Source: a virus. From it: a stretch of 64,000 nucleotides of DNA. Location: IMG/VR virus record IMGVR_UViG_3300023179_000030, positions 1-64,000 of that record, one strand, 5' to 3'. The first letter of the stretch is position 1, and the number at the start of each line of letters is the position of its first letter. Position numbers and translations under genes: made by a program. Under the pieces are notes generated by a model. That model was not told where the DNA came from, made no database searches, and worked only from the letters and a program-made list of their open reading frames with translations. Positions 1 to 64,000 of this stretch are shown piece by piece.

Positions 1-584
1 TGTATATCTCTTTCGTATGCATCGCCACGGCGTCTATAAGAACTTTCTGCAACATTTGTTTCTCCCACCATTTTATGACGTGTGGTTGGTAACTTGGTTT
101 TAGTAGTTATTTTCTTAGAGAAAGCACTCCAATCGGGCTTCATGACTTCACCTGTCTCACTGTCTGCTCCTTTTTTCGGGCGACCACGTCCACGTTGCGT
201 AGGTGGTGCTTTGTAGTCATCATCAAAGCTTGTGCCATAAGTGCCTTTGTGAATTCTACCAGTACTGGTGTGTTTTGTTTCGCCTTCAGATACTGATGCA
301 TGAGCTAGTTTTTTACCTGTAGCTGCCGCCTTTTGAAACTTTTCTTTACCATATTTTTTACGCCCAATCGCTGCTGCCACTGCTTCGGGATTTTCTGCTG
401 AGCCGCCTTTTTCAATTCCGGCAACTGTTTTTTTCCAGCCCAAATATTTCTCAGAAACAATCTGCTCCATAGTAGATTCTAGCAATGTATTTGATTTGGG
501 AGTTTTGGAGAGTTCAACTGCTGTGTCTGTCACCTTGTTAAAGTTATCCAAAATGTCATAAATATTGTTATTTTCTTGGCTCAT
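1..584 (-). CDS. Hypothetical protein, partial (runs off left edge)
   Basis: An open frame starts at the ATG at 582-584 and runs to base 1 without a stop, so at least 194 residues are encoded and the C-terminus is missing. An AGGA Shine-Dalgarno lies 8 nt before the ATG. The N-terminal ~45 residues are acidic. The middle carries a basic 'AAAIGRKKYGKEKFQKAA' segment and, near residue 130, an AT-hook-like RGRGRPKK. I do not recognise the family. It is the last visible gene of the gp48-gp4-gp16 run and starts 1 nt after the upstream gene, so it is probably late and virion- or packaging-related. The basic patches suggest DNA contact, which is inference only. Confidence 0.7.
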   Translation of the reverse strand, partial: MSQENNNIYDILDNFNKVTDTAVELSKTPKSNTLLESTMEQIVSEKYLGWKKTVAGIEKGGSAENPEAVAAAIGRKKYGKEKFQKAAATGKKLAHASVSEGETKHTSTGRIHKGTYGTSFDDDYKAPPTQRGRGRPKKGADSETGEVMKPDWSAFSKKITTKTKLPTTRHKMVGETNVAESSYRRRGDAYERDI

Positions 585-585
585 A

Positions 586-1197
586 TTATTTTCCTGATAT
601 TTTTTTAATTGTTGGCAACTTAATTTGCCTACTTCCTAGGGGGCTAACAGTATCACCTGGGAATGTATCACTGGTCTTGGTCGCTGTAGTTTTGCCGCCT
701 GCTGCTTGAGAGTATTCGTAACGGCGCGTAGCTTCTAATTCTTTTATAAGAACTGGCACCCTAGCATCACCAACTAGGTCCGCTGGTGGTTTGGTGGTGG
801 TCATTTCAGGCGTTGCTAAAACACTCTCACCCCATTTTTGCAAATTACTTTGCTCCATACCAGCCAAAGCAGCTTCATAGGGGCCGTTTAATGGGGTTAC
901 CTTAATACATGATTGGTGCATTCCCGCTCTTTCCGACACCTTTGACAAGATCAAAGCATCAGTAGTTGGATAACTTAGACATACATCAATAATATTAATT
1001 TCTACAGGGCCCAAATTTGGAAATTCCGGAGACTCGTGTATTGGCAACCTTTTGGGTTTGGTAATGCTTACTATCTTATAGGCTTCCAGAACCGTTTTTA
1101 TTTTTTCTATTAGTGTATCATCCACTTCACAGGCCAGCCTAATTCTAAAATCAAAGGTCCTGGTATTTTCTGTAACGTAATCGGTCAAACTTTTCAT
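586..1197 (-). CDS. Conserved phage protein, putative virion component
   Basis: 203 residues. The N-terminus 'MKSLTDYVTENTRTFDFRI' followed by an alternating hydrophobic segment looks like a small alpha/beta domain. From memory it resembles proteins annotated as virion structural proteins in T4-like and related marine phages; I could not verify this. The C-terminal third (from about residue 140) is Thr/Lys/Pro-rich and probably flexible. There is no enzyme motif. A late-type box (AATAAATA, 1217-1224) lies upstream and AGGA precedes the ATG. It sits between the small terminase and the unidentified 194-residue partial gene. Function unknown. Confidence 0.6.
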   Translation of the reverse strand: MKSLTDYVTENTRTFDFRIRLACEVDDTLIEKIKTVLEAYKIVSITKPKRLPIHESPEFPNLGPVEINIIDVCLSYPTTDALILSKVSERAGMHQSCIKVTPLNGPYEAALAGMEQSNLQKWGESVLATPEMTTTKPPADLVGDARVPVLIKELEATRRYEYSQAAGGKTTATKTSDTFPGDTVSPLGSRQIKLPTIKKISGK

Positions 1198-1216
1198 ATT
1201 TTTTCCTGTAATAGAG

Positions 1217-1224
1217 TATTTATT
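1217..1224 (-). promoter_or_regulatory. Late promoter-like box AATAAATA
   Basis: This matches the NNTAAATA box repeated upstream of late genes in this window (T4 late consensus TATAAATA). It overlaps the end of gp16 and lies 19 nt before the ATG at 1197, with AGGA in the leader. Confidence 0.5.
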
Positions 1225-1729
1225 AATTTTTAGAATTATTGGATGATCTGTTTAGTATTTGTGCTAGCAATGAATTTCTATCCAATACCTGCGCCTCACC
1301 CTCAATAGATTCGTCGGCTCCCTGGTTATCTTTGTTGATTTGATAATCCAATCTCATTTTCTTTAATTGTAAATCAACCATTTTAAGTTTTTTATCTAGT
1401 TTGGCTTGTTTAGCAGTGATCGCATGACCCAGTAATACCCCAGCTGTTTGGAATATAGTACCACTGAATCTAGCCTCCACGTTCATACCTAGGGACATTA
1501 AATCTGAAAAATTATCCTTAGCCAATTTGGCCAACTCGTCTAGTTCAGCGTCACTGGTGTCCAAGTCATTGACAAATGGCAACGCTAGATCTATTTTATC
1601 TATAGCATTATCTATTTCACTGATCGTTGTTTTTTGTTCTTCAGTTATTGCTACCACTTGTTCATGAGTGGTGTCGTCATCTGATTCAACAGGAGCTAAG
1701 TCAAAAAGGGCTTCTAAACGTTTAGTCAT
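1223..1729 (-). CDS. 16: Terminase small subunit, gp16-like
   Basis: 168 residues. The small terminase recognises or regulates concatemeric DNA for packaging by gp17. The acidic N-terminal ~60 residues lead into a helical core (about 70-135) with 'DNFSDLMSLGMNVEARFSG' and then 'KLDKKLKMVDLQLKKMRLD', a pattern I know from gp16 of T4-like cyanophages: two long helices predicted to form a coiled-coil hairpin and ring. Length fits T4 gp16 (164 aa). No gp17 is in the window. There is no Shine-Dalgarno. The late box GATAAATA ends 4 nt before the ATG, so the message may be leaderless. The assignment rests on motif recall and neighbourhood. Confidence 0.7.
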   Translation of the reverse strand: MTKRLEALFDLAPVESDDDTTHEQVVAITEEQKTTISEIDNAIDKIDLALPFVNDLDTSDAELDELAKLAKDNFSDLMSLGMNVEARFSGTIFQTAGVLLGHAITAKQAKLDKKLKMVDLQLKKMRLDYQINKDNQGADESIEGEAQVLDRNSLLAQILNRSSNNSKN

Positions 1730-1733
1730 TGAG

Positions 1734-1741
1734 TATTTATC
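1734..1741 (-). promoter_or_regulatory. Late promoter box GATAAATA abutting gp16 start
   Basis: Only 4 nt (CTCA) separate the box from the gp16 ATG and no Shine-Dalgarno is present. With the T4 late spacing, transcription would start at or within 1 nt of the start codon. Confidence 0.5.
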
Positions 1742-1762
1742 GTTTAAATTAGCGCTGGGATT

Positions 1763-2194
1763 TCATTTTTTAGTGCCAGCATAAATGTCGTGTTCCGTGA
1801 CAATTCTAAAAATAAGGCCTTGAGCTTTGCAGAATTTACGGGCTGCTTCCCATTTAAACATATTTAATGCCACAGCCGCTTTGTCTTTGGTAGATCTAGC
1901 AGATTCCATAGTGGTTTCTTTAAGTGGTTTTACTTCCACTACTTCCCCGTGTTTCTTACCATTTCTATCTACATAAACTATTAAAAAATCTGGCACATAT
2001 ATAGTATTTTTCCCAGTAAAGGGATTTCGATAATTTATGTGAATAGCTTCACTGGCCCATTGCAACACCGAAGGGTTATTATCTAAAAATAGCATAAATG
2101 TCATTTCCCAGCTACTTCTATAATGGGGCGTCTTTTTACCCACATATTTTTCAGGGTTTTTAATTTGATAAAAGCCTTGACTATACTTTGCCAT
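1763..2194 (-). CDS. 4: Head completion protein gp4 (PD-(D/E)XK nuclease fold)
   Basis: 143 residues, close to T4 gp4 (about 150). gp4 acts on packaged heads, trimming or sealing DNA ends before tail joining, and its family has a TnsA-like nuclease core. Visible elements are 'SSWEMTFMLFLD' with an N-terminal Glu (about residue 30), 'YVPDFLIVY' with the metal-binding Asp (about 69) and 'GEVVEVKPL' giving the E-x-K pair (about 87-89). Together these are a complete PD-(D/E)XK site, so the enzyme is probably active. It starts 4 nt after the upstream virion gene stops, without a clear ribosome site, suggesting translational coupling. Confidence 0.8.
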   Translation of the reverse strand: MAKYSQGFYQIKNPEKYVGKKTPHYRSSWEMTFMLFLDNNPSVLQWASEAIHINYRNPFTGKNTIYVPDFLIVYVDRNGKKHGEVVEVKPLKETTMESARSTKDKAAVALNMFKWEAARKFCKAQGLIFRIVTEHDIYAGTKK

Positions 2195-2198
2195 GATT

Positions 2199-2582
2199 TT
2201 AAGTTATTATAGTTCTAGACACATAGCTATTAGTTTTTGGGATATTCTTTATTCCCAGCAAACTTGTATTGACTCTTGAAGCATTTAAGTACAATGACAG
2301 TAGGGCTGTTAATTTGTCCTGTGATAGCTTTTGAAATTCAGTTAACACAGTCATGGGGTCTTCCTTTTTGGCTTGTGCAGTATCTATCACAGCCTGCGAT
2401 AACAATAATGCACTTTCCCTGTTACCGGTTTGCTCTTCAAAAAAACTCAATATTGCATCATTGGTATTCTGACTAATAGAATTCTTAGGTAAGAAAAAAT
2501 TATTAAAATATCTAGTAGTTGAGTTTGACCCAGTTGTATTTAAATTACTGGGCTGTTGAGGGTTATAAGTTATATTTGACAT
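2199..2582 (-). CDS. Small virion structural protein
   Basis: 127 residues from the ATG at 2580-2582, preceded by TGGAT. An in-frame start 13 codons upstream would overlap the gp48-like gene and was not used. The N-terminal ~40 residues are Asn/Thr/Ser-rich. The remainder is helical, with 'DAILSFFEEQTGNRESALLL' and 'LSLYLNASRVNTSLLGI'. The last motif is familiar from small structural proteins encoded between gp48/gp53-type and gp4 genes in T4-like cyanophages (recall). No catalytic motif is present. It probably belongs to the baseplate or head-tail assembly, but its exact place is unknown. Confidence 0.6.
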   Translation of the reverse strand: MSNITYNPQQPSNLNTTGSNSTTRYFNNFFLPKNSISQNTNDAILSFFEEQTGNRESALLLSQAVIDTAQAKKEDPMTVLTEFQKLSQDKLTALLSLYLNASRVNTSLLGIKNIPKTNSYVSRTIIT

Positions 2583-2584
2583 AA

Positions 2585-4867
2585 TTATCCAATGGTGATG
2601 TCGCCGTCTGTAAATGGCCACACTGTATTATTAGAAACGTCTGACGCTAATGTACCAGAATTTGGCAGTGATGCATAAACGTCTGAGTTTTCTCCCAAAA
2701 CAGCGGGTGTCCAATTAGTAAAGGTGGGCTCATAAATTCCTTCAGTTGTGGATACCACTTCATCATCTGCATTGGTACTTATGACACTACCGTTCTTAAA
2801 GACAGTGGTTTTACCGCCATATTGATTTTCCACTTGGCTGACCACATTTTGAGTAGGATTGTTTGCCACTTGTCCGCCATTGCCGGTCCAAGTTCCAACG
2901 ATGTTCTTAATACTACCACTTACACTATCCCAGCCCTGCACAATACTGCCAGTTATACCGTTTGTTAAAGGTTGAATTCCGTTGTTGATCGCCCTACCAA
3001 TTACTGCACCAGATAAACCGCTTACTGCCGCTGAAACGCCTTGACCTATCACTGATCGACCCAATGCAGTTGAGTTTAGCACAGTATTCAAAGTTGTTCC
3101 AGCATACAATCCACCAGTTATACCCGCTACTCCACTTAAAGCATTGGTTATATAGGCACTGGAAGTATTACCCACGGAGTAGGTCAAACCAGTTACCGGG
3201 TTAGTAAAATATTGTGGAGCATTGGGATTGACCGAACCACCCGCTGCTATTATATCACGAGTATTGGTGGGGTTAGTGTCAATATTTGTAGCATTAGTTT
3301 TGGCACCTGGGTAAGTCTGCAATATTTCTCCTGAACTATTAAATATTACCCGTGTCCCATCGTTATAAGTTTTTTGTAAAATTGTTTGCCCACTGGAGTC
3401 AGTAAAAGTTTGTGTTACCTTCAGGTTTTCATTGACATTATTTGGATTAAATGAGCCCGCTTGTGCCCCAGTGGTTGCATAATTACTTACTACCGTTCCA
3501 GAACTATCTAATAATAATGCAGTTTGCTGTCCAGTTACAGGTTGCCCGGTTCTAGCAGCGATTGCAATTTCCCCTGAATTATCTGTTGCTTGATAGACAG
3601 TGGTGCTATTTGGGTTTCCTGCCGCGCCAGCCTGATTGCTAATGGTACCTCGAGTCCAATTATCAAAAGCGCCACGTACATAATTTATCGCTGATCCCAC
3701 TGTTATAGCCGAAGCTGATCCTGAAATTGATACTCCATCACCATTGGGTGGGTTGGCATAAGGGCTCTCATAGGATATCAATCCAGTATTAGTTTTAATT
3801 TGACTGGTGGCCGCATCACTATATCCGGGAATTCCACTGAGGGTTGGGAAGAAACTGGAGTTAGTATATGTGCTATTAACCGCTCCATTAATTATTCTAC
3901 CACCAATTTGACCTATAGTGGTACCAATCAGTGTTCCAAAATTTGCGTTTTTTGCACCATTGTAAAGACGATAAGCATCTAACACACTACCAAATACCCC
4001 GCGACCGCTACCTGTACCTGGTGGTCTTGCAAGATCTTTTGCGCCGTCTGCTAGCGCCCCCACAATTCCAGAATCACTGTATATATTTGTAACACTTGTT
4101 GAAATTGGGCTGTCAAAGTTGTCGTAATGCAACACTGCGAACCCATTGACATCCACAGGGTTGACATAACCCGTTTTGTATTTGACAGTCTCAAATGCCA
4201 CAGTCATGGTATTCTCTAGGGTATCGCCACCACCCGATGAATTATGCTCACCATGACGCCAACCAGTTATGTATGGGTTAATTAGCAAATATTCTGTAAA
4301 CCTCTTATTGTGCAAACTGAATATTTGTATATTACGTAAGAATGGGGTGGCGCTGGAATTCCTTGGGTTAAACCCCCAATTGGAACGTAGCCTAGGGTTA
4401 TACTTATGCGGAGTTTGATACAGGGTAGCATCATAGTCGCTGTCCCTGTAATAATAAGTATAATAATCATTCCAAAAATTAGTTACTATATCAGCAGCAT
4501 CATCATGAAAGGATATAGTTATAGGATCATAGGAGATATTGGTCTGTACGATATTTTTTCTATTGTAAGAATTTAAAGTTTTAGATCCAATGTTAAATTT
4601 AGGTAGATCTACTCTTTTGGCCATTAATCCTGCTTCATATTGCTCCAAAAGAGTTTGACTACTAACCGAAGTATTAATAGATTGAGTTGTAATTAATATA
4701 TTCTGCAAAGTGTCTTTATCGATGTTGATGCAGACATAATATAAAAATGATTGTTTAGGAGCCAGTCTAAAGTTGTCCGCAAGGAATAACTTGGACGCAT
4801 GAGTATAGGGATGTGTGCCAACACCGGGCGCCAGTGATTTTAAATCTGCATTGTATAAAGAAGCCAT
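2585..4867 (-). CDS. 48: Baseplate tail-tube cap, gp48-like with large C-terminal extension
   Basis: 760 residues, about twice T4 gp48 (364). gp48 sits on the baseplate hub and nucleates tail-tube polymerisation with gp54. Residues 1-~260 match the cyanophage-type gp48 pattern: 'PGVGTHPYTHASKLFLADNF', 'VDLPKFNIGSKTLNSYNRKN', 'YDPITISFHDDAADIV' and 'LLINPYITGWRHGEH'. The remaining ~500 residues are Gly/Asn/Thr/Ser-rich with alternating hydrophobics and 'TGGLYAG'-type stretches, a low-complexity beta extension. The Asn/Thr/Gly composition resembles other virion proteins here. The start has no Shine-Dalgarno; a late box lies 5 nt upstream. The tail-tube gene and its terminator lie immediately upstream. 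Confidence 0.75.
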   Translation of the reverse strand: MASLYNADLKSLAPGVGTHPYTHASKLFLADNFRLAPKQSFLYYVCINIDKDTLQNILITTQSINTSVSSQTLLEQYEAGLMAKRVDLPKFNIGSKTLNSYNRKNIVQTNISYDPITISFHDDAADIVTNFWNDYYTYYYRDSDYDATLYQTPHKYNPRLRSNWGFNPRNSSATPFLRNIQIFSLHNKRFTEYLLINPYITGWRHGEHNSSGGGDTLENTMTVAFETVKYKTGYVNPVDVNGFAVLHYDNFDSPISTSVTNIYSDSGIVGALADGAKDLARPPGTGSGRGVFGSVLDAYRLYNGAKNANFGTLIGTTIGQIGGRIINGAVNSTYTNSSFFPTLSGIPGYSDAATSQIKTNTGLISYESPYANPPNGDGVSISGSASAITVGSAINYVRGAFDNWTRGTISNQAGAAGNPNSTTVYQATDNSGEIAIAARTGQPVTGQQTALLLDSSGTVVSNYATTGAQAGSFNPNNVNENLKVTQTFTDSSGQTILQKTYNDGTRVIFNSSGEILQTYPGAKTNATNIDTNPTNTRDIIAAGGSVNPNAPQYFTNPVTGLTYSVGNTSSAYITNALSGVAGITGGLYAGTTLNTVLNSTALGRSVIGQGVSAAVSGLSGAVIGRAINNGIQPLTNGITGSIVQGWDSVSGSIKNIVGTWTGNGGQVANNPTQNVVSQVENQYGGKTTVFKNGSVISTNADDEVVSTTEGIYEPTFTNWTPAVLGENSDVYASLPNSGTLASDVSNNTVWPFTDGDITIG

Positions 4868-4872
4868 ATAGA

Positions 4873-4880
4873 TATTTAGC
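4873..4880 (-). promoter_or_regulatory. Late promoter box GCTAAATA abutting gp48 start
   Basis: The box is separated from the ATG at 4867 by five bases (TCTAT). Transcription initiating at T4-late spacing would begin at the A of the ATG. No Shine-Dalgarno is visible. Confidence 0.55.
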
Positions 4881-4885
4881 CCATT

Positions 4886-4909
4886 TAAAACGCCCCTAAG
4901 GGCGTTTTA
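4886..4909 (-). terminator. Rho-independent terminator after gp19
   Basis: On the minus strand AAAACGCCC-TTAG-GGGCGTTTTA forms a GC-rich stem with a 4-nt loop and a T-rich 3' arm, 22 nt after the gp19 stop. It separates the gp18-gp19 unit from gp48, which then has its own late box. Confidence 0.85.
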
Positions 4910-4930
4910 AATTAAATTAATATTAGCAAA

Positions 4931-5545
4931 TTATCCCGTTATAACCGTGCCATTGGTTCTTGTAACACTTGTACCAACTCCACCACCGGAAATTTGTATT
5001 GCATTGTCATAGCGTATTTCCATTGTAATGCTCATTGGGTCATTGACGCTGTAATCTGCATCACCATAATTTACATTGGTTAGGAAACACCCATATAGCT
5101 GCCAGGATTCTAGAACTGTTGGTTCTATAGCACCATTGGCACCATCCAACATCTCTATAGTGACCACGAATTTATAGTCAATACCACTGGCTGCGCTGGC
5201 TTGTTCCATAAAATCAAATTGCTTTTGCAATTGCTCGCCAACCAATCTGCTGACATTACCACCTGCATCGTCACGTAGATCAGCAGTCACCGCAGACCAA
5301 GTTGGACGCCCAGCCAAATAGATTTTACTGTTATACACAGGAATTTCTATTGGGTCAAACGCCACTGTGGGTCTTCCAAATTTTAAAACCTGCTTAGTCA
5401 ATTCAGTTTTGGGATTGCTAACACCAAAATTTTCAAAATTTGCTCTATAGCGAAATTTTAATTTGGGCATTAGCATACCCTGTGTGGTGGCACTTTGATT
5501 GCCACCCAACGGTACTGTGAACCGTGTTAATGATGAAACTGCCAT
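4931..5545 (-). CDS. 19: Tail tube protein gp19
   Basis: 204 residues, versus 163 in T4. gp19 hexamers stack to form the inner tail tube. The T4-like cyanophage pattern is clear: an N-terminal beta segment 'MLMPKLKFRYRANFENFG', 'VLKFGRPTVAFDPIEIPVYN', a conserved 'YGDADYSVNDPMSITMEIRY' near the end and a short Gly/Thr tail. It lies 3 nt downstream of gp18 with a strong AGGAGC ribosome site, the usual sheath-tube order. It is followed by a strong terminator, so gp18-gp19 form one late unit. Confidence 0.9.
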   Translation of the reverse strand: MAVSSLTRFTVPLGGNQSATTQGMLMPKLKFRYRANFENFGVSNPKTELTKQVLKFGRPTVAFDPIEIPVYNSKIYLAGRPTWSAVTADLRDDAGGNVSRLVGEQLQKQFDFMEQASAASGIDYKFVVTIEMLDGANGAIEPTVLESWQLYGCFLTNVNYGDADYSVNDPMSITMEIRYDNAIQISGGGVGTSVTRTNGTVITG

Positions 5546-5548
5546 TTT

Positions 5549-8500
5549 TTATGCTCCTGTTCCTACGGTACTAGACGATGCTAGATTACCACCCTGGATT
5601 TCTCCGGGATTTTTTAATCGTATTGGTATATAAATAAACTCAACATCCTTAGTTGGTTGTATTGCTATATCTACCCATAGTTCGTGTCTAGCAATGCGCT
5701 CTGTGGTGTTGTTTGTTGAGTCACAGACAACTAAGTAATCTGTTATACCACGTTTAGCAATTAAATCATTAAGCAAACTAGAAGTTGTTGATTTGATAGA
5801 ATTACGTGTAATAGGATCATTGGGCTCAAATATAAAAGGTCTGCTCAATATATTTAATTGAGTCCTTAGATAATTAATCAACCTTGCAACATTAATCCTA
5901 TCCATTGCGCTGGGATCAGAGCTCAAGGTATTTTGACCATATACCACTAACCCTGTGCCTGGCAATTGTGTTAGAGGATTAATTTTGTTTGCACATAATG
6001 TGTCGCGTAGGCCTTGAGTAACCCCAATACTTACAAATGAACCGCTGTCAGCATCTACATAACCAATAGCGCTCAGATTATCAATTAGACCTCTACGTGT
6101 TCCAGCAGGTGCCATCCAGGGATAACTTACATTATCACTCTTGATGATTGTTCGCAATGCTGCGTGTGATGCTGGCACTACCACCGATGCACCAGATAGA
6201 TCATTGGTTTGCCCACTGGGGTAATAAACACCAACATAAGGACTTACTGTTGTTAGCCCATCTTCTGTAGTGGAAGTTGACCCTGAAGTATTTTGTGCCC
6301 AATTTTGTATTGCGGTGCCAGTTGCGGCTAACCGCATTGGGGTGTCACCAACAATAAACGCGGTATTATTACGATCTTCATTTAGTGCAACCATATTAGG
6401 CAGCAATTCAGGATAGCCTGGGCAAGCTATTAAGTTGTAAAGATTAGCATCTTCACGCAAAGCTGTACTGCCATCTATAGCTGCTTTTAATGCTGCAACT
6501 ACTACACCACGTTGAGCCTTACGCCCAAAATTTGGCACACCAGATTCGTTATAACCGCTTGCTGATACCCAGGTTGACGCTACAGTTGGTAATGATTGAT
6601 TTGGATACGCTGCCGCAGTAAAATAACTTGATTTGAATTGTTTTACATTAAAACCGCTAGCTCTGGTATTCCATAGCAATGTACCTCGTGCGTAAAATGC
6701 AGCACTGGGTGCATCTAAATCTACATAATTACTCTTGGCTAAAGTTGCAATACTAGGAATGCTATCTGTTGCCGGATTTATGCTGCCCGATGTTCCCCAA
6801 CGTGCATCAGCAAATACGATACCATTTTGGCTTACATTGTCTGAATTGTCAATTAATACCCACCGCGCAACACCGCTGACATTTTGCCAACGATAAAGTG
6901 CTGGGTAGTTTTCCAAATCATTTGTGTCTAACCATAGATCGCCATACTCCAACTGAGTACCATCGTCTTGTTTAGTAGGGGCACTAGAACTCAAAATAGC
7001 GCCAGTGCTGTTGGAATTCGTCAAATTGTACCCTCTAATATCTGAGGTCAATGTCTGATATCCAACCCAAGCGCTGCCATTGCTGATCATTATATCGGGA
7101 CGACTTGGATTATTATAGTACCAATATGTGTCATTAGTTGGGGCAACATAAGGCTGAGTGGCACTTACTGTATAGCCAATATTAGTCAATGGTTTCCAGT
7201 TTGTCGCAATTCTTACAGAACTTCCCAGTGCTGGACTTGCATAGACATTGGTTGCACTTGTGGTCAAGCCAATGTTTGCCAATGGTGTACCTGTACCGTC
7301 AGTTAAGAACATATCCCCGCCCAATGCATGTACTAAGGTCATTGCACCACTTGCGTTCAAGGCAGCTGACACATTTGGGATACTAGCCGCTGACACTGCT
7401 GAAATAAATCCTGGTACAGTGTTTGAAGTGATAGAAACAGAATATGTTGTTACAGTAGCACTAGCTGCATTAGCTCTGGTTTGTAATGTAAAACTAGAAC
7501 CAATAGCGGCTCCCACTGGAGTAGTAGTTACACCAGTAGCCACTGTTGCACCTGTACCGCTGCGATACCATAGATATGTTGCTATATTTGCATCTGTGGT
7601 CTCATAGACATTATATTGTGCAAATATTGTACCTGCTGCAATATTGTTGCCACCGCCAGTGGGGTCTAAACCATAAGTTGCAGCAAAAACATTTCCATAG
7701 TTTGATATTGTTTGTGATGACCAAGATTCGGTGCTGGCGCTGTAGGTTTTTACTGCTACAGATAAACCAGAACCAATTTGGCTAGCTTTTTGCCAAACGC
7801 TACCAGAAGGACGAGCTATGTTGCCAGGTATGGTGCCTTCCCAAGTTGGAACTGAGTAATAAGGACTTATCTGCACTGACGGTGTTTTATAGTATCCTGA
7901 GGTAATGCCTAAGGTAGTCAGTGGAGTCAAATTACCGTTGGTGATGTTAATCAGCCCGTCTGCCACGAAACCGTTGGAAGTTGCTGCCGATGTGCCACTG
8001 ATTATTAATTGATTGGTTGACGACACCCTTGCCGAAACCCCTGTTATAGCTGCTGAGTTAATTGCAGACGCAACTTGTGCCACATTTGCACCACTGGCAA
8101 GATTGACATTGTTGGTGTTGATTATGATATATGTACTTGCTGGTATAACTGGACTTGTTGTAGTGCCAGTAATTACCGGTAACTTTGATTGCCAACCCAC
8201 ATTACCAACCATTTGCCAAGTATTGTCATAAGTTTTGTAAAATACAGTATTTTTGTCGCTGACAACATTGACCGCGTAATCGCCAATTGAGCCAATTGTT
8301 ACATTTGGTGTAACATTACCCACCAATTCACTGGAACTAGTGATAGTGTAGGGGGTCTTTAACGTAAAAGCCTGGCTGGTGGCACTCCACTCGTATATAC
8401 CCCAATTAGTATTGGCGGTATCCATCCACAATGTTCCATCATCTGGGTTGGATAAAGGACGAGTTGTAGTACCAGTTAGGCCAGCGAGATCCACATTAGC

Positions 8501-8833
8501 CCGTTGTATATAGGCTGTATTGCTGACACCAAGTATACTGTATGCGGTTAGCAAACCATATTCATTTTGCTCATCAGCGTTGCTTGCAACTCCGCTTGAG
8601 GTAGTTTTGAACGTTGGTGTCCCAAAAGTGGTAACCAAGTCACGCTGGCTGGAAATATTCCATACTTTGCCCGCATTTTCCGATGTTGTACCTGCAGCGA
8701 TTGAAGTTCCGCCAGGTGCGATTTTATCTTGAGCTGTGGCTAGCAAAATGTAGGCCACTGAGCCCAAAGCATTAGGTGCGTAATTGCTTTGATCAGTAAC
8801 TGATATCTGTACGCCAGGACTTGTTAAGGCCAT
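5549..8833 (-). CDS. 18: Contractile tail sheath protein gp18, enlarged
   Basis: 1094 residues from the ATG at 8831-8833, chosen because AGGAGA precedes it and the protein then opens with 'MALTSPGVQISVTDQSNYAP', the canonical sheath N-terminus. An upstream in-frame start would add 56 non-sheath residues. T4 gp18 is 659 aa. The C-terminal core ends 'ERIARHELWVDIAIQPTKDV' ... 'FIYIPIRLKNPGE', the part that packs on the tube. Roughly residues 120-700 hold inserted surface modules: Trp-rich units (near DDGTLWMDT, NDTYWYYN and EYGDLWLDT) and two flagellin-like 'Q-ASAIN' segments with 'ISGTSAAT'. These would project from the sheath. It is co-transcribed with gp19. Confidence 0.88.
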   Translation of the reverse strand: MALTSPGVQISVTDQSNYAPNALGSVAYILLATAQDKIAPGGTSIAAGTTSENAGKVWNISSQRDLVTTFGTPTFKTTSSGVASNADEQNEYGLLTAYSILGVSNTAYIQRANVDLAGLTGTTTRPLSNPDDGTLWMDTANTNWGIYEWSATSQAFTLKTPYTITSSSELVGNVTPNVTIGSIGDYAVNVVSDKNTVFYKTYDNTWQMVGNVGWQSKLPVITGTTTSPVIPASTYIIINTNNVNLASGANVAQVASAINSAAITGVSARVSSTNQLIISGTSAATSNGFVADGLINITNGNLTPLTTLGITSGYYKTPSVQISPYYSVPTWEGTIPGNIARPSGSVWQKASQIGSGLSVAVKTYSASTESWSSQTISNYGNVFAATYGLDPTGGGNNIAAGTIFAQYNVYETTDANIATYLWYRSGTGATVATGVTTTPVGAAIGSSFTLQTRANAASATVTTYSVSITSNTVPGFISAVSAASIPNVSAALNASGAMTLVHALGGDMFLTDGTGTPLANIGLTTSATNVYASPALGSSVRIATNWKPLTNIGYTVSATQPYVAPTNDTYWYYNNPSRPDIMISNGSAWVGYQTLTSDIRGYNLTNSNSTGAILSSSAPTKQDDGTQLEYGDLWLDTNDLENYPALYRWQNVSGVARWVLIDNSDNVSQNGIVFADARWGTSGSINPATDSIPSIATLAKSNYVDLDAPSAAFYARGTLLWNTRASGFNVKQFKSSYFTAAAYPNQSLPTVASTWVSASGYNESGVPNFGRKAQRGVVVAALKAAIDGSTALREDANLYNLIACPGYPELLPNMVALNEDRNNTAFIVGDTPMRLAATGTAIQNWAQNTSGSTSTTEDGLTTVSPYVGVYYPSGQTNDLSGASVVVPASHAALRTIIKSDNVSYPWMAPAGTRRGLIDNLSAIGYVDADSGSFVSIGVTQGLRDTLCANKINPLTQLPGTGLVVYGQNTLSSDPSAMDRINVARLINYLRTQLNILSRPFIFEPNDPITRNSIKSTTSSLLNDLIAKRGITDYLVVCDSTNNTTERIARHELWVDIAIQPTKDVEFIYIPIRLKNPGEIQGGNLASSSTVGTGA

Positions 8834-8862
8834 GTATTTTTCTCCTAGTAATCTATTATAGA

Positions 8863-8870
8863 TATTTATC
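8863..8870 (-). promoter_or_regulatory. Late promoter box GATAAATA for gp18-gp19
   Basis: The box lies 29 nt upstream of the gp18 ATG, leaving room for a leader containing AGGAGA. This is the conventional arrangement, unlike the leaderless cases. Confidence 0.55.
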
Positions 8871-8917
8871 CAAAGGTTCAAAATACCGCACTTTAGACCA
8901 CTCTTCCCAAAGGTTTG

Positions 8918-8925
8918 ATTAAATA
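8918..8925 (+). promoter_or_regulatory. Late promoter-like box ATTAAATA abutting HNH start
   Basis: It lies on the plus strand, 4 nt (CTAG) before the ATG at 8930, with no Shine-Dalgarno. The geometry matches gp16 and gp48. Confidence 0.45.
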
Positions 8926-8929
8926 CTAG

Positions 8930-9277
8930 ATGAGAAGTATATGTCCTATTTGCAATCAACGTCCAGTGGCTATAAACTACCGATCTGGAGACAAGATTCA
9001 TTACAGAAAAATCTGCGATTCTTGTATTAGAAAAGGAAAAAAGCTAAAACCCGCTCCGCCAGCCTGGGTCAAATCAGGTTATAGAAAAAAAGACAGATGT
9101 GAGAAATGCGGCTGGCAAGCCAAATACGTAGATCGTCAAATGGCCGTTTACCATATTGACGGTAATCTACGCAACAACAATTTATTGAATTTAAAAACTA
9201 TATGTTTAAATTGCAGGGTAGAAATTGCTGCTAGCCACTTACCTTGGCGAGAGGCAGAAATCAAACCAGATTTTTAA
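8930..9277 (+). CDS. HNH / zinc-ribbon endonuclease-like protein
   Basis: 115 residues on the plus strand. It has four Cys pairs: CPIC near the N-terminus, CDSC (about 29), CEKC (about 57) and a final ICLNC (about 93). The segment 'VYHIDGNLRNNNLLNLKTIC' is an HNH-like core in which His-Asp and downstream Asn residues sit in a beta-beta-alpha metal finger. The same architecture occurs in a small protein common in T4-like cyanophages (recall). It may be a free-standing homing nuclease or a DNA-binding accessory protein. Its last 17 bases overlap convergently with the dNMP kinase gene. Confidence 0.7.
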   Translation: MRSICPICNQRPVAINYRSGDKIHYRKICDSCIRKGKKLKPAPPAWVKSGYRKKDRCEKCGWQAKYVDRQMAVYHIDGNLRNNNLLNLKTICLNCRVEIAASHLPWREAEIKPDF

Positions 9278-9854
9278 GTTGGGCATGCAATTCTTCAACT
9301 GTGCCGTTATTGTCAATTACATAATCGAATTTCGCTGCTGCCCAACTATACTCACTGGCATGTATACTGGGAAATAGTACAGGCATTTTAGATTTGTCAG
9401 TTTGTGCAGTTTCAAACCAAATCGGATCAGGGCCACGTTTGATCCTGACAATTATCCCACCCGATGATTTTACAGAATTGAGTTCATTCATAAATCTACA
9501 ATCAGTAATTACTACTGAATCGTTTATGTTACGTATTTTGTTTTCCAAACTGGCAATCCAAATATCGTCATGAAAATGTACTCTGCAAACTTCTGTGCCC
9601 CAATACTGTAATACCCATCTTGGGGTTATGTTACGTCCCAGTCTATTGGACCACCATGGGTCTGTGGCTTCACGCCAACGACGAGATTCAGCAGTTCGAC
9701 CCTCTAATAAATCCCTGTCCCACCCAAATAATACCGAAATAATATCTTTGAGTGCGGCAGCAAAGCTATCTCGACGATAACCATGGAAGTTGCAAAGATA
9801 ATCTGCTGCGGTATCTTTACCAGAGCCTATCAAACCAGAAATACCAATAATCAT
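9261..9854 (-). CDS. 1: Deoxynucleoside monophosphate kinase, gp1-like
   Basis: 197 residues (T4 gp1 is 241). It phosphorylates dNMPs, including hydroxymethyl-dCMP in T4, to diphosphates for phage DNA synthesis. An N-terminal Walker A 'GLIGSGKDTAADYL' (about 6-19) is followed by an 'RWVLQYWGTEVCR' segment and 'VVITDCRFMNEL', the hydrophobic-D-x-R motif of this P-loop NMP-kinase family. A late 'DYVIDNNGTVEEL' resembles the T4 C-terminus. A sigma70-like promoter and GGGGG precede the ATG, implying early expression although its neighbours are late. Whether it uses a modified nucleotide cannot be told. Confidence 0.82.
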   Translation of the reverse strand: MIIGISGLIGSGKDTAADYLCNFHGYRRDSFAAALKDIISVLFGWDRDLLEGRTAESRRWREATDPWWSNRLGRNITPRWVLQYWGTEVCRVHFHDDIWIASLENKIRNINDSVVITDCRFMNELNSVKSSGGIIVRIKRGPDPIWFETAQTDKSKMPVLFPSIHASEYSWAAAKFDYVIDNNGTVEELHAQLKNLV

Positions 9855-9866
9855 AAAACCCCCTAT

Positions 9867-9896
9867 ATTATACTTATTCTACAGCAGTTCAGTTAA
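9867..9896 (-). promoter_or_regulatory. Sigma70-like promoter for dNMP kinase
   Basis: -35 TTAACT (9891-9896), an 18-bp spacer and a perfect -10 TATAAT (9867-9872), 12 nt from the ATG. It lies just beyond the gp13-like gene, which has its own late box. Confidence 0.6.
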
Positions 9897-9929
9897 TAGA
9901 AATAGCATTTAGGAGAATATTTAAAAACC

Positions 9930-11087
9930 CTATCCGGTAATCCAAGTTAACCCAACGCTGCCGTCAACGTAATTCTTGAGGTCTTCTTCCAACTTTTCCA
10001 TTTCAGCCTGAGATTCCTGTAACAATGCCGCGCCATTCAACTGTGTACCACCCTGTGGTCCTGCAATTGTTGAATATTTGCCACGAGCCTGACCTAGAAT
10101 ACTCTTACAAAAAGCTAAGGCATACTCCTGCAGCCAAGGGAAAACCTGAGGGTCACTGAGTAGCATGCTGTCAGGTTTATAATTGTAGCACCAAAGTAAC
10201 ACACTCTCAGTATTGTTCAAACCATCTATTTGTGGACTCCACACTTGTGTTTTGCTCACCGAAAACCCAGTCACTGATGTTGCACCAAGTATTTGGCTAG
10301 CAGTTACGGTAATGATTTGGCCCGTACTATCCACTGATTCTACTATATATTGCCCACTATATCCAGAGATTGGACAATTTGCTATGTATAGGTTGTAGCC
10401 AGATTCTATACTATAGGGAATTTTAGTTGTTATAGTTATGGTACTTCCAACAGCAGTACCTGAAGAAGTTATGGTGTCCAGGGACAAATAAGTGTGGCCA
10501 TATTGCGGGATTTTACGATTCAATGTCAACTTTTTTGTTGCACGATTCCAAGTGTAATTCATATAGCCACCAAACATCGTCATTGACAATTTCTGATAAG
10601 AGGTAAACAATTCATAATTTGTTAATCCCCCAACTCTGCCTGATACTAACATATATGTGTTTAAGAACCCACTGGCAAAAGGTTCGAATTGGCTGGCTGT
10701 GGTTCCAGTCACCGACCCTATACCACGGCGATAGACTGTTCTGACTTCCATAATAGAACTAGGAAGTATATATTCTTGCACTTCGGGAAGTAAGTCTAGA
10801 AAAGCATAGCTTTCTTCAACTGAATTTTGAGCTTTTTGCCTATATTTGGTCAGTGATTGCTTGATCGCTAACTCGTAATGCTCTTTGTCTAATTCAACAT
10901 CTACTATTTGATCGCCCAAACGCAATCTTATATAGTCTATCATTTCATTGCGAAGTTGGTTTAATCCCTGTAAGCCTGCTGCTGCAATTGCACTTTCTTG
11001 ACTGATTGGCCCAGGCCCCCCTAAGTTTTGAGTAGGTAAACTTAAATCGTTCTGAAGCCCTGGTTGAATAACTACGGTGTTGGTCAT
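9930..11087 (-). CDS. 13: Neck / head-completion protein, gp13-like
   Basis: 385 residues (T4 gp13 is 309). gp13 and gp14 form the neck that closes the portal and joins head to tail. Features consistent with this are the N-terminal helix 'MIDYIRLRLGDQIVDVELDK' with following 'ALKQSL'-like pattern, typical of phage neck connectors, and a helical C-terminus 'LQEYALAFCKSILGQARGKY' ending in 'GLTWITG'. A beta-rich insertion of about 75 residues (205-280) carries Thr/Ser-rich sequence like that in gp14 and gp15. A late box inside a TTAGCAT/ATGCTAA palindrome and AGGACT precede the ATG. The gp13 assignment rests on pattern and context; another connector is possible. Confidence 0.55.
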   Translation of the reverse strand: MTNTVVIQPGLQNDLSLPTQNLGGPGPISQESAIAAAGLQGLNQLRNEMIDYIRLRLGDQIVDVELDKEHYELAIKQSLTKYRQKAQNSVEESYAFLDLLPEVQEYILPSSIMEVRTVYRRGIGSVTGTTASQFEPFASGFLNTYMLVSGRVGGLTNYELFTSYQKLSMTMFGGYMNYTWNRATKKLTLNRKIPQYGHTYLSLDTITSSGTAVGSTITITTKIPYSIESGYNLYIANCPISGYSGQYIVESVDSTGQIITVTASQILGATSVTGFSVSKTQVWSPQIDGLNNTESVLLWCYNYKPDSMLLSDPQVFPWLQEYALAFCKSILGQARGKYSTIAGPQGGTQLNGAALLQESQAEMEKLEEDLKNYVDGSVGLTWITG

Positions 11088-11107
11088 GGTATGAGTCCTG
11101 TTAGCAT

Positions 11108-11115
11108 TATTTATG
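11108..11115 (-). promoter_or_regulatory. Late promoter box CATAAATA within a palindrome
   Basis: The box lies inside TTAGCAT-AAATA-ATGCTAA (7-bp inverted repeat), 20 nt before the gp13-like ATG. AGGACT in the leader is the ribosome site. Confidence 0.55.
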
Positions 11116-11136
11116 CTAATAGGACTCAGATATCAT

Positions 11137-12369
11137 CTAGGCAATTTTAAGCAAAATCATGTCTTTGTTGATTCGACCATTCAATTTGGTTTCTGTAGCT
11201 TTAATTGCAGTTAGAAACCCACGCAAAGCAACTTTACCTGCCTTTGCAAACTCTTTGAGTTGTTCTGCAGGCTTTCGCAGAGTTTTGCTGATGCTTTTTG
11301 CTTCGTCGTAACCAGTGATAGTTGTACCTTTTACTCCCAGTGGTCCGGTCAAACTATCTGCCACATACTTGCAGAGTTTACGTGTTTTGACATTAAAACA
11401 CCACAGCTCAGCAGCCCCCACAATATCTGCTGGGTTAACACTGATCAATTTAAGCCCTTTGTCCTCTTTTAGGAATTTCATTTTGGACACAATCTTTTCC
11501 TTGCTTACAGCACGTGGGGCACGCACTTTACGCAAAACCTTGGCTTCTTGACTGATCTGATCGCAGGCTTCCATGATAGCCTGATAGAACTCCATCAATT
11601 TCTTGATATTTTTGCGGCTATTATGTCCATAAGCCTCTTTGAGTTGGGCATCGGCTTTTGCACTAACCAATTCCATCAACTCATTATGACCGCGCTGGTA
11701 GAATGCTTTAACAAAACGAGCGTGTGCGGCTTTGGTACCTTTGCCACGAAGCAAACTACTCACTTTAAAAGCCTTCGGATCAAAACCTTCAGGATCAGTA
11801 ACCCAGCTGTCCAAAGCCAGGTCTAGTTCCTCACTCATTGCCCCAGCTTGCTCACGAACACGATCCTGGATCGTCAAAACAGGCCCCAAAGGCTTCGCTG
11901 TTTTGGTATCTGTTGCAGTTACGGAATCATTTACTCCGTTAAGCAAAATAGTTTCAATTTCCTTGCGTAGCCATTCTGAGGTACTGCGACCGGAATTGAA
12001 TTCCGGATGGCATTCGGGCATCCCACGTAACAGGCAACTAGCAATAGCACCGGCAGTGAGATTTGTTCGCCAGTCTTCGGTAGCTTTAAAAGCTGCAATT
12101 ACTGTTTTACTGTAGCCGTTACGAGTCATCCAGTCAATAACACGGGGCTTCAAAAGTTTGCCGGTGAAATTCTGATTGTAGTAATTCATGGCAAAGTGGA
12201 AATAAGCGGTAAATTCTTCACCGCTCATATTGATTGCATCTGTCCAATTTGGACTGAGATCTTTTTTAGCATTTTCACGAATCGTAACACTGGTTACGCG
12301 GGTAGATACCCGTGGTGCACGGGCTTTGACCGTTGTAGTTTTAGCTTTAAGCTTGGATTTCGTAGCCAT
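11137..12369 (-). CDS. Conserved hypothetical basic protein
   Basis: 410 residues from the ATG at 12367-12369, preceded by GAGGTG at good spacing; a TTG one codon upstream is less likely. The N-terminal ~25 residues are rich in Lys, Arg and Thr ('TKSKLKAKTTTVKARAPR'). The body is helical. A conserved-looking segment around 'NPADIVGAAELWCFNVKTRK' and 'GTTITGYDEAKSISKTLRKP' lies near residues 315-370. It has no recognised catalytic motif. The basic composition suggests nucleic-acid binding. A sigma70-type promoter overlaps the upstream gene, so it is probably expressed early rather than with the structural genes. Function unknown. Confidence 0.65.
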   Translation of the reverse strand: MATKSKLKAKTTTVKARAPRVSTRVTSVTIRENAKKDLSPNWTDAINMSGEEFTAYFHFAMNYYNQNFTGKLLKPRVIDWMTRNGYSKTVIAAFKATEDWRTNLTAGAIASCLLRGMPECHPEFNSGRSTSEWLRKEIETILLNGVNDSVTATDTKTAKPLGPVLTIQDRVREQAGAMSEELDLALDSWVTDPEGFDPKAFKVSSLLRGKGTKAAHARFVKAFYQRGHNELMELVSAKADAQLKEAYGHNSRKNIKKLMEFYQAIMEACDQISQEAKVLRKVRAPRAVSKEKIVSKMKFLKEDKGLKLISVNPADIVGAAELWCFNVKTRKLCKYVADSLTGPLGVKGTTITGYDEAKSISKTLRKPAEQLKEFAKAGKVALRGFLTAIKATETKLNGRINKDMILLKIA

Positions 12370-12401
12370 CAAATTTCACCTCAAAATTAACTATAACATC
12401 T

Positions 12402-12430
12402 ATTGTAACACAAAGCCGATTTAAAATCAA
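12402..12430 (-). promoter_or_regulatory. Sigma70-like promoter TTGATT-17-TACAAT
   Basis: -35 at 12425-12430 and -10 at 12402-12407 with an ideal 17-bp spacer. It overlaps the stop of the 92-residue gene and drives the 410-residue basic protein. Confidence 0.6.
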
Positions 12431-12705
12431 GCGCGACTTAACATAAGCATAATTAGATAGGTGTCCAAGTTTTCCATGGCTGCGGAAAACTTTGCATAGA
12501 CTTCCAAGTATTTACTTGTTGGCTTTCCTAGCCTACGACAAGTTACCAATTCTCTAGAACATTCGTGTCGAAGACCCGATACTACCCTAAGCATGCGCCG
12601 AAGATCAGCACCAGTTGGACCTGAAAATTTATTGATTTGCGAGATCATTATTTCCATTTTTTTATGCAGTTCATCGACGGCAATCGCATGTTCCATATTA
12701 TCCAT
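12427..12705 (-). CDS. Small hypothetical helical protein
   Basis: 92 residues, or 89 if the second ATG at 12696 is used. It is predicted to be nearly all helical: 'DELHKKMEIMISQINKF', then an 'LRRMLRVVSGLRHECSREL' helix with basic residues, then a hydrophobic C-terminal helix. No known motif. It is preceded by a perfect sigma70 promoter whose predicted start site coincides with the first ATG, with no Shine-Dalgarno, so it is an early, possibly leaderless gene. Small helical early proteins of phages are often host-takeover factors, but nothing in the sequence shows that here. Confidence 0.6.
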   Translation of the reverse strand: MDNMEHAIAVDELHKKMEIMISQINKFSGPTGADLRRMLRVVSGLRHECSRELVTCRRLGKPTSKYLEVYAKFSAAMENLDTYLIMLMLSRA

Positions 12706-12711
12706 GTGTGT

Positions 12712-12740
12712 ATTATAGTTTTTTTGATATTTTTTGTCAA
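12712..12740 (-). promoter_or_regulatory. Perfect consensus sigma70 promoter
   Basis: TTGACA (12735-12740), a 17-bp A-rich spacer and TATAAT (12712-12717). The -10 lies 6 nt from the ATG at 12705, so initiation should fall on the start codon. A divergent late box for gp14 lies 18 bp to the right. Confidence 0.85.
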
Positions 12741-12758
12741 TTTCAATTTGAACTTAGG

Positions 12759-12766
12759 CATAAATA
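12759..12766 (+). promoter_or_regulatory. Late promoter box CATAAATA for gp14-gp15-NUDIX
   Basis: It lies on the plus strand, 23 nt before the GTG start of gp14, with AAGGA in between. It sits back-to-back with the early sigma70 promoter. Confidence 0.6.
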
Positions 12767-12789
12767 CTTGATATTTAAAGGATTAAACT

Positions 12790-14163
12790 GTGCCGCGTCT
12801 ATCTATGTGGAGGGAGAATCATACTTCCGATTATAAATTTTTTGATAGGCGCATATCGGAATCGTTCACCATTGGTGGCACTGGAATTTTGTTGCATAAA
12901 TATTTAGGCACCAATATCCAAGCCAATGCCTATACCACTACTGGTAATACCACACTCAATTCCAACACCTTGTCTTTTGCCAATGTTTCTATATTTGAAG
13001 TTGGACAAACACTCAGTGGAATTGGTATAGCTGCAAATACTGTAATTGTAGGGACCAATACCTCAGTCAATACCATATCGATTAGTTCAAATACGGTAAG
13101 TTCCATCAGTGCTGGTACACCAATTAACATTTATTGGAACGACCCCACAAAACCTTTTTACTCAAATCAAAGTGCACTTAATATACAAGATTTGTTATTC
13201 TTAGAAAACAGAGATCGTAAATACGACACCAGTGTTTATACATTGCGTGGAATTTATAATGTCAATGACAATGATTTTGATCTACAACAATTTGGTATTT
13301 TTCTTAGTGCTGACACTCTGTATATAACATTTCATTTAAATGACACCGTGGCTTATTTGGGTCGAAAAATTATCAGCGGTGATGTTATTGAGTTGCAACA
13401 CAAAAAAGACTATTATCCACTGGATACCGGGATACCAGCAGCATTGAAAAGATATTATGTAGTACAGGATGTTACATTTGGGGCAGAAGGATTTAGCCAA
13501 ACATGGTGGCCGCATATTTTAAGAGTCAAAGTTACACCATTAGTAGATAGTCAAGAGTACAAGGACATATTGAACAATATCAGCTCTGGGGACAGCGACA
13601 ACACCCCCATTGGGCAAGTTCTAAGCACTATGAGCAAGCTGAACCAAATCAACGATGCAATAATTGCACAAGCTGAAATTGATGTCCCACGTAGCGGAAC
13701 AAACATAGACAATTTATACAATTTGCCACTGAACCCAGACGGAAGTCCTGGTGACCCACAAGGCCAAACTGTAGATTCACTTGATCTATATGTAGACAGC
13801 AATGTAGATTTTGCAGCACAACCAATAACACCAGATCAAAATATATCAGCATATCTGGGAGGTGACGGTTTAACCCCCGATGGTTGGCCTGTGACTGCTG
13901 GTACAAGTTTTCCAGTAAGCCCAGCGATTGGGAACTATGCATTACGTACAGATTATGTACCCAATAGGTTATTTAGGTACAATGGCCAACGTTGGGTTAA
14001 GATCGAAGACAATGTTAGAACGTCGTTGACTCCGGGGCCAAACAATAGAACTCAACGTAGTATCTTTGTCAATGACACCAGCACCTTTACGAATTCCGAA
14101 GGTCAAACATTACCAACGAGACAGTCATTAAATGCTGCATTAACACCTAGGTCAGATAACTAA
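12790..14163 (+). CDS. 14: Neck protein gp14
   Basis: 457 residues with a GTG start supported by AAGGA 7 nt upstream; T4 gp14 is 256. gp14 joins gp13 in the neck and contacts the tail terminator. The conserved core is 'FLENRDRKYDTSVYTLRGIY', 'FHLNDTVAYLGRKIISGDVI', 'LKRYYVVQDVTFGAEGFSQT' and 'VTPLVDSQEYKDIL', the cyanophage gp14 signature. Two insertions enlarge it: a Thr/Asn beta module at about 50-115, and a C-terminal part with 'NRLFRYNGQRWVKIED', a Trp module also seen in gp15 and gp18. It lies on the plus strand, opposite most structural genes. Confidence 0.85.
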   Translation: MPRLSMWRENHTSDYKFFDRRISESFTIGGTGILLHKYLGTNIQANAYTTTGNTTLNSNTLSFANVSIFEVGQTLSGIGIAANTVIVGTNTSVNTISISSNTVSSISAGTPINIYWNDPTKPFYSNQSALNIQDLLFLENRDRKYDTSVYTLRGIYNVNDNDFDLQQFGIFLSADTLYITFHLNDTVAYLGRKIISGDVIELQHKKDYYPLDTGIPAALKRYYVVQDVTFGAEGFSQTWWPHILRVKVTPLVDSQEYKDILNNISSGDSDNTPIGQVLSTMSKLNQINDAIIAQAEIDVPRSGTNIDNLYNLPLNPDGSPGDPQGQTVDSLDLYVDSNVDFAAQPITPDQNISAYLGGDGLTPDGWPVTAGTSFPVSPAIGNYALRTDYVPNRLFRYNGQRWVKIEDNVRTSLTPGPNNRTQRSIFVNDTSTFTNSEGQTLPTRQSLNAALTPRSDN

Positions 14164-14168
14164 TAATT

Positions 14169-15965
14169 ATGCAACAATTTTTTTATTCAGGTCAGGTGAG
14201 ACGTTATATCACCCAGTTTATTCGCATGGTGTCAAATTTTCAAGTTGAATTTGGCCGTGGCAGAGACGGTAGCATTGCTTTACAACGTGTACCCGTTATC
14301 TATGGGGACAGTAGTAGACAAGCGGCATCTATTATACGTCAAAATAGCGAGAACTCATTGAATTCAGTACCAGTTATGGCAGTATATGTCAGTGACATGC
14401 AGTACGATAGAGATCGTGTTCAAAACCCCACATTTGTGGGAAAATTAAATCTCAGAGAACGGTATTATGAACCAAGCACTGGAGAATACAGCACTCAACA
14501 AGGGGATGCCTTTACTGTAGAGCGTTTGATGCCTGTCCCCTATAAATTGACTTTGAAACTTGATATTTGGACTTCCAATACTGAGCAAAAGTTGCAATTA
14601 TTGGAACAATTGACTATATTGTTCAATCCTGCACTTGAAATTCAAAGCACCGACAATTATGTTGATTGGACTAGTTTAACCTATGTGTTGTTAACTAACC
14701 TAACCTGGAGTTCCAGAACAGTACCCATGGGTACCGAAAACCCCATAGACATCGCTACATTGACTTTTGAATTACCAATCTTTGTAAGTGCACCAGCCCT
14801 AGTTAAAAAATTGGGAGTAGTACAAAAAATCATCGCCAGTGTGTTTGATTCAAGTGGGAATATAGATGAAGCAATCTACGATGATGCAAATCTTATCAGC
14901 AGACAATATATCACCCCCATGCAGTATGGTGTAATTTTACTTGAAAATCAATTGAGATTGGTAAAATATAATGAGCCAGTGGATGATCAATTTGGGCAAC
15001 AAGTGGTCAAGAAATTATCCAACACAATTAGTTCCAATGTTAATCTAGTATTGGACAATACCGATGGAGTGAAACCCGGAATGCTTATATCAGGGTTGTA
15101 CACCACTGGTTCTGGTACAATATCCAGCAATACTGCCAGCAATGTATTAGTGGGTGTGGGAACTTCTTTTACTTCTGATTTATATGCCAACGCTGTAATT
15201 TATTACAATAGTACAAGTATTGGATCTGTAGCTTCAGTGGTCAATGATACACAGATAATTTTAAACACCAATGCCTCAGGAAATGTGTCAAGTGGCATTT
15301 ATTCTTATTTTAATAATATAGCAGGCAGCAATTGTACGGTTATATCTGTCAACGGAAACTCTGTAGTATCCAGCAACGTGGTCTCGGCGACCAGTGGTCA
15401 GCGCATTGTATTCAGTGCTGTAACTAAAAAATATGGTGTCACCGAGCCTTGGCGTGATATCGTCAACATCTATGGCAACCTTATAAATGGATCGAGTCAA
15501 GTTAGGTTGGAATTGGATTCCACTGAAGTAGTTGGCACTGTGGCTTATAATCCTGTAGATGATACCACATTACTTTGGACCGCAGACATTGATACTTTGC
15601 CCACAAATACTCTTGTGCCAGTCAATGCAATAATTGATCCTAATAGTTCAAGACCTGCCAAAGATTTGCAAAATTTAGCCAATGGTACTAGATACTTGTT
15701 GGTGGGTGATTATACCACAGCCAACGGAGAACAACCTACTTATAATTGGATGGGAATTGACAACACTCCATTAATAGCATTTGCCAATGACATCATACAA
15801 TACAACGGAGAGCATTGGATAGTTGCTTTTGATTCTGCTAAGACCCCGGCTGTAAATTATGTCACTAATATGACTACCAATACCCAATATCGCTGGAGTG
15901 GTAAATCCTGGACCAAAAGCTACGAAGGTTATTATGAGGCCGGAAAGTGGACTTTGGTAATATAA
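14169..15965 (+). CDS. 15: Tail sheath stabilizer / completion protein gp15
   Basis: 598 residues (T4 gp15 is 272). gp15 caps the finished tail and binds the neck. The N-terminal ~240 residues carry the family pattern: 'FFYSGQVRRYITQFIRMVSN', 'QRVPVIYGDSSRQAASI', 'ERLMPVPYKLTLKLDIWTSN' and 'IATLTFELPIFVSAP'. The C-terminal half is extra: a 'GTISSNTASNVLVGVGTSF' beta module (about 315-390), then Trp-rich units around 'IQYNGEHWIVAFD' and 'YRWSGKSWTKSYEG', like the gp14 and gp18 inserts. It starts 5 nt after gp14 without a ribosome site, so it is probably coupled. Confidence 0.82.
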   Translation: MQQFFYSGQVRRYITQFIRMVSNFQVEFGRGRDGSIALQRVPVIYGDSSRQAASIIRQNSENSLNSVPVMAVYVSDMQYDRDRVQNPTFVGKLNLRERYYEPSTGEYSTQQGDAFTVERLMPVPYKLTLKLDIWTSNTEQKLQLLEQLTILFNPALEIQSTDNYVDWTSLTYVLLTNLTWSSRTVPMGTENPIDIATLTFELPIFVSAPALVKKLGVVQKIIASVFDSSGNIDEAIYDDANLISRQYITPMQYGVILLENQLRLVKYNEPVDDQFGQQVVKKLSNTISSNVNLVLDNTDGVKPGMLISGLYTTGSGTISSNTASNVLVGVGTSFTSDLYANAVIYYNSTSIGSVASVVNDTQIILNTNASGNVSSGIYSYFNNIAGSNCTVISVNGNSVVSSNVVSATSGQRIVFSAVTKKYGVTEPWRDIVNIYGNLINGSSQVRLELDSTEVVGTVAYNPVDDTTLLWTADIDTLPTNTLVPVNAIIDPNSSRPAKDLQNLANGTRYLLVGDYTTANGEQPTYNWMGIDNTPLIAFANDIIQYNGEHWIVAFDSAKTPAVNYVTNMTTNTQYRWSGKSWTKSYEGYYEAGKWTLVI

Positions 15966-16381
15966 AAGAAAGTTGTGGCGCGCTAATTTATTGTACTGCC
16001 ACTCAAAGATATTTGTTTTTACTACGTAATGGTGGTAAATTCGCCAACACCTGGGGTCTAGCAGGTGGTAAATTGGAAAACTCTGAATCAATGCTGGTTG
16101 GCCTTGTTCGAGAAATTCGTGAAGAGCTCGGTGGGGAGATTTCGGGTGCTAAAGTATTGCCAATTGAAAAATATACCAGTGACAATGGCAAGTTTGCTTA
16201 TCACACCTTTTTAATAAAAATCGAAGAAGAATTTGTGCCACAGCTCAATCATGAGCACAAGGGATTTTGTTGGGTAGGCCTTGATGATCATCCAACTCCC
16301 TTGCACCCTGGTGTTTATCGAACACTAAAGCAGAAATCTACTAGAAGTAAAATAAAAAGTCAAGAATCAATCAAAGATTAA
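15947..16381 (+). CDS. NUDIX hydrolase
   Basis: 144 residues. The full NUDIX box G-x5-E-x7-REU-x-EE-x-GU is present at about residues 40-62 (GKLENSE ... REIREELGG), so the metal site is intact. The family hydrolyses nucleoside diphosphate-linked compounds such as NDP-sugars, dNTPs, NADH or capped RNA; the substrate cannot be told. The only usable start is GTG, overlapping gp15 by 19 bp. It is the third gene of the inverted plus-strand unit. It abuts the glycan island and ends with an 11-bp convergent overlap with it, so an NDP-sugar substrate is conceivable. Confidence 0.82.
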   Translation: MDFGNIKESCGALIYCTATQRYLFLLRNGGKFANTWGLAGGKLENSESMLVGLVREIREELGGEISGAKVLPIEKYTSDNGKFAYHTFLIKIEEEFVPQLNHEHKGFCWVGLDDHPTPLHPGVYRTLKQKSTRSKIKSQESIKD

Positions 16382-16955
16382 AAACTATACTGGTTCTAGG
16401 GGTTTTGCTTTGGTTGGGAGGTACTTCATGGTACATCCATGCGGGCCATATCAATAACAATCCAGGACAGGGTTCGTAATCAACATGTGGCATGCAATAC
16501 CAATTATTTGGGTCTTTAATCATATACATATAATCAAAAAAATCCTTGAAGGGTTGATTTGGATAGAACCTAATTTTACTTGACCCTGGAGGAGTTTTTA
16601 GATAATATATACCACTTAGTGTACATTGACTATGCAGATGTTTGGGATGGTTACTGCCTTCCAAAAAGCTGTTGGCAAAAAAGTATGGCTTCCAGGGAAT
16701 CCTACTGGTGTCATAGCCTTGCTGATCTAAAAACCCCACAGCCTTTTTTTTAACAAAATCTATAAAAGGACTGAATTCAGGATCCTCTGTCAATGATCTA
16801 GTGCCATAAGTGGTTTCACCATTGTAGTAAAACTGCGTGTTTACTTGTTTGTTTGGCACATTAAAAATCTTATCCAGCAGTAGATTCATGGGGTCAATCC
16901 ACTCTGGGTGGTTATCTCGACCCACCGTGGTTGGAAACCAGTTATCTAAATGCAT
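16371..16955 (-). CDS. Putative 2OG-Fe(II) oxygenase (TIGR02466-like)
   Basis: 194 residues. The jelly-roll signature runs 'SNHPKHLHSQCTLSGIYYLK' (iron-binding His plus substrate Ser region, about 105-120), 'IWPAWMYHEVPPN' with the second His (about 177), and 'RTSIVFNL' with the Arg that would hold the 2-oxoglutarate carboxylate. This matches the small dioxygenase-like family frequent in marine T4-like phages (family name from recall). Substrates are unknown; protein or small-molecule hydroxylation is possible. It is the last gene of the glycan operon, 1 nt from the next oxygenase. Confidence 0.65.
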   Translation of the reverse strand: MHLDNWFPTTVGRDNHPEWIDPMNLLLDKIFNVPNKQVNTQFYYNGETTYGTRSLTEDPEFSPFIDFVKKKAVGFLDQQGYDTSRIPWKPYFFANSFLEGSNHPKHLHSQCTLSGIYYLKTPPGSSKIRFYPNQPFKDFFDYMYMIKDPNNWYCMPHVDYEPCPGLLLIWPAWMYHEVPPNQSKTPRTSIVFNL

Positions 16956-16956
16956 G

Positions 16957-17478
16957 TTATTTACTGAAAAATAGCTGTATACTCAAGCGAGGATGTTCCG
17001 CCAATGGGGTAACCATGGTGGTTGCATGCCAAACTGGAGGCTTAAACCAAACCATATAATTACGCATAGGATAAACCCAACGTTGCCCAACATCTGGGTC
17101 ATCACAAATAAAAAATCCACCCCAATTCCAATTCCAAGTCTCATTGATATAAATTGTGCTGCTTAGACGCTCAACCGTTTCAGATGCATCGTGATGAAAA
17201 TTGATTTGACTTCCAGGTGGCCAAATATGTAAAAAACAATTTAAATTATTATAATCTGCAAATACCGGATCCACTGTTTTATATTTTTCCAAAAAATATT
17301 CTTTATATTCTTCCAGCGGTAACACAAATACTGGGGCATATGACCCGCTATCTAGCCCTTTACCCCATCGACCCATGTTGTTTATCTCAAATACAGGTTT
17401 CCCGCGTGAGCTCTCATATTTTGCATTTATGTTGTCAAATGTTTCTTTGTCTAAAAAATCAGGAACTATATGAATCAT
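16957..17478 (-). CDS. 2OG-Fe(II) oxygenase-like protein (prolyl-hydroxylase fold)
   Basis: 173 residues. The catalytic triad is readable: 'INFHHDASETVERLSSTIYI' contains the H-x-D pair (about 115-117 region), followed by Gly-Gly-Phe, 'MVWFKPPVWHATTMV' with the distal His (about 152), and 'HPRLSIQLFF' with the cosubstrate Arg. This is the compact prolyl-4-hydroxylase-type fold. It requires Fe(II), O2 and 2-oxoglutarate. It sits between two other oxygenase-like genes. The same phage encodes three collagen-like fibres, so hydroxylation of Gly-Pro repeats is a hypothesis; a sugar or host target is equally possible. Confidence 0.7.
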   Translation of the reverse strand: MIHIVPDFLDKETFDNINAKYESSRGKPVFEINNMGRWGKGLDSGSYAPVFVLPLEEYKEYFLEKYKTVDPVFADYNNLNCFLHIWPPGSQINFHHDASETVERLSSTIYINETWNWNWGGFFICDDPDVGQRWVYPMRNYMVWFKPPVWHATTMVTPLAEHPRLSIQLFFSK

Positions 17479-17489
17479 TGTTATCTTTC

Positions 17490-18041
17490 TTAATATTGAG
17501 TGGTAAGGAAAAACAATTGAAATAGCCTACCTGATTCCAAGTCATCTCCAAAATAATCTAAACTTGTATGAAATAGATCACTGCGATACAACACTAATCT
17601 ATTATATCTATTGCCAATTACATCGAATAAGTCCCATTTGGTCATATCCTGAGATTCGTAACTTTCCAATTCACTCTGAATTCTAGCTCCAGTGCGTTTA
17701 TGTCTAAACAACCCTGTGCCGCTGGTATGTGGCGCATTTGGTGTTAGATAACAAACCCCAGCCCAAGTGTTATAGTGATCTGTGTGTATCCAACTTCGGT
17801 CTTTGGCTGTTGCAATTTCAAAACTACCGGTGAGCCCATCGCCCTCATTCCAATTTGTTACTTCGCCAGCGGCATTCCAAAGAATAGTCTGAATAGTATC
17901 ACGCATATCACTGTTTAGAAAACTCACAGTGCGTGATCCAGGGAAATTGCCCCTGACTTTAAATTCTTGCTGCATTGCAAATGCTCTAACACTGTCTGGG
18001 TTGCTATAAAAATCGTCGGTGATAATTACATTAGTTCTCAA
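17490..18041 (-). CDS. DUF6445-like putative dioxygenase
   Basis: 183 residues from a TTG at 18039-18041 with AAGGA 6 nt upstream; the frame extends 17 codons further but without a ribosome site, and a TATAAT lies just before the AAGGA. Conserved features are 'VIITDDFYSNPDSVRAFA', 'SWIHTDHYNTWAGVCYLTP' with an H-x-D pair, 'GTGLFRHK' and 'RLFQLFFLT'. This matches the phage and bacterial DUF6445 family as I recall it, related in sequence logic to 2OG oxygenases. It forms a block with the next two oxygenase genes. No substrate is known. Confidence 0.6.
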   Translation of the reverse strand: MRTNVIITDDFYSNPDSVRAFAMQQEFKVRGNFPGSRTVSFLNSDMRDTIQTILWNAAGEVTNWNEGDGLTGSFEIATAKDRSWIHTDHYNTWAGVCYLTPNAPHTSGTGLFRHKRTGARIQSELESYESQDMTKWDLFDVIGNRYNRLVLYRSDLFHTSLDYFGDDLESGRLFQLFFLTTQY

Positions 18042-18107
18042 TTTATTTCCTTTATTATACTTACTTATGTTAATGCGAGCTATTGCTTGCAAAACTTGTG
18101 GGATAAT

Positions 18108-18911
18108 TTATTGTGCTAGATTAACGAACAGATGTTTTTCTATTTCTTCCTCTAACCTTTGATAGATTGATTTTTGCCAGTAGGGTTTAGATAATTCATA
18201 GTTCATCAATACATACTCATTGAGTTCATCATATTTTGCTGGTGTTAAGGTGTTCATTATATGTTCAAATTTTTCAATTGAATTAAATTCTAAAATACCT
18301 CGAGTATCAAAATATTTACCTATATTAGTACAACCAAAATATATAGGTACGGTTTTGGTCTTAAAACAATCCAGTAACTTTTCAGTGAACATGTTATCCA
18401 TGGCTTGATTTTCGCAGGCAATGTGAAATTTAGCGTTTACAAAAAAGGGATTTTTAGATTCAACCCTGGGTGGACTCCTATGCCACAAAAAGTCAAAATC
18501 TCCAATTTTGGTTAACTTATCAACTCTACGCATTATCATAAATCTCATACGATGTTCATGAGTCAAAATTTTACTACTCATCAAATAAGTTATTTGATTA
18601 GTTTTTTTGATCTCTAAATCATCTACCCAAGCTCCAACTGGACAAAATTCTCGTGCCTGCGGATATTGTAATAATCTATCATCATATGCCAATATTAAAT
18701 CAAAATTCTCATGAGCGTTTGCCACCATACCTGCGAAGTCAATATACAATTTCGGAGGCTCGCATTGCACTAAAACATTGTAATCTGCATTGGGATCGTG
18801 CCTCACATCGTCATAGCTGACATTAATTTTAACTGGAAACTTTTTTGTGAAGTTATATTTTGTACTGCCACTGTAACCCGGCATATATCCAATTTCTGAG
18901 ATTTCAAACAT
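18108..18911 (-). CDS. GT10 family glycosyltransferase (alpha-1,3-fucosyltransferase-like)
   Basis: 267 residues. The C-terminal GDP-fucose-binding region is diagnostic: 'AKFHIACENQAMDNMFTEKL' followed by 'TKTVPIYFGCTNIGKYFDTR', which is the FxIAFEN...D...TEK...VPVYxG...N signature of GT10 (about residues 155-210). The N-terminal acceptor domain is divergent. The expected reaction is transfer of fucose, or a related GDP-6-deoxyhexose, onto a surface glycan. A GDP-mannose 4,6-dehydratase in the same operon would supply the precursor. It overlaps the upstream gene by 8 bp. Confidence 0.75.
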   Translation of the reverse strand: MFEISEIGYMPGYSGSTKYNFTKKFPVKINVSYDDVRHDPNADYNVLVQCEPPKLYIDFAGMVANAHENFDLILAYDDRLLQYPQAREFCPVGAWVDDLEIKKTNQITYLMSSKILTHEHRMRFMIMRRVDKLTKIGDFDFLWHRSPPRVESKNPFFVNAKFHIACENQAMDNMFTEKLLDCFKTKTVPIYFGCTNIGKYFDTRGILEFNSIEKFEHIMNTLTPAKYDELNEYVLMNYELSKPYWQKSIYQRLEEEIEKHLFVNLAQ

Positions 18912-19767
18912 TCTTGGAAACCCTAATAATTTTATTCATTGAATTACTTAATACTATAGCCATATTGCTGAGATTACTTTCTCGACAAATTAGCGCACCA
19001 ACACGGCTTAAACTCATCACTTCGGCCATGGCTTCTTGCCAAAATCTCTTTTGATAAAACCAATCATATTCTGCCAAGCAGTCAAAAAAACTGGAGAATG
19101 TTTCAGTTTTATATCTTAAAAAGTTGTCGTGATAAATGATTAAATCACCAAAATACGCCTGTAGTTTATATATCGATTCATGATTATCTGAAGCTACAAA
19201 AATATTGGAATATTTACCAGTTTCAAATTCATGAGCAATACAACGTTTATACTCATCCAAGCTAATATTTTGGTATTGATCACCATGCAACATATTCATT
19301 GATGTCAGTCTAACATGCACCCCCAATGTTGTATTTGTAATTTGACTTGTCACAGGCAATGAATTAAGCTTGTTGTAAACTTCTGGTTGGAATTTTAATT
19401 TAGTTATAACTTTTTGATATTTTGAAAAATTAGGGCTTAACTCTATTTTATTTTGTTTTGTATAAGTAGTGCCTTGTTTCAAAAATCCTCGATGTTCGTA
19501 GCTGGCATCCTTTTTTTGCACTAAAATATAATCTAAGATATGTGCGTAGGGATCTTCAATGCCATATTGCTGCATTCTGTTTACGTGGTCTTCACAGAAT
19601 TTCCAAGCTTGATTACTGAACTCATCATTGGTTTCTGTCACTGGGACGAAACCGCTTAGTTCCAAATAAACATTGTCAAAATCAATTTCCGACAAAGGTA
19701 ATATCCCAAATTGCAGCAATCTACTAAAGATACCGCCCCCTGGAACTATATAGATAAAATTTTTCAT
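18904..19767 (-). CDS. Putative GT11/GT23-like fucosyltransferase
   Basis: 287 residues. It begins 'FIYIVPGGGIFSRLLQFGIL', like the nucleotide-sugar transferases with a G-x-G-N/F-R loop. It contains 'LGVHVRLTS' (about 150, the HxR donor-binding motif), 'NIFVASDNHESIYKL' (SD motif, about 195) and a C-terminal 'EAMAEVMSLSRVGALI' with 'SNLSNMAIVLS', the layout of the GT11/GT23/NodZ superfamily that uses GDP-fucose. The second Arg of the classic HxRR is absent, so the subfamily is uncertain. It overlaps its upstream neighbour by ATGA and belongs to the same operon as Gmd and the GT10 enzyme. Confidence 0.55.
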   Translation of the reverse strand: MKNFIYIVPGGGIFSRLLQFGILPLSEIDFDNVYLELSGFVPVTETNDEFSNQAWKFCEDHVNRMQQYGIEDPYAHILDYILVQKKDASYEHRGFLKQGTTYTKQNKIELSPNFSKYQKVITKLKFQPEVYNKLNSLPVTSQITNTTLGVHVRLTSMNMLHGDQYQNISLDEYKRCIAHEFETGKYSNIFVASDNHESIYKLQAYFGDLIIYHDNFLRYKTETFSSFFDCLAEYDWFYQKRFWQEAMAEVMSLSRVGALICRESNLSNMAIVLSNSMNKIIRVSKNV

Positions 19768-20588
19768 ATTATAATATGTTGATTTTGCGATACTACCTTT
19801 TTAATCACATTGTGAAAATATTCTGATGCATTGTCATCAATAGGAAATTCAAAATTAAAAGCATTTTTGCCACTGTGATCATATGGGGTTCGCATAGTGG
19901 GCATATAGCAGCGGTCCATATCAAGGGTCTCTACAGGATCAAAACCCAACTTGTTTAAAATTTGATTACCCATATGCAATATCAATTCATATGATGGGTG
20001 ACTCACATCATTGAATAGCTTTTTAGTTTTATAATTCTGCTCTATAAAGTCAACGGCTTTTACATCAGTCCCTCGCTCTTTGATTCTAAGTATATTTTGA
20101 TTTCGCCTAAATCTCTCTGCATAGTTAAAGTCGATTTGCCCATGATCATAGGCCGACAAAATGTCTGATTCAGTCCACCCATCCACTAACAACTTTTTAA
20201 TAATCGAAGAATTTTTAATTAGCTCAGTATCCACCAATCTAAAATTGTCGCTGATATTTGGGGCAGATGTCACCACCATAGGCCAAAAACTAAAATTCCA
20301 AAGATAAGGAATACTGATCGCCTGGGAGCCGGGTTTCATATGAGTTTTCAATGTGTCTGTGGCGTTTTCTCCATAGGTTTCGGCCAATGGCTGATAAATG
20401 AAAAGATCAGCATTTTTCAATTTGACAAAATAATCCGAATAAGTTAAGAACGACCGTTGAGTCCTTATTAATTCGTAATTATGTATATGGTCAACAATTA
20501 TATATTGTTCAGAAAATTGACGGGAAGCATAAAGAACATCATAGATCATCCTACCCTGACATGTTGCATAAATTAAAGCTGTTTTCAT
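19764..20588 (-). CDS. WcbI-like polysaccharide biosynthesis protein
   Basis: 274 residues. WcbI proteins take part in capsule biosynthesis (putative acyl or acetyl transferase, SGNH-like fold). Visible features are the N-terminal 'ALIYATCQGRMIYDVLYASR' with the conserved CQ turn, 'LKNADLFIYQPLAETYGENA', 'SIPYLWNFSFWPMVV' and, near residue 195, 'LFNDVSHPSYELILHMGNQI', the H-P-s motif expected of the family. It lies between Gmd and the putative fucosyltransferases, suggesting modification of the same glycan. The acceptor is unknown. Confidence 0.65.
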   Translation of the reverse strand: MKTALIYATCQGRMIYDVLYASRQFSEQYIIVDHIHNYELIRTQRSFLTYSDYFVKLKNADLFIYQPLAETYGENATDTLKTHMKPGSQAISIPYLWNFSFWPMVVTSAPNISDNFRLVDTELIKNSSIIKKLLVDGWTESDILSAYDHGQIDFNYAERFRRNQNILRIKERGTDVKAVDFIEQNYKTKKLFNDVSHPSYELILHMGNQILNKLGFDPVETLDMDRCYMPTMRTPYDHSGKNAFNFEFPIDDNASEYFHNVIKKVVSQNQHIII

Positions 20589-20598
20589 TGGTTCATTG

Positions 20599-21564
20599 TT
20601 ATTTGTCTTGCCAATATTTAATCATTTCATCCAACATGCTGTGAAATGTATATTTGGGACTCCATCCCAACTGACTTCTAATTTCACTGCTGTCACCCTT
20701 TAGATATTTTAACTCTTCGGGGCGTAAAAACTTTTCATTTTGTACTACATAATTTCTATAATCAAGCCCCAAAGCGTTGAATGTGTATTCACAAAGATCG
20801 CGAACTGAATGTGATTCCCCGGTGGCAACTACCCAATCACGTGGTGTTTCGTGATTGACAATCATGTGCATAGCGCGCACATAATCATAACTATGACCCC
20901 AGTCCCTACAGCTATCTAAATTCCCCAATTCCAACTTGTCCAATAAACCTTTTTTAATATCTACAGCAGCTTTGACAACTTTGTTTGTTACAAAGTTTGT
21001 ACCGCGGCGTGGGCTTTCGTGATTAAATAATATCCCATTTGAGGCATGTAACTTATATGCATCCCTATAATGTCTTGTTAGATTAAATCCCATGACTTTA
21101 CTGCATCCGTAGGGACTCACTGGCGTCATGGGTGTTGAAAGTCGTTGTACCCCATCTGGATCTATACTATTACCAAACATTTCACTGCTGCTGGCTTGAT
21201 AAAACTTAGCTTGTGGGCAAAATTGTCGATATGCTTCAAGCATAGTCAACACTCCCAGACTATTGGTTTTAATAGTAAAGGCCGGCATATCAAAACTAAT
21301 TCGCACATGGCTCATTGCTGCAAGATTATATATCTCGTCGGGCTTTACATCATTAACGATCTTAGCAATACTCCATTCGTCAGTCAAATCCCCATAAATT
21401 CTAGTTATTTGATCATTGATATGCATCAATCTAGAACTTTGATTTTCTGCTACACTATGTCTACGAACTATACCGTAGACATCATAGCCCAAGTCTAATA
21501 GATATTCGCTAAGATAACTACCATCTTGACCGGTAATACCAGTTATTAATGCTCGCTTTTTCAT
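20599..21564 (-). CDS. gmd: GDP-mannose 4,6-dehydratase
   Basis: 321 residues, slightly short of the usual ~345-370. This short-chain dehydrogenase converts GDP-D-mannose to GDP-4-keto-6-deoxymannose, the precursor of fucose, rhamnose and perosamine. It has an NADP-binding 'ALITGITGQDGSYLSEYLLD', 'YNLAAMSHVRISFDMP', catalytic 'SSSEMFGNS' and Y-x3-K in 'SPYGCSKVMG', and the GDP-mannose-binding 'ESPRRGTNFVTNKV' with 'LDSCRDWGHSYDYV'. Every catalytic residue is present. No GDP-fucose synthase (Fcl) is in the window, so the next step is done by the host, by the adjacent DegT enzyme, or elsewhere in the phage. Confidence 0.92.
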   Translation of the reverse strand: MKKRALITGITGQDGSYLSEYLLDLGYDVYGIVRRHSVAENQSSRLMHINDQITRIYGDLTDEWSIAKIVNDVKPDEIYNLAAMSHVRISFDMPAFTIKTNSLGVLTMLEAYRQFCPQAKFYQASSSEMFGNSIDPDGVQRLSTPMTPVSPYGCSKVMGFNLTRHYRDAYKLHASNGILFNHESPRRGTNFVTNKVVKAAVDIKKGLLDKLELGNLDSCRDWGHSYDYVRAMHMIVNHETPRDWVVATGESHSVRDLCEYTFNALGLDYRNYVVQNEKFLRPEELKYLKGDSSEIRSQLGWSPKYTFHSMLDEMIKYWQDK

Positions 21565-22256
21565 TTTGACCTTTTAAATATTGTTTTCTGTGATAAATCT
21601 GAATAATGCAAATTAGAACCACAATCTTCCGTATAGTCTGCTACTTGATCCATTAAAAGTATACCACGCGCAGCATCTTCTGGTGTCATATAATAATGCC
21701 AGCCCATGATCTCATAGTCATCCTCCCACTGTGGAATAGATAAATCCCTGCCATCGTAAGTTGCTTTTTTAAGCCAACGATATGCCTCAGCATCGTCAGT
21801 GAGAATCATACCCCCTCTTCCAATGGGAATTTGTTTTTTAAGTTGAAAACTGCATACGTGCAATCCACCAGTGTACATACCACGACGCCAACGAGTAGCT
21901 GCATCCCATATTGGAAATGGCTTTAATTGATATCTTCCCGTCCATTCCAGATCTTCAAATTCCACTCGGCATCCTGCATGTACTATTTGTTGAGCTGCAC
22001 TGACATAAGTATGTTTGGGTATGGTTACTGTTCCAATGGCGTTTAGATATTTTAAACTCAAAAACATGCCGTGGCTACAACAATCCACCGCTACCCCATA
22101 CTTAGATCCTGCAAACTCTGCTACTTTTTTCTCAAAAATATCAACTATATCTCTGGCATCAGTCCAGTTATAGCCCTGTTTTTTGACTTGCTCTAGCTCT
22201 GGCCTTTGAAATTCTTTGGGTAATTGCCCGTTGGGCCAACTTGAAAATTTAGTCAT
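21561..22256 (-). CDS. DegT/DnrJ/EryC1-type aminotransferase, C-terminally short
   Basis: 231 residues against ~360-400 for the family. PLP-site features remain: 'YGVAVDCCSHGMFLSLKYL', 'TIPKHTYVSAAQQIVHAGC', 'PIWDAATRW' with the Asp that binds the PLP nitrogen, and 'CSFQLKKQIPIGRGGMI' with the Schiff-base Lys in register. The protein ends shortly after the segment 'HYYMTPEDAARGILLMDQV', so most of the small C-terminal domain is missing. It overlaps Gmd by ATGA. With Gmd and the adjacent acyltransferase it could make an N-acylated amino sugar such as GDP-perosamine, if active. It may be a natural short form or a decaying copy. Confidence 0.72.
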   Translation of the reverse strand: MTKFSSWPNGQLPKEFQRPELEQVKKQGYNWTDARDIVDIFEKKVAEFAGSKYGVAVDCCSHGMFLSLKYLNAIGTVTIPKHTYVSAAQQIVHAGCRVEFEDLEWTGRYQLKPFPIWDAATRWRRGMYTGGLHVCSFQLKKQIPIGRGGMILTDDAEAYRWLKKATYDGRDLSIPQWEDDYEIMGWHYYMTPEDAARGILLMDQVADYTEDCGSNLHYSDLSQKTIFKRSK

Positions 22257-22780
22257 TGATATTTGTATCCCATTTTTTCTGCATATTCGTAGGCTTTGTC
22301 TTGATTTCGCAGCCTAATAGGTCTAGCGGGGTTCCCTACGTAAATAGTCCAGGGTTCGGTGCTTTGTTTTAATAAGCTATTGGCCCCCAATACACTACCC
22401 TCTGCCAGTGTGACCCCAGGTAAAACCACAGCATTTGCTAATACTCCACTAAACCGTTTAAGTGTAATAGTCCCCAAAATCTGTGTATCCTTAAACTCTT
22501 CGGGTATCAGTGGGCCAATTAACCCATCACCCATAAAAGTCTCACTGCCGCAGACATATTTTGATCCCACACTTAAAAAACAAAAGTCTTCAACGCATAG
22601 ACTTGAATGTTTACCGCCAATAACTGCTACGTGCGGGCTTACATGCACATAGTCACCTATTATTAATTTAGTTGAACAATAAAACCCATAATCTATAGCT
22701 ACGTGATTACCGAGTTGGCATAAATCGGGTCTAGTTATCTCAGAATTAGCATGTACTCTGACATCTATTCCCTGTATCAT
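22253..22780 (-). CDS. Left-handed beta-helix acyltransferase
   Basis: 175 residues of hexapeptide-type repeats: 'LGNHVAIDYGFYCSTKLIIG', 'YVHVSPHVAVIGGKHSSL' with the His of the active site, 'FSGVLANAVVLPGVTLAEGS' and a C-terminal 'IYVGNPARPIRLR', the acetyl-CoA-proximal tail typical of WbbJ/PglD-like sugar O- or N-acetyltransferases. It lies between the cupin and the DegT gene with 4-bp overlaps on both sides. The probable role is acetylation of the amino sugar made by the DegT step, or of a glycan hydroxyl. Confidence 0.8.
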   Translation of the reverse strand: MIQGIDVRVHANSEITRPDLCQLGNHVAIDYGFYCSTKLIIGDYVHVSPHVAVIGGKHSSLCVEDFCFLSVGSKYVCGSETFMGDGLIGPLIPEEFKDTQILGTITLKRFSGVLANAVVLPGVTLAEGSVLGANSLLKQSTEPWTIYVGNPARPIRLRNQDKAYEYAEKMGYKYQ

Positions 22781-23187
22781 AAAAAGACCTTATCTAAAGC
22801 CTGCCCCATATATGGTCCAGTTTTATATTCATAAACAACGGTGTCATCCTCCAGTATTAGGTAAGTGTGACCCCCCTCAAATGTCATCGAACAATCCCCA
22901 CGATTTATTACTTGTTTTTCCAATAATTCACCATTGGTATCATAAAAACTTACCTCTACACTACCCTGTATTACTACCCAAGATTCCTGAGCGATAGTTT
23001 TGTCATAGCTGGGCTTTTTCCATATATGTTGGTGTGGCTTAAATGTTTGGCCTTTATCCATACGTAATGTAGCTAATTGTAAAAACTCCCTATCTTCACT
23101 GACATTTGTTCTATTAGATATGTCATTTAATCTGTGAACTAGATGTAATAATTTATCTGGATTTATTTTACTGTATATTTTATACAT
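22777..23187 (-). CDS. Cupin-fold sugar-metabolism protein (WbuC-like)
   Basis: 136 residues. The cupin motif 1 region is 'DKGQTFKPHQHIW' followed by 'ESWVVIQGSVEVSFYDTNGE', motif 2 lies around 'MTFEGGHTYLIL', and 'VYEYKTGPYMGQALDKVF' closes the protein as in WbuC-type cupins encoded in O-antigen loci. The gene order cupin / hexapeptide acyltransferase / DegT is the same as fdtA-fdtC-fdtB, but the RGxHAH motif of FdtA ketoisomerases is absent, so I prefer a WbuC-like assignment. Metal ligands are partly visible (HQH, later H). Exact reaction unknown. Confidence 0.6.
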   Translation of the reverse strand: MYKIYSKINPDKLLHLVHRLNDISNRTNVSEDREFLQLATLRMDKGQTFKPHQHIWKKPSYDKTIAQESWVVIQGSVEVSFYDTNGELLEKQVINRGDCSMTFEGGHTYLILEDDTVVYEYKTGPYMGQALDKVFL

Positions 23188-24238
23188 AATAAAAATTCTG
23201 CCTATCTATTTTTTGTATCCAAGCATCAAATTTATCGTGAACTACAGAGTCTGAGAAATTCTGCAATGCCCAATCCCTACACGTTTGTGAATCCAATAAA
23301 TGAACTATTTTAGCTGCTTCAACAAAGGTTTTAAAATCTTTACATCTATAGCCTGTGACACCAGGAACAACTTGATCGACAAATCCTCCCCAATCTGTAG
23401 TAATTACAGGGGTGCCACATAACATAGATTCTGCTACAATATTGCCAAACGGTTCTAGATAATGGGTTGGCGCCATGAGACATTGAGCTTTGCTCAATAG
23501 CTTACGTCGTTGTTCAGGATTTACATAGCCCACAAGTTCAACGTGATTTGGTATTGTCTCGTAACCCAGATGCTTTAGGTCTCTCGCGGGTCCTGCGATT
23601 ATTAGTCGTTTACCTAGATGCTGAGTAACTTGTATACAAATATCAATCCCTTTGTCATAGTTTACTCTGCCCAAGTAGACAAAATATTCCTCTTTATCTG
23701 ATGCCGTTGAAAACTCACTGGGCGTAAATGCATTGGGGATAACCTCATCATACCAACTTGGTGTCAGCAATTTACCATGGACACCATAATAATAATGCAT
23801 TTGACTATAGGAGGTAAACGCCCGATAGGGAGCAAATACAGTATCTGGTGGATAACCTATACTGGGTTCCAGTATCTTTAAATCACTGTGAAGATCCGCG
23901 ACTGGCTTGTGTGCTAAACCATAAAAGCATAGCACCATGTCATTGGGTTTCTTACGTCTGGTTAACTCCATATCTACTCTATCAGTAAAAATGGATTGCA
24001 AACTATGATTAATTAGAAATAAATCACCATCTGGCGGTGGGGGCAACTCACTGTTGGTAATTGCCACAACATTTTCACAATTTACCCCAGCTGACTCATG
24101 CCCATAATGCACAATGTCATAGCCACGTGGCACCATGTTTTCAATAAATTTAAGAACCGCAACATTAAATGGTTCCATCCTATATCGGGTGTGTGTTATA
24201 CCATAGGGATTAGCTAATATATGTAAAGTTTGTTTCAT
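23180..24238 (-). CDS. GT4 family glycosyltransferase
   Basis: 352 residues, GT-B fold. The C-terminal donor domain shows 'EEYFVYLGRVNYDKGIDICI', 'KRLIIAGPARDLKHLGY', 'HVELVGYVNPEQRRKLLSKA' and 'MAPTHYLEPFGNIVAESMLC' with the E-x7-E pair that binds the nucleotide sugar. The N-terminal acceptor domain is intact ('LHILANPYGITHTRYRMEPF'). It is the first gene of the operon running down to 16371 and has its own sigma70-like promoter. Donor and acceptor are unknown. Confidence 0.8.
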   Translation of the reverse strand: MKQTLHILANPYGITHTRYRMEPFNVAVLKFIENMVPRGYDIVHYGHESAGVNCENVVAITNSELPPPPDGDLFLINHSLQSIFTDRVDMELTRRKKPNDMVLCFYGLAHKPVADLHSDLKILEPSIGYPPDTVFAPYRAFTSYSQMHYYYGVHGKLLTPSWYDEVIPNAFTPSEFSTASDKEEYFVYLGRVNYDKGIDICIQVTQHLGKRLIIAGPARDLKHLGYETIPNHVELVGYVNPEQRRKLLSKAQCLMAPTHYLEPFGNIVAESMLCGTPVITTDWGGFVDQVVPGVTGYRCKDFKTFVEAAKIVHLLDSQTCRDWALQNFSDSVVHDKFDAWIQKIDRQNFYYV

Positions 24239-24248
24239 ATCTTTTTGA

Positions 24249-24276
24249 ATTATACACTAAACGGGTGTAAAGTAAA
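24249..24276 (-). promoter_or_regulatory. Sigma70-like promoter for downstream glycan operon
   Basis: -35 TTTACT (24271-24276), a 16-bp spacer and -10 TATAAT (24249-24254). Only 10 nt separate the -10 from the GT4 ATG, predicting a leader of about 3-4 nt. It should transcribe the 11 genes ending at 16371. Confidence 0.55.
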
Positions 24277-24307
24277 TTGATTCGGTGGTATAATTTACCA
24301 GCCTGGC

Positions 24308-24335
24308 AAAGAAAAGCCCCACGATAGCATGAGGC
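24308..24335 (-). terminator. Rho-independent terminator
   Basis: On the minus strand GCCTCATG-CTAT-CGTGGGGC forms an 8-bp stem (with G-T pairs) followed directly by TTTTCTTT. It lies 24 nt after the stop of the 101-residue gene and separates the two halves of the glycan island. Confidence 0.85.
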
Positions 24336-24359
24336 AATATAGGTTGTCAATGCAACTAT

Positions 24360-24665
24360 TTAGACTGCAAGTTTGGCTATCACAGCAGGCAATAAATCAG
24401 CATTTGACCAGTGGTCGCGTATTGCATCATATTCATCTCCTTGCCATACTAATAAACCACGCCTAGAAGTGCCAAAAACTTCAGTTGAACCATCAGGGCG
24501 CTCTCTGGTTATAAATGGCCCAAGCTCAACTTCAACTTGAACTCGTTTTTCAAAAATCTGTTCACGTATTTCTAATATTTTAAATTCTTTAGATACTACA
24601 CGCTCACTGAGAACAATTTCATCTGTGGTTGGATGTGTATCTGTTATATTCGCTGCGGCTGGCAT
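24360..24665 (-). CDS. Small hypothetical late protein
   Basis: 101 residues. The N-terminal 25 residues are polar. The core 'KILEIREQIFEKRVQVEVEL' and 'RRGLLVWQGDEYDAIRDHWS' suggests a small beta domain with a helix. There is no catalytic motif and I do not recognise it. It has its own late box (24693-24700), a good AGGAG site and its own terminator, so it is an autonomous late unit inside the glycan island, which points to a virion component or assembly factor rather than sugar metabolism. Function unknown. Confidence 0.65.
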   Translation of the reverse strand: MPAAANITDTHPTTDEIVLSERVVSKEFKILEIREQIFEKRVQVEVELGPFITRERPDGSTEVFGTSRRGLLVWQGDEYDAIRDHWSNADLLPAVIAKLAV

Positions 24666-24692
24666 AATTAAACTCCTAATAGGTTATATTTT

Positions 24693-24700
24693 TATTTATC
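24693..24700 (-). promoter_or_regulatory. Late promoter box GATAAATA
   Basis: It overlaps the stop of the papain-like gene and lies 27 nt before the ATG of the 101-residue protein, with AGGAG in the leader. Confidence 0.5.
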
Positions 24701-25550
24701 ACTTTGAAAGTATAGTAGCAATAATTGCTAACAGGGCCAATATTACTAAACCACCAATTCTAGTATTGTAAAAGGGTACAGGTTTAGGATTGACATATGG
24801 TATGGATAGATTGGGGTTTAATATCCACAATTCACCGAAAGCCTGAGAAGATATCATAGCATAGGGTATGCCAAAAAAACCACCATCTGCCCAAGCTGGC
24901 CCCCAAGAATTTTCCACCAATAATCTCTGAGAGTCATCATCATATCCAATAATGAGCACTTCATGCCAACCCGCCAGTGGATTTGTGGCGCTGGTTTCCC
25001 AATCCCAAGTATGAGTCTTCCAATTCCCGGTTAATGCGCCAAAACCTCGATGAACTTGTATTGTCAACAGTACAGGAATATCTTGATTTAATGCATTTTT
25101 TATTTGAGTTAATTTATCCCCCTGAATTTGCTCGTAGGAATAGATTTTAAATTTTTCAGCTAATGCTTTGATTTCGGTGGTTGGTTCTGTATCCAATGAA
25201 CTGGAAGCATAGGGCCAATTTGTCTCTGGGCAAGTACCAAACTCCTTCAATGCTTTGCACATATCTCTGGGATATGAGCCAGAATCCCCTTTGATATTAC
25301 CCAATTTTCTAGAATAATAATACAGGAACAATCTGCTTAGATCCACTGGGGTTTTATTTTTGTTATACATCAGTTCTAAGGCAGAACACCCTGCATTTGC
25401 AGTGCAGGTATTCAATTGACCCTGATTTTCTACTTCAAACACCAGTGGTTTTAAATCAATGGATTTAGGTAAAATAGTTGCGGTGGGTATTGTTGCCAAA
25501 TGATCCCTAGCATCATAGGGCGATGGTTGTATATTTGATAATTGCATCAT
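24699..25550 (-). CDS. Papain-like (C1A) cysteine protease with C-terminal membrane anchor
   Basis: 283 residues. The C1 peptidase catalytic set is complete: 'VENQGQLNTCTANAGCSALE' contains the oxyanion Gln and catalytic Cys (about 49), 'AGWHEVLIIGYDDDSQRLLV' the catalytic His (about 195), and 'VENSWGPAWADGGFFGIPYA' the Asn plus the typical G-x-x-W-G-x-x-G-like segment. It opens directly with the mature-like 'PSPYDARDHL', without a propeptide or signal sequence. Residues about 262-282 form a hydrophobic segment ending in Lys, a probable tail anchor. It starts by ATGATG overlap with the sulfotransferase. Such proteases are rare in phages; host-envelope or virion substrates are possible. Confidence 0.75.
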   Translation of the reverse strand: MMQLSNIQPSPYDARDHLATIPTATILPKSIDLKPLVFEVENQGQLNTCTANAGCSALELMYNKNKTPVDLSRLFLYYYSRKLGNIKGDSGSYPRDMCKALKEFGTCPETNWPYASSSLDTEPTTEIKALAEKFKIYSYEQIQGDKLTQIKNALNQDIPVLLTIQVHRGFGALTGNWKTHTWDWETSATNPLAGWHEVLIIGYDDDSQRLLVENSWGPAWADGGFFGIPYAMISSQAFGELWILNPNLSIPYVNPKPVPFYNTRIGGLVILALLAIIATILSK

Positions 25551-26425
25551 AGTTGTCTAAATGGTTTAGTATTAACGGTAACAGCAGGTTTCGCTGTGCT
25601 TTTGATCCAATTTAAATTGGGCTGATTAATATTGAAATTGTATTTCCAAAATGATTGCGCCTCATATTTTTGCCAAAGGTCATTGGGTAATACACTGTTT
25701 CTAGCAGAATATTCGATTCTGGGTCTCACAGTGTGCAATCCTTGAATTTTTGCTTGTGTGTCGAATTCATCATAGGTTGCTTCTACATTATTAAAATCAT
25801 GATTGAACCAGGGTTCCTCAATGAATTGGTAAATTTGCTGCATGGTTTTTAAAGGGTTTGAAACTAATGTATCATATTCCACAAAGCATATGTGACGACG
25901 CTCGTCACTGGCCAAACATTGTTTGACGCCCATCAGTGGGCCCTGCACATAGCCGGGAAAGTTGGCCAAATCCCCCATCAACATGGCGCTGCGCTCATAG
26001 ACATTGGCTAATTGTTGATGGTGATACAACGGTTTGATAGTAAATGGATTTTTAGAATTCAGTCGTTCGAAACTGTCTAATATCCAGGGTATCTCCCTGA
26101 TGCAAACAATCATCTTAAAGTTTGGAAAAAGATCCGCCAATAATGCAGTATCTGAACTCCATCCTCGATTGGTATTAAAACAGACTTCTGAGTCTTGACT
26201 GTAGAAACTGTCAAATAATCCATGTACAATGGTTCTTCGTTTTTCCACTGGTACGGCTGCTTCCATACCCACCGCAGTACTGGTATCTTTGATAATACTA
26301 TGCACATACATTTGCAATGGGTCACTTATACCAGCTGTAAATCTGGGATTTTGTTTGAGTATACTGGACAACAAAGTTGACCCAGACCTAGGCAAGCCCG
26401 ATATAAAATTATACTTGCGTATCAT
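25547..26425 (-). CDS. Sulfotransferase 1
   Basis: 292 residues from the ATG at 26423-26425 (a GTG lies one codon earlier; AAGGA serves either). The 5'-phosphosulfate loop 'FISGLPRSGSTLLSSILKQN' (about 7-26) and a 3'-phosphate-binding region 'MIVCIREIPWILDSFERL' identify a PAPS-dependent sulfotransferase. 'HICFVEYDTLVSNPLKTMQQ' is the typical downstream helix. It would transfer sulfate from PAPS, presumably host-made, to a sugar or protein hydroxyl. It overlaps the carbamoyltransferase gene by 17 bp. A paralogue lies at 29739-30533. Confidence 0.82.
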   Translation of the reverse strand: MIRKYNFISGLPRSGSTLLSSILKQNPRFTAGISDPLQMYVHSIIKDTSTAVGMEAAVPVEKRRTIVHGLFDSFYSQDSEVCFNTNRGWSSDTALLADLFPNFKMIVCIREIPWILDSFERLNSKNPFTIKPLYHHQQLANVYERSAMLMGDLANFPGYVQGPLMGVKQCLASDERRHICFVEYDTLVSNPLKTMQQIYQFIEEPWFNHDFNNVEATYDEFDTQAKIQGLHTVRPRIEYSARNSVLPNDLWQKYEAQSFWKYNFNINQPNLNWIKSTAKPAVTVNTKPFRQL

Positions 26426-28163
26426 CACCAGTGTCCTTGACTTTGGTAACTAATTTACCCAAATCTGCCATATATAAATATTCTATTTCACTGTTGAACA
26501 ACGTAATGATTGCGTCAAATACAGATTCAACCAATGGTTGACCAGCCAAGTTCAAACTGGTATTGAACAATACTGGAACCCCTGTTTGTCTATAAAATGC
26601 TTCTATTAATTGGTAAAAATTCTTGTTGTCAGATTCTGACACGGTTTGAATTCTACAGGTACCATCAACATGAGTAACCGCTGGGATTAGTTCTAGTTTG
26701 TCTGACTTTACATCTACCGCATACATCATAAAAGGACTATCAGTCATTCCGGAAAGGTCAAACCACTCAGATGCATGCTGCTCTAGCACTGACCCAGCAA
26801 ACGGCCTAAACCATTCTCGATTTTTCACCCTGTTAACAATGTCTTTTCCATCAACCCGTCGTGGATCAAATAGTATACTGCGATTTCCCAAAGCACGTGG
26901 ACCTGCTTCCGACGATCCCTGAAACAATGCCACTATATTACCCTTATCAATTAATTCAGCTATCGTATCAACGGTGGCATCTTCTACATTGATCTTACCG
27001 TTTTGTTTAACAATATCCAATTGTGCGTAATCAGGTGGTGCACCCAAATACACATGGCGTAATGGCTTAATAGCTATTTCTTTGGAATACTGATGCCAAG
27101 CATATTTTGCAAGTCCAATTGCTGTTCCACCATCGTGGCTAATGGGATCTACATAAAATTTTATGTTTGGAAAATTTTGCAGATATTTATAATTGGCCAC
27201 ACAATTCAAACCATATCCACCAGAGATTATAACATTGGTTTCACCTGTGATGTCGATAGCTTTTTGTATCAAATCAATAACCATCTTTTCAGTTTCAATT
27301 TGAACATGATAAGCTAGATTTTTATCTACATCACGTGCCATGGAAAAATCGTTATGCCAGACTACAGGGTCACTGAATCTCTTCAAATATGGAAAACGAT
27401 TCTCATCAATAAATGCCCCGGCTGGATAGTTGGGAATGAATACATTTTTATTACCTTTGTTCTGAACAAATAGTCTAGGGATATTTTCATCTTGACTGCC
27501 ATAGGGGGCCAACCCCATGGTTTTTCCTGCTTCAATAAAACCAAATCCCAGATATTGTGAAACTGCTTCATAGGCTTTGGTAATGGTAACACTGTTATCA
27601 AATTCCTGTATACCATTATCATAATATGGGGAACTTTGATTTCCATCCGAATAACGCTTGTGTAGTGCATTAAATTCATGTGGGTAACTGCAATGATAGA
27701 TAGATTCGGTTTCAAAACCACCAACAGTGATGTTTTGTTGCTCAATCACTTCCTGAGTATATGATCCGGCTCCATCTACAACAACAGCGGCTGCGGTTTC
27801 AAATCCAGAATTATAAAATGCACTGGCAGCATGCCCAAGATGATGTAAATGCCCCATTCTAGTTACTTTAACATTGGGATTAAATTTCCTAACCAAAGCA
27901 GTATAGGCATCCTCGCCAGTCCAGGGCAATTGGGCTAACTGAGACATTGTACCACCAATAACTAATTCGTCAACTTGATGATTGAGCAGTATTTGCAACA
28001 TGGCTTTAAAAGGATTGCCATCGTATTTTAATCTACTAAGACGTTCCTCTTCGGCATAAAACACTAGCTCACCATTGACAACCAATGCCGCAGACCCATT
28101 GTGTCCGGGGTTAATTGCCATGATGGAATATGTTAGTCTATTTGTTTGTATGGGTTCTTGCAT
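26409..28163 (-). CDS. Carbamoyltransferase (NodU/CmcH/TobZ family)
   Basis: 584 residues, full length for the family. The N-terminal Kae1-like domain begins 'YSIMAINPGHNGSAALVVNG' and has 'MGHLHHLGHAASAFYNSGF' with the metal-binding H-x3-H set and 'AAAVVVDGAGSYTQE'. The C-terminal domain has 'FQGSSEAGPRALGNRSIL' and 'VKNREWFRPFAGSVL', the carbamoyl-adenylate-forming site. The family O-carbamoylates sugars using carbamoyl phosphate and ATP, as on Nod factors and antibiotics. It starts by TAATG overlap with the GT9 gene and lies between that gene and a sulfotransferase. T4-like cyanophages also carry this family (recall). Confidence 0.88.
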   Translation of the reverse strand: MQEPIQTNRLTYSIMAINPGHNGSAALVVNGELVFYAEEERLSRLKYDGNPFKAMLQILLNHQVDELVIGGTMSQLAQLPWTGEDAYTALVRKFNPNVKVTRMGHLHHLGHAASAFYNSGFETAAAVVVDGAGSYTQEVIEQQNITVGGFETESIYHCSYPHEFNALHKRYSDGNQSSPYYDNGIQEFDNSVTITKAYEAVSQYLGFGFIEAGKTMGLAPYGSQDENIPRLFVQNKGNKNVFIPNYPAGAFIDENRFPYLKRFSDPVVWHNDFSMARDVDKNLAYHVQIETEKMVIDLIQKAIDITGETNVIISGGYGLNCVANYKYLQNFPNIKFYVDPISHDGGTAIGLAKYAWHQYSKEIAIKPLRHVYLGAPPDYAQLDIVKQNGKINVEDATVDTIAELIDKGNIVALFQGSSEAGPRALGNRSILFDPRRVDGKDIVNRVKNREWFRPFAGSVLEQHASEWFDLSGMTDSPFMMYAVDVKSDKLELIPAVTHVDGTCRIQTVSESDNKNFYQLIEAFYRQTGVPVLFNTSLNLAGQPLVESVFDAIITLFNSEIEYLYMADLGKLVTKVKDTGDDTQV

Positions 28164-29092
28164 TATTTTACTTTCTTTTCTATGTCGGATACTATGTTTG
28201 AATAGACATCATTTAGTTCTTTATCACTGAATTTCATCGTAGCTTCATTTAGTCTATTACTTAGCATGGTGTCTAGGCCAGCTATTCTAATAGGGCTATA
28301 TTTTCTCACACCGGGTTTTTCTATGATGTTGAAATAGCCCGGGTACGTGGTATTCACTGGAAATGTCGATCCAATTATAACAGTACCAGGTATATTCAGT
28401 GCTCGCGCCATATGTTGACCCACACTGTCAACACCTATAAAGTAATCAGCTGACGATATAAGTGCTGCCCATTGCCTTAGGTCGCAGGTATAATTGGCTG
28501 CGAATGTATCAGCTTTCATTTGAAATGCTGGTTCACCAAAAAATATCATGTTATATCTCTGTGCCAATCTTTTTACTAGAAATAAGTAGGCATTGGGATC
28601 CAGGCTTCTGGATTCTTCGTCCAGTATCAAATCGCGTTCAATTTTTGCCCCCCGCCCAAATGGCTGTATTACCACTGTTTTATTTCTTTTTTGTATCGCT
28701 TTTAGGTCACTGATCGTGTTTTTTGCCACCAACATTTCTTGTTTATTAAACACCATGATGGGCAAACCTAGGTCACTGTGATCTGTGGTGTTATTAATTT
28801 CTCTATCAAAAGCTTGCGCCAAAGAAATTTCTTGTCTAAAGTAAGCAGGATTCCTATAGGGTTCAGGTGTGACGATTTTGTCGGCCTTTAAACAAACATT
28901 GTCGAAAACACCTTTGGTATCTGTACTGTAAACTCTATCTTGTAATTCAGGTATTCCCCAATATAGATAGTCGAATCCACCAACTACCACTGCCCAATTT
29001 GCAGTGGGGTTTAATTTATTAAACTTCAATAATGCTGGAATAGCAGATAATACTCTACCTGCACCGCCATCTATGTAAAAAACAGTATTCAT
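28163..29092 (-). CDS. GT9-like glycosyltransferase (heptosyltransferase family)
   Basis: 309 residues. It opens with 'VFYIDGGAGRVLSAIPALLK', the GxGDxxxxxP-like acceptor loop of ADP-heptose LPS heptosyltransferases. The C-terminal 'LRQWAALISSADYFIGVDSV' followed by 'GQHMARALNIPGTVIIGSTF' is the characteristic GT9 donor-site motif (Asp-Ser before Gly-His). 'KTVVIQPFGRGAKIERDL' marks the start of the second Rossmann domain. It would add a heptose or related sugar to a core or surface glycan. It overlaps both neighbours by 1-4 bp within the operon. Confidence 0.72.
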   Translation of the reverse strand: MNTVFYIDGGAGRVLSAIPALLKFNKLNPTANWAVVVGGFDYLYWGIPELQDRVYSTDTKGVFDNVCLKADKIVTPEPYRNPAYFRQEISLAQAFDREINNTTDHSDLGLPIMVFNKQEMLVAKNTISDLKAIQKRNKTVVIQPFGRGAKIERDLILDEESRSLDPNAYLFLVKRLAQRYNMIFFGEPAFQMKADTFAANYTCDLRQWAALISSADYFIGVDSVGQHMARALNIPGTVIIGSTFPVNTTYPGYFNIIEKPGVRKYSPIRIAGLDTMLSNRLNEATMKFSDKELNDVYSNIVSDIEKKVK

Positions 29093-29742
29093 TTATCGAT
29101 TCTTTCAAATAATATATCAGTCTGAAGTAAAGCACCCCGTTGATCGTAGTTCAAGTCAAAAACATCATTGACCTTATAACTATAGTTATGCATGGCGGAC
29201 ACAGTATCATAAAAACTTGGGGCACCCTGATTATATGGCATAATTGAGCATTCCAAAAGTATAAATTTTGGCTTTTTGTAGTTTAAAAATTTCTGTGCAC
29301 CACTGAGAATCAGCAATTCAGAACCCTGGGTGTCTATTTTTACCAATCCCTGTGATGCCCAGTTTCCATAAAAATTATGTGTTTCACTGAGCTTGTCCAA
29401 AGTTGTCATCTCTAAGGGCATGACCACTGTTGTTTCATCGGTATAGTGATTGGTGAGTTCTCGAAATATAGAGCTGCCAGTGGTGATTTTATCCTCACTC
29501 AGAGTATAATAATCTACTCTGGCTCGCTCTTGATCACCCAACAATGCATAAATTGCTGTGGCATTGAGCCAGGGTTTTTGCCTTTGATCCGCCTCAAATT
29601 GCCAAACAATGGCATTGGGCCAGATCGATTTTATTGTTTCTGTAAAATCACCTCTATATGCACCAATATCTAGTACATAATTGATATGCTGCCCACGCGC
29701 TTTTAAGTTGTCAAACCGATGTTTGAAAGGTGTAATAATCAT
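29089..29742 (-). CDS. FkbM-family SAM-dependent methyltransferase
   Basis: 217 residues from the ATG at 29740-29742, which makes an ATGA overlap with the upstream gene; a TTG three codons earlier is less likely. Motif I is 'INYVLDIGAYRGDFTETIKS'. 'IVWQFEADQRQKPWL' carries the acidic ribose-binding residue. 'QGLVKIDTQGSELLILSGAQ' is the hallmark K-I-D-x-x-G-x-E of FkbM methyltransferases (about 137). The family O-methylates hydroxyls of sugars and polyketides. Its place between the second sulfotransferase and GT9 implies methyl capping of the glycan. Confidence 0.82.
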   Translation of the reverse strand: MIITPFKHRFDNLKARGQHINYVLDIGAYRGDFTETIKSIWPNAIVWQFEADQRQKPWLNATAIYALLGDQERARVDYYTLSEDKITTGSSIFRELTNHYTDETTVVMPLEMTTLDKLSETHNFYGNWASQGLVKIDTQGSELLILSGAQKFLNYKKPKFILLECSIMPYNQGAPSFYDTVSAMHNYSYKVNDVFDLNYDQRGALLQTDILFERIDK

Positions 29743-30533
29743 TGACGCCAAAATTCCAATTTCATTTCTGTATATAATCTAGTTAATTCGTGACCTATTA
29801 TTTGTTCGGGTCCGGGACTTGTTTTTTTCAAACTGGATCTAACATGATGTAGGCCCTGCATTCCACCGTGATAATCGTCATTTTCGTCCATGGGCTGTAG
29901 AGAATCTATGTTTACAGAACAATGGTCCACTCCTATAAAATCACAAATTTTATTCATGGTCTCAGGCCCAGAATTAACTATATCAGTATATTCAAGAAAT
30001 AGCATATCACAATTACCTGCGGTATATCCCATTCGCAAACTGGTATAGGGGTGCATTATATACTTTTCCAATAACACTCGGCAACGGTTTTTATTATTAA
30101 TCGGTAATTTTAAATCTATTAGATCTTGATCAACAAAAGTTATTTTATCACTGTTTTTTTGTATCAACAAAATATAAGAGGATAATATATCTGGTATACT
30201 ACGAACTGTACAAATAATTTTTGGCCTACCGGACAAGACTTTAGACATCAAATCCGCATATCTTGGCCACAATCTGTTTTTGTCCACAACGATTGGCGCC
30301 GATATATGTTTATATGCTCCATCAATTATACCTGCCACTATATTAGTAAATTGTTCAGGTGGCGTGTTCAGCTGACCTTGCGACACAATTTGCCAATTGT
30401 TAGCGAATATCGCTATTAAGTCTGATACAGGGCTTGTTGTAGTGGCGTGAATTTCAGGATGTTGATTTAATAAACTGGCCAAGACCTGAGACCCAGATCT
30501 AGGAATACCCGACAACATTACAAAATGTTTCAT
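29739..30533 (-). CDS. Sulfotransferase 2
   Basis: 264 residues. The PAPS-binding loop is 'FVMLSGIPRSGSQVLASLLN' (about 4-23); 'KIICTVRSIPDILSSYILLI' holds the 3'-phosphate-binding Arg and Ser (about 105-115); 'DMLFLEYTDIVNSGPETMNK' follows. It is paralogous to the sulfotransferase at 25547-26425, sharing the loop, the R-S/E-I-P-x-I-L motif and the late 'QGLH-VR-S' pattern. This suggests duplication with divergence in acceptor specificity. It overlaps its upstream and downstream neighbours by 4 bp each. Confidence 0.8.
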   Translation of the reverse strand: MKHFVMLSGIPRSGSQVLASLLNQHPEIHATTTSPVSDLIAIFANNWQIVSQGQLNTPPEQFTNIVAGIIDGAYKHISAPIVVDKNRLWPRYADLMSKVLSGRPKIICTVRSIPDILSSYILLIQKNSDKITFVDQDLIDLKLPINNKNRCRVLLEKYIMHPYTSLRMGYTAGNCDMLFLEYTDIVNSGPETMNKICDFIGVDHCSVNIDSLQPMDENDDYHGGMQGLHHVRSSLKKTSPGPEQIIGHELTRLYTEMKLEFWRQ

Positions 30534-31210
30534 AATTGACGTTTAATTAGGTTAGATACACGATTCCAGCGCATAAAATTTTCAGATGTACCCTGAAATT
30601 TATAAGGTCCTATATGATTGCAAATCACTTTGGGATCTAGGTATGCAGGGAATCCGCCAGCACGTAATTTGTTAAATGCATGTATGTCCTCGCTGACTAA
30701 ACTTTGATTTTCAATCACTACATCAAATATCATTCTACGCTCACGCATATCCTTGGGGTCCATATAAACTTTGCTAACATCCCATAAGTGCGTAAATGCT
30801 GCTTTGGACATCTTAACAAAGCCTGTACCTAAACCTTCTACTTCTATTAATCCTGAATGTGGGTCAGGTGGTTTGCGCTCTATTTGTCTAACAACGTATT
30901 CCTCTTTATCGCCTTTTTTACGATATGTACCACCAACCACATCTTCTGGCCGATCCAGTATTTTATAAAACCATTCAGGTTTCCATTCAATATCAGCATC
31001 TATCCAAAATAAATCATCAACTTGAAGGTCCATGGCTATTTGTACGGTGTCATTTCTGGCACGCTGTAACAATGCATCAAAACTAACCCACATTGGGATT
31101 ATCTCTACCCCGTGCTCTGCGCTCATTTTAATAGTATTGCAGAGACTGTTGGTATACCACACGTCCAGTTGACCTGCATATGAGGGAGTTCCAATCAAAA
31201 CTTTTCGCAT
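30530..31210 (-). CDS. GT-A fold glycosyltransferase
   Basis: 226 residues from the ATG at 31208-31210, preceded by AGGA at 8 nt; an in-frame start 17 codons upstream would overlap the previous gene. The protein begins 'KVLIGTPSYAGQLDVWYTNS', has 'LLQRARNDTVQIAMDLQVDD' and the metal-binding DxD in 'LFWIDADIEWKPEWF' (about 80). 'GLIEVEGLGTGFVKMSKAAF' and 'SEDIHAFNKLRAGGFPAYLD' complete the fold seen in phage and giant-virus GT-A enzymes of the GT2/GT62-like type. Donor unknown. It is the only clear DxD enzyme in the island. Confidence 0.72.
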   Translation of the reverse strand: MRKVLIGTPSYAGQLDVWYTNSLCNTIKMSAEHGVEIIPMWVSFDALLQRARNDTVQIAMDLQVDDLFWIDADIEWKPEWFYKILDRPEDVVGGTYRKKGDKEEYVVRQIERKPPDPHSGLIEVEGLGTGFVKMSKAAFTHLWDVSKVYMDPKDMRERRMIFDVVIENQSLVSEDIHAFNKLRAGGFPAYLDPKVICNHIGPYKFQGTSENFMRWNRVSNLIKRQL

Positions 31211-31220
31211 TAGATCGTTC

Positions 31221-31865
31221 CTAACATTTAATATTTTCAATGATTTTTCGATATTCTTCAACTACAGTGGCTGAATCAGGTCCTAGATAATTATTCATAA
31301 AAATGGAATAGGGGATTGAATCACGCCATCTAAAAATGATTTCCTCGGTTGCTGGAATATACTTTACCGCATTCCAAACTAAGGCACCCAACATTTCTAA
31401 TTTGGGAATCACCAACATTTCAGTATCACGCTGGTCGAAAATCCACCTATGATGTATATATCCAATCCAAGTTGCACTTTCTGGTCTACTCAATTCTGCT
31501 CTTATACTGGGCATGGTTATTATTCCAGCTCGAGCTATTTTTGGCAGCATATCCAACACCGTAAAGGGATTGTAAATATCCTCTAACGTATGTGTACAAA
31601 TTGCATAATCATACTGACCTTGACTTTCAGTGAACTTTATTATCTTATCCCAAGATTCTTGCTTGCAAATATCTAATTTCCAGCTAGAATTGGTATCTTT
31701 GGCATTGACGTCCACCACAAGATCCACTACAGGTGCTGTCCAGCCATTTACCGCGCCACCTATGTCAATAACTCTGTACTTGGGGTTTTCAGCACGAATT
31801 GCACGTAGATCTGATAAGATCTGGTGCCTACTGTCAGCTGTTTTACCATAATTTATGGTTAGCAT
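31221..31865 (-). CDS. Putative class I SAM-dependent methyltransferase
   Basis: 214 residues. A degenerate motif I 'KYRVIDIGGAVNGWTAPVVD' (about 29-48) is followed by 'LVVDVNAKD' (acidic residue after beta 2), 'WKLDICKQESWDKI' and 'QYDYAICTHTLEDIYNPFTV' (motif IV/post-motif, about 85-104), the layout of type-11/FkbM-like methyltransferases. The C-terminal part is divergent, with several Trp residues. It overlaps the GT4 gene by 7 bp. The target is presumably the same glycan; a non-catalytic relative cannot be excluded. Confidence 0.6.
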   Translation of the reverse strand: MLTINYGKTADSRHQILSDLRAIRAENPKYRVIDIGGAVNGWTAPVVDLVVDVNAKDTNSSWKLDICKQESWDKIIKFTESQGQYDYAICTHTLEDIYNPFTVLDMLPKIARAGIITMPSIRAELSRPESATWIGYIHHRWIFDQRDTEMLVIPKLEMLGALVWNAVKYIPATEEIIFRWRDSIPYSIFMNNYLGPDSATVVEEYRKIIENIKC

Positions 31866-32761
31866 ATTTTATTGAAAAATTCCCGCCATTGAACCGCACG
31901 ATTCACCCAAGAATATCGTTGATTAAACCAAACACTTTGCTCTATTAGATTATACTGGTTTTGTTGACAAAGATCAATAACCGAGTTCAATTTTTTAGCA
32001 TAAGATTCAACCAATTCACGTCTATCAAAGGTAAAAGGAACATAATCTGCATATTCTCCGCAGGTTTCGTGAAGTGCGCCAAGATCTGTAGTGACTATTC
32101 GGCACCCTGCTGCTCCTGCTTCTATAGCTGCTAGGCAACTAGTTTCTTCAAAGGTGCTGGGATATGCCAGTATATGTGAAGATTGTAATGCTGATCTAAT
32201 TGCTCGATTCATTGCATAGCCGCGGTAAATCACACCTGAAGTTCTTCGGCATCGTTCAAATAATGCATCATAGGTTCTCCCCACCGCATCACTGTATCCT
32301 TTTCCGTAGATTATATTCGAAGAATACACGACCAGTTCAATGTCGTCACGATTAAGCAAATCAAAGACGTCCAATAGAACATCTAGCCCCCTAAATGGCA
32401 TAGAGGTATAGATTAGCCTTATCTTTTCCTTGGGTTTGTCTCGTAATTCTATGGGTTCGATGGCGTTGTAAATAACGTGGTTGTTGGATTCCGAAATATC
32501 AAATTGTTGTTTAAATTTGTCTAATTGCCAGTTACTTACATAGACATAGTGATCTATAGATTTGATAAAATCAGGGTCATTTAGACCCTGAACTACCCCT
32601 TGATTGGGCATTACATGTTGCCAAACGACGTTTTTTCGCCCTGTATCAATGATATTTTTATCGCAGCGACTTAGTACAAGATTGACAGTTTGTTGCCAAT
32701 CTTGGCCTAAGTATCGTAACAGATTATTATAGAGTAATTCCGATCCACCTAAGGGATTCAT
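31859..32761 (-). CDS. GT4-like glycosyltransferase with short N-terminus
   Basis: 300 residues. The donor domain is clear: 'EKIRLIYTSMPFRGLDVLLD', 'SGVIYRGYAMNRAIRSALQS', 'AYPSTFEETSCLAAIEAGAA' (E-x7-E) and 'GCRIVTTDLGALHETCGEYA'. The ATG places the protein directly at 'NPLGGSELLYNNLL', lacking the usual first beta strand. In-frame codons before the ATG read ILQIT, a plausible strand, but no standard start codon exists before an in-frame TAA. It follows the giant fibre gene by 28 bp with no terminator, so it is probably co-transcribed late. Confidence 0.7.
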   Translation of the reverse strand: MNPLGGSELLYNNLLRYLGQDWQQTVNLVLSRCDKNIIDTGRKNVVWQHVMPNQGVVQGLNDPDFIKSIDHYVYVSNWQLDKFKQQFDISESNNHVIYNAIEPIELRDKPKEKIRLIYTSMPFRGLDVLLDVFDLLNRDDIELVVYSSNIIYGKGYSDAVGRTYDALFERCRRTSGVIYRGYAMNRAIRSALQSSHILAYPSTFEETSCLAAIEAGAAGCRIVTTDLGALHETCGEYADYVPFTFDRRELVESYAKKLNSVIDLCQQNQYNLIEQSVWFNQRYSWVNRAVQWREFFNKIC

Positions 32762-32789
32762 AGTAATTTGCAGTATTGTAGTAATTGAG

Positions 32790-35700
32790 TTAACTGCTAT
32801 TACTTATGCGATACTCCAGTGCAGTTAAGCGTTTTTTCAATGAGTCGTTTTCAGCAGCTAATTCTTGAATTGCTCGGACCATAACTGGTAGCAGCTTTCC
32901 TGGGGTAGCCTCCAATCGTTCTGGATTATCTTCCAGTACCAATGGTAACCAATCTTTGATACCAAAACGCTCTGTTAACTCCAGCAATTCCTGTGCGATA
33001 AATCCTGCTTCTTTAACACCAATTTTAGCACCGTCACGCATAGCCCAAGTAAACTTAACTGGTCTCAGTTCCCTAATAAATTCAAGACCCAGTGGGATTG
33101 TTTCAATTTCCGTCTTATCACGCAAATCAGATAGTGCAGTGATAGTAGTCACTTGGGCCCGTATAGTTGCAATATTAGTATCACCTAAGGTAATAGTATT
33201 AGAACTGGTTGCTGATGCGCCTTGTGCATTACAGCCTATAAAAGTATTATTATTACCAGTAGTATTTCCACTACCGGATGAATAGCCAAAAGCGGAATTA
33301 TTATTTCCGGTGGTGTTATTATATAAAGCACCATAACCTACAGCAACGTTAATACACCCAATCGTATTAGCATACATTGCGGCTGCCCCAATGGCAATAT
33401 TGTGACTTCCGGTGGTGTTTGTATAAAGGGTGCACCCACCAAAAGCAAAATTAAAATTACCAGTAGAATTACCATAAAGAACCCTACACCCCTGAGCAAA
33501 ATTACCAGTACCGTTATTGCTATGCAGTGCTCTATACCCTTGTGCGAAGTTTACACTACCAGTGGAGTTAAAATATAGTGATCTATAACCTTGTGTAAAA
33601 TTATATGATCCCGAAGTATTCGAAGTCAAGTCTCGAAATCCCGCTGCAAAATTATAATTACCAGTAGTATTAGAACAAAGAACTGCTGCCCCATGAGCAA
33701 AATTATAACTACCAGTGGTGTTACTGCATAAAGCACCATACCCGCTGGAAAAATTATAACTACCAGACTGTGTTGTATTACCGGCGCGAGCCAATCCTAT
33801 ATTATTTAAATTATTATCTATATATGCTGCGTTTCCACCTGCAGTTATAACGGCTGTACTAGTCATACCAGCGGTGCCGGCAAAAGAACCAACAATAGTG
33901 TTATTGCAACCAGTGGTTATCGCATTGCCGGCGCCATTGCCTAATCCAACGTTATTAATACCACTAGTACTAGAACACAATGCACAAGAACCAATAGCTA
34001 CATTTTGATTCCCGGTGATGTTTTGAGACAGCGCACCCGCACCTAAACTTGTATTACCATATCCAGTGGTATTTGAGCATAGTGAGTTAGTACCAATTGC
34101 GATATCATTATAACCTGTGGTGTTTTTCGAAAGTGCAGCACACCCTATTGCAGTATTACATCCGCCGGTGGTATTCACCGCTAATGCACAATATCCAACG
34201 GCAAAATTGTTAGTACCAAAAGTGTTTTTACCTAAAACGCAATAACCCACAGCAAAATTATTAGCCCCAGTAGTACTCACGGTCATGACGCAGTACCCTA
34301 CAGCAAAGTTATTAGCCCCCGTAGTATTAGCTGACAATGATTTATATCCTTGGGCAAAATTATTACATCCAAATGTATTTTTACTCAAGGTGCAAAAGCC
34401 GACGGCGAAGTTATTTGTACCTGTTGTTCCTATGGCCAATGAGCAATAACCAACTGCATAATTATTAGCACCAGTGGTATTGGCTGATAGTGATCTATAC
34501 CCTTGAGCAAAATTGTTGCATCCCGACGTATTCAATGCTAGGGCGCAATATCCAACAGCAAGGTTATGGCTACCGGAGACATTTGAAGCCAACGTGCAAT
34601 ATCCTGAAGCAAAATTGTTACAACCGGAATTCAGTGTCAATGAGTAATATCCTTGTGCAAAATTGTGCAGTGACGAGGTCGTAGCACAGCACATGGCTTT
34701 ATATCCCTGAGCAAAATTATTGGAGCCGCCGGCGCCGGCGAATCGACCAATAGCTGTATTATTAGAGCCGATTCCGGATTTCGCTCCACACCCAATTGCT
34801 AGTCCGCTACTACCAGGTGCACAGGCCAGATCTCCCAATGCAATGGATGAAGAAAACGTGGCACATGCAATTGCGCCGGCGCCAATGGCTATTGATCCCG
34901 TTGAGCCCGCATTGGCTGAGGATCCCAGGGCTACTGTTCTATTTCTGACATTCAAATTTTGACTGGAGGTATTGAACCCAATCGCCACGTTATCAATACC
35001 ATAGGTATCTATACCCAAAGCTCGAAATCCGATTGCCGTATTATTACAACCAGTGGAATTGCTCAGCAAAGCACAATAACCAATGGCAATATTATTAGAA
35101 CCGTAAGTTAAACTTGGTAGCGAGCAATTTCCTATTGCCAAATTAACGGACCCAGTAGTATTCACAGCCAAAGAAAACGACCCCATAGAAAAATTATTAG
35201 CACCAGTGGTATTGGCTGATAATGATCTATACCCCTGGGCAAAATTGTTAGATCCTGAAACAGTTAATGCTAGTGCACAATATCCTACAGCAAAGTTATT
35301 GGACCCGGTAATATTTGAATACAAAGCACAATACCCCACAGCAAAGTTATTAACTCCAGTGGCGTTTGAAAATAGAGACTTGTAACCCTGTGCGAAATTA
35401 TTGGACCCCGATGTATTTGATGTTAGTGCCCTGTATCCTTGAGCAAAATTATGGCATCCACCATTATTTTTGTTTAACGAGCATGCTCCAGCAGCAAAAT
35501 TATTATTACCAGAAATTAAAGTCCCCACCCCAACCGTGAAACCAGATCCAGTTCCACCCAGACTAGTATTGGGGGCCGTAAATATAGTAGTGGAATCAAT
35601 ACTTGCCCCTGGAGAGTTAACTGTGACAGTTGATACTGCACCCGCCGCCACAGTAATATTTGCAGTTGGAAACAACAATGGCGCTGGCCCAGACGATAAG

Positions 35701-38700
35701 GTTAAAGTAACATTATTATAAGTGCCATTTTGATATCCAGATCCAGGGACCAATGCACCAAAAGTTCCTAATATTGATTCATTAATAAGGGCATTTTCAC
35801 CCAATGCAATATTATTACTACCGACAATATTTTTATAACCTGCACAATACCCGATGGCGATGTTATTTTTACCCGCACATGAGGCATACATTGCATTACA
35901 TCCTATCGCTGTGTTATTAGTCCCGGTGGCGTTACAGTAGAGCGCTAGATATCCTTGAGCAAAGTTGTTAGAGCCAGTGGTGTTTTTGCTCAGTGCAAAA
36001 GCACCTTGTGCGAAGTTATTTGATCCAGTGGAGTTGCAGCAGAGTGCCCGGCAACCAATAGCAGTATTATTATTACCAGCAGTGTTGCCGTAGATTGCGT
36101 TAAAACCTAGAGCCGCATTATTACTGCCAGCGTTATTGCGTAAGCTGTTGGTGCCTATTGCCAAATTTTGGTTACCTGCTGTACTGTTCTCTAATGCACT
36201 TTGGCCAATAGCTATATTATAGCAAGAGACTGTACTTAGTTTCAGCGCGCAACCACCAATAGCGATATTATACAGACCGGTAGTGTTAGCGTACAACGCG
36301 CACGTACCTAGAGCGATGCCCAGGCCGCCGGTGTTGCTATACATAGCATTATGACCCACAGCCAAATTATAGCTGCCTGTGGTATTGTTTCTTAATGCAC
36401 AAAATCCTGTGGCTATATTTCCCACTCCTGAGGTATTAGATATTAATGTACCAGCGCCAACAGCAGTATTATTATAACCATAGATGTTACTGCATAATGC
36501 CAAGTTTCCTATAGCAGTATTTCCATAACCGGTGGTATTCTTAGCCAATGCACAATAACCAATAGCAGTGTTGCATACACCGGTCGTGGTCATTGATAGT
36601 GCTTCGCGACCAATAGCTATATTATTACCTGCGGCATTGCTGTTGTATAATGCACAAAGCCCAATTGCTATGCTGTCTGATCCAGTTGTATTTGAATACA
36701 GTGACTGAGCCCCAAATGCAATATTATTGCAACCCGAGGTATTTTGGCGTAATCCGTAAAATCCCAGAGTAGCATTACACCTACCCGAAGTGTTATTAAC
36801 TGCCGCCCCATATCCCACAACAGCATTACCGGAACCAGTTGTATTGCCGTATAACGCTACATTACCTATAGCTATATTATTACATCCAGTGGTATTTTTG
36901 GGTAATGCCCCGTAACCTATAGCCGTATTACCATTACCAATAGTGTTTAGCCTTAATGCACATGTCCCAAAAGCAGTATTAGCATTACCCGTAGTATTAC
37001 TAGCTAATGCACATAAACCAATAGCAGTGTTGCATAAACCGGTCGTGGTCTTTGACAGTGCTTCGCGACCAATAGCTATATTATTACCTGCGGCATTGCT
37101 GAAGAATAATGCACAAAGCCCAATTGCTATGCTGTCTGATCCAGTGGTGTTGCATCTGAGTGCATATAATCCAATAGCAAAATTATTATTACCAGTGGTG
37201 TTGTTGAAGAGTGCCTGATTTCCAATACCTAAGTTATTACATCCAGTAGTATTGCCGTAGAGTGAGTTATATCCTTGAGCAAAATTATGACAACCAGTGG
37301 TGTTTTTGTTCAGTGCAAAACACCCAATAGCAGTATTATTATTACCAATAGTGTTGCATCTGAGTGCACTAAAACCCTGAGCAAAGTTATTCGAACCAGT
37401 AGTATTGCCGTAGAGTGCAGCTTCTCCAATAGCTATGTTATTACGACCAGTAGTGTTGCATTTGAGGGTTACAATGCCTTGAGCAAAATTAGACGAACCA
37501 GTTGTATTGCAGTAGAGTGCTTTACAACCCTGAGCAAAGTTATTCGAACCAGTAGTGTTGCCGTAGAGCGCCCGATATCCTTGAGCAAAGTTATCATTGC
37601 CAGTAGTGTTGCTGTAGAGCGCCCGATATCCTTGAGCAAAGTTATCTCTGCCAGTGGTGTTGCCGTAGAGTGCTAGGCATCCAACTGCAAAATTATTAGA
37701 ACCAGTCTGTGTGGTATTACCTGCACAGCAACCTATACTAGTATTGCCCAACCCAGTTGTATATCCAAAAACGCCACCTAAAGTAGTTGGGGTAGCCGTC
37801 GACGTTAGCCCAGTTGGACCTTGTGGCCCCTGTGGGCCAGTATTACCTATTGGACCAATTGGACCAGTTGGACCTTGTGGCCCCTGTGCACCAGTATTAC
37901 CTATTGGGCCTTGAGGACCCTGAGGACCAGTTGGACCTTGTGGCCCCTGTGCACCAGTATTACCTATTGGACCAATTGGACCAGTTGGACCTTGTGGCCC
38001 TTGTGGGCCAGTATTACCTATTGGACCAGTTGGACCCTGAGGGCCTTGTGGGCCAGTATTACCTATTGGACCAGTTGGACCTTGTGGCCCCTGTGGGCCA
38101 GTATTACCTATTGGACCAATTGGACCAGTTGGACCTTGTGGCCCCTGTGGGCCTTGTGGTCCACGTACCCCAACATCCACAATGGTCCAAGAACTGGCTA
38201 GTGTTGTACCTATATTATAGTCTGCACTTATTGCAAAAGAAGTACCACCTGTAATTGTAACTGTTCCTTCAAAAAAGTTTGAAGTTGTATTGACAGCACG
38301 TACTCTTGAACCAGACGCAAATGCTCCTTGTTTATTGGTGGTTAATGTTATGGTACCAGTTGATGCCGGTGTAGCTGTTGTAGTGGATGTTACACCATCA
38401 TATCCTAATCCTGTGGGGCCCTGTGGGCCTTGTGGACCAGTATTACCTATTGGACCCTGAGGGCCCTGAGGGCCAGTTGGTCCTTGTGGTCCTTGTACGC
38501 CAGTATTACCTATTGGACCAGTTGGACCTTGTGGTCCTTGTGGTCCTTGTGCACCTGTTCCCCCACCTGACCCCGAAGGGCCTTGTGGTCCTTGTGGACC
38601 TGTTGGACCTTGTGGCCCCTGTGCACCAGTATTACCTATTGGACCAGTTGGACCTTGTGGCCCTTGTGCGCCAGTATTACCTATTGGGCCTTGAGGACCC

Positions 38701-40214
38701 TGAGGGCCAGTTGGTCCTTGTGGTCCTTGTGCACCTGTTCCCCCACCTGACCCCGAAGGTCCTTGAGGGCCTTGTGTACCAGTTGGGCCCTGAGGTCCTT
38801 GTGGACCAGTATTACCTATTGGTCCAATTGGACCAGTTGGGCCCTGTGGGCCAGTATTACCTATTGGGCCAATTGGGCCAGTTGGTCCTTGAGGCCCTTG
38901 TGCACCAGTGGGACCTTGTGGACCTTGTGCACCTGTACCCCCACCTGACCCCGAAGGACCTTGTGGTCCCTGTGGACCAGTATTACCTATTGGGCCTTGA
39001 GGGCCTTGTGGTCCCTGTACGCCAGTTCCCTGTGGGCCTTGCGATCCCTGTGGACCAGTTGGACCTTGAGGTCCTTGTACGCCAGTTCCCTGTGGGCCTT
39101 GCGATCCCTGAGGACCAGTTGGTCCTTGTGGTCCTTGTACGCCAGTTCCCTGTGGGCCTTGCGATCCCTGTGGACCAGTTGGTCCTTGTGGTCCTTGTGC
39201 ACCAGTGTTACCTGTTAGACCCTGTGGGCCCTGTGGTCCTTGTACACCTGTATTACCTATTGGTCCAGTTGGACCTTGTGGTCCTTGTGCACCAGTGTTA
39301 CCTGTTAGACCCTGTGGTCCTTGCGATCCCTGTGGACCAGTTGGTCCTTGTGGTCCTTGTGCACCTGTTCCCCCACCTGACCCCGAAGGTCCTTGAGGTC
39401 CTTGTGGGCCAGTATTACCTGTTATTCCTTGTGGCCCTTGGCTTCCCTGCGGACCAGTTGGTCCTTGTGGACCTTGAAGGCCAGTGGGACCTTGAGGTCC
39501 GGTTTGTCCAGTTGGACCTTGACTGCCCTGTGGACCAGTTGGGCCTTGTGCACCGGTAATGCCCGGTGGTCCAACTGGGCCAATAGGTCCAGTTGGACCT
39601 TGTGGTCCTTCATTGCCTAAGGGACCTATTGGCCCTATAGGGCCAGTTGGGCCTTGTGGTCCTTCATCACCTTGTATACCTTGAATACCACGTAAACCTT
39701 GTGGGCCTTGTGGTCCTTGTGCCCCAGCACTATTCTGAACGTCAAACCTAATTGTTTGTGGATTTTGATTGCCATCTAATGTTATGGTGATATTGTCACC
39801 TGCAATAAATTCTACAGTATCCAATCCATGAGCTACTAGATTAGCTGTGCCACCTGGGGTAACCCAATACTTAAAGGTGGAATTCATGGCAATTTTAACT
39901 GCGCCGGCACCTAGATCGAGAACGTCAAAGCCTGACTCAACATCAAACCTTAAAGTATCTACATTTGATATTACATTGCTTGTAACATTGGCATTGTTTA
40001 TCAAGCTGACTGCATTTATCCCACCGGAACCCATTGGTGAACCATTGGAATAGAAAAATCCAGCTGCACTAATATTCCCCGTAGATATCACGGTTTGTGC
40101 AGTCAATGAAGTAATATTTGCTACATTAGTAGTTAGTGTATTGGTGGTTGCAGTATTTAATACAACATTACTATTGCTGGAGATTAGACTACCAGGTACC
40201 TTGGTTAGAGACAT
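32790..40214 (-). CDS. Giant tail fibre: collagen-like, 17-residue repeats, S74 chaperone
   Basis: 2474 residues. Order: an N-terminal virion-attachment part (1-~160, '[20 protein letters not shown]'); a Gly-Pro-Gln/Thr collagen-like region (~163-805), interrupted at ~601-685 by a beta domain; a long array of 17-residue units (~808-2338, pattern NxAxGxxALxxNTTGxx) interrupted at ~1481-1565 by a Gly/Thr/Val domain; and a C-terminal peptidase_S74 intramolecular chaperone (~2358-2474; '[20 protein letters not shown]' with catalytic-type Ser-Asp, then a coiled coil). S74 domains trimerise fibres and self-cleave. The 17-mer array resembles trimeric-autotransporter head repeats. It is probably the host-recognition fibre. 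A late box and AAAGGA precede the ATG. Confidence 0.88.
33200..37790 (-). repeat. Array of 51-bp / 17-residue coding repeats
   Basis: Units such as [17 protein letters not shown] recur in register every 51 bp, roughly 80 times (estimated from length), apart from an interruption at about 35520-35770. Conserved positions are Asn1, Ala3, Gly5, Ala8-Leu9 and NTTG 12-15. Two unit classes alternate in blocks, NFAQG and N-(I/T)-AIG. Confidence 0.9.
37800..39730 (-). repeat. Collagen-like Gly-X-Y coding repeats
   Basis: Tandem 9-18 bp units encode [10 protein letters not shown] and [10 protein letters not shown] triplets, with SGSGGGTG hinges. A non-collagen domain interrupts at about 38160-38410. 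The repeats create long false open frames on the opposite strand. Confidence 0.95.
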
Positions 40215-40231
40215 CGATTATCCTTTTTGTA

Positions 40232-40239
40232 TATTTAGC
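40232..40239 (-). promoter_or_regulatory. Late promoter box GCTAAATA for giant fibre
   Basis: It lies 17 nt before the ATG, with AAAGGA between. No terminator was found downstream of the fibre, so the message probably extends into the glycan island. Confidence 0.6.
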
Positions 40240-40289
40240 ACCGAATTGTAAATGTATCTATAGTCGAGTTTTTTTCCAAAAGAGGTTAT

Positions 40290-40317
40290 ACACATGATTA
40301 GATGTTTTATCATGTGT
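40290..40317. other. Perfect 9-bp inverted repeat
   Basis: ACACATGAT and ATCATGTGT flank a 10-nt loop, 20 nt after the stop of the 55-residue gene. On the plus strand it is followed by a T-rich tract, on the minus strand it is not, so it could stop antisense transcription or process the sense mRNA. Confidence 0.5.
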
Positions 40318-40336
40318 TTTGTTGTTTTATCAAAAT

Positions 40337-40504
40337 TTAAACTAAAGCGTCTTTTAATTGCTGCACTGTAAGTTCAGTTGAAGTTATATCAGCATCAATG
40401 TTTGCTAACATTTCCAAATTGCCAGTACTTAGTGCAGATTTTCTTGCTTCGGTAAGATTCAGCAATCTATTTTGCATTATAATTAAGATATCCTGTAATT
40501 TCAT
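40337..40504 (-). CDS. Small hypothetical protein (55 aa)
   Basis: A short gene with ATG at 40502-40504 and AGAGGC at normal spacing, ending at TAA 40337-40339. The product is amphipathic helical: 'MKLQDILIIMQNRLLNLTEA' then 'SALSTGNLEMLANIDADITS' and 'TVQQLKDAL'. It looks like a small coiled-coil protein of the type that caps or assembles fibres. No family is recognised. It lies between the repeat-rich beta protein and the giant fibre, 12 nt after the upstream stop, in the same direction. Confidence 0.65.
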   Translation of the reverse strand: MKLQDILIIMQNRLLNLTEARKSALSTGNLEMLANIDADITSTELTVQQLKDALV

Positions 40505-40516
40505 TAACTTGCCTCT

Positions 40517-43500
40517 TTAAAAGAATAATAGCTCTCGGAAATGTTCTTGTTGCTGTTGTCGATTTACCCATAGATATTTTAAACCATCAACAGTTACAAA
40601 GATTTCCATCTTATTGCCAATACCTGCGGTACCAGCCACATAGGGGAATATCCCTGCACCGTGAACCCAATTTGTATTGACGTCAAGGTAATATAGCCTT
40701 TGGGTTACGTCTTTTGTAAAGTATATCCTGTCACCACCATCATAAGCAAACATAGACCCAGAACCCAGTGTTTCAGTAAAAGGTATTAGATATGTTAAAA
40801 CAACACGATCAGTGGTGAGGTCAAGTCTGTCAATACCCACAGAGGCACCGCAACGAGGCATCCAGAGATATCTACCCTTAGTTGCAGCTGGTGTATTAGC
40901 TGACGCCCAAACTAGTTCATGTCCGGCCCCTTTAACTGGAATAGATAGTAATGAGTAAACTGCAACGTTGGCCAATGGGGCGGTGGCCAAACCAAAGGTA
41001 AGTGTGCCGGTTGTTGGGGCAACAGCAGTAATAACCAACTCCTGATTCAGACCAGTAGCACCACTTTGTACTTTGATCCTTCTACCAACCAATGATTGGT
41101 TCCAGGCTGCACAAGTAATTGTACCAGACACTGCACCTGAGTGAGCAACGTCAACGGTAAGTGTTGTTGTGCCTGCACCAGAAATAATTTTAGCACCGGT
41201 ATTAATACCTGTACCAGTTACATACCATCCGTTTACATTGCCTGGAGCCGCAGCACTTAAGGTAATTGTGGTACCTTGTGCAGAGCCTGTACCGGTTGCA
41301 GTAGCCCAAAATGCACTGGCATCCACCAATGTTGTTGTAGAGCCACCTGTTGCAACACCAGCATTATATGTAGTGGTTGTTTGGTCCATTGCTGCACCTA
41401 TTAACTCTTTTGCTGTTATTACATATCTGCTAATAGCACCTGTTGGTGCTGTACCTAGAGCAGCGATGAAACCCATAGTACCACCACCAACACCAGAACT
41501 TGTAGCTTGCATTAGCTGAGTGGCTTGTAAACCTGTTGTAGCCACAGGAGCTGCTGTGGCTGATACAATTTGACGACCTGCTACGTTTGGTGGGTAGAAA
41601 GTAATATTACCTGATACGATACCAGTACATGCATTAGATAGTGTAATTGTTGCTGTACCAGCACCACTTGTGACGGTTGTACCAATCGCAATACCTGTAC
41701 CCACTGCATACCAACCGGTTATCAATGAAGAAGTGTTGGCCGTCATTGTTACTGTTGCAACACCAGCGCCGCCGCCAGATGAGAACGCACTTGTAATTGC
41801 GGTGTTAGGACCCCAAGGCGAGAATGTAATAACACCGCTTGGAACTGCTGCACCTGTTGATAGTGTCACTGTTGTTGTACCGGCACCTGCTGTAACTATT
41901 GCACCTGGAGTTATGTTTGTACCAGATGCATACCAACCATTGATATTAGTGGGAGTGGCTCGAGCAAAAGTGATAGAGGTATTTGTGCCTGAGGATGCAT
42001 TATCTCTAAAATCCTTACTTGCGTCTGAAATGTTAGACGTAGATAGAGCTGTCAGATACGCATAAGTACCAGTACCTGCCGCATTTGGAGTGTAAGTGAA
42101 AGTTGTGGTCGAAGGTACGGTTACAATTTGTACTAAACCTGTGATGTTATACTGATCTGCGGCTGCTGATGTTACACCACGTATACTTACGTATTGACCA
42201 ACTTTAAAATTATGTGCTTGTGTAGTCGTAGCTGTGATTGTTGTGGTTCCAGCAAGAGATGTTATCGAAAACGGCATTTGCTCATATATAGTATGGTTTG
42301 CGTCAGAAAGCAATGCACATGCAATACTAGCTATACCTGTTTCATACATTCTGCCATGAGTTAACATATCAATGTTACCAGCATGGTGCATGAAAACTTC
42401 GGATGAACCACCCCAACCAATATACATGGTGTCACTGGCACCTTGGATTACATATACTGATGTTGTATCTGGTAAAATATGCCAAGGTGAATATACCGTT
42501 AGCGCTGTAGTTGTATTTGATAATATCTGTCGAACTTGTCCTGCACCAGTACCAAATAAAATACGCACAGCATAATTAGTCCAGCGATTTGCAGTCCAAG
42601 ATTTAGTGGTGTCATTAATCGTGTTATATAAGTTAGAACCACTGGATTTACCACCATCGTAACCTATTATCTGATATCTAGATGTTGTATCAGGTGCTGT
42701 AGTGATAGCAGAGAATGTGAGTGTATTAGCTGTGTTACTTGTAATAACTACAATCTGCCCACGACCGGTTCCACTGTAAATATACAACTCATAGCCAGCC
42801 CACTGGTTAACTGCCCAGTTTTGAGTACTATCAGCTAAAGTAGTTGTAGTACCAGCAGTTGCAATGCTTTGAACCCAGAGAGAAGAGTTTTCAGTCATTC
42901 GTTCAATACTTATCTCTGTAGGAGCGGCAACAACCATGTTAGTTGCAGCAGCTTTAGAATACCACGTGTCATGCAACACATCATAGTATTGCATGGTATA
43001 GAATGGTGTAGCGGCTGCGCCTGATACTAACCAAATTGCCCCACTTTGAATGACAAATCTACTGGTATTATCAGGTGTTACATCCCAGGCAGTATCAATA
43101 GTGCAAACTGAAGACTCAATTTGATAAACAGTACCGGCCGCTGGCGCAGTCATAGTGTTATTAGCAAAAGGATCATTTTGGTAAAAGTTAATATCGCCAG
43201 TAGTTAACACTGTGGCCGAATTATATAATATCTTACGAACTTGGTTAGCACCAGTACCGAATAGTGTACGTACAACATATCCAACCCAACCATTGACGTT
43301 GGCTGTGACACCAACATAACCCGAAGTCCAAGTCTTGGCGGTATCAGTTAATGATGTTGTTGAACCTGCTGTTGCACCACCGAAATCTGCTACAACAGGA
43401 TCACTAACTGCTGTAATAACACGTTCTTGGCCAGCACCACGACCACTTACAATACGAACTTTATAACCAACTGCTGAACCGCCAAATGGGAGTCCAGTTG

Positions 43501-43816
43501 TAAATGTTGTTGTCGTAGCAGAAATTACACGATTATAGTAGCCTTGTGCGCCCGAAAAACGCATACTTGATGCTGTTAGGGGTGCCTGAGGAGGAGATGC
43601 CAATTGTTCATAAGTATCAGCAATGGTGTCATATCTCCAAAAGTTAGTGGCGTTTAGAAGGTAATAGATGTAACGTCCAGAGTTTTCATTAAACTGTGAG
43701 GTGTCTGCTACACATGAGCACGATAAACCAGCAGAGGGAACTACCGGAGAAAATCGTAGCCATTCCCATGTAGGTAAGTCTACTTGTTTTCTTAATTGAT
43801 TTGCTGATAAAGCCAT
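40517..43816 (-). CDS. Large repeat-rich virion protein, putative adhesin
   Basis: 1099 residues. The N-terminal region carries 'MALSANQLRKQVDLPTWEWL' and kelch-like 'FWRYDTIADTYEQLA'. From ~130 to ~470 there are at least four copies of a beta unit of the form 'DTTKSWTANRWTNYAVRILF' then GTGAGQVRQI and an NT-LTV strand. Residues ~520-900 are Thr/Gly/Ala-rich beta repeats ('NGWYASGTNITPGAIV', 'GAGTTTVTLS'). The C-terminus returns to kelch-like 'LYYLDVNTNWVHGAGIFPY'. It is probably a tail-associated receptor-binding or decoration protein. An AAGGA sits before the ATG. No enzymatic motif is seen. Confidence 0.7.
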   Translation of the reverse strand: MALSANQLRKQVDLPTWEWLRFSPVVPSAGLSCSCVADTSQFNENSGRYIYYLLNATNFWRYDTIADTYEQLASPPQAPLTASSMRFSGAQGYYNRVISATTTTFTTGLPFGGSAVGYKVRIVSGRGAGQERVITAVSDPVVADFGGATAGSTTSLTDTAKTWTSGYVGVTANVNGWVGYVVRTLFGTGANQVRKILYNSATVLTTGDINFYQNDPFANNTMTAPAAGTVYQIESSVCTIDTAWDVTPDNTSRFVIQSGAIWLVSGAAATPFYTMQYYDVLHDTWYSKAAATNMVVAAPTEISIERMTENSSLWVQSIATAGTTTTLADSTQNWAVNQWAGYELYIYSGTGRGQIVVITSNTANTLTFSAITTAPDTTSRYQIIGYDGGKSSGSNLYNTINDTTKSWTANRWTNYAVRILFGTGAGQVRQILSNTTTALTVYSPWHILPDTTSVYVIQGASDTMYIGWGGSSEVFMHHAGNIDMLTHGRMYETGIASIACALLSDANHTIYEQMPFSITSLAGTTTITATTTQAHNFKVGQYVSIRGVTSAAADQYNITGLVQIVTVPSTTTFTYTPNAAGTGTYAYLTALSTSNISDASKDFRDNASSGTNTSITFARATPTNINGWYASGTNITPGAIVTAGAGTTTVTLSTGAAVPSGVITFSPWGPNTAITSAFSSGGGAGVATVTMTANTSSLITGWYAVGTGIAIGTTVTSGAGTATITLSNACTGIVSGNITFYPPNVAGRQIVSATAAPVATTGLQATQLMQATSSGVGGGTMGFIAALGTAPTGAISRYVITAKELIGAAMDQTTTTYNAGVATGGSTTTLVDASAFWATATGTGSAQGTTITLSAAAPGNVNGWYVTGTGINTGAKIISGAGTTTLTVDVAHSGAVSGTITCAAWNQSLVGRRIKVQSGATGLNQELVITAVAPTTGTLTFGLATAPLANVAVYSLLSIPVKGAGHELVWASANTPAATKGRYLWMPRCGASVGIDRLDLTTDRVVLTYLIPFTETLGSGSMFAYDGGDRIYFTKDVTQRLYYLDVNTNWVHGAGIFPYVAGTAGIGNKMEIFVTVDGLKYLWVNRQQQQEHFRELLFF

Positions 43817-43837
43817 ATTATGCTATTCCTTATTCTT

Positions 43838-44308
43838 TTAGGTAAATGTTAGTTTACTGCGTATACCAGTGTTGTAGGAAGTTCTGGATACATCAATGAA
43901 TTGTCGTTGATCAACACCACTCAAGTTAACACTGCCTATATTATTAGTTCCTGCGGGTAACGCATTGGTGATACCAGTAACTGCCGTAACTGTGGATACC
44001 GTGGTTACAGTCGAAACTGTTGCCAAAGTCAATGCCGAAGCAATCGAGTCTAAGGTAATACGTTGACGATTACCCGCATCTGTGGCATTTTGAGATTCCA
44101 TTAGTTTAAGCATTCTGCGTAATAATATTATCTGCTCATCAATGCTGCCCGCTGCTGACCTAAAAATTTGTCCTTGAGCGTCATTACTAGGTGATACACT
44201 AATAGGAGTAGTTAATTTGGAATTGATATTAGCCAGAGTTTCCTGAGTAGCTGGGTTTATCAGATTCCCCGAACTATCCTTGACCTTTGTTGTTTCAAAA
44301 TATGCCAT
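43838..44308 (-). CDS. Hypothetical tail-associated protein
   Basis: 156 residues from the ATG at 44306-44308 with AGGAAA upstream; an in-frame start 8 codons earlier would overlap the collagen-like gene. It starts 'MAYFETTKVKDSSGNLINPA' followed by 'TQETLANINSKL', a motif common at the beginning of phage fibre-associated proteins. Its middle is helical ('DEQIILLRRMLKLMESQ') and its C-terminal third is Thr/Val-rich ('TVSTVTTVSTVTAVTGITNA') with a beta end. It lies between a collagen-like fibre and the 1099-residue adhesin, so a role as adaptor or fibre tip is plausible. No family is recognised with certainty. Confidence 0.6.
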   Translation of the reverse strand: MAYFETTKVKDSSGNLINPATQETLANINSKLTTPISVSPSNDAQGQIFRSAAGSIDEQIILLRRMLKLMESQNATDAGNRQRITLDSIASALTLATVSTVTTVSTVTAVTGITNALPAGTNNIGSVNLSGVDQRQFIDVSRTSYNTGIRSKLTFT

Positions 44309-44316
44309 TATTTTTC

Positions 44317-46236
44317 CTAAAATATATTCCAATTACTACCATTGGATATTAAACCCATCATTGAGTTTTGCTCTGTCATTATCATATTTGCATAACCATC
44401 TATAGTTTCTGCTCCTGTACCCACTACTGTTACCTGCCCCGTTCCTATATTCTTAATTTCAAAGTTTATACCTGTATTTATCGAAGCTGTAGGCAATGTA
44501 AGAGTTAATGTACCATTTGCAAAAATTACTGCATCATTAGAGGTTATTGTGCTGTTTGACGTAACGGATCGTAATGGGGAACTAACAATTATATTACCAT
44601 AGATAGTTCTATTTACTAATAAATTGCCTGACAAAGATAAATTGCTGGTAACCGCATTAAAATATAAAGCAGTAGATGACACATTTGCAGTTTGATCTGA
44701 ACCCACAGCCCCAACCATTACTGGATACAGTGTAGTGGTAGTAGTATTGTTGTTGGCAAAGATTAAATTAGTGCTACCGGCTGGTCCCTGTGGACCTTGT
44801 GGTCCTTGTGGTCCGCCTGCTGGCCCTTGTGGACCCTGTGCACCAGTATTACCTATTGGCCCAATTGGGCCCTGGGGGCCAGTTGGACCCTGTGGGCCTT
44901 GTGGTCCTTGTACACCAATTCCTTGTGGGCCTTGGCTTCCCTGCGGACCAGTTGGACCCTGTGGGCCTTGTGGTCCTGTGTTGCCAATTGGCCCAATTGG
45001 CCCTTGTGGACCTTGTGGACCACGTGGGCCCTGTGGGCCTTGTGGCCCTTGTACACCAATTCCTTGTGGGCCTTGGCTTCCCTGCGGACCAGTTGGACCC
45101 TGTGGGCCTTGTGGCCCTTGTACACCAATTCCTTGTGGACCTTGAACACCAGTTGGACCTTGAACACCAGTTGGGCCCTGTGGACCCTGTGGTCCTACCC
45201 CTTGTGGGCCCTGAACACCAGTTGGACCTTGAACACCAGTTGGGCCCTGTGGGCCTTGTGGTCCTACCCCTTGTGGGCCCTGAACACCTTGTGGGCCCTG
45301 TGGACCTTGTGGACCACCGGCTGGGCCTTGTGGGCCTTGTGGCCCGACCCCTGCTAGTAATGTTTGTACCTCTATTGTTGACAGTGGTGGCGGTGCTTCT
45401 GAAAATTGTATATTAGAGTTATTTAATGTGTATGATGTTCTAAGTTGAGCCACGCCATCAATAACCACAGTGGTATAATTAATGTTGGGTGGTCTAGTAG
45501 ATAAAGTGAATACGGATTGGCTACCTGTACCAATAAAGTCATCAACAAATATGGCTAGATTTCCAACATTTCCGCCAGTTGTTGGGCCCCAGCTTAGGTT
45601 GCCCATGCCATCTGTAATTATTGTATACCCGTAGGCACCACCACTGAGATGTAAATTGGCCACTGAACCCAATGAACTTATACCGCTAACTGTTAACGAA
45701 TTAATCGAACTTAAATTACCAGAATAATTAGGCAAATAACTAGTTAAATATCCAGGTAAGTAAGCCTCAACGTTGGCATTACTGTAGTTACCCGATACCA
45801 GAGCCCCGTTTACATATAATTTATCGTCTATTGTTGTAATTAGTGACCCAGCTAATATAAGATTTGACCCTATGTAAGCTGAGGACCATTGATTGTTTAC
45901 TGTACCTATAGTGTAGGTATTATTGGGCGAGGGTGTTAAATTACCCCCAATTGCCCCAAATACTGAAACACCATTGGGATAAAAGAATCCACTGGCAACA
46001 CTATTTCCCAGAGTTTCTATATTCCCGTAGGCAAATAAATTGCCAGTACGTATATTACCAGTTGTAACAAATGTATTGGCAGTTATGGTATTGCCAATTA
46101 AATCGGTGCCACCATTGGACCCAAAAACTGTGTAAAGTTCTGTGAAATTGTCATTTACTTTTGTAAACGCGGCTCGAACTGTGTCACCCGTTTGAGTGTC
46201 TGGACCATTACCTAAATTAATAATTTGCTGGGTCAT
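44317..46236 (-). CDS. Collagen-like tail fibre protein
   Basis: 639 residues. The N-terminus '[20 protein letters not shown]' followed by VNDNFTELY is a widespread phage fibre attachment motif. A beta region to about 290 includes '[20 protein letters not shown]' followed by a DGV/LRTSYTL segment, a module often next to collagen repeats. Residues ~297-487 are Gly-Pro-Gln/Val triplets. The C-terminal ~150 residues form a beta-rich head ('[18 protein letters not shown]', '[12 protein letters not shown]') typical of fibre tips. Unlike its two neighbours it has no S74 domain or 17-mer array. It is preceded by a late box and a hairpin. Confidence 0.8.
44775..45345 (-). repeat. Collagen-like coding repeats of the 639-aa fibre
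   Basis: Gly-Pro-Gln-Gly-(Pro/Val/Ile)-X triplets encoded by near-identical 9-18 bp units. They are nearly the same at DNA level as the arrays at 37.8-39.7 and 48.6-49.8 kb. Confidence 0.92.
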
Positions 46237-46262
46237 TTACCGCGTTCTTTCATGCCTTTATG

Positions 46263-46270
46263 TATTTAGC
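46263..46270 (-). promoter_or_regulatory. Late promoter box GCTAAATA
   Basis: It lies 26 nt before the ATG of the 639-residue collagen-like fibre and follows a perfect hairpin, so it probably re-initiates transcription between two fibre genes. Confidence 0.55.
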
Positions 46271-46285
46271 TCAGACAATGAGACA

Positions 46286-46308
46286 GCTCTAGTGTTTTTC
46301 ACTAGAGC
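46286..46308. other. Perfect 9-bp hairpin between fibre genes
   Basis: GCTCTAGTG and CACTAGAGC flank a 5-nt homopolymer loop. It lies 20 nt after the stop of the 1226-residue fibre. The 3' side is not T-rich on either strand, so it is a weak terminator at best and could be an mRNA processing or stability element. Confidence 0.6.
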
Positions 46309-46327
46309 GTCAAATCTTAGATTTGGG

Positions 46328-49300
46328 TTAACCACTTAGTCTTGTTTTCAATTTATCAATTTGATTTTGCAAATCCAAAATTTGTTTTTGCAAATCCAGC
46401 ACTTTATCCTCTAAAGATAGCTCTTTGGTGTCTAATTCCTGAATTGCTCGGACAATAACCGGTAACAACTTACCTGGAGTAGCTTCCAATCGTTCTGGAT
46501 TATCTTCCAGAACTAATGATAACCAATCTTTGATACCATATCGCTCAGTGACTTCCAGCAATTCTTGTGCTATAAAACCAGCTTCTTTGATTCCCGCTTT
46601 GGCACCATCACGCATCGCCCAAGTAAATTTAACAGGACGCAGTTCACGTATAAATTCTAATCCCAGTGGAATTGGTTCAATATCTTTCTTATCACGTGAG
46701 TCCGATAAAAAGGTAATAGAAGTTACTTGTGCACGTAATACTGTTATGTTAGTGTCACCTAAATTAATCGAATTACTTGAATTAGTTGCTGCTGGGTATG
46801 AGCCAGCGCCTAAAAAGGTATTATTGATGCCAGATACCAGGCTATTACCTGCAGTAAAACCTATAGCAGTATTACGGCATCCGATCGTATTACAAGACAA
46901 AGCCGCCAGCCCCAAAGCGGTATTACCCCAACCATATGTGTTTCCACACAATGCACATTTACCCATTGCTGTATTGTAATACCCTATGGTATTGGTTGAT
47001 AGGGCGTTAGTACCTAGCGCCGCATTTCCGTAGCCATTTGTGTTCGCAGCCAAGGCTAGATGCCCAACAGCAATATTGTTATGGCCAATTGAATTCCAGT
47101 TTAATGAGTTATGCCCTATAGCAACATTGCAGGCACCTGTTGTATTCGTGTATAGGGCATTGCCCCCAACAGCAATATTGTAAGTACCAATGGTGCTACT
47201 ATATAATGAAAACCTCCCCACTGCCACATTATCTGTACCCGTAGTATTTGCACCCAATGCATATGACCCAACAGCGGTATTATTATAACCAATTGAATTA
47301 GCACATAGGGCACTATCACCCACAGCTAAGTTAGAGGTTCCGGTTGTATTACACTTCAAAGCGGCATAACCTAGAGCGGTGTTAGTAAAACCACTGAGGT
47401 TACATCGCAATGCATTAACCCCAATGGCGGTGTTACTGCTACCAGTGGTATTGGCAAGTAACGCACATGATCCAATAGCGACATTATAGTTACCGTAAAT
47501 ATTGTTGAATGAAGCAAATGCACCCACTGCCGTATTACCATAGCCCGTAGTATTGTAGTAAAGAGCACTAGCACCTATAGCAGTGTTCATGGATATAGTA
47601 GTGTTGCAATACAATGCCTGAAATCCTATCGCAGTGTTATTACTGCCGATACTATTGTTATATAGAGAGCTAGATCCAAGTGCGGTATTGCAGTTTCCCC
47701 TAGAATTATAATACGATGCATAGCTACCAATAGCAATATTATAGCAACCTGTAGTATTAACTGTTAACGCACTTATACCAACTGCAACATTGTGTAATCC
47801 TGTGGTGGTTGCACATAGGGCGCTATCCCCAATAGCAATATTATAAGGTTTTTGTATATTAGCTAAAGAATTATTACCTATTGCAATATTATAAAATCCA
47901 CCGGCACTTTTACACATGGCACTAAAGCCAATAGCTATATTAGATACTCCTGTTACACTGCAAGCTAGAGCTAGATGACCAATGGCAATATTTTGATAGC
48001 CTGTGGTGTTGTCTTTCATTGCACTGAAACCTAGGGCAATATTGTTGTTTCCAAAGCTGTTGTTATATAATGCTGATGGGCCTATAGCAGTATTATAATA
48101 GCCAGTGGTATTGACATACAATGCCGATTGTCCCAATGCAATATTATTATACCCTTGTGTGTTATTATAAAGTGTGGAATTACCAATAGCAACATTTTGA
48201 TAGCCTGAGCCGTTTAGAGTCAACGCTCGCTCACCAACAGCAGTATTGTTATTTGCCAAATTGCATCGCAGTGCACATATACCCAAAGCTGTGTTACCGT
48301 AGCCACCAGAGTTCCTGAACAATGCACTTTGCCCTACTGCCGTATTTTCACGACCAGTGGTATTGCAATACATTGCACCGTCACCTAAAGCGGTATTATC
48401 ATAGCCAATGGTATTTAGAACTAATGCACAAGTACCTACCGCAGTATTTCTACAACCAGTGGTATTTGAGTATAATGCACTAGCACCAATTGCTATGTTG
48501 TTATTACCTGTGCTATTACGTAATGCTTGATAGCCCAATGCTGCCGACCCAGTTAGTGCAGTAGAAGTACAACCATACACACCACCAATATTAATTGGGG
48601 TCGCCAATGACGTAAGTCCGGTTGGGCCCTGTGGTCCCGTATTGCCAATTGGACCAATTGGACCGGTTGGGCCTTGTGGCCCTGTATTGCCAATTGGACC
48701 AATTGGGCCAATTGGCCCTTGCGGACCTTGTGGGCCAATTGGACCAATTGGCCCTTGTGGACCTTGTGGGCCACGTGGGCCCTGTGGGCCACCTGGGTCA
48801 CCCTGTGGACCTTGGGGGCCTGCATTACCTTGTATACCCTGTGGCCCCGTTGGACCTTGTGGGCCCTGTGGACCTTGTGGGCCACCGGCTGGGCCTTGTG
48901 GACCTTGATTTCCTATGGGCCCAATTGGACCAATTGGACCTTGTGGTCCCTGTGGTCCCGTTGGACCTTGTGGGCCCTGTGGACCTTGGCTACCACCACC
49001 ACCGCTTGGACCCTGTGGGCCTTGTACACCAGTTGGACCTTGTGGGCCAATTGGACCAATTGGTCCTTGCGGCCCTTGTGGGCCCTGTGGACCTTGTGAT
49101 CCTGTGCCACCACCTGGCCCAATGGGCCCCTGTGGCCCTTGTGGGCCAATATTACCTATTGGACCAATTGGTCCTTGCGGCCCTTGTGGGCCCTGTGGAC
49201 CTTGTGATCCTGTGCCACCACCTGGTCCAGTTGGGCCTTGCACACCTTGGTCACCTTGTGGGCCCTGTGGACCCCTGGGTCCTTGTGGGCCCTGTGGACC

Positions 49301-50008
49301 TTGTGATCCGGTTGGTCCTTGTATACCAGAATCGCCAGGTGACCCTTGTGGGCCCTGTGGACCCCTGGGTCCTTGTGGGCCCTGTGGGCCTTGTGATCCG
49401 GTTGGTCCTTGCGGGCCAACTCCTTGCGGCCCTTGTACACCAGTTGGACCTTGAGGTCCTTGTGTGCCAGCCCCTGATGGGCCTTGCGGCCCTTGTGGAC
49501 CGGTTGGACCTTGGGGACCTTGAGGCCCTTGTGGTCCTGATCCCTGAGGTCCTTGTGGTCCTTGTGTACCTGTTGTACCTTGTGGACCTTGTGGACCTTG
49601 TGGTCCTACCCCTTGCGGACCTTGTGGGCCGGTGGGTCCTTGGGGCCCTTGTGGCCCTTGAGTTCCTGTACCCTGTGGTCCTTGTGGACCGGTTGGTCCT
49701 TGTGGGCCTTGTGGACCTATTCCTTGTGGTCCTTGGGGCCCTTGTGGACCGGTTGGACCTTGGGGACCTTGAGGCCCACCAGCTGGTCCTTGTGGTCCTT
49801 GTGGCCCTTGTACACCAGTTGGACTTGTCACCCATCGTCGAGAACCATCGATATTTCCCATCAATACGTAATTATTTGCTGCTGGTACTCCTAAATCAGG
49901 TTCGGCATCATTTAATCTAAGCCAAGTATATCTATCTGATGGTACACTGGCACTGGGTGTTTTGGGTACTTTACCGCTGAGTAAATTATTACTAATACGT
50001 TTAGTCAT
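46328..50008 (-). CDS. Second collagen-like / 17-mer repeat fibre with S74 chaperone
   Basis: 1226 residues, a shorter paralogue of the 2474-residue fibre. A short N-terminus ('[20 protein letters not shown]') leads into collagen-like triplets (~66-466, with SGGG hinges), then 17-residue units (~473-1073, e.g. [17 protein letters not shown]) and a C-terminal S74 domain (~1100-1226) whose '[20 protein letters not shown]' is identical or nearly identical to that of the giant fibre. It ends in a Leu/Gln/Asp heptad coiled coil ('[18 protein letters not shown]'). The two genes probably arose by duplication and could exchange repeats. It is expected to be a trimeric host-binding fibre. Confidence 0.87.
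46790..48590 (-). repeat. Second array of 17-residue coding repeats
   Basis: About 35 units (estimated from length) of the NTAIGxxALxxNTTGxx type, in 51-bp DNA periods. Only the AIG/AVG/ALG class is present; the NFAQG class of the giant fibre is absent. Confidence 0.88.
48610..49810 (-). repeat. Collagen-like coding repeats of the 1226-aa fibre
   Basis: Gly-Pro-Gln/Thr/Ile triplets with occasional hinges (GPGGGTGS). The opposite strand shows spurious long frames. Confidence 0.92.
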
Positions 50009-50009
50009 T

Positions 50010-50339
50010 TTATATTGTCTCTAATAAACTTAAAGTTAACTTTAAAGCGTTATTTGCACTGACGTTCGCGGTAAAACTTTGCCCTGCTTGTAAAATTAAC
50101 TTACCAGTTAGCAAACCTGCTGCGTCAGCGCCGGGTATTGCAAAATTTTTAACCAACTCAGTGGTTACGCTGCTGCCATCGTAATGATTAGCAGTAACGT
50201 TAGCGGAAGTATTGGTGATGTTAGCCACTTGCGCCATTAATACAATTGTTGTTGTATTGGATGGTGTAGTGTAAATCGTCGCGCTAGTTGTTGTTAAATT
50301 AGCTGTTACTGTTTTAAACGTATTTAATGGAGTTGCCAT
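50010..50339 (-). CDS. Small virion-associated beta protein A
   Basis: 109 residues. Thr/Asn/Ala-rich alternating pattern ('[20 protein letters not shown]', '[20 protein letters not shown]', '[20 protein letters not shown]') consistent with a beta sandwich. It is clearly paralogous to the 103-residue protein at 51589-51900: both have I-x-ANxxxxSANVT followed by a strand and a final 'A-N-x-L/V'. AAGGA precedes the ATG and it starts 3 nt after the beta-helix gene. Similar small proteins sit beside fibre genes in T4-like marine phages. It is probably a fibre or baseplate accessory. Confidence 0.6.
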
Positions 50340-50342
50340 TTA

Positions 50343-51575
50343 TTATCCTTCAATGCTTAATATATACGGGGTCAGTACAGCAAATAGACTTCGATTAAAG
50401 TCATCCCCTTCAATAGTTCCAGTGGCTCTAACCATGGTTAACCCTGTACCGATTCGAAAATCTCCCTTTTGGTCTGTACTAGTAAAATTCACTCTACCAC
50501 CATTGGTTTGAACCACTTCATTGGCTGGGACAGGAATACCACCATATTGAGGTAACGCCGTTGCGGGATTTGTCCCTGCGCCAACATATTCCATAGTGTG
50601 TCCACTGGCACTTACTGTACTTACTGCATAACCGGTTGCGCTTGTGCCACCTGCAAATGAATTACCAAATCTAGAAGTTACATTGATTTGCCAGGTATTT
50701 GCTCCTATGTTTGAAAAAGTACTTATAAAATAAAGATTTGGGTCGCTACCAATTAATAGCCCATTGTTTGTTCTTGGAAAGCTGCTCATTCCAGATAATG
50801 TCACCGAAGTGTTACCAGCTTGAACAGCATTTAATACCGTACCGGTATATAAAGCAACTTTACCATCTGCCCAAATACCATAATTGCCTATGCTGCAATC
50901 ACTGCCGTTTACGGTAGCAAAACTACCACTTTCAATCTTGATCCCAACATCGGTAGCAATGGTATAAATGTTAACCATTTGGCTATAGGCTTGATTGATT
51001 AATTTTACCCCCACTCCACCAGTATTAATAATAGTCATAAACCCTAAGATCATGCCTTTGGTTGAGTCTGATGTACTTAAACTACCATCAATTAAAACGC
51101 AAGTACCGGTAGTTGTTTTACTGGTTATATTTTGTATATATGGACTGATATAAACGGTTAATCCGCCACCAGGTGGATAAGAAAAACAATTAGCCAAATA
51201 ATCTTTTACTGTTATACCCCAAACATATGTTCCTGCATTTAAATAAAACAAATCGGAACTTGGAGTGGCAGGTGTTATAAACACTGTACGTAGGTCTTCG
51301 CCCATTAGAGCCACATTAGCAGGTATAGTCACTGGATTTATTTCGGTATAAGATCCGCTGGCCACTTTAACTGCTGTACCACTGGTTGCTGCGGCCATAG
51401 CTGCTTTAATAGTTAGGAATGGGGTGGCTAGACTTTTACCATCATTTGAATCCGATCCATTTTTTGCCACATATAATGTATTGGAGAAATTACTGTTTGC
51501 CACAGTTAGCACTGGGCTGTCGTTGGATTTAACAGAATATGCTGACAGTGACGATTGTTTTATTAGTCTACCCAT
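50343..51575 (-). CDS. Tail fibre / beta-helix protein
   Basis: 410 residues. After an N-terminal ~30, 'FSNTLYVAKNGSDSNDGKSL' followed by 'ATPFLTIKAAMAAATSGTAV' marks the entry of a right-handed parallel beta-helix (pectate-lyase-like, about 35-320), as in phage tailspikes. The C-terminus 'GRVNFTSTDQKGDFRIGTG' then 'GTIEGDDFNRSLFAVLTPYI' is a conserved ending in T4-like cyanophage virion proteins (recall). No obvious glycan-cleaving acidic pair can be assigned. It is probably a baseplate-associated spike or fibre. AAAGGCC precedes the ATG. Confidence 0.72.
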   Translation of the reverse strand: MGRLIKQSSLSAYSVKSNDSPVLTVANSNFSNTLYVAKNGSDSNDGKSLATPFLTIKAAMAAATSGTAVKVASGSYTEINPVTIPANVALMGEDLRTVFITPATPSSDLFYLNAGTYVWGITVKDYLANCFSYPPGGGLTVYISPYIQNITSKTTTGTCVLIDGSLSTSDSTKGMILGFMTIINTGGVGVKLINQAYSQMVNIYTIATDVGIKIESGSFATVNGSDCSIGNYGIWADGKVALYTGTVLNAVQAGNTSVTLSGMSSFPRTNNGLLIGSDPNLYFISTFSNIGANTWQINVTSRFGNSFAGGTSATGYAVSTVSASGHTMEYVGAGTNPATALPQYGGIPVPANEVVQTNGGRVNFTSTDQKGDFRIGTGLTMVRATGTIEGDDFNRSLFAVLTPYILSIEG

Positions 51576-51588
51576 TTTTTGGCCTTTG

Positions 51589-51900
51589 TTAAATTGTAGT
51601 AAAGCTTACTGTGGATGTACATACTGTGTTTGCATTGGCATTTGCGCGAATTGTATCACCAACATCTAAAAGCAATCTCTCAGAATTAATTACATATGTA
51701 TCCCCCGCTACTACCACTACGTTGGTGTATATTTTATTGGTATTCGATGGCGTGCCACCACTGGGGACTGCGTATAAATTGAAAGTCACATTGGCAGAGG
51801 TTGAATAATTTGCAATATATATTGCAGTAATGGCGGTATTCGCCGAACTCACAAATATATTAGCTGCTGTGGTTGTTATTAAAGTATTTTGTAGTGACAT
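51589..51900 (-). CDS. Small virion-associated beta protein B
   Basis: 103 residues from the ATG at 51898-51900, with GGA upstream; an in-frame start four codons earlier would overlap the preceding gene. Alternating beta pattern ('TAITAIYIANYSTSANVTFN', 'VVVAGDTYVINSERLLLDVG'). It is a paralogue of the 109-residue protein on the other side of the beta-helix gene. The pair brackets the spike, suggesting that they are subunits of the same structure. No catalytic motif. Confidence 0.6.
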   Translation of the reverse strand: MSLQNTLITTTAANIFVSSANTAITAIYIANYSTSANVTFNLYAVPSGGTPSNTNKIYTNVVVVAGDTYVINSERLLLDVGDTIRANANANTVCTSTVSFTTI

Positions 51901-51904
51901 GTGA

Positions 51905-52426
51905 TTATCCAAAAATAATTGAGTATTTTAGTGCGGCTGCTGCTGTGGCCAATTCTCCAATTTTGTTTCCGGAATTGACATACAATCCGCTTTTACCTAA
52001 TTTAGATGTAAACCCAGTAATTGTTACATACCCTGGATTATAAGAGGGTGTATTGGTAGTTTCTGCAATTTTTGCATTAAAGCTAGTGACAATTGGGCCT
52101 TGTGCGCCAGATGCATCAGTTAATGTCCACTGCCCAGCAAATGTCCCGGTTTCATTCCAATAAAATGATGTTGTTGGTTGTGTACCTCGAATAACATTTA
52201 TACCGCTGCTGCCCGAATAAGGGCTATTTGTGGGACTTAAATTGGCATTTAGATTTATCACAGGTTGTATCGTGTCTAGATTAGCAAAAGTATTGCCGCT
52301 GACATATATATTACCGTTGATCCTAAAAGTATTTGTATTGACTATCACATTACCAGTGGGGTTACCCTCAGCTGGCAAAGTACTGATAGTATAGTCGCCT
52401 GTAGAAATTCGTTTAGTCGCACTCAT
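51905..52426 (-). CDS. Hypothetical virion protein
   Basis: 173 residues. It begins 'MSATKRISTGDYTISTLPAE' and contains 'FRINGNIYVSGNTFANLDTI', then 'SGINVIRGTQPTTSFYWNET' and 'GQWTLTDASGAQGPIV', all alternating polar/hydrophobic as in beta-rich fibre connectors. The C-terminal 'FTSKLGKSGLYVNSGNKIGE' ends in an Ala-rich helix. A late box lies 18 nt upstream and CTGGA serves as ribosome site. It is first in a unit running down through the beta-helix gene to the fibres. I do not recognise the family. Confidence 0.6.
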   Translation of the reverse strand: MSATKRISTGDYTISTLPAEGNPTGNVIVNTNTFRINGNIYVSGNTFANLDTIQPVINLNANLSPTNSPYSGSSGINVIRGTQPTTSFYWNETGTFAGQWTLTDASGAQGPIVTSFNAKIAETTNTPSYNPGYVTITGFTSKLGKSGLYVNSGNKIGELATAAAALKYSIIFG

Positions 52427-52444
52427 GTTTTGTTCCAGTTAATG

Positions 52445-52452
52445 TATTTAGC
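52445..52452 (-). promoter_or_regulatory. Late promoter box GCTAAATA
   Basis: It lies 18 nt upstream of the 173-residue gene and directly downstream of a terminator, so a new late unit begins here. Confidence 0.6.
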
Positions 52453-52479
52453 CAGAAAAAATTTAATCACAAGTAACAA

Positions 52480-52507
52480 GAAAATAGGCTGAAATCAGCC
52501 TATTTTC
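52480..52507 (-). terminator. Rho-independent terminator
   Basis: On the minus strand GAAAATAGGCTG-ATTT-CAGCCTATTTTC forms a 12-bp stem with a 4-nt loop and a T-rich 3' arm, 20 nt after the stop of the 241-residue gene. Confidence 0.85.
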
Positions 52508-52527
52508 ATGCTTGTGTTGTGTCAAAA

Positions 52528-53253
52528 TTAAGCGTTATCAACACGAACCAATGTAACTGCTTGCCAGGCTGGCTGACTAGCCAATACTGCTGCACCTGTT
52601 GTGTAAGGAGCGCCTAGATAATAACGCCATTTTGTATTAGCCCAATCGGTTACATATTTATTTGTAAGGGTTTTTACATTGAATGTTTCACCTATGTTAG
52701 CCTGAGCATTAGTGACTGTTTGTGTAGTACAGCTTACGGTAACATTTGTAGACGAATTTACAGCAACTACGGTTACGTTGCCTGTTAAACCCGTACCAGA
52801 TAATTGATGGTTAACACTGGGAGTAGCATATCCTGTTACATTACCTGACACCCAGGTAACATACGCACTGGTGCGATTGGTTAAACCCAATGGTGTTGCA
52901 GCACCCACGTTGGCAATGTTTGCACCGGTAATCGTGTTGACATTAGCCAAAATTGTCATGGTATTCGCGGTGCTTAGTTCTGATGCTAATAGATTAACTA
53001 TTGATGCTGTTGTTGTATTGGCACCAGTTGTGTCAACCACTCTATGTTTTCTTTCGCCCTTTTGTTGTTTAATATAACCAGTATACAATGTGCTTCCTAG
53101 ATAAAAACTTGCACGAATAGTCGCTGGTGTAGTAATACTAGTATTACCACCTGTACCCCCAATGTTAGTACCGTTAATTGTAATAGGACTTATATAGTTA
53201 TCAACTTGAGCGTTAGTTGCACTGTTGACTTGCGTTATTTTTAATTTTGCCAT
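52528..53253 (-). CDS. Hypothetical virion protein
   Basis: 241 residues. It opens 'MAKLKITQVNSATNAQVDNY', followed by 'ATIRASFYLGSTLYTGYIKQ' and 'QQKGERKHRVVDTTG', a pattern I associate with small structural proteins of T4-like marine phages (recall). The middle is Thr/Asn-rich, and the C-terminus 'YVTDWANTKWRYYLGAPYTT' ... 'TLVRVDN' is aromatic. It is a single-gene unit with its own late box, an 80-nt structured leader, AAGGA before the ATG and a strong terminator, so its expression is independently set. The role is unknown, probably an abundant virion component. Confidence 0.62.
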   Translation of the reverse strand: MAKLKITQVNSATNAQVDNYISPITINGTNIGGTGGNTSITTPATIRASFYLGSTLYTGYIKQQKGERKHRVVDTTGANTTTASIVNLLASELSTANTMTILANVNTITGANIANVGAATPLGLTNRTSAYVTWVSGNVTGYATPSVNHQLSGTGLTGNVTVVAVNSSTNVTVSCTTQTVTNAQANIGETFNVKTLTNKYVTDWANTKWRYYLGAPYTTGAAVLASQPAWQAVTLVRVDNA

Positions 53254-53277
53254 TTTCTTTTTCCTTGTAGTGGTAGC

Positions 53278-53341
53278 GTTCTAGGCAACCCGGAGTGGCT
53301 CTCACGGGAATTCTCATTAACATAGAACATATGTATTTATG
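53278..53341 (-). promoter_or_regulatory. Late promoter box and structured 5' leader
   Basis: The box CATAAATA (53334-53341) is followed by an ~80-nt leader. GTTCTA (53323-53328) can pair with TAGAAC (53278-53283), enclosing a hairpin at 53289-53308 in which CCCG and GAG pair with CTC and CGGG around a 5-nt loop. The ribosome site AAGGA lies downstream and stays free. Confidence 0.5.
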
Positions 53342-53434
53342 CAAAGACAGGAAAATATAAGTTTTGACTAAGTCAAGAAAAAGCCAGAATTTTATCAGTG
53401 CTAGTCAATGAGGAAGCATTAACTTTTTAGACCA

Positions 53435-54940
53435 CTAGTCATTAGCCAATGAGGTATCGTAAATCCATTTTGAATGCCCACAATCCCATATCCTGTAGAA
53501 TTTTCTTTCGCGCATAATCTGGTGTTCAGTTTTTGAATTATCCTCAATGTTTTTAGCTATTGCTTTTTTAGTAAATATAGACCTGTGATATCTGTTAACA
53601 AAATCAGTATAAGCATAGCTGGGTTTTAAATGGTCAGGTGATAATTTGAATTTTAACTTTTTATAGACATTGCCGGTTCCCCATCTCATGTCACAGTAGG
53701 AAATAACTTTGTTAGGTTTAAAATCCTTTAAAAACGCTGCAAATAGCTTACTGGCGCCGCCTATCACTGTTCCAATACTACAGTATCGTATTAATTCAAA
53801 ATCAGAGGTTTTGTCATATCTTGGTTTACCAAAAGTCATAACTGCAATCAATTGATCATTATAATAACATCCATAAGCAATCTTTGCTACAGCATTGCCT
53901 TGAATATGCACATCCTGAATAAAATATTTGGCTGTTGATATAGGTATAGTCTTAACCTGGCATTTTCTGGCATATATTTTTGTATCCCTTACTAAGATAT
54001 TATTTAGACGTCTTTTAACAATATCCTGCCTTTGAACCCATTCGTCCTCGAATATGGTAATTAATCGGTAACCCTTACTATTGCACAGATTCATCTTATT
54101 AATATGATAATTTTTATCGGTTTTGTGAGCTTCAGAATGCCAATATAATCCGCAATATTCTATGGCGATCTTTAAATCAGGGATTACTATATCTAATTCC
54201 CAAGGATTAATTATACTTTTATTAGACTTTTGTACATTAGACCCAACAATAGATTTTACATATTCATATAACTCATTTTCCTGTTTACTAGTATACGAAG
54301 GCATATAAGGATTGCAGATTTTGCATTTGGGGACATGCCCATTATCAATATAATCATTGAAAATATTATTGCACTCGCAACATTTAAATTGATAATGTAC
54401 ATGCCCGCTGACTCCTTCATATTCAGATTCTGGGGTTACAAATTCAATTGAAGCAATAGATTTGTATTTGTTATTTAATTTTTGGAATGCAGTTTGCTTG
54501 ATTGGTCTAGTTTTTCTTATAAATGATTTGTAATATTGTTCGTGTTTATTTTTTGCTGTCAAAGTCTGGCCATTATTAGTAACGCCATATTTGTCTAATG
54601 TGGTTTTAATCCTTTTTTGAGAAATATGTTTTTTCTTTTGTTCGGAATATTGCTTTTTTGTGGAAGATACCTTTTCTGATACACTTTTTGCAGCACATAT
54701 ACATACCCCAGCTGCGCCACAAAACCTATACCCCTGATTTACTGAGTTAAACTTTTTGATAGCCCCTAAATCACAGATGTTGTTCACATCATGCAATGCA
54801 CTATAAATCATCTCAGAGTAATTTACAGAAACCACTTTGGAATTACTTACAACCCAGGTATTTAATTCTGAATCATTTTTTATGATTTTTGAAAAATTCT
54901 TGGGTTTGTTGGCAATTATTTCTAATATTTTCTGTTTCAT
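53435..54940 (-). CDS. Vsr-like (EDxHD-type) homing endonuclease 1
   Basis: 501 residues. The N-terminal ~240 contain a 'KRIKTTLDKYGVTNNGQT' repeat-type DNA-binding segment and a zinc ribbon (CCEC ... CKIC, ~195-225). The nuclease core is 'NPWELDIVIPDLKIAIEYCG' and 'LYWHSEAHKTDKNYHINKMN' with the H-x-E/YH residues, then 'GYRLITIFEDEW', which matches Vsr-like/I-Bth0305I homing nucleases. A C-terminal ~170-residue domain ends 'RIWDCGHSKWIY'. It is a free-standing gene immediately downstream of gp23, with a sigma70 promoter of its own, typical of a selfish intergenic insertion. A paralogue lies upstream of gp20. Confidence 0.75.
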   Translation of the reverse strand: MKQKILEIIANKPKNFSKIIKNDSELNTWVVSNSKVVSVNYSEMIYSALHDVNNICDLGAIKKFNSVNQGYRFCGAAGVCICAAKSVSEKVSSTKKQYSEQKKKHISQKRIKTTLDKYGVTNNGQTLTAKNKHEQYYKSFIRKTRPIKQTAFQKLNNKYKSIASIEFVTPESEYEGVSGHVHYQFKCCECNNIFNDYIDNGHVPKCKICNPYMPSYTSKQENELYEYVKSIVGSNVQKSNKSIINPWELDIVIPDLKIAIEYCGLYWHSEAHKTDKNYHINKMNLCNSKGYRLITIFEDEWVQRQDIVKRRLNNILVRDTKIYARKCQVKTIPISTAKYFIQDVHIQGNAVAKIAYGCYYNDQLIAVMTFGKPRYDKTSDFELIRYCSIGTVIGGASKLFAAFLKDFKPNKVISYCDMRWGTGNVYKKLKFKLSPDHLKPSYAYTDFVNRYHRSIFTKKAIAKNIEDNSKTEHQIMRERKFYRIWDCGHSKWIYDTSLAND

Positions 54941-54968
54941 GTCCCTACGACTTTTTGAAGTTTGTTAC

Positions 54969-54996
54969 AGTATATATTAAAATCAAATAAAGTCAA
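54969..54996 (-). promoter_or_regulatory. Sigma70-like promoter for endonuclease 1
   Basis: -35 TTGACT (54991-54996), a 16-bp spacer and -10 TATACT (54969-54974), followed by AGGGAC and the ATG. It lies just past the gp23 terminator, so the gene is insulated from late transcription. Confidence 0.6.
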
Positions 54997-55006
54997 TACA
55001 AACGTC

Positions 55007-55037
55007 AAGAAAAAAGCCCAGTAATTACTGGGCTTTT
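55007..55037 (-). terminator. Rho-independent terminator after gp23
   Basis: A 26-nt perfect palindrome AAAAGCCCAGTAA / TTACTGGGCTTTT with a T-run on the 3' side, 24 nt after the gp23 stop. It ends the head module. Confidence 0.9.
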
Positions 55038-55060
55038 ACATTAAACACTAAGGTTTAATA

Positions 55061-56248
55061 TTACTGGAACGATAGGTTAGCTACCGAAATTTCGCTTACA
55101 TAGTCCCCAGCGTTACCTAGAGAAGATGCAGTGTTGGTCAATTCCACGTATCCATAACGTGTCATGAAGCCAACGACTGGTTCAAAGGTGCTGGGATCTA
55201 GCACAACTCCAGAGCTCATCAAAGGAATATATGGGCAGTAGAATGCCGCAGCATCAGCTTCGCTGGATCCTTTATATCCAACTAGCACTGGCTGGGTATC
55301 TGGTGCATAGCTGTCAACATAGATTCTCATAGAACTGTTTAGGGTTCCAACAAACTTAGTGTTTGTAGGAGCTTCAAAAGTTCCTTCTGTAGTGCGAGCA
55401 AATGCACTGGTTGTTGCGCTTTGTAGCACGGTTAAGCTAGCTGGACTTACCACAGCCCAGTTACCTGCGCCGCGACGTGTACGCTGAGCGATCAAGTTAG
55501 CTGAACGATTGATAAGAACTGCCAATGCGGCGTGTTCGTCACCAACGAATGTAGCTGTACCAGATACGCTGGCTTGATCGTAAGCGTAGTCAGTTGCAGC
55601 TAGAGCGCGCAAGCTTGCTAGAACTTCTTGATCAATTTCAACTGTGATTTCCTGAGCCAAAGCTGCCATAATTTCAGCTTCGATATCAAGACCGTGCATA
55701 GATTGTGCATCTTGTGCAGCTTCAAAAGTCCAACGAGCGCTGAGCTTACGAGTTTTTGCTTCAACAACTTGCTTTAGAATTTGCACATTGATCTTACGAC
55801 CTGGCAAGCCTTCTAGAGCAGTTACAGAGCTAGCACGGCCAGTAGTCAAGCTACCAGAGTATGCAGTTGCAATCTTGAATGGGCTCAATGCTTCTTCACC
55901 TGCTGCTGTGCTGTCACCGAAACCTGCATTTGGGCTGGTCGCAGTGGCAGTTTCTGCATAACGCACACGTAATGTGTGAATCTGAGCAACTGGTCCTGTC
56001 ATTGGTTGTACGCCAACTAGTTCATTGGCGATAACTGTAGGCATAACTCGACGAATAACTGGTAGAATAACACGGTTAAGTGTTGCTACGTTACCCACGC
56101 TTGTTGCGCCTGCGCTGGCAGCTTCTGCCAAGTGTTTACGGGTGTTTTCTAAGATAACGCCCATTGTGGTTTTGCGTGAACCGCTAAGACCTTCTAACAG
56201 GGCGTCTTTTGTTTCGCCCCAACGGCCTTCTAATAGTGCTTGTGTCAT
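55061..56248 (-). CDS. 23: Major capsid protein gp23
   Basis: 395 residues (T4 gp23 is 521 before cleavage; marine T4-like phages have shorter versions). It has the HK97 fold and builds the head lattice after gp21 cleavage. Recognised segments are 'MTQALLEGRWGETKDALLEG', 'VATLNRVILPVIRRVMPTVI', 'ELVGVQPMTGPVAQIHTLRV' with RYAE, 'ARWTFEAAQDAQSMHGLDIE' and 'VVLDPSTFEPVVGFMTRYGY'. It has strong AGGAG, a late box (56272-56279) and is followed by a strong terminator. The start lies 22 nt after gp22. This is the surest identification in the window. Confidence 0.95.
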   Translation of the reverse strand: MTQALLEGRWGETKDALLEGLSGSRKTTMGVILENTRKHLAEAASAGATSVGNVATLNRVILPVIRRVMPTVIANELVGVQPMTGPVAQIHTLRVRYAETATATSPNAGFGDSTAAGEEALSPFKIATAYSGSLTTGRASSVTALEGLPGRKINVQILKQVVEAKTRKLSARWTFEAAQDAQSMHGLDIEAEIMAALAQEITVEIDQEVLASLRALAATDYAYDQASVSGTATFVGDEHAALAVLINRSANLIAQRTRRGAGNWAVVSPASLTVLQSATTSAFARTTEGTFEAPTNTKFVGTLNSSMRIYVDSYAPDTQPVLVGYKGSSEADAAAFYCPYIPLMSSGVVLDPSTFEPVVGFMTRYGYVELTNTASSLGNAGDYVSEISVANLSFQ

Positions 56249-56270
56249 TTATTTTTACTCCTGATTAGGG

Positions 56271-57368
56271 TTATTTAAGCCCTGCTAAACGCTTTATCTC
56301 AACTACATTATTATAGTCTGGTGATGCGTTGACTTTAGCAGTTTTATCACCTGTCACTTCTACACGACTCTCAGATACCATTTGCTTTTCAGCTTTGGGC
56401 ATTTGTGAGTTAGTAAGAACTGATGGTAGATACTTGTCAAATGCAGCCTTCAAATTGCTAGACTGCACGTTTTCAAGAAGCTGAACCATTACGGCTTGCT
56501 TCTCTTTGTTAAGAGGTTTCAGTAACTCATTTAGAGTTTCTTTGCGCTCTTGTGTTTCTTTTAAGATTTTAAGCTCACGGTCTCTTGACTCTATTAGAGC
56601 AGACTTCTTAGCCAATATTTTTTTAGCTTCTGAAATCTGTTTTTCTTTTTTCGCCATTGCGCTTGTTAGTTTGGCAATCTGTTGATTCTCATTGAGATGA
56701 GTGATTGCAAATTCACTGGCAAATGCTTCAAAAAGACGTCGGCCAAAATTGTTCTCACGAGCAATTTGGACATCCTCTTTAAGTTGAGTCAATTCTGAAT
56801 TTAGATGCTTCGACACTGATTCCTTGACTAACTTGGCGCTGGATTCCACAAATTTACGCTGTAATTGAGCTAGTTTTACCTTTGCTTCTTTTACTAGTTT
56901 AACTTTTGTGTTAACTACATCTTGTTTGTCTTTGGCAAATTCTTTGATTTCTTCGGCTAGTGTGTTGATTACAAACTGCTCTAAGCGACGTGTGGTGCTT
57001 TGAACTTGTTTGCGATCTTCATGTAATTCCTTTATTTCTTTTGATAAAGCACCCAATAGGAACTTGTCAAAAGTACCGGCGCTTTCTTGCATACGACGGT
57101 TAAAGCGAACTCTGTCAGCAGCAAGCTGATTTTTTTCTTCCGAAAATTCTAGAATTTCTTTTTGCAGACTTTCAGTGACCATTTTATCTAAAGCTTGTAC
57201 CATTACACCTTTATCGTGTTCATAGCGACCCGCGAATTCTTCGCGCAATTCTGCACGTAGTTGCTCTCGAGCTTCAGTTAATTTAGATTCCCAAGCTTCG
57301 CTGATAGCGTTGCGTGTTTCTTCATTGATGATGCCGCTGTCTATTAATGGTTTGATAACTTCAAACAT
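56271..57368 (-). CDS. 22: Prohead core scaffolding protein gp22
   Basis: 365 residues (T4 gp22 is 269). gp22 forms the inner scaffold of the prohead and is degraded by gp21. The sequence is almost entirely charged helix with two imperfect internal copies of 'FDKFLLGALSKEIKELHEDR' / 'LEQFVINTLAEEIKEFAKDK' (~95-150) and long coiled coils ('ELKILKETQERKETLNELL'). The C-terminus 'NNVVEIKRLAGLK' matches the conserved end of cyanophage gp22 and may contact the capsid protein. A GGAGA site and the standard gp21-gp22-gp23 order support the call. Confidence 0.88.
   Translation of the reverse strand: MFEVIKPLIDSGIINEETRNAISEAWESKLTEAREQLRAELREEFAGRYEHDKGVMVQALDKMVTESLQKEILEFSEEKNQLAADRVRFNRRMQESAGTFDKFLLGALSKEIKELHEDRKQVQSTTRRLEQFVINTLAEEIKEFAKDKQDVVNTKVKLVKEAKVKLAQLQRKFVESSAKLVKESVSKHLNSELTQLKEDVQIARENNFGRRLFEAFASEFAITHLNENQQIAKLTSAMAKKEKQISEAKKILAKKSALIESRDRELKILKETQERKETLNELLKPLNKEKQAVMVQLLENVQSSNLKAAFDKYLPSVLTNSQMPKAEKQMVSESRVEVTGDKTAKVNASPDYNNVVEIKRLAGLK
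56272..56279 (-). promoter_or_regulatory. Late promoter-like box CTTAAATA for gp23
   Basis: It overlaps the gp22 stop and lies 23 nt before the gp23 ATG, with AGGAG between. This would give the major capsid gene extra transcription. Confidence 0.5.
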
Positions 57369-57383
57369 GGATCATTTCTCCTG

Positions 57384-58022
57384 TTATATTTTTAAGTCTC
57401 TGATAAGGCGTTTTACTTCCTCAACCAAATACTTTTGTACCTTTTGATTTGCCCCGGCTTCTCTAGCCACCTCGAGTACCTTATGCCCATTACGCATGTT
57501 AAGTAATCCTTCATAGATAACTTTGGGATATGCGTTTGGTGCACTGGGTTGGGCAACAATATCAACTGTGACTATTTCAAAGTCACTAACATGCCCAGTA
57601 CTTTCGTTAACGTTTCCGCTACCTCTACTAGACACCCCTAACTTGACACCGCTTTCCAGCATTGTCTTGACTAGGTTCCCCATGGGGGTTGGTAATATTT
57701 TCAACTTACCAAACCCGTTGGGGCCATCCATCCACATATCAGTTATCATGTGTGCCACTCTGTCTAAGTTGATTTTTAAATCATCTGGATGATCTAATTC
57801 TCCCAAAACACTGTAACCATCTTTTAACTGAGATGCTATTGTTTGTACTGCACGACCTATCTCATCTGTAGGGTATACTCGTTGGTTAGCATTCTTTACA
57901 CCGCCCTGAATAAATATACCCTTCATGCAGAGATTCTTACCTTTACCATCATGAGTATCCTCTGCCAGAATTTCCATTCTGGCATTGTCAAAAGTAAGAT
58001 GTTCTCTGAGATATGTTGTCAT
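57384..58022 (-). CDS. 21: Prohead core protease gp21
   Basis: 212 residues, the size of T4 gp21. This serine protease of the herpesvirus-assemblin-like fold cleaves the core and capsid proteins during maturation. Visible are 'MKGIFIQGGVKNANQRVYPT', the catalytic His region 'GELDHPDDLKINLDRVAHMI' (H about 79) and the Ser nucleophile in 'GVKLGVSSRGSGNVN' (about 135), followed by 'FEIVTVDIVAQPSAPNAYP'. Gene order (after the gp68-like gene, before gp22) is canonical. No clear ribosome site precedes the ATG, 8 nt downstream of the previous stop. Confidence 0.9.
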   Translation of the reverse strand: MTTYLREHLTFDNARMEILAEDTHDGKGKNLCMKGIFIQGGVKNANQRVYPTDEIGRAVQTIASQLKDGYSVLGELDHPDDLKINLDRVAHMITDMWMDGPNGFGKLKILPTPMGNLVKTMLESGVKLGVSSRGSGNVNESTGHVSDFEIVTVDIVAQPSAPNAYPKVIYEGLLNMRNGHKVLEVAREAGANQKVQKYLVEEVKRLIRDLKI

Positions 58023-58030
58023 ATTAAAAA

Positions 58031-59038
58031 TTATTTGTTCACTACGCTCTTAGAGTTTACAGTCACTTTACCTGAAGTGGTTTGCCCTTCTGCGCCGTGG
58101 TTTTTAGAATATTCTTTACCGGCGCTGGACTTGTAACCAGTCTTTCCAGCATCGCCACCTGGACGATTTTGTACTTTACCAATTAGTTCACCGCCTTGCT
58201 TTAATAGACCACTGGGGTTCTTGCTTGGTGTTCCGCTTGGATCTTGATTCGCACCACCTTGATCAAATTTATGAGCTGTTCCGCCCATGTCGTTTTTTCC
58301 AGCAACTACGCTTTTGGTATTTTTTTCACCTTGCTTTTCAGTGCCGTGCCCTGTGCCCACCATGCTACCATTGGGGCTACCCTGATTTCCGGGGAAAGCA
58401 TCACCAATTTTTTCAGCGTATTCACGAATACGTTCGGCTTCGGTCATTTTTTTCTTAGCATCCTTCTTGGGCATTACCTTGACATCTTTCTTCTTAGCTT
58501 CCATAGGCATCATTGACATGTCGTCACCGGCCACTTCATCGTCACCCATGTCATCAGCTACATCACCATCATCGGCAACATCATCGACATCATCGACATC
58601 ATCGGCATCAAACTCATCTTCGCCGTCACCATCTGACATAAGAGCATCAAATTCTGCCTTTAATTCGTCAAGTGCGTCTTCAAGATCCATGACACGATCT
58701 TCTAATTCGCCTTCCTCACCACCGAATTCTTCCTCGCCTTCAAGATCTCCGTCATCGTCGAATTCTTCTTCGCTGTCGTCGAAATCTTCTTCGCTGTCGT
58801 CGAATTCTTCTTCGTCCGAATCAAAATCCTCGTCCTCGCTTACACCCTCTTCGTCGTTGGTTATTTCATCAACCATCGAATCAACTTGATTACCACCGAT
58901 ACCTTCTAAATCTGTTTCATCAATCAATGATTCGTAGATTTGGCGAGAACGTTCAACTACTATAGTATGAAATAATTCACGGGCTTGTTCTTCTTGCTCA
59001 TTAATGATAAATTCAATTAATTTGGAATATTTGTCCAT
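58031..59038 (-). CDS. 68: Acidic prohead core protein, gp68-like
   Basis: 335 residues (T4 gp68 is 141). The N-terminal helix 'YSKLIEFIINEQEEQARELF' opens as in cyanophage gp68-type core proteins. Residues ~60-170 are extremely acidic (runs of Asp/Glu, e.g. DEEEFDDSEEDFDDSEEEF) enclosing a coiled coil ('DLEDALDELKAEFDALM'). A Lys patch (~180-200) follows, and then a Gly/Ser/Lys-rich, probably disordered tail. This acid-basic layout suits an internal scaffold degraded by gp21. AAAGGAG precedes the ATG and a TGTAAATA box lies upstream. The DNA shows short GAAGA/GATGAT-type repeats in the acidic part. Confidence 0.7.
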   Translation of the reverse strand: MDKYSKLIEFIINEQEEQARELFHTIVVERSRQIYESLIDETDLEGIGGNQVDSMVDEITNDEEGVSEDEDFDSDEEEFDDSEEDFDDSEEEFDDDGDLEGEEEFGGEEGELEDRVMDLEDALDELKAEFDALMSDGDGEDEFDADDVDDVDDVADDGDVADDMGDDEVAGDDMSMMPMEAKKKDVKVMPKKDAKKKMTEAERIREYAEKIGDAFPGNQGSPNGSMVGTGHGTEKQGEKNTKSVVAGKNDMGGTAHKFDQGGANQDPSGTPSKNPSGLLKQGGELIGKVQNRPGGDAGKTGYKSSAGKEYSKNHGAEGQTTSGKVTVNSKSVVNK

Positions 59039-59069
59039 TGGGGAACTCCTTTAAAATATGCTTATATGT

Positions 59070-59077
59070 TATTTACA
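59070..59077 (-). promoter_or_regulatory. Late promoter-like box TGTAAATA
   Basis: It lies 31 nt upstream of the gp68-like ATG, with AAAGGAG in the leader. The match to the local consensus is moderate. Confidence 0.4.
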
Positions 59078-59131
59078 TAAAACCGCGTTTTTATGCGTAA
59101 AATGTATGTTTTTTGGGCTTTTTTTCAAAAA

Positions 59132-59359
59132 TTACATGCCTAGACCGCCAGTTTCAGCTGGTGCATGATATTGATCTGCTATTTTTTCTAATTTTTTTTC
59201 ATGTTCCACTGCTCTAACATCATTCATTTTACGAAGCTTGTTAATCCTAGACAAAGTCAGCCTTGTCTTTCTTGTGTCTTTGACTGACAAGGCAGTGTTA
59301 TCATCAAGGTCTGTACGATACCCAGAATCTACATTATTAAATAATTCAGTGATATTCAT
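59132..59359 (-). CDS. 67: Small prohead core protein in gp67 position
   Basis: 75 residues from the ATG at 59357-59359; an upstream TTG five codons earlier lies inside the late box and is unlikely. Predicted helical, with 'TRKTRLTLSRINKLRKMNDV' followed by charged 'EHEKKLEKIADQYH', like the small protein between portal and gp68 in T4-like cyanophages (T4 gp67 is 80 aa). gp67 is a core component that sets head shape. Identification is mainly by size and position. A GGTAAATA box ends 5 nt before the ATG and no Shine-Dalgarno is present, another predicted leaderless start. Confidence 0.55.
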   Translation of the reverse strand: MNITELFNNVDSGYRTDLDDNTALSVKDTRKTRLTLSRINKLRKMNDVRAVEHEKKLEKIADQYHAPAETGGLGM

Positions 59360-59364
59360 AGTTG

Positions 59365-59372
59365 TATTTACC
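59365..59372 (-). promoter_or_regulatory. Late promoter box GGTAAATA abutting gp67-like start
   Basis: Five nucleotides (CAACT) separate the box from the ATG at 59359, with no ribosome site. Initiation at T4-late spacing would begin on the start codon. Confidence 0.5.
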
Positions 59373-59384
59373 AATTATCAAAAT

Positions 59385-61094
59385 TTATAGCCCCGGTGGG
59401 GGTGCTGGTTGCTCTGCTGTAGCCGCGGCACCCGCTTCAGGTGTTGCCGCCACGGGTGGCCCTTGCACCGCTGGTATATTACCCGCACCTGCACCCATTA
59501 AGTCAGATTCAAGACCACCTGGACTTATACCTACGCTTCTCAATCCAGCAGCTTCAGATGGGGCTTTGGTTGTGTCACCTTGCTCCTCGTTCCACATACG
59601 TTCGTTGTCACTCATTTCTTCCTCAGTCAATCCCAAATAACGACTTAATAAAAATCGCTTGGAAAGATAGGGATAAGCTTCCAATTGAGTAAATGATGAG
59701 ATTCTAGCACCGTCGACTTCTGCTTGACGATAGCTTGCAAAGTTTTGTGGTTCATTGAATTGCAAATCGAATAATCCGCCATCAATATTAATACCACGCC
59801 AACGCATGAAAAGCTTAAATTCTTGATCTAACTTTTCAACTATCATTCGCTGCAATCGAATACAATATTGGTTGAAGCGCCATTCCTGTATTAATGCTGT
59901 TCCGACTCTTCCATCACTAAAAGTATTACCATTGGTGGTGCCATCGTCCAACCCAGTGGGTAAATAGCTTGCTGGTATACGTAATCCTCTAAATAATTTA
60001 TTAGTGAAAAAATGAAGATCTGTTATTTCGCCTAAATTTTGCCCTCCCGGCAATGGTTCAACAGATGAACCACGACCATCAGCAGTAACTGGAAAGAAAA
60101 AATCCTCATTGGTAGATAACGGATTGTATGTTGCATCCATCATATTTTGTCCACCACCTGTTTGTGTGGGTATACGCCTTTGATGTACTTCATTTTTGAT
60201 ACGTTCTACAAAGGCCATGGCCATATGGCTAGGCATATTACCCACATCTATTTTAAATACTCTACGCTCAGGTGCACGTTGTACACGATATATTATGATC
60301 GCATCCTCAAGTAATTCCTTTTGTTTGAATACTTTGAACACATTTTCTAAGACACTATTCCCAAAAGGCCAGCTAAAATCCAGGCCCTCAGTTAATGTTA
60401 AATGAACTATATGCTCTGCATTTATTGCAGTTTCGTTTTGTGCTTTACTAAATCTACTACCCCCGCTATAGGGAGTTTTAGGTTGTATATAAGCGCCACC
60501 CGCACCACCAACTTGCGGATGATTGACACTGGTGTCGCTGGCATTGAGCTGTGTGGCTGTTAAATTTTCAAAATTCGGCGCTAGATCTTTAAGAACATAT
60601 TGCTCTGGCTTTTTACCTTCAGATTCATTGACTATTACTTTTGTAATCTTACCCATTTCTACCCAAAACAACTTAAATGTCTCCGGGTCTCTGATGAATA
60701 TTTGATCACCATACTTGATGGTATTACGAAACATTTTGAAGACACGTTTGTTTAACTCATTGAGACTGACCCATTGTATTAATTGCTCTCGAATAATTTT
60801 AATTTCGTTGTCGGTGGGTTTTTCCTTCCAAACAAATTTAAATGCAGTTCCGTTTTCTTCACTGGGCTGTGTACAAAATTCAGCTAATATATCCAGGGCC
60901 GCATTGACCTCAGAGTCCATGTCCATTTGTTCGTATTGGTTATATCGTTCTAATCTATTGGGATGACCCACATAAACGTCTGGCAAATTGCTTTGATAAT
61001 TTTTATATCCAAATTGTGCCTGCTGTACACCGCCGTTGATGGGACTTATTGATCCCGAAACATTAGCAGTCCTAAAATATTTTTTCCAGCTCAA
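59385..61094 (-). CDS. 20: Portal vertex protein gp20
   Basis: 569 residues (T4 gp20 is 524). It forms the dodecameric portal that nucleates the prohead and conducts DNA. Recognised segments are 'NRLERYNQYEQMDMDSEVNA' with ALDILAEF, 'FRNTIKYGDQIFIRDPETFK', 'AEHIVHLTLTEGLDFSWPFG', 'YRVQRAPERRVFKIDVGNMP' and 'LFRGLRIPASYLPTGLDDGT'. The start appears to be TTG (61092-61094) with GAGGTG at ideal spacing. The C-terminal ~60 residues are Ala/Pro/Gly-rich. A late box lies at 61129-61136. Confidence 0.93.
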   Translation of the reverse strand: MSWKKYFRTANVSGSISPINGGVQQAQFGYKNYQSNLPDVYVGHPNRLERYNQYEQMDMDSEVNAALDILAEFCTQPSEENGTAFKFVWKEKPTDNEIKIIREQLIQWVSLNELNKRVFKMFRNTIKYGDQIFIRDPETFKLFWVEMGKITKVIVNESEGKKPEQYVLKDLAPNFENLTATQLNASDTSVNHPQVGGAGGAYIQPKTPYSGGSRFSKAQNETAINAEHIVHLTLTEGLDFSWPFGNSVLENVFKVFKQKELLEDAIIIYRVQRAPERRVFKIDVGNMPSHMAMAFVERIKNEVHQRRIPTQTGGGQNMMDATYNPLSTNEDFFFPVTADGRGSSVEPLPGGQNLGEITDLHFFTNKLFRGLRIPASYLPTGLDDGTTNGNTFSDGRVGTALIQEWRFNQYCIRLQRMIVEKLDQEFKLFMRWRGINIDGGLFDLQFNEPQNFASYRQAEVDGARISSFTQLEAYPYLSKRFLLSRYLGLTEEEMSDNERMWNEEQGDTTKAPSEAAGLRSVGISPGGLESDLMGAGAGNIPAVQGPPVAATPEAGAAATAEQPAPPPGL

Positions 61095-61128
61095 AATTAC
61101 ACCTCTTAATAGTTTTCTAACAACCGTA

Positions 61129-61136
61129 TATTTAGT
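61129..61136 (-). promoter_or_regulatory. Late promoter-like box ACTAAATA for gp20
   Basis: It lies 34 nt upstream of the gp20 TTG start, with GAGGTG in the leader, between the endonuclease stop and gp20. Confidence 0.5.
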
Positions 61137-61142
61137 TCAAAT

Positions 61143-62891
61143 TCAGTTATATTTCTGATATACCCACAATGTTTGCCCACAATCCCAGATACGATCATAT
61201 CCTCGTTGCTGCATTATTTGCCACTCGGTTAATGATTTATCTGCCCCATCAGCCACTAATTTATGTTTTTGATATTGCAACCTAGAAAATCTATTTTTAT
61301 AATCGGTATAGAAATAACCTGGGGTGATTGACTTTTTTTCAAAACCTAACTTTTGATAAACCACACCTGTTCCCCAACGATTATCGCTATAGCTTAGAAC
61401 AGATTCCGGATTATGTCTTTTTAAAAATTCATTGAATAGTTTACCCGCAGCACCTGGTATATTCAAAGATGAACAAAATCTAATAATTTCCCATTGATAT
61501 TGTTTATTATATCTGGTCCGGGCAAATGTCATAACTGACACTAATTCGTCGTTGTAAGTCAGACCCAGTGAGATGTCGGCAGTGGCTGAACCTTGTAAAT
61601 GGTTTTCAGTTAAAAAATTATGTCTTTGATCTGTACTGCATTCAATTATTTTGCACTTTCTAGCAAACACAGTATTAGCCGTCAAGCCTAGGGCATTTTT
61701 TATTCTAAGTAGTACCGCAGCTTTTTTATATATCCACTCATCTTCGAATATAGTAAGTAATTTAACGCCAGCTTGCTGGCAGCTTAGAAATTTATTAAAG
61801 TGATAATTTCTATCTCGACCTGATGAAGCTTCTGAATGCCAGTATAACCCATTACACTCAATGGCTATTTTTTTGCTGGGAATGTATATATCAAGTTCTA
61901 GTGGTGCTATTAGGGTTCTGTCATTTCTTAAAATATTGTAGTCTGAACCCAACATGTTGGCTAAAGTTTCATATATCTCTGTTTCCAATTTGCTATACCA
62001 GGGAACTTCAAATAGTGTTGAAGCTTGATACTTTTTTGCATATAGATACAATGTATGTGCAGCTATTTGCAATTGTTCCTGCACTTGAGCTCTAGTCTTT
62101 TTATCAATAAAATTTAAAAACTGTTGACGATCACCAAGTATATTCAAGGTAGTTTGGCTTAGGGGTATTTTACTGGCCGCATCAACTCCATATCTATGTA
62201 ATAAAGTTAATTTTCTAAAGTTATTACTTTGTTCAATTTCCACTTTACTTTTATTCGCCAATGTAGTTTTCATTTTGGCAACTATGTTGGCATTTTTTAA
62301 TGGACTAGTAGTTTGATATCTCAATATGTTGGTTTGTTTTATCTTTTCAACTTGTGATTTATTTTGCATGTGGTGCTCTACACCATATTTTTGAATATAA
62401 GTTTGCTTGGTTTTTTCTGCTATACTATTAAGTCGTGATTCAGAAAATTCGGCTCGTGTTTTTTTAATTTTATCTGAAACAGTTGTTGATTGACTGGGCC
62501 AATCAACACCGAATTTTTTTTGATTAGTAGATTTTCGTCGTTGTTCTATATTTGGTATCATTGATACCGCGGTAACCCCATATCGTTGTTTTAGTGTTTC
62601 AGTTTGTTTATTGAGTCTAATAGTTTTAATGCACTGACATTTATTACCCAATACACATCCTGCTCTATAACCAAGATCAAATGTGTTAAACTGACGTTTA
62701 TTTCCAAATTCACAATAAGGAGGTGGACCATTTAAAATGATATACACACGTTCCATGATATTTTTAACTTCGACGTCAGTATATTGTGCATTGACCCAGG
62801 CTAATATTTCAGTATTACGCGATAACCAAGCAGGTAATGTGCTAGATTTGTGAGATGATAACCAAGATTGAATTTGTTCAATATGATGCAT
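61143..62891 (-). CDS. Vsr-like (EDxHD-type) homing endonuclease 2
   Basis: 582 residues from the ATG at 62889-62891, chosen because a GCTAAATA box ends 4 nt upstream; an ATG six codons earlier lies within that box. The N-terminal half has repeated 'KKFGVDWPSQSTTVSDKIK' / 'QKYGVEHHMQNKSQVEKIK' DNA-binding-like units (NUMOD/CLR-type). The nuclease core reads 'LIAPLELDIYIPSKKIAIEC', 'NGLYWHSEASSGRDRNYHFN' and 'LLTIFEDEWIYKKA'; a C-terminal domain ends 'DRIWDCGQTLWVY'. It is a clear paralogue of the 501-residue enzyme near gp23. It lies between the tape-measure-like gene and gp20, a free-standing intergenic insertion. Confidence 0.75.
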   Translation of the reverse strand: MHHIEQIQSWLSSHKSSTLPAWLSRNTEILAWVNAQYTDVEVKNIMERVYIILNGPPPYCEFGNKRQFNTFDLGYRAGCVLGNKCQCIKTIRLNKQTETLKQRYGVTAVSMIPNIEQRRKSTNQKKFGVDWPSQSTTVSDKIKKTRAEFSESRLNSIAEKTKQTYIQKYGVEHHMQNKSQVEKIKQTNILRYQTTSPLKNANIVAKMKTTLANKSKVEIEQSNNFRKLTLLHRYGVDAASKIPLSQTTLNILGDRQQFLNFIDKKTRAQVQEQLQIAAHTLYLYAKKYQASTLFEVPWYSKLETEIYETLANMLGSDYNILRNDRTLIAPLELDIYIPSKKIAIECNGLYWHSEASSGRDRNYHFNKFLSCQQAGVKLLTIFEDEWIYKKAAVLLRIKNALGLTANTVFARKCKIIECSTDQRHNFLTENHLQGSATADISLGLTYNDELVSVMTFARTRYNKQYQWEIIRFCSSLNIPGAAGKLFNEFLKRHNPESVLSYSDNRWGTGVVYQKLGFEKKSITPGYFYTDYKNRFSRLQYQKHKLVADGADKSLTEWQIMQQRGYDRIWDCGQTLWVYQKYN

Positions 62892-62895
62892 TATA

Positions 62896-62903
62896 TATTT
62901 AGC
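62896..62903 (-). promoter_or_regulatory. Late promoter box GCTAAATA abutting endonuclease 2 start
   Basis: Four bases (TATA) separate the box from the ATG at 62891. GAGGTG lies further upstream, too far from this ATG and too close to the alternative one, so a leaderless start fits best. Confidence 0.5.
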
Positions 62904-62922
62904 ATTCACCTCGGAGTAGTAA

Positions 62923-64000
62923 TTAATATGCCGCGTTTAGAATACGTTGCTGGATATTTCTCGTATCTCTCATTTCTTCCAACAGTTCTCTAGTCAATTC
63001 ATTTTGTGATTGCATTTCTCTCAGCATTGGGCTGAAATCTATGTTCATGGGGATTCCGCCACCTTTAAGTGGTATAACTGCCTCTGGTCCAGATTCACCT
63101 ACAATGCTGGGTGTATTAGCGATGCCGCCCTGAGCTCGAGCTGGTAATCCATTAAGCTGTTTTCTAAGTTCATCAATTTCAGTCTGAAGTTTTTGTATAT
63201 ATTCCCTATTATCTTGAAATGCTGGATTAATATTCTGTACACTGCGTTCTTTGATCCCTATCAATGTGGAAATTTGTTCTGCTGTCAAAGATTTTTCAGC
63301 ATTTTTCTTATTATCATATTGTTTTTGTTCTTCGGGTGTGGGTCCAGGTCCTGATAAGTCATTTTCTCCAGTAACCGAGAACCCCGGGGCGGACTGCCCA
63401 TTGGTTGAATTATCCTCTTTAATACCTAATTTTTTAATTATTGCGGCTAAATCCCCCCTTATGATATCCCCCAGTATGTCCAATGATTCTGCAAACTTTT
63501 CTGCTGATTTGTAACCCAGTGTCAATGCTTCATTAACAAATTTTAAATTTTTAATTGTTAACCCTTCCATTTGAATTTTAAAGTTTTCCAGTCCCATCAC
63601 AGCTTGGTCTACTATACCCACCACTGATTTTTGAGCTTTTTCTGCTGCTTCGGTAGTGCTTTTGGATGCTTGAAGTTGTGCATCCACCATATTTGACTGT
63701 GCCGAATATGACCGTGTTACTGCTACTGTGGTGTCATTAATCATTTTTAATAGGTCTGGACCGTAACCCGCAGCAAAAATTTGATTTAGATCCTTATACT
63801 GTGCAGCAGCAACCTTAATTAATTCGGTATTGTCTTGAATAATTTTTGCCTGTTGCTCTTTGGATCTAGTAGTATCTTGATTGGTTGTAGACAACAGTTG
63901 TGTCACTACATTTGATATCTCAGGCATCATAGCTTGAAATTGTAACCCACCCTTGCTTATAACATTGCCGCCCTGGGCCACCATTTCCATGGCAAGTTTA
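62923..64000 (-). CDS. Tape-measure-like virion protein, partial (runs off right edge)
   Basis: At least 359 residues; the frame is open past the first Met at 63990 to the window edge (codons AAA CTT GCC precede it), so the N-terminus is missing. The sequence is helical with long amphipathic segments ('YSAQSNMVDAQLQASKSTTE') and a coiled coil ('NREYIQKLQTEIDELRKQL'). Its C-terminal 'ARAQGGIANTPSIVGESGPE' followed by AVIPL is the typical ending of tail tape-measure and related phage proteins. It ends in a charged helix. It lies upstream of gp20 after an endonuclease insertion. It could be a true tape measure or another large virion protein sharing that end motif. Confidence 0.65.
   Translation of the reverse strand, partial: KLAMEMVAQGGNVISKGGLQFQAMMPEISNVVTQLLSTTNQDTTRSKEQQAKIIQDNTELIKVAAAQYKDLNQIFAAGYGPDLLKMINDTTVAVTRSYSAQSNMVDAQLQASKSTTEAAEKAQKSVVGIVDQAVMGLENFKIQMEGLTIKNLKFVNEALTLGYKSAEKFAESLDILGDIIRGDLAAIIKKLGIKEDNSTNGQSAPGFSVTGENDLSGPGPTPEEQKQYDNKKNAEKSLTAEQISTLIGIKERSVQNINPAFQDNREYIQKLQTEIDELRKQLNGLPARAQGGIANTPSIVGESGPEAVIPLKGGGIPMNIDFSPMLREMQSQNELTRELLEEMRDTRNIQQRILNAAY

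Follow-up and report, generated by a model that had tools for sequence, protein, structure and literature searches.

Two mobile glycan cassettes at a tail-fiber-linked insertion site of a T4-like phage

Glycan gene clusters have long been known in aquatic T4-like phages, and their purpose, functional or "stuffer DNA", is debated (PMC3037559). A dense island of such genes in the virus record IMGVR_UViG_3300023179_000030 (126,241 bases, encoding T4-type capsid, portal, sheath and baseplate genes) raises this question anew: what do the encoded enzymes decorate, the host surface or the virion? The window analyzed here comprises the first 64,000 nucleotides of that record. The island and its surroundings were compared across a set of about 190 viral loci.

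Gene content of the island

The island (16371–32761) comprises 21 ORFs, all on the minus strand, of which 19 are of glycan type. It is flanked by gp23, portal, sheath, gp15 and S74/collagen fibers, which places it in the tail-fiber region of a T4-like myovirus. Nucleotide-level comparison with INPHARED matched only 1% of it. The initial annotation had described 18 genes with pervasive overlaps of 1–20 bp; density and pervasiveness hold, with overlaps at 14 of the 20 junctions, and the gene number and range are corrected to 21 and to 1–41 bp, the 41 bp overlap hinging on a TTG start codon. Domain searches, which that annotation had named as a possible source of refutation, confirmed nearly all of its families, and with them phage-encoded glycan decoration by sulfation, carbamoylation, methylation and fucosyl-type transfer.

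The island consists of two cassettes in tandem. Cassette A (24360–32761) has the order GT4, methyltransferase, GT2-like, sulfotransferase, FkbM, GT9, NodU, sulfotransferase and small gene g26, with a peptidase gene before the last:

31859–32761, minus: g35, GT4 glycosyltransferase (PF13692, 1.9e-10)
31221–31865, minus: g34, SAM methyltransferase, PF13489-like (2.4e-5, just below cut-off)
30530–31261, minus: g33, GT2-like glycosyltransferase, phrog_1574 (1.8e-19; PF00535 weak, 0.0026; syntenic)
29739–30533, minus: g32, sulfotransferase (PF13469, 2.5e-11; PF00685, 6.8e-10)
29089–29751, minus: g31, FkbM-family methyltransferase (PF05050, 7e-13; TIGR01444 above cut-off)
28163–29092, minus: g30, GT9/heptosyltransferase-fold enzyme, phrog_8954, hallmark of cassette A (PF01075 weak, at Pfam cut-off)
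26409–28163, minus: g29, NodU/TobZ-type O-carbamoyltransferase (PF16861, 4.7e-60, C-terminus; PF02543, 3.6e-24)
25547–26428, minus: g28, sulfotransferase (PF13469, 6.2e-14)
24699–25550, minus: g27, papain-like C1 peptidase (PF00112, 6.5e-15)
24693–24699, minus: late-promoter-like ATAAATA, 34 bp upstream of g26
24360–24665, minus: g26, small conserved protein without assigned function, closing the cassette

Both sulfotransferases score above cut-off for PF13469 and PF00685 and carry an N-terminal PRSGS loop (SGLPRSGSTLL and SGIPRSGSQVL), as expected of PAPS-dependent sulfotransferases. The donor PAPS is probably supplied by an APS-kinase-like gene at 98108–98962 of the same contig, whose orthologue lies at or inside cassette A in loci G017, G019, G022, G024 and others. 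In g29, the N- and C-terminal Carbam_trans domains are present with intact HHxxH and GPRALGNRS motifs, and PDB matches include TobZ. The GT9 gene has at least 552 viral relatives, and NodU lies immediately downstream of it in 59 of 78 loci. Structure-based searching, proposed by the initial annotation, yielded fold matches for two products without PDB sequence matches, g30 and g19. The AF2 model of g30 (pLDDT 95.7) matched WaaC, WaaF, 3tov and TibC in Foldseek at E values of about 1e-10 to 1e-8, nearest by E-value to the LPS heptosyltransferases WaaC and WaaF; TibC reached a TMq of up to 0.64 and a best E of 1.7e-9, equalled or bettered by WaaC, WaaF and 3tov. A GT9 profile of five sequences retrieved no PDB chain, TibC included, at E 0.1. 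The modeled fold fails to separate protein heptosyltransferases from LPS heptosyltransferases.

Cassette B (16371–24238) runs GT4, WbuC cupin, acyltransferase, mini-DegT, Gmd, WcbI, fucosyltransferase-fold enzyme, GT10 and three oxygenases:

23180–24238, minus: g25, GT4 glycosyltransferase (PF00534, 2.1e-22)
22777–23187, minus: g24, WbuC-family cupin (TIGR04366, 2.9e-12, above cut-off)
22253–22780, minus: g23, hexapeptide sugar acyltransferase (PF00132, 3.2e-7)
21561–22256, minus: g22, compact DegT/perosamine-synthase-like aminotransferase, 231 aa (PF01041, 6.4e-17)
20599–21564, minus: g21, GDP-mannose 4,6-dehydratase Gmd (PF16363, 2.3e-109)
19764–20588, minus: g20, WcbI (PF18588, 3.4e-26)
18904–19767, minus: g19, predicted fucosyltransferase-superfamily enzyme, NodZ/FUT8/POFUT fold (fold model)
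18108–18911, minus: g18, GT10 fucosyltransferase-type enzyme (PF00852, 3e-7, above cut-off)
17490–18092, minus: g17, DUF6445, 2OG-oxygenase-like, phrog_1644 (PF20043, 3.3e-15; HTD...H...R, an HxD...H motif)
16957–17478, minus: g16, 2OG-Fe(II) oxygenase (PF13640, 4.1e-7; HHD...H...R motif)
16371–16955, minus: g15, 2OG-Fe(II) oxygenase (PF13759, 9.3e-20; TIGR02466 above cut-off)

PDB matches support the Gmd assignment (GMDs, down to 3.2e-86) and that of g22, whose top match, the perosamine synthetase 3bn1, aligns as two separate stretches. The likeness of g23 to the NeuD and WcaF families stays below their cut-offs. For g19, family and PDB sequence searches returned nothing; it models as a fucosyltransferase-fold enzyme (AF2 pLDDT 81), and all 50 of the Foldseek hits listed were fucosyltransferases. 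Quick scans found no WcbI relatives in phages or viruses; by synteny, among the cassette B loci covered, WcbI is present in G008 and L151 only.

Two mobile cassettes and a repeat fiber

The insertion site is defined by fibers on one side and by a convergent gene pair on the other:

32790–40214, minus: g36, tail fiber of 2474 aa, proposed glycan carrier (PF01391, 2e-65; PF13884, 1.6e-8)
33285–37796, minus: about 66 copies of a 17-residue repeat within g36, candidate acceptor region
46328–50008, minus: g40, second fiber, with a collagen part and about 30 copies of the g36-type 17-residue repeat
14169–15965, plus: gp15-like tail sheath stabilizer, convergent on the island (PF16724, 9.5e-26)
15947–16381, plus: Nudix hydrolase, convergent on the island (PF00293, 3.3e-14)

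The gp15–Nudix pair (14169–16381) forms a fixed far border, the same in nearly all gp15 loci. Between the tail fibers and this pair, relatives that have a cassette carry either A or B alone, and only the present phage has both. The initial annotation had predicted one heavily modified saccharide from all genes together; with the cassettes occurring apart in relatives and joined only here, that prediction finds no support. The gene order of each cassette is conserved at the same site in many independent viral contigs, so the island is no product of chance. At the head of cassette A, g35 is syntenic in G015, G017–G019, G021, G022 and G024; g34 has orthologues in G018 and G022; and g26 keeps its place at the end in G015, G017–G019, G021, G022 and, weakly, G024 (48–57% identity). 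The protease g27 has no orthologue in the loci compared and is confined to this phage among them. Cassette B opens with g25 in G007, G008, L145, L146, L148, L150 and L151.

Cassette A genes mostly share 50–81% identity with their counterparts in phages whose backbone genes (Nudix, gp14 and sheath) are only 38–48% identical, so cassette A moved between lineages as a unit. Across 84,980 cellular species genomes, the GT9 marker turned up in only seven contigs, and in six of these NodU lay nearby. This rarity, and the fact that both cassettes recur at one fixed place in many phage contigs, exclude a host locus or an assembly chimera, which the initial annotation had named as a refuting outcome; nothing beyond family names speaks for it, and its probability is negligible.

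Cassette A is tied to one fiber type. In g36, a collagen-like part is joined to 17-residue repeats (consensus A-L-Y-x-N-T-T-G-x-N-N-x-A-x-G) and a Peptidase_S74 chaperone. The upstream fiber is of this repeat type in the window and in every one of the seven fetched loci that hold four or more cassette A genes and whose upstream fiber is readable; at an eighth, G018, a fiber fragment matches by BLAST. No locus lacking the GT9 gene (0 of 68) has the N-T-T-G repeat fiber, and among whole records all 4 with cassette A have it and none of the 16 that lack the full cassette does. The distance from the fiber stop to the first cassette gene is 10–28 bp in G015, G017, G019, G021, G024 and the window, where g35 begins 28 bp past the stop. 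Similar 17-residue repeat fibers of 31–43% identity also occur in phages such as Pelagibacter HTVC111P (31 kb) and SPO1, so the repeat fiber does not require cassette A, and the GT9–NodU pair by itself adjoins other fiber types in many phages. The loci are not independent, and the linkage could stem from joint transfer instead of an enzyme–substrate relation.

Collagen was considered as a specific, BclA-like GPT acceptor and rejected: Y-position Thr is equally common in the cassette-free phages L235 and L237, so the collagen part lends no support as acceptor. G024 carries cassette A yet shows no collagen match, and a strong one is missing from three cassette B records (the sequence of L145 breaks off upstream). 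The idea that the 2OG oxygenases hydroxylate collagen Pro or Lys was likewise discarded, since both residues are nearly absent from the Y position in g36.

Carrier of the glycan

The initial annotation left the carrier open; the link of cassette A to one fiber type now favors the virion fiber, without proving it. The two mobile cassettes at this fiber-linked site of a large T4-like phage most likely glycosylate the phage's own tail fibers in the cytoplasm, a reading that we hold with even confidence. Cassette B would make and transfer a GDP-linked 6-deoxy-amino sugar: Gmd would form GDP-4-keto-6-deoxymannose, mini-DegT would aminate it and the hexapeptide enzyme would acylate it, after which the GT4, the GT10 and the fucosyltransferase-fold enzyme may transfer the amino sugar or fucose. 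In cassette A, the GT9/heptosyltransferase-fold enzyme and two further transferases may build a short glycan, which would then be O-carbamoylated, twice sulfated with PAPS probably drawn from the APS-kinase-like gene elsewhere on the contig, and twice methylated. We infer this order, the sugars and the acceptor, for which the N-T-T turns of the repeats in g36 and g40 are the candidates. The enzymes are predicted to be soluble and produced late alongside the fibers: strongly hydrophobic segments are absent from the island proteins except the protease g27 (one C-terminal segment, KD19 2.36 at residue 265), and ATAAATA-like sites 8–90 bp before gene starts number 11 against 1.1 expected, a 10-fold enrichment. 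The outcome would be a densely charged fiber assembled onto the virion, with escape from host or competitor recognition, fiber stability or receptor mimicry as possible benefits. More tentatively, and with somewhat less than even confidence in the whole, the repeat fiber and its enzymes would form a mobile unit that coats the virion, in some phages with its own sulfate-donor supply inside, to which the second cassette adds 6-deoxy-amino sugars.

A different target would be an envelope glycan of the infected host (LPS core, O-antigen or capsule), altered so as to keep out other, superinfecting phages or to stop progeny from adsorbing again. In this scheme, lipid A-core on the inner membrane face would be the substrate of the soluble GT9-type enzymes, with host export completing the process. 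This possibility is favored by the WcbI, WbuC, Gmd and perosamine-type genes, which belong to the usual repertoire of surface polysaccharides, by the proximity of the g30 fold to WaaC and WaaF, and by the cyanophage GT9–NodU pairs, whose neighbors are annotated as heptose kinase/adenylyltransferase, phosphoheptose isomerase and nucleotide-sugar epimerase. Comparable pelagimyophage clusters have been read as host O-chain modification (PMC7029224), cyanophage clusters were termed LPS genes (PMC3037559), and the fiber linkage equally suits a host-range region. However, O-antigen and capsule pathways with a lipid carrier can start with a PF02397-type initiating phosphoglycosyltransferase, and Gtr serotype conversion needs the GtrA flippase and membrane-bound transferases; neither PF02397 (9 of 14 controls positive) nor GtrA (7 of 14) was found in 10 related, fragmentary records including this one, and the island enzymes are not of the membrane type. 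The apparent co-transcription with late fiber genes and the attachment of cassette A to one fiber type also argue against a host target, which we nonetheless regard as a serious, if less probable, rival.

The target of the enzymes might instead be a small molecule or a virion component other than the fiber (capsid, sheath or baseplate), with the fiber position serving only as a tolerant site. The occupancy of gp15–Nudix loci (a cassette in 5 of 46, none in 41) would fit such a site, as would the varied neighbors of cassette B, collagen-type fibers in some; the constant pairing of the full cassette A with the repeat fiber would be left unexplained, and we regard this option as unlikely. Hypermodification of phage DNA by the carbamoyltransferase, transferases and oxygenases is less probable still. 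A metagenomic, probably phage-borne enzyme of the same Carbam_trans family carbamoylates 5-hydroxymethylcytosine (PMC8670742), and 2OG oxygenases are present in the island; a TET/JBP search gave no matches, its control being likewise silent. In that study, carbamoyltransferase and thymidylate synthase co-occurred only in modified contigs, the synthases being mostly Asp177, whereas carbamoyltransferases with group 1 glycosyltransferase neighbors belonged to unmodified contigs (PMC8670742). Here NodU is flanked by transferases, GPRALGNRS is intact in g29, and the contig, itself a fragment, yielded a single thymidylate synthase (99633–100532), which is of the canonical PFNIA type, Asn177 by motif. 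DNA modification would also leave the sulfotransferases and the fiber linkage unexplained.

With cassettes of fixed order, one tied to a repetitive fiber and an APS-kinase-like gene, the question of purpose becomes concretely testable. If fiber glycosylation is correct, many surface-water virions would bear anionic glycan coats affecting adsorption, competition and phage persistence, and the mobile fiber-plus-glycosylation unit would parallel, in phages, the hyperglycosylation of bacterial adhesins.

Relation to known systems

TibC heptosylates autotransporter adhesins (PMC4358343). The phage GT9 shares with TibC/AAH the GT-B fold and, in full cassette A only and with the substrate role inferred, linkage to a gene for a repetitive protein; it is shorter, has no sequence-level match, and is known from sequence and a fold model, whereas TibC/AAH are marked by an iron finger, a dodecamer and the catalytic Asp110. 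Marine sulfated capsule loci reportedly combine sulfotransferases with APS kinase; they are bacterial, and the phage has no initiating transferase in the records searched.

The island is a variation on the glycan islands long known in T4-like aquatic phages. The pelagimyophage host recognition cluster is likewise a hypervariable, glycosyltransferase-rich tail-fiber region (PMC7029224). GT8 is its commonest transferase, the words sulfotransferase and carbamoyl are absent from that paper, and, unlike in that account, two cassettes of fixed gene order are resolved here. In the LPS gene clusters of the cyanophages P-SSM2, S-SSM7 and S-CAM1, the GT4b–GT2–sulfotransferase core and cassette B were not found; unlike this island, these clusters add genes annotated for heptose-nucleotide synthesis. 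As here, they carry a GT9-like gene (annotated hypothetical) directly before a Nol-like carbamoyltransferase, at 35–39% identity for GT9 and 45–48% for NodU. This pair lies downstream of tail fibers and, in S-SSM7 and S-CAM1, near gp13–15; 2OG oxygenases and DUF6445 also occur in P-SSM2 and S-SSM7.

Genomic setting and gene content of the island

The window forms the first 64 kb of a virus record of 126,241 bases, which is probably a fragment; the record of one relative reaches 338 kb. Neighbours of the island include a T4-type major head protein, portal, long tail sheath, gp13, gp15 and S74/collagen fibres, and the head protein is closest to those of large T4-like phages, among them Vibrio 2.275.O, GAP32 and PA5oct (65–68%). 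Genes for DNA polymerase B, thymidylate synthase, DHFR and the gp25 baseplate protein are found in the remainder of the contig. Two homing-endonuclease-like ORFs (phrog_3339; 53435–54940 and 61143–62909) lie close to the capsid and portal genes, and an ORF of 4335 residues, with no function assigned, occupies 81731–94738 on the + strand of the whole contig (G000). Positions 64001–126241 additionally encode an intein splicing domain, as well as GTP cyclohydrolase I, 6-pyruvoyl tetrahydropterin synthase and a 4Fe–4S domain protein. The last three could take part in the synthesis of 7-deazaguanine or pterins and thereby in a further modification of DNA.

The island comprises 21 ORFs on one strand, overlapping at 14 of 20 junctions, with the following features:

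16371–32761, - strand: entire island
24360–32761, - strand: cassette A
16371–24238, - strand: cassette B
28163–29092, - strand: GT9 product, cassette A
18904–19767, - strand: fucosyltransferase-fold enzyme (g19), cassette B
24699–25550, - strand: papain-like C1 peptidase with a C-terminal hydrophobic segment, unique to the window phage among the relatives compared

Nearly all family assignments of the initial annotation were backed by Pfam, NCBIfam and fold searches, although by Pfam alone those of the second methyltransferase, GT9 and the GT2-like enzyme were weak. The GT9 assignment is secured by predicted structure, the AlphaFold model (pLDDT 95.7) having WaaC, WaaF, a Veillonella GT9 protein and TibC as its top PDB matches. 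The sole enzyme without a family match was g19, for whose model (pLDDT 81) all 50 matches listed were fucosyltransferases (NodZ, FUT8, POFUT1/2 and plant FUT1).

Two cassettes at one insertion site

Related loci were gathered through the sheath and through GT9, g19 and gp15 alignments, and iterative HMM searches served to assign each ORF. Cassette A follows the order GT4b, (MT23), GT2-like, sulfotransferase, (FkbM), GT9, NodU, sulfotransferase and the small end gene g26, and occurs without cassette B in G015, G017, G018, G019, G021 and G022, some lacking single genes, and in rearranged form in G024. Cassette B follows the order GT4a, cupin, hexapeptide, mini-DegT, Gmd, (WcbI), fucosyltransferase-fold, GT10, DUF6445, 2OG and 2OG, and is found without cassette A in G007, G008, L143–L151, L164, L165 and L225, several of which are truncated at contig ends; no recognisable orthologue of g19 or 2OG was found in the cassette B of G008. 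Since the two occur apart in relatives and are joined only in the window among the loci compared, the island consists of two tandem glycan cassettes at a fibre–Nudix insertion site. The single heavily modified saccharide initially proposed for the whole island consequently does not follow. Where covered, the far border is nearly always the same convergent Nudix–gp15–gp14 block, and among gp15–Nudix loci with room to judge (n = 46), a cassette lay on that side in 5 and none in 41. A third gene set lies between the fibre and cassette B in G008 (18164–22628; L126–L127), comprising GT2-like, methyltransferase and GT25 genes, the last from a family that includes collagen galactosyltransferases and LPS enzymes.

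Between the window and most cassette B phages, the backbone genes (Nudix, gp15, gp14 and sheath) share roughly 58–78% identity, whereas between the window and cassette A phages they share only 38–48%. The cassette A genes are closer than this backbone, mostly at 50–81% identity (GT4b down to 43–44% in some), and it follows that cassette A was acquired across phage lineages. Cassette B is also mobile, its genes being 47–84% identical in L143 and L225, with backbones at 41–49%.

Coupling of cassette A to a repeat fibre

Wherever it is readable, the fibre directly upstream of cassette A is of one type, in G015, G017, G019, G021, G022, G024 and the window, loci that are not phylogenetically independent; in G018, only an upstream fibre fragment is present, of the same type by BLAST. 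In this fibre a 17-residue repeat (consensus A-L-Y-x-N-T-T-G-x-N-N-x-A-x-G) occurs about 40 to 108 times, and 10–28 bp separate the fibre stop from the first cassette gene in six repeat-fibre loci. In a set of 20 records, all four that have cassette A contained the repeat and the remaining 16 lacked it. This fibre type was likewise absent from all 68 loci with a large unassigned ORF but no GT9, not every such ORF necessarily being a fibre. The GT9–NodU pair without the rest of cassette A adjoins other fibre types, and similar repeats (31–43% identity) occur in HTVC111P, SPO1 and other phages.

Likely donor supply, candidate acceptor and comparison with known clusters

Outside the window, the protein encoded at 98108–98962 of the whole contig matches APS kinase above the Pfam cut-off and, weakly at its C-terminus, a nucleotidyltransferase (CTP_transf_like). 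Orthologues adjoin cassette A or lie inside it in G019 (73% identity), G017 (67%), G022, G024, L046, L056, L059 and L083, which ties the sulfotransferases to this protein as a likely PAPS source, the kinase substrate being inferred. An APS-kinase match also occurs in G007 and G041, both without cassette A, and the gene is thus not exclusive to it.

Cassette B encodes Gmd, amination and acylation functions, plus two fucosyltransferase-type enzymes. Gmd and perosamine synthase constitute a known pathway of the GDP-perosamine type; amination and subsequent acylation of the Gmd product would here yield a GDP-perosamine-like N-acyl sugar. Since the mini-DegT falls about 140 residues short of the normal enzyme, its amination reaction is presumed. 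In cassette A, transferases are combined with carbamoyl, sulfate and methyl decoration.

Several features favour a glycosylation that takes place in the cytosol and targets late virion proteins, among which the repeat fibre is the leading acceptor candidate. Strongly hydrophobic stretches are absent from the island proteins, the protease excepted; neither a PF02397 initiating transferase nor GtrA occurs in ten related records, all possibly incomplete; and across the 126 kb contig 11 T4-type late-promoter-like ATAAATA sites stand just ahead of gene starts, against 1.1 expected (10-fold), with these examples in the window:

1217, 11108, 12760 and 24693: ATAAATA sites, one of them upstream of g26

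The glycosylation of TibA by TibC (PMC4358343) offers a model for that proposed for the fibre. Alternatively, the island enzymes may act on nascent lipid A-core; fibre-region glycosyltransferases of pelagimyophages have been read as host O-chain modifiers (PMC7029224). Action of the island carbamoyltransferase on phage DNA is unlikely. Although a carbamoyltransferase of the same family carbamoylates 5hmC, carbamoyltransferase and thymidylate synthase occurred together in modified contigs only, with mostly Asp177 thymidylate synthases, and copies flanked by glycosyltransferases belonged to unmodified contigs (PMC8670742); the thymidylate synthase of the present contig is canonical (PFNIA).

Cyanophages P-SSM2, S-SSM7 and S-CAM1 carry the same GT9–NodU pair downstream of fibres, their GT9 gene being annotated merely as hypothetical, and for LPS clusters in such phages both a function and a role as stuffer DNA have been considered (PMC3037559). 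New relative to known clusters are the resolution into two cassettes, the pairing of sulfation with a likely PAPS source, and the tie between one cassette and a single fibre type. Further GT9–NodU loci (L152–L157) are filed as MAGs of Woesearchaeota, Gammaproteobacteria, Neomarinimicrobiota and Euryarchaeota; large neighbouring ORFs, together with a tail-fibre homologue in L154/L157, suggest that these are misbinned phage contigs.
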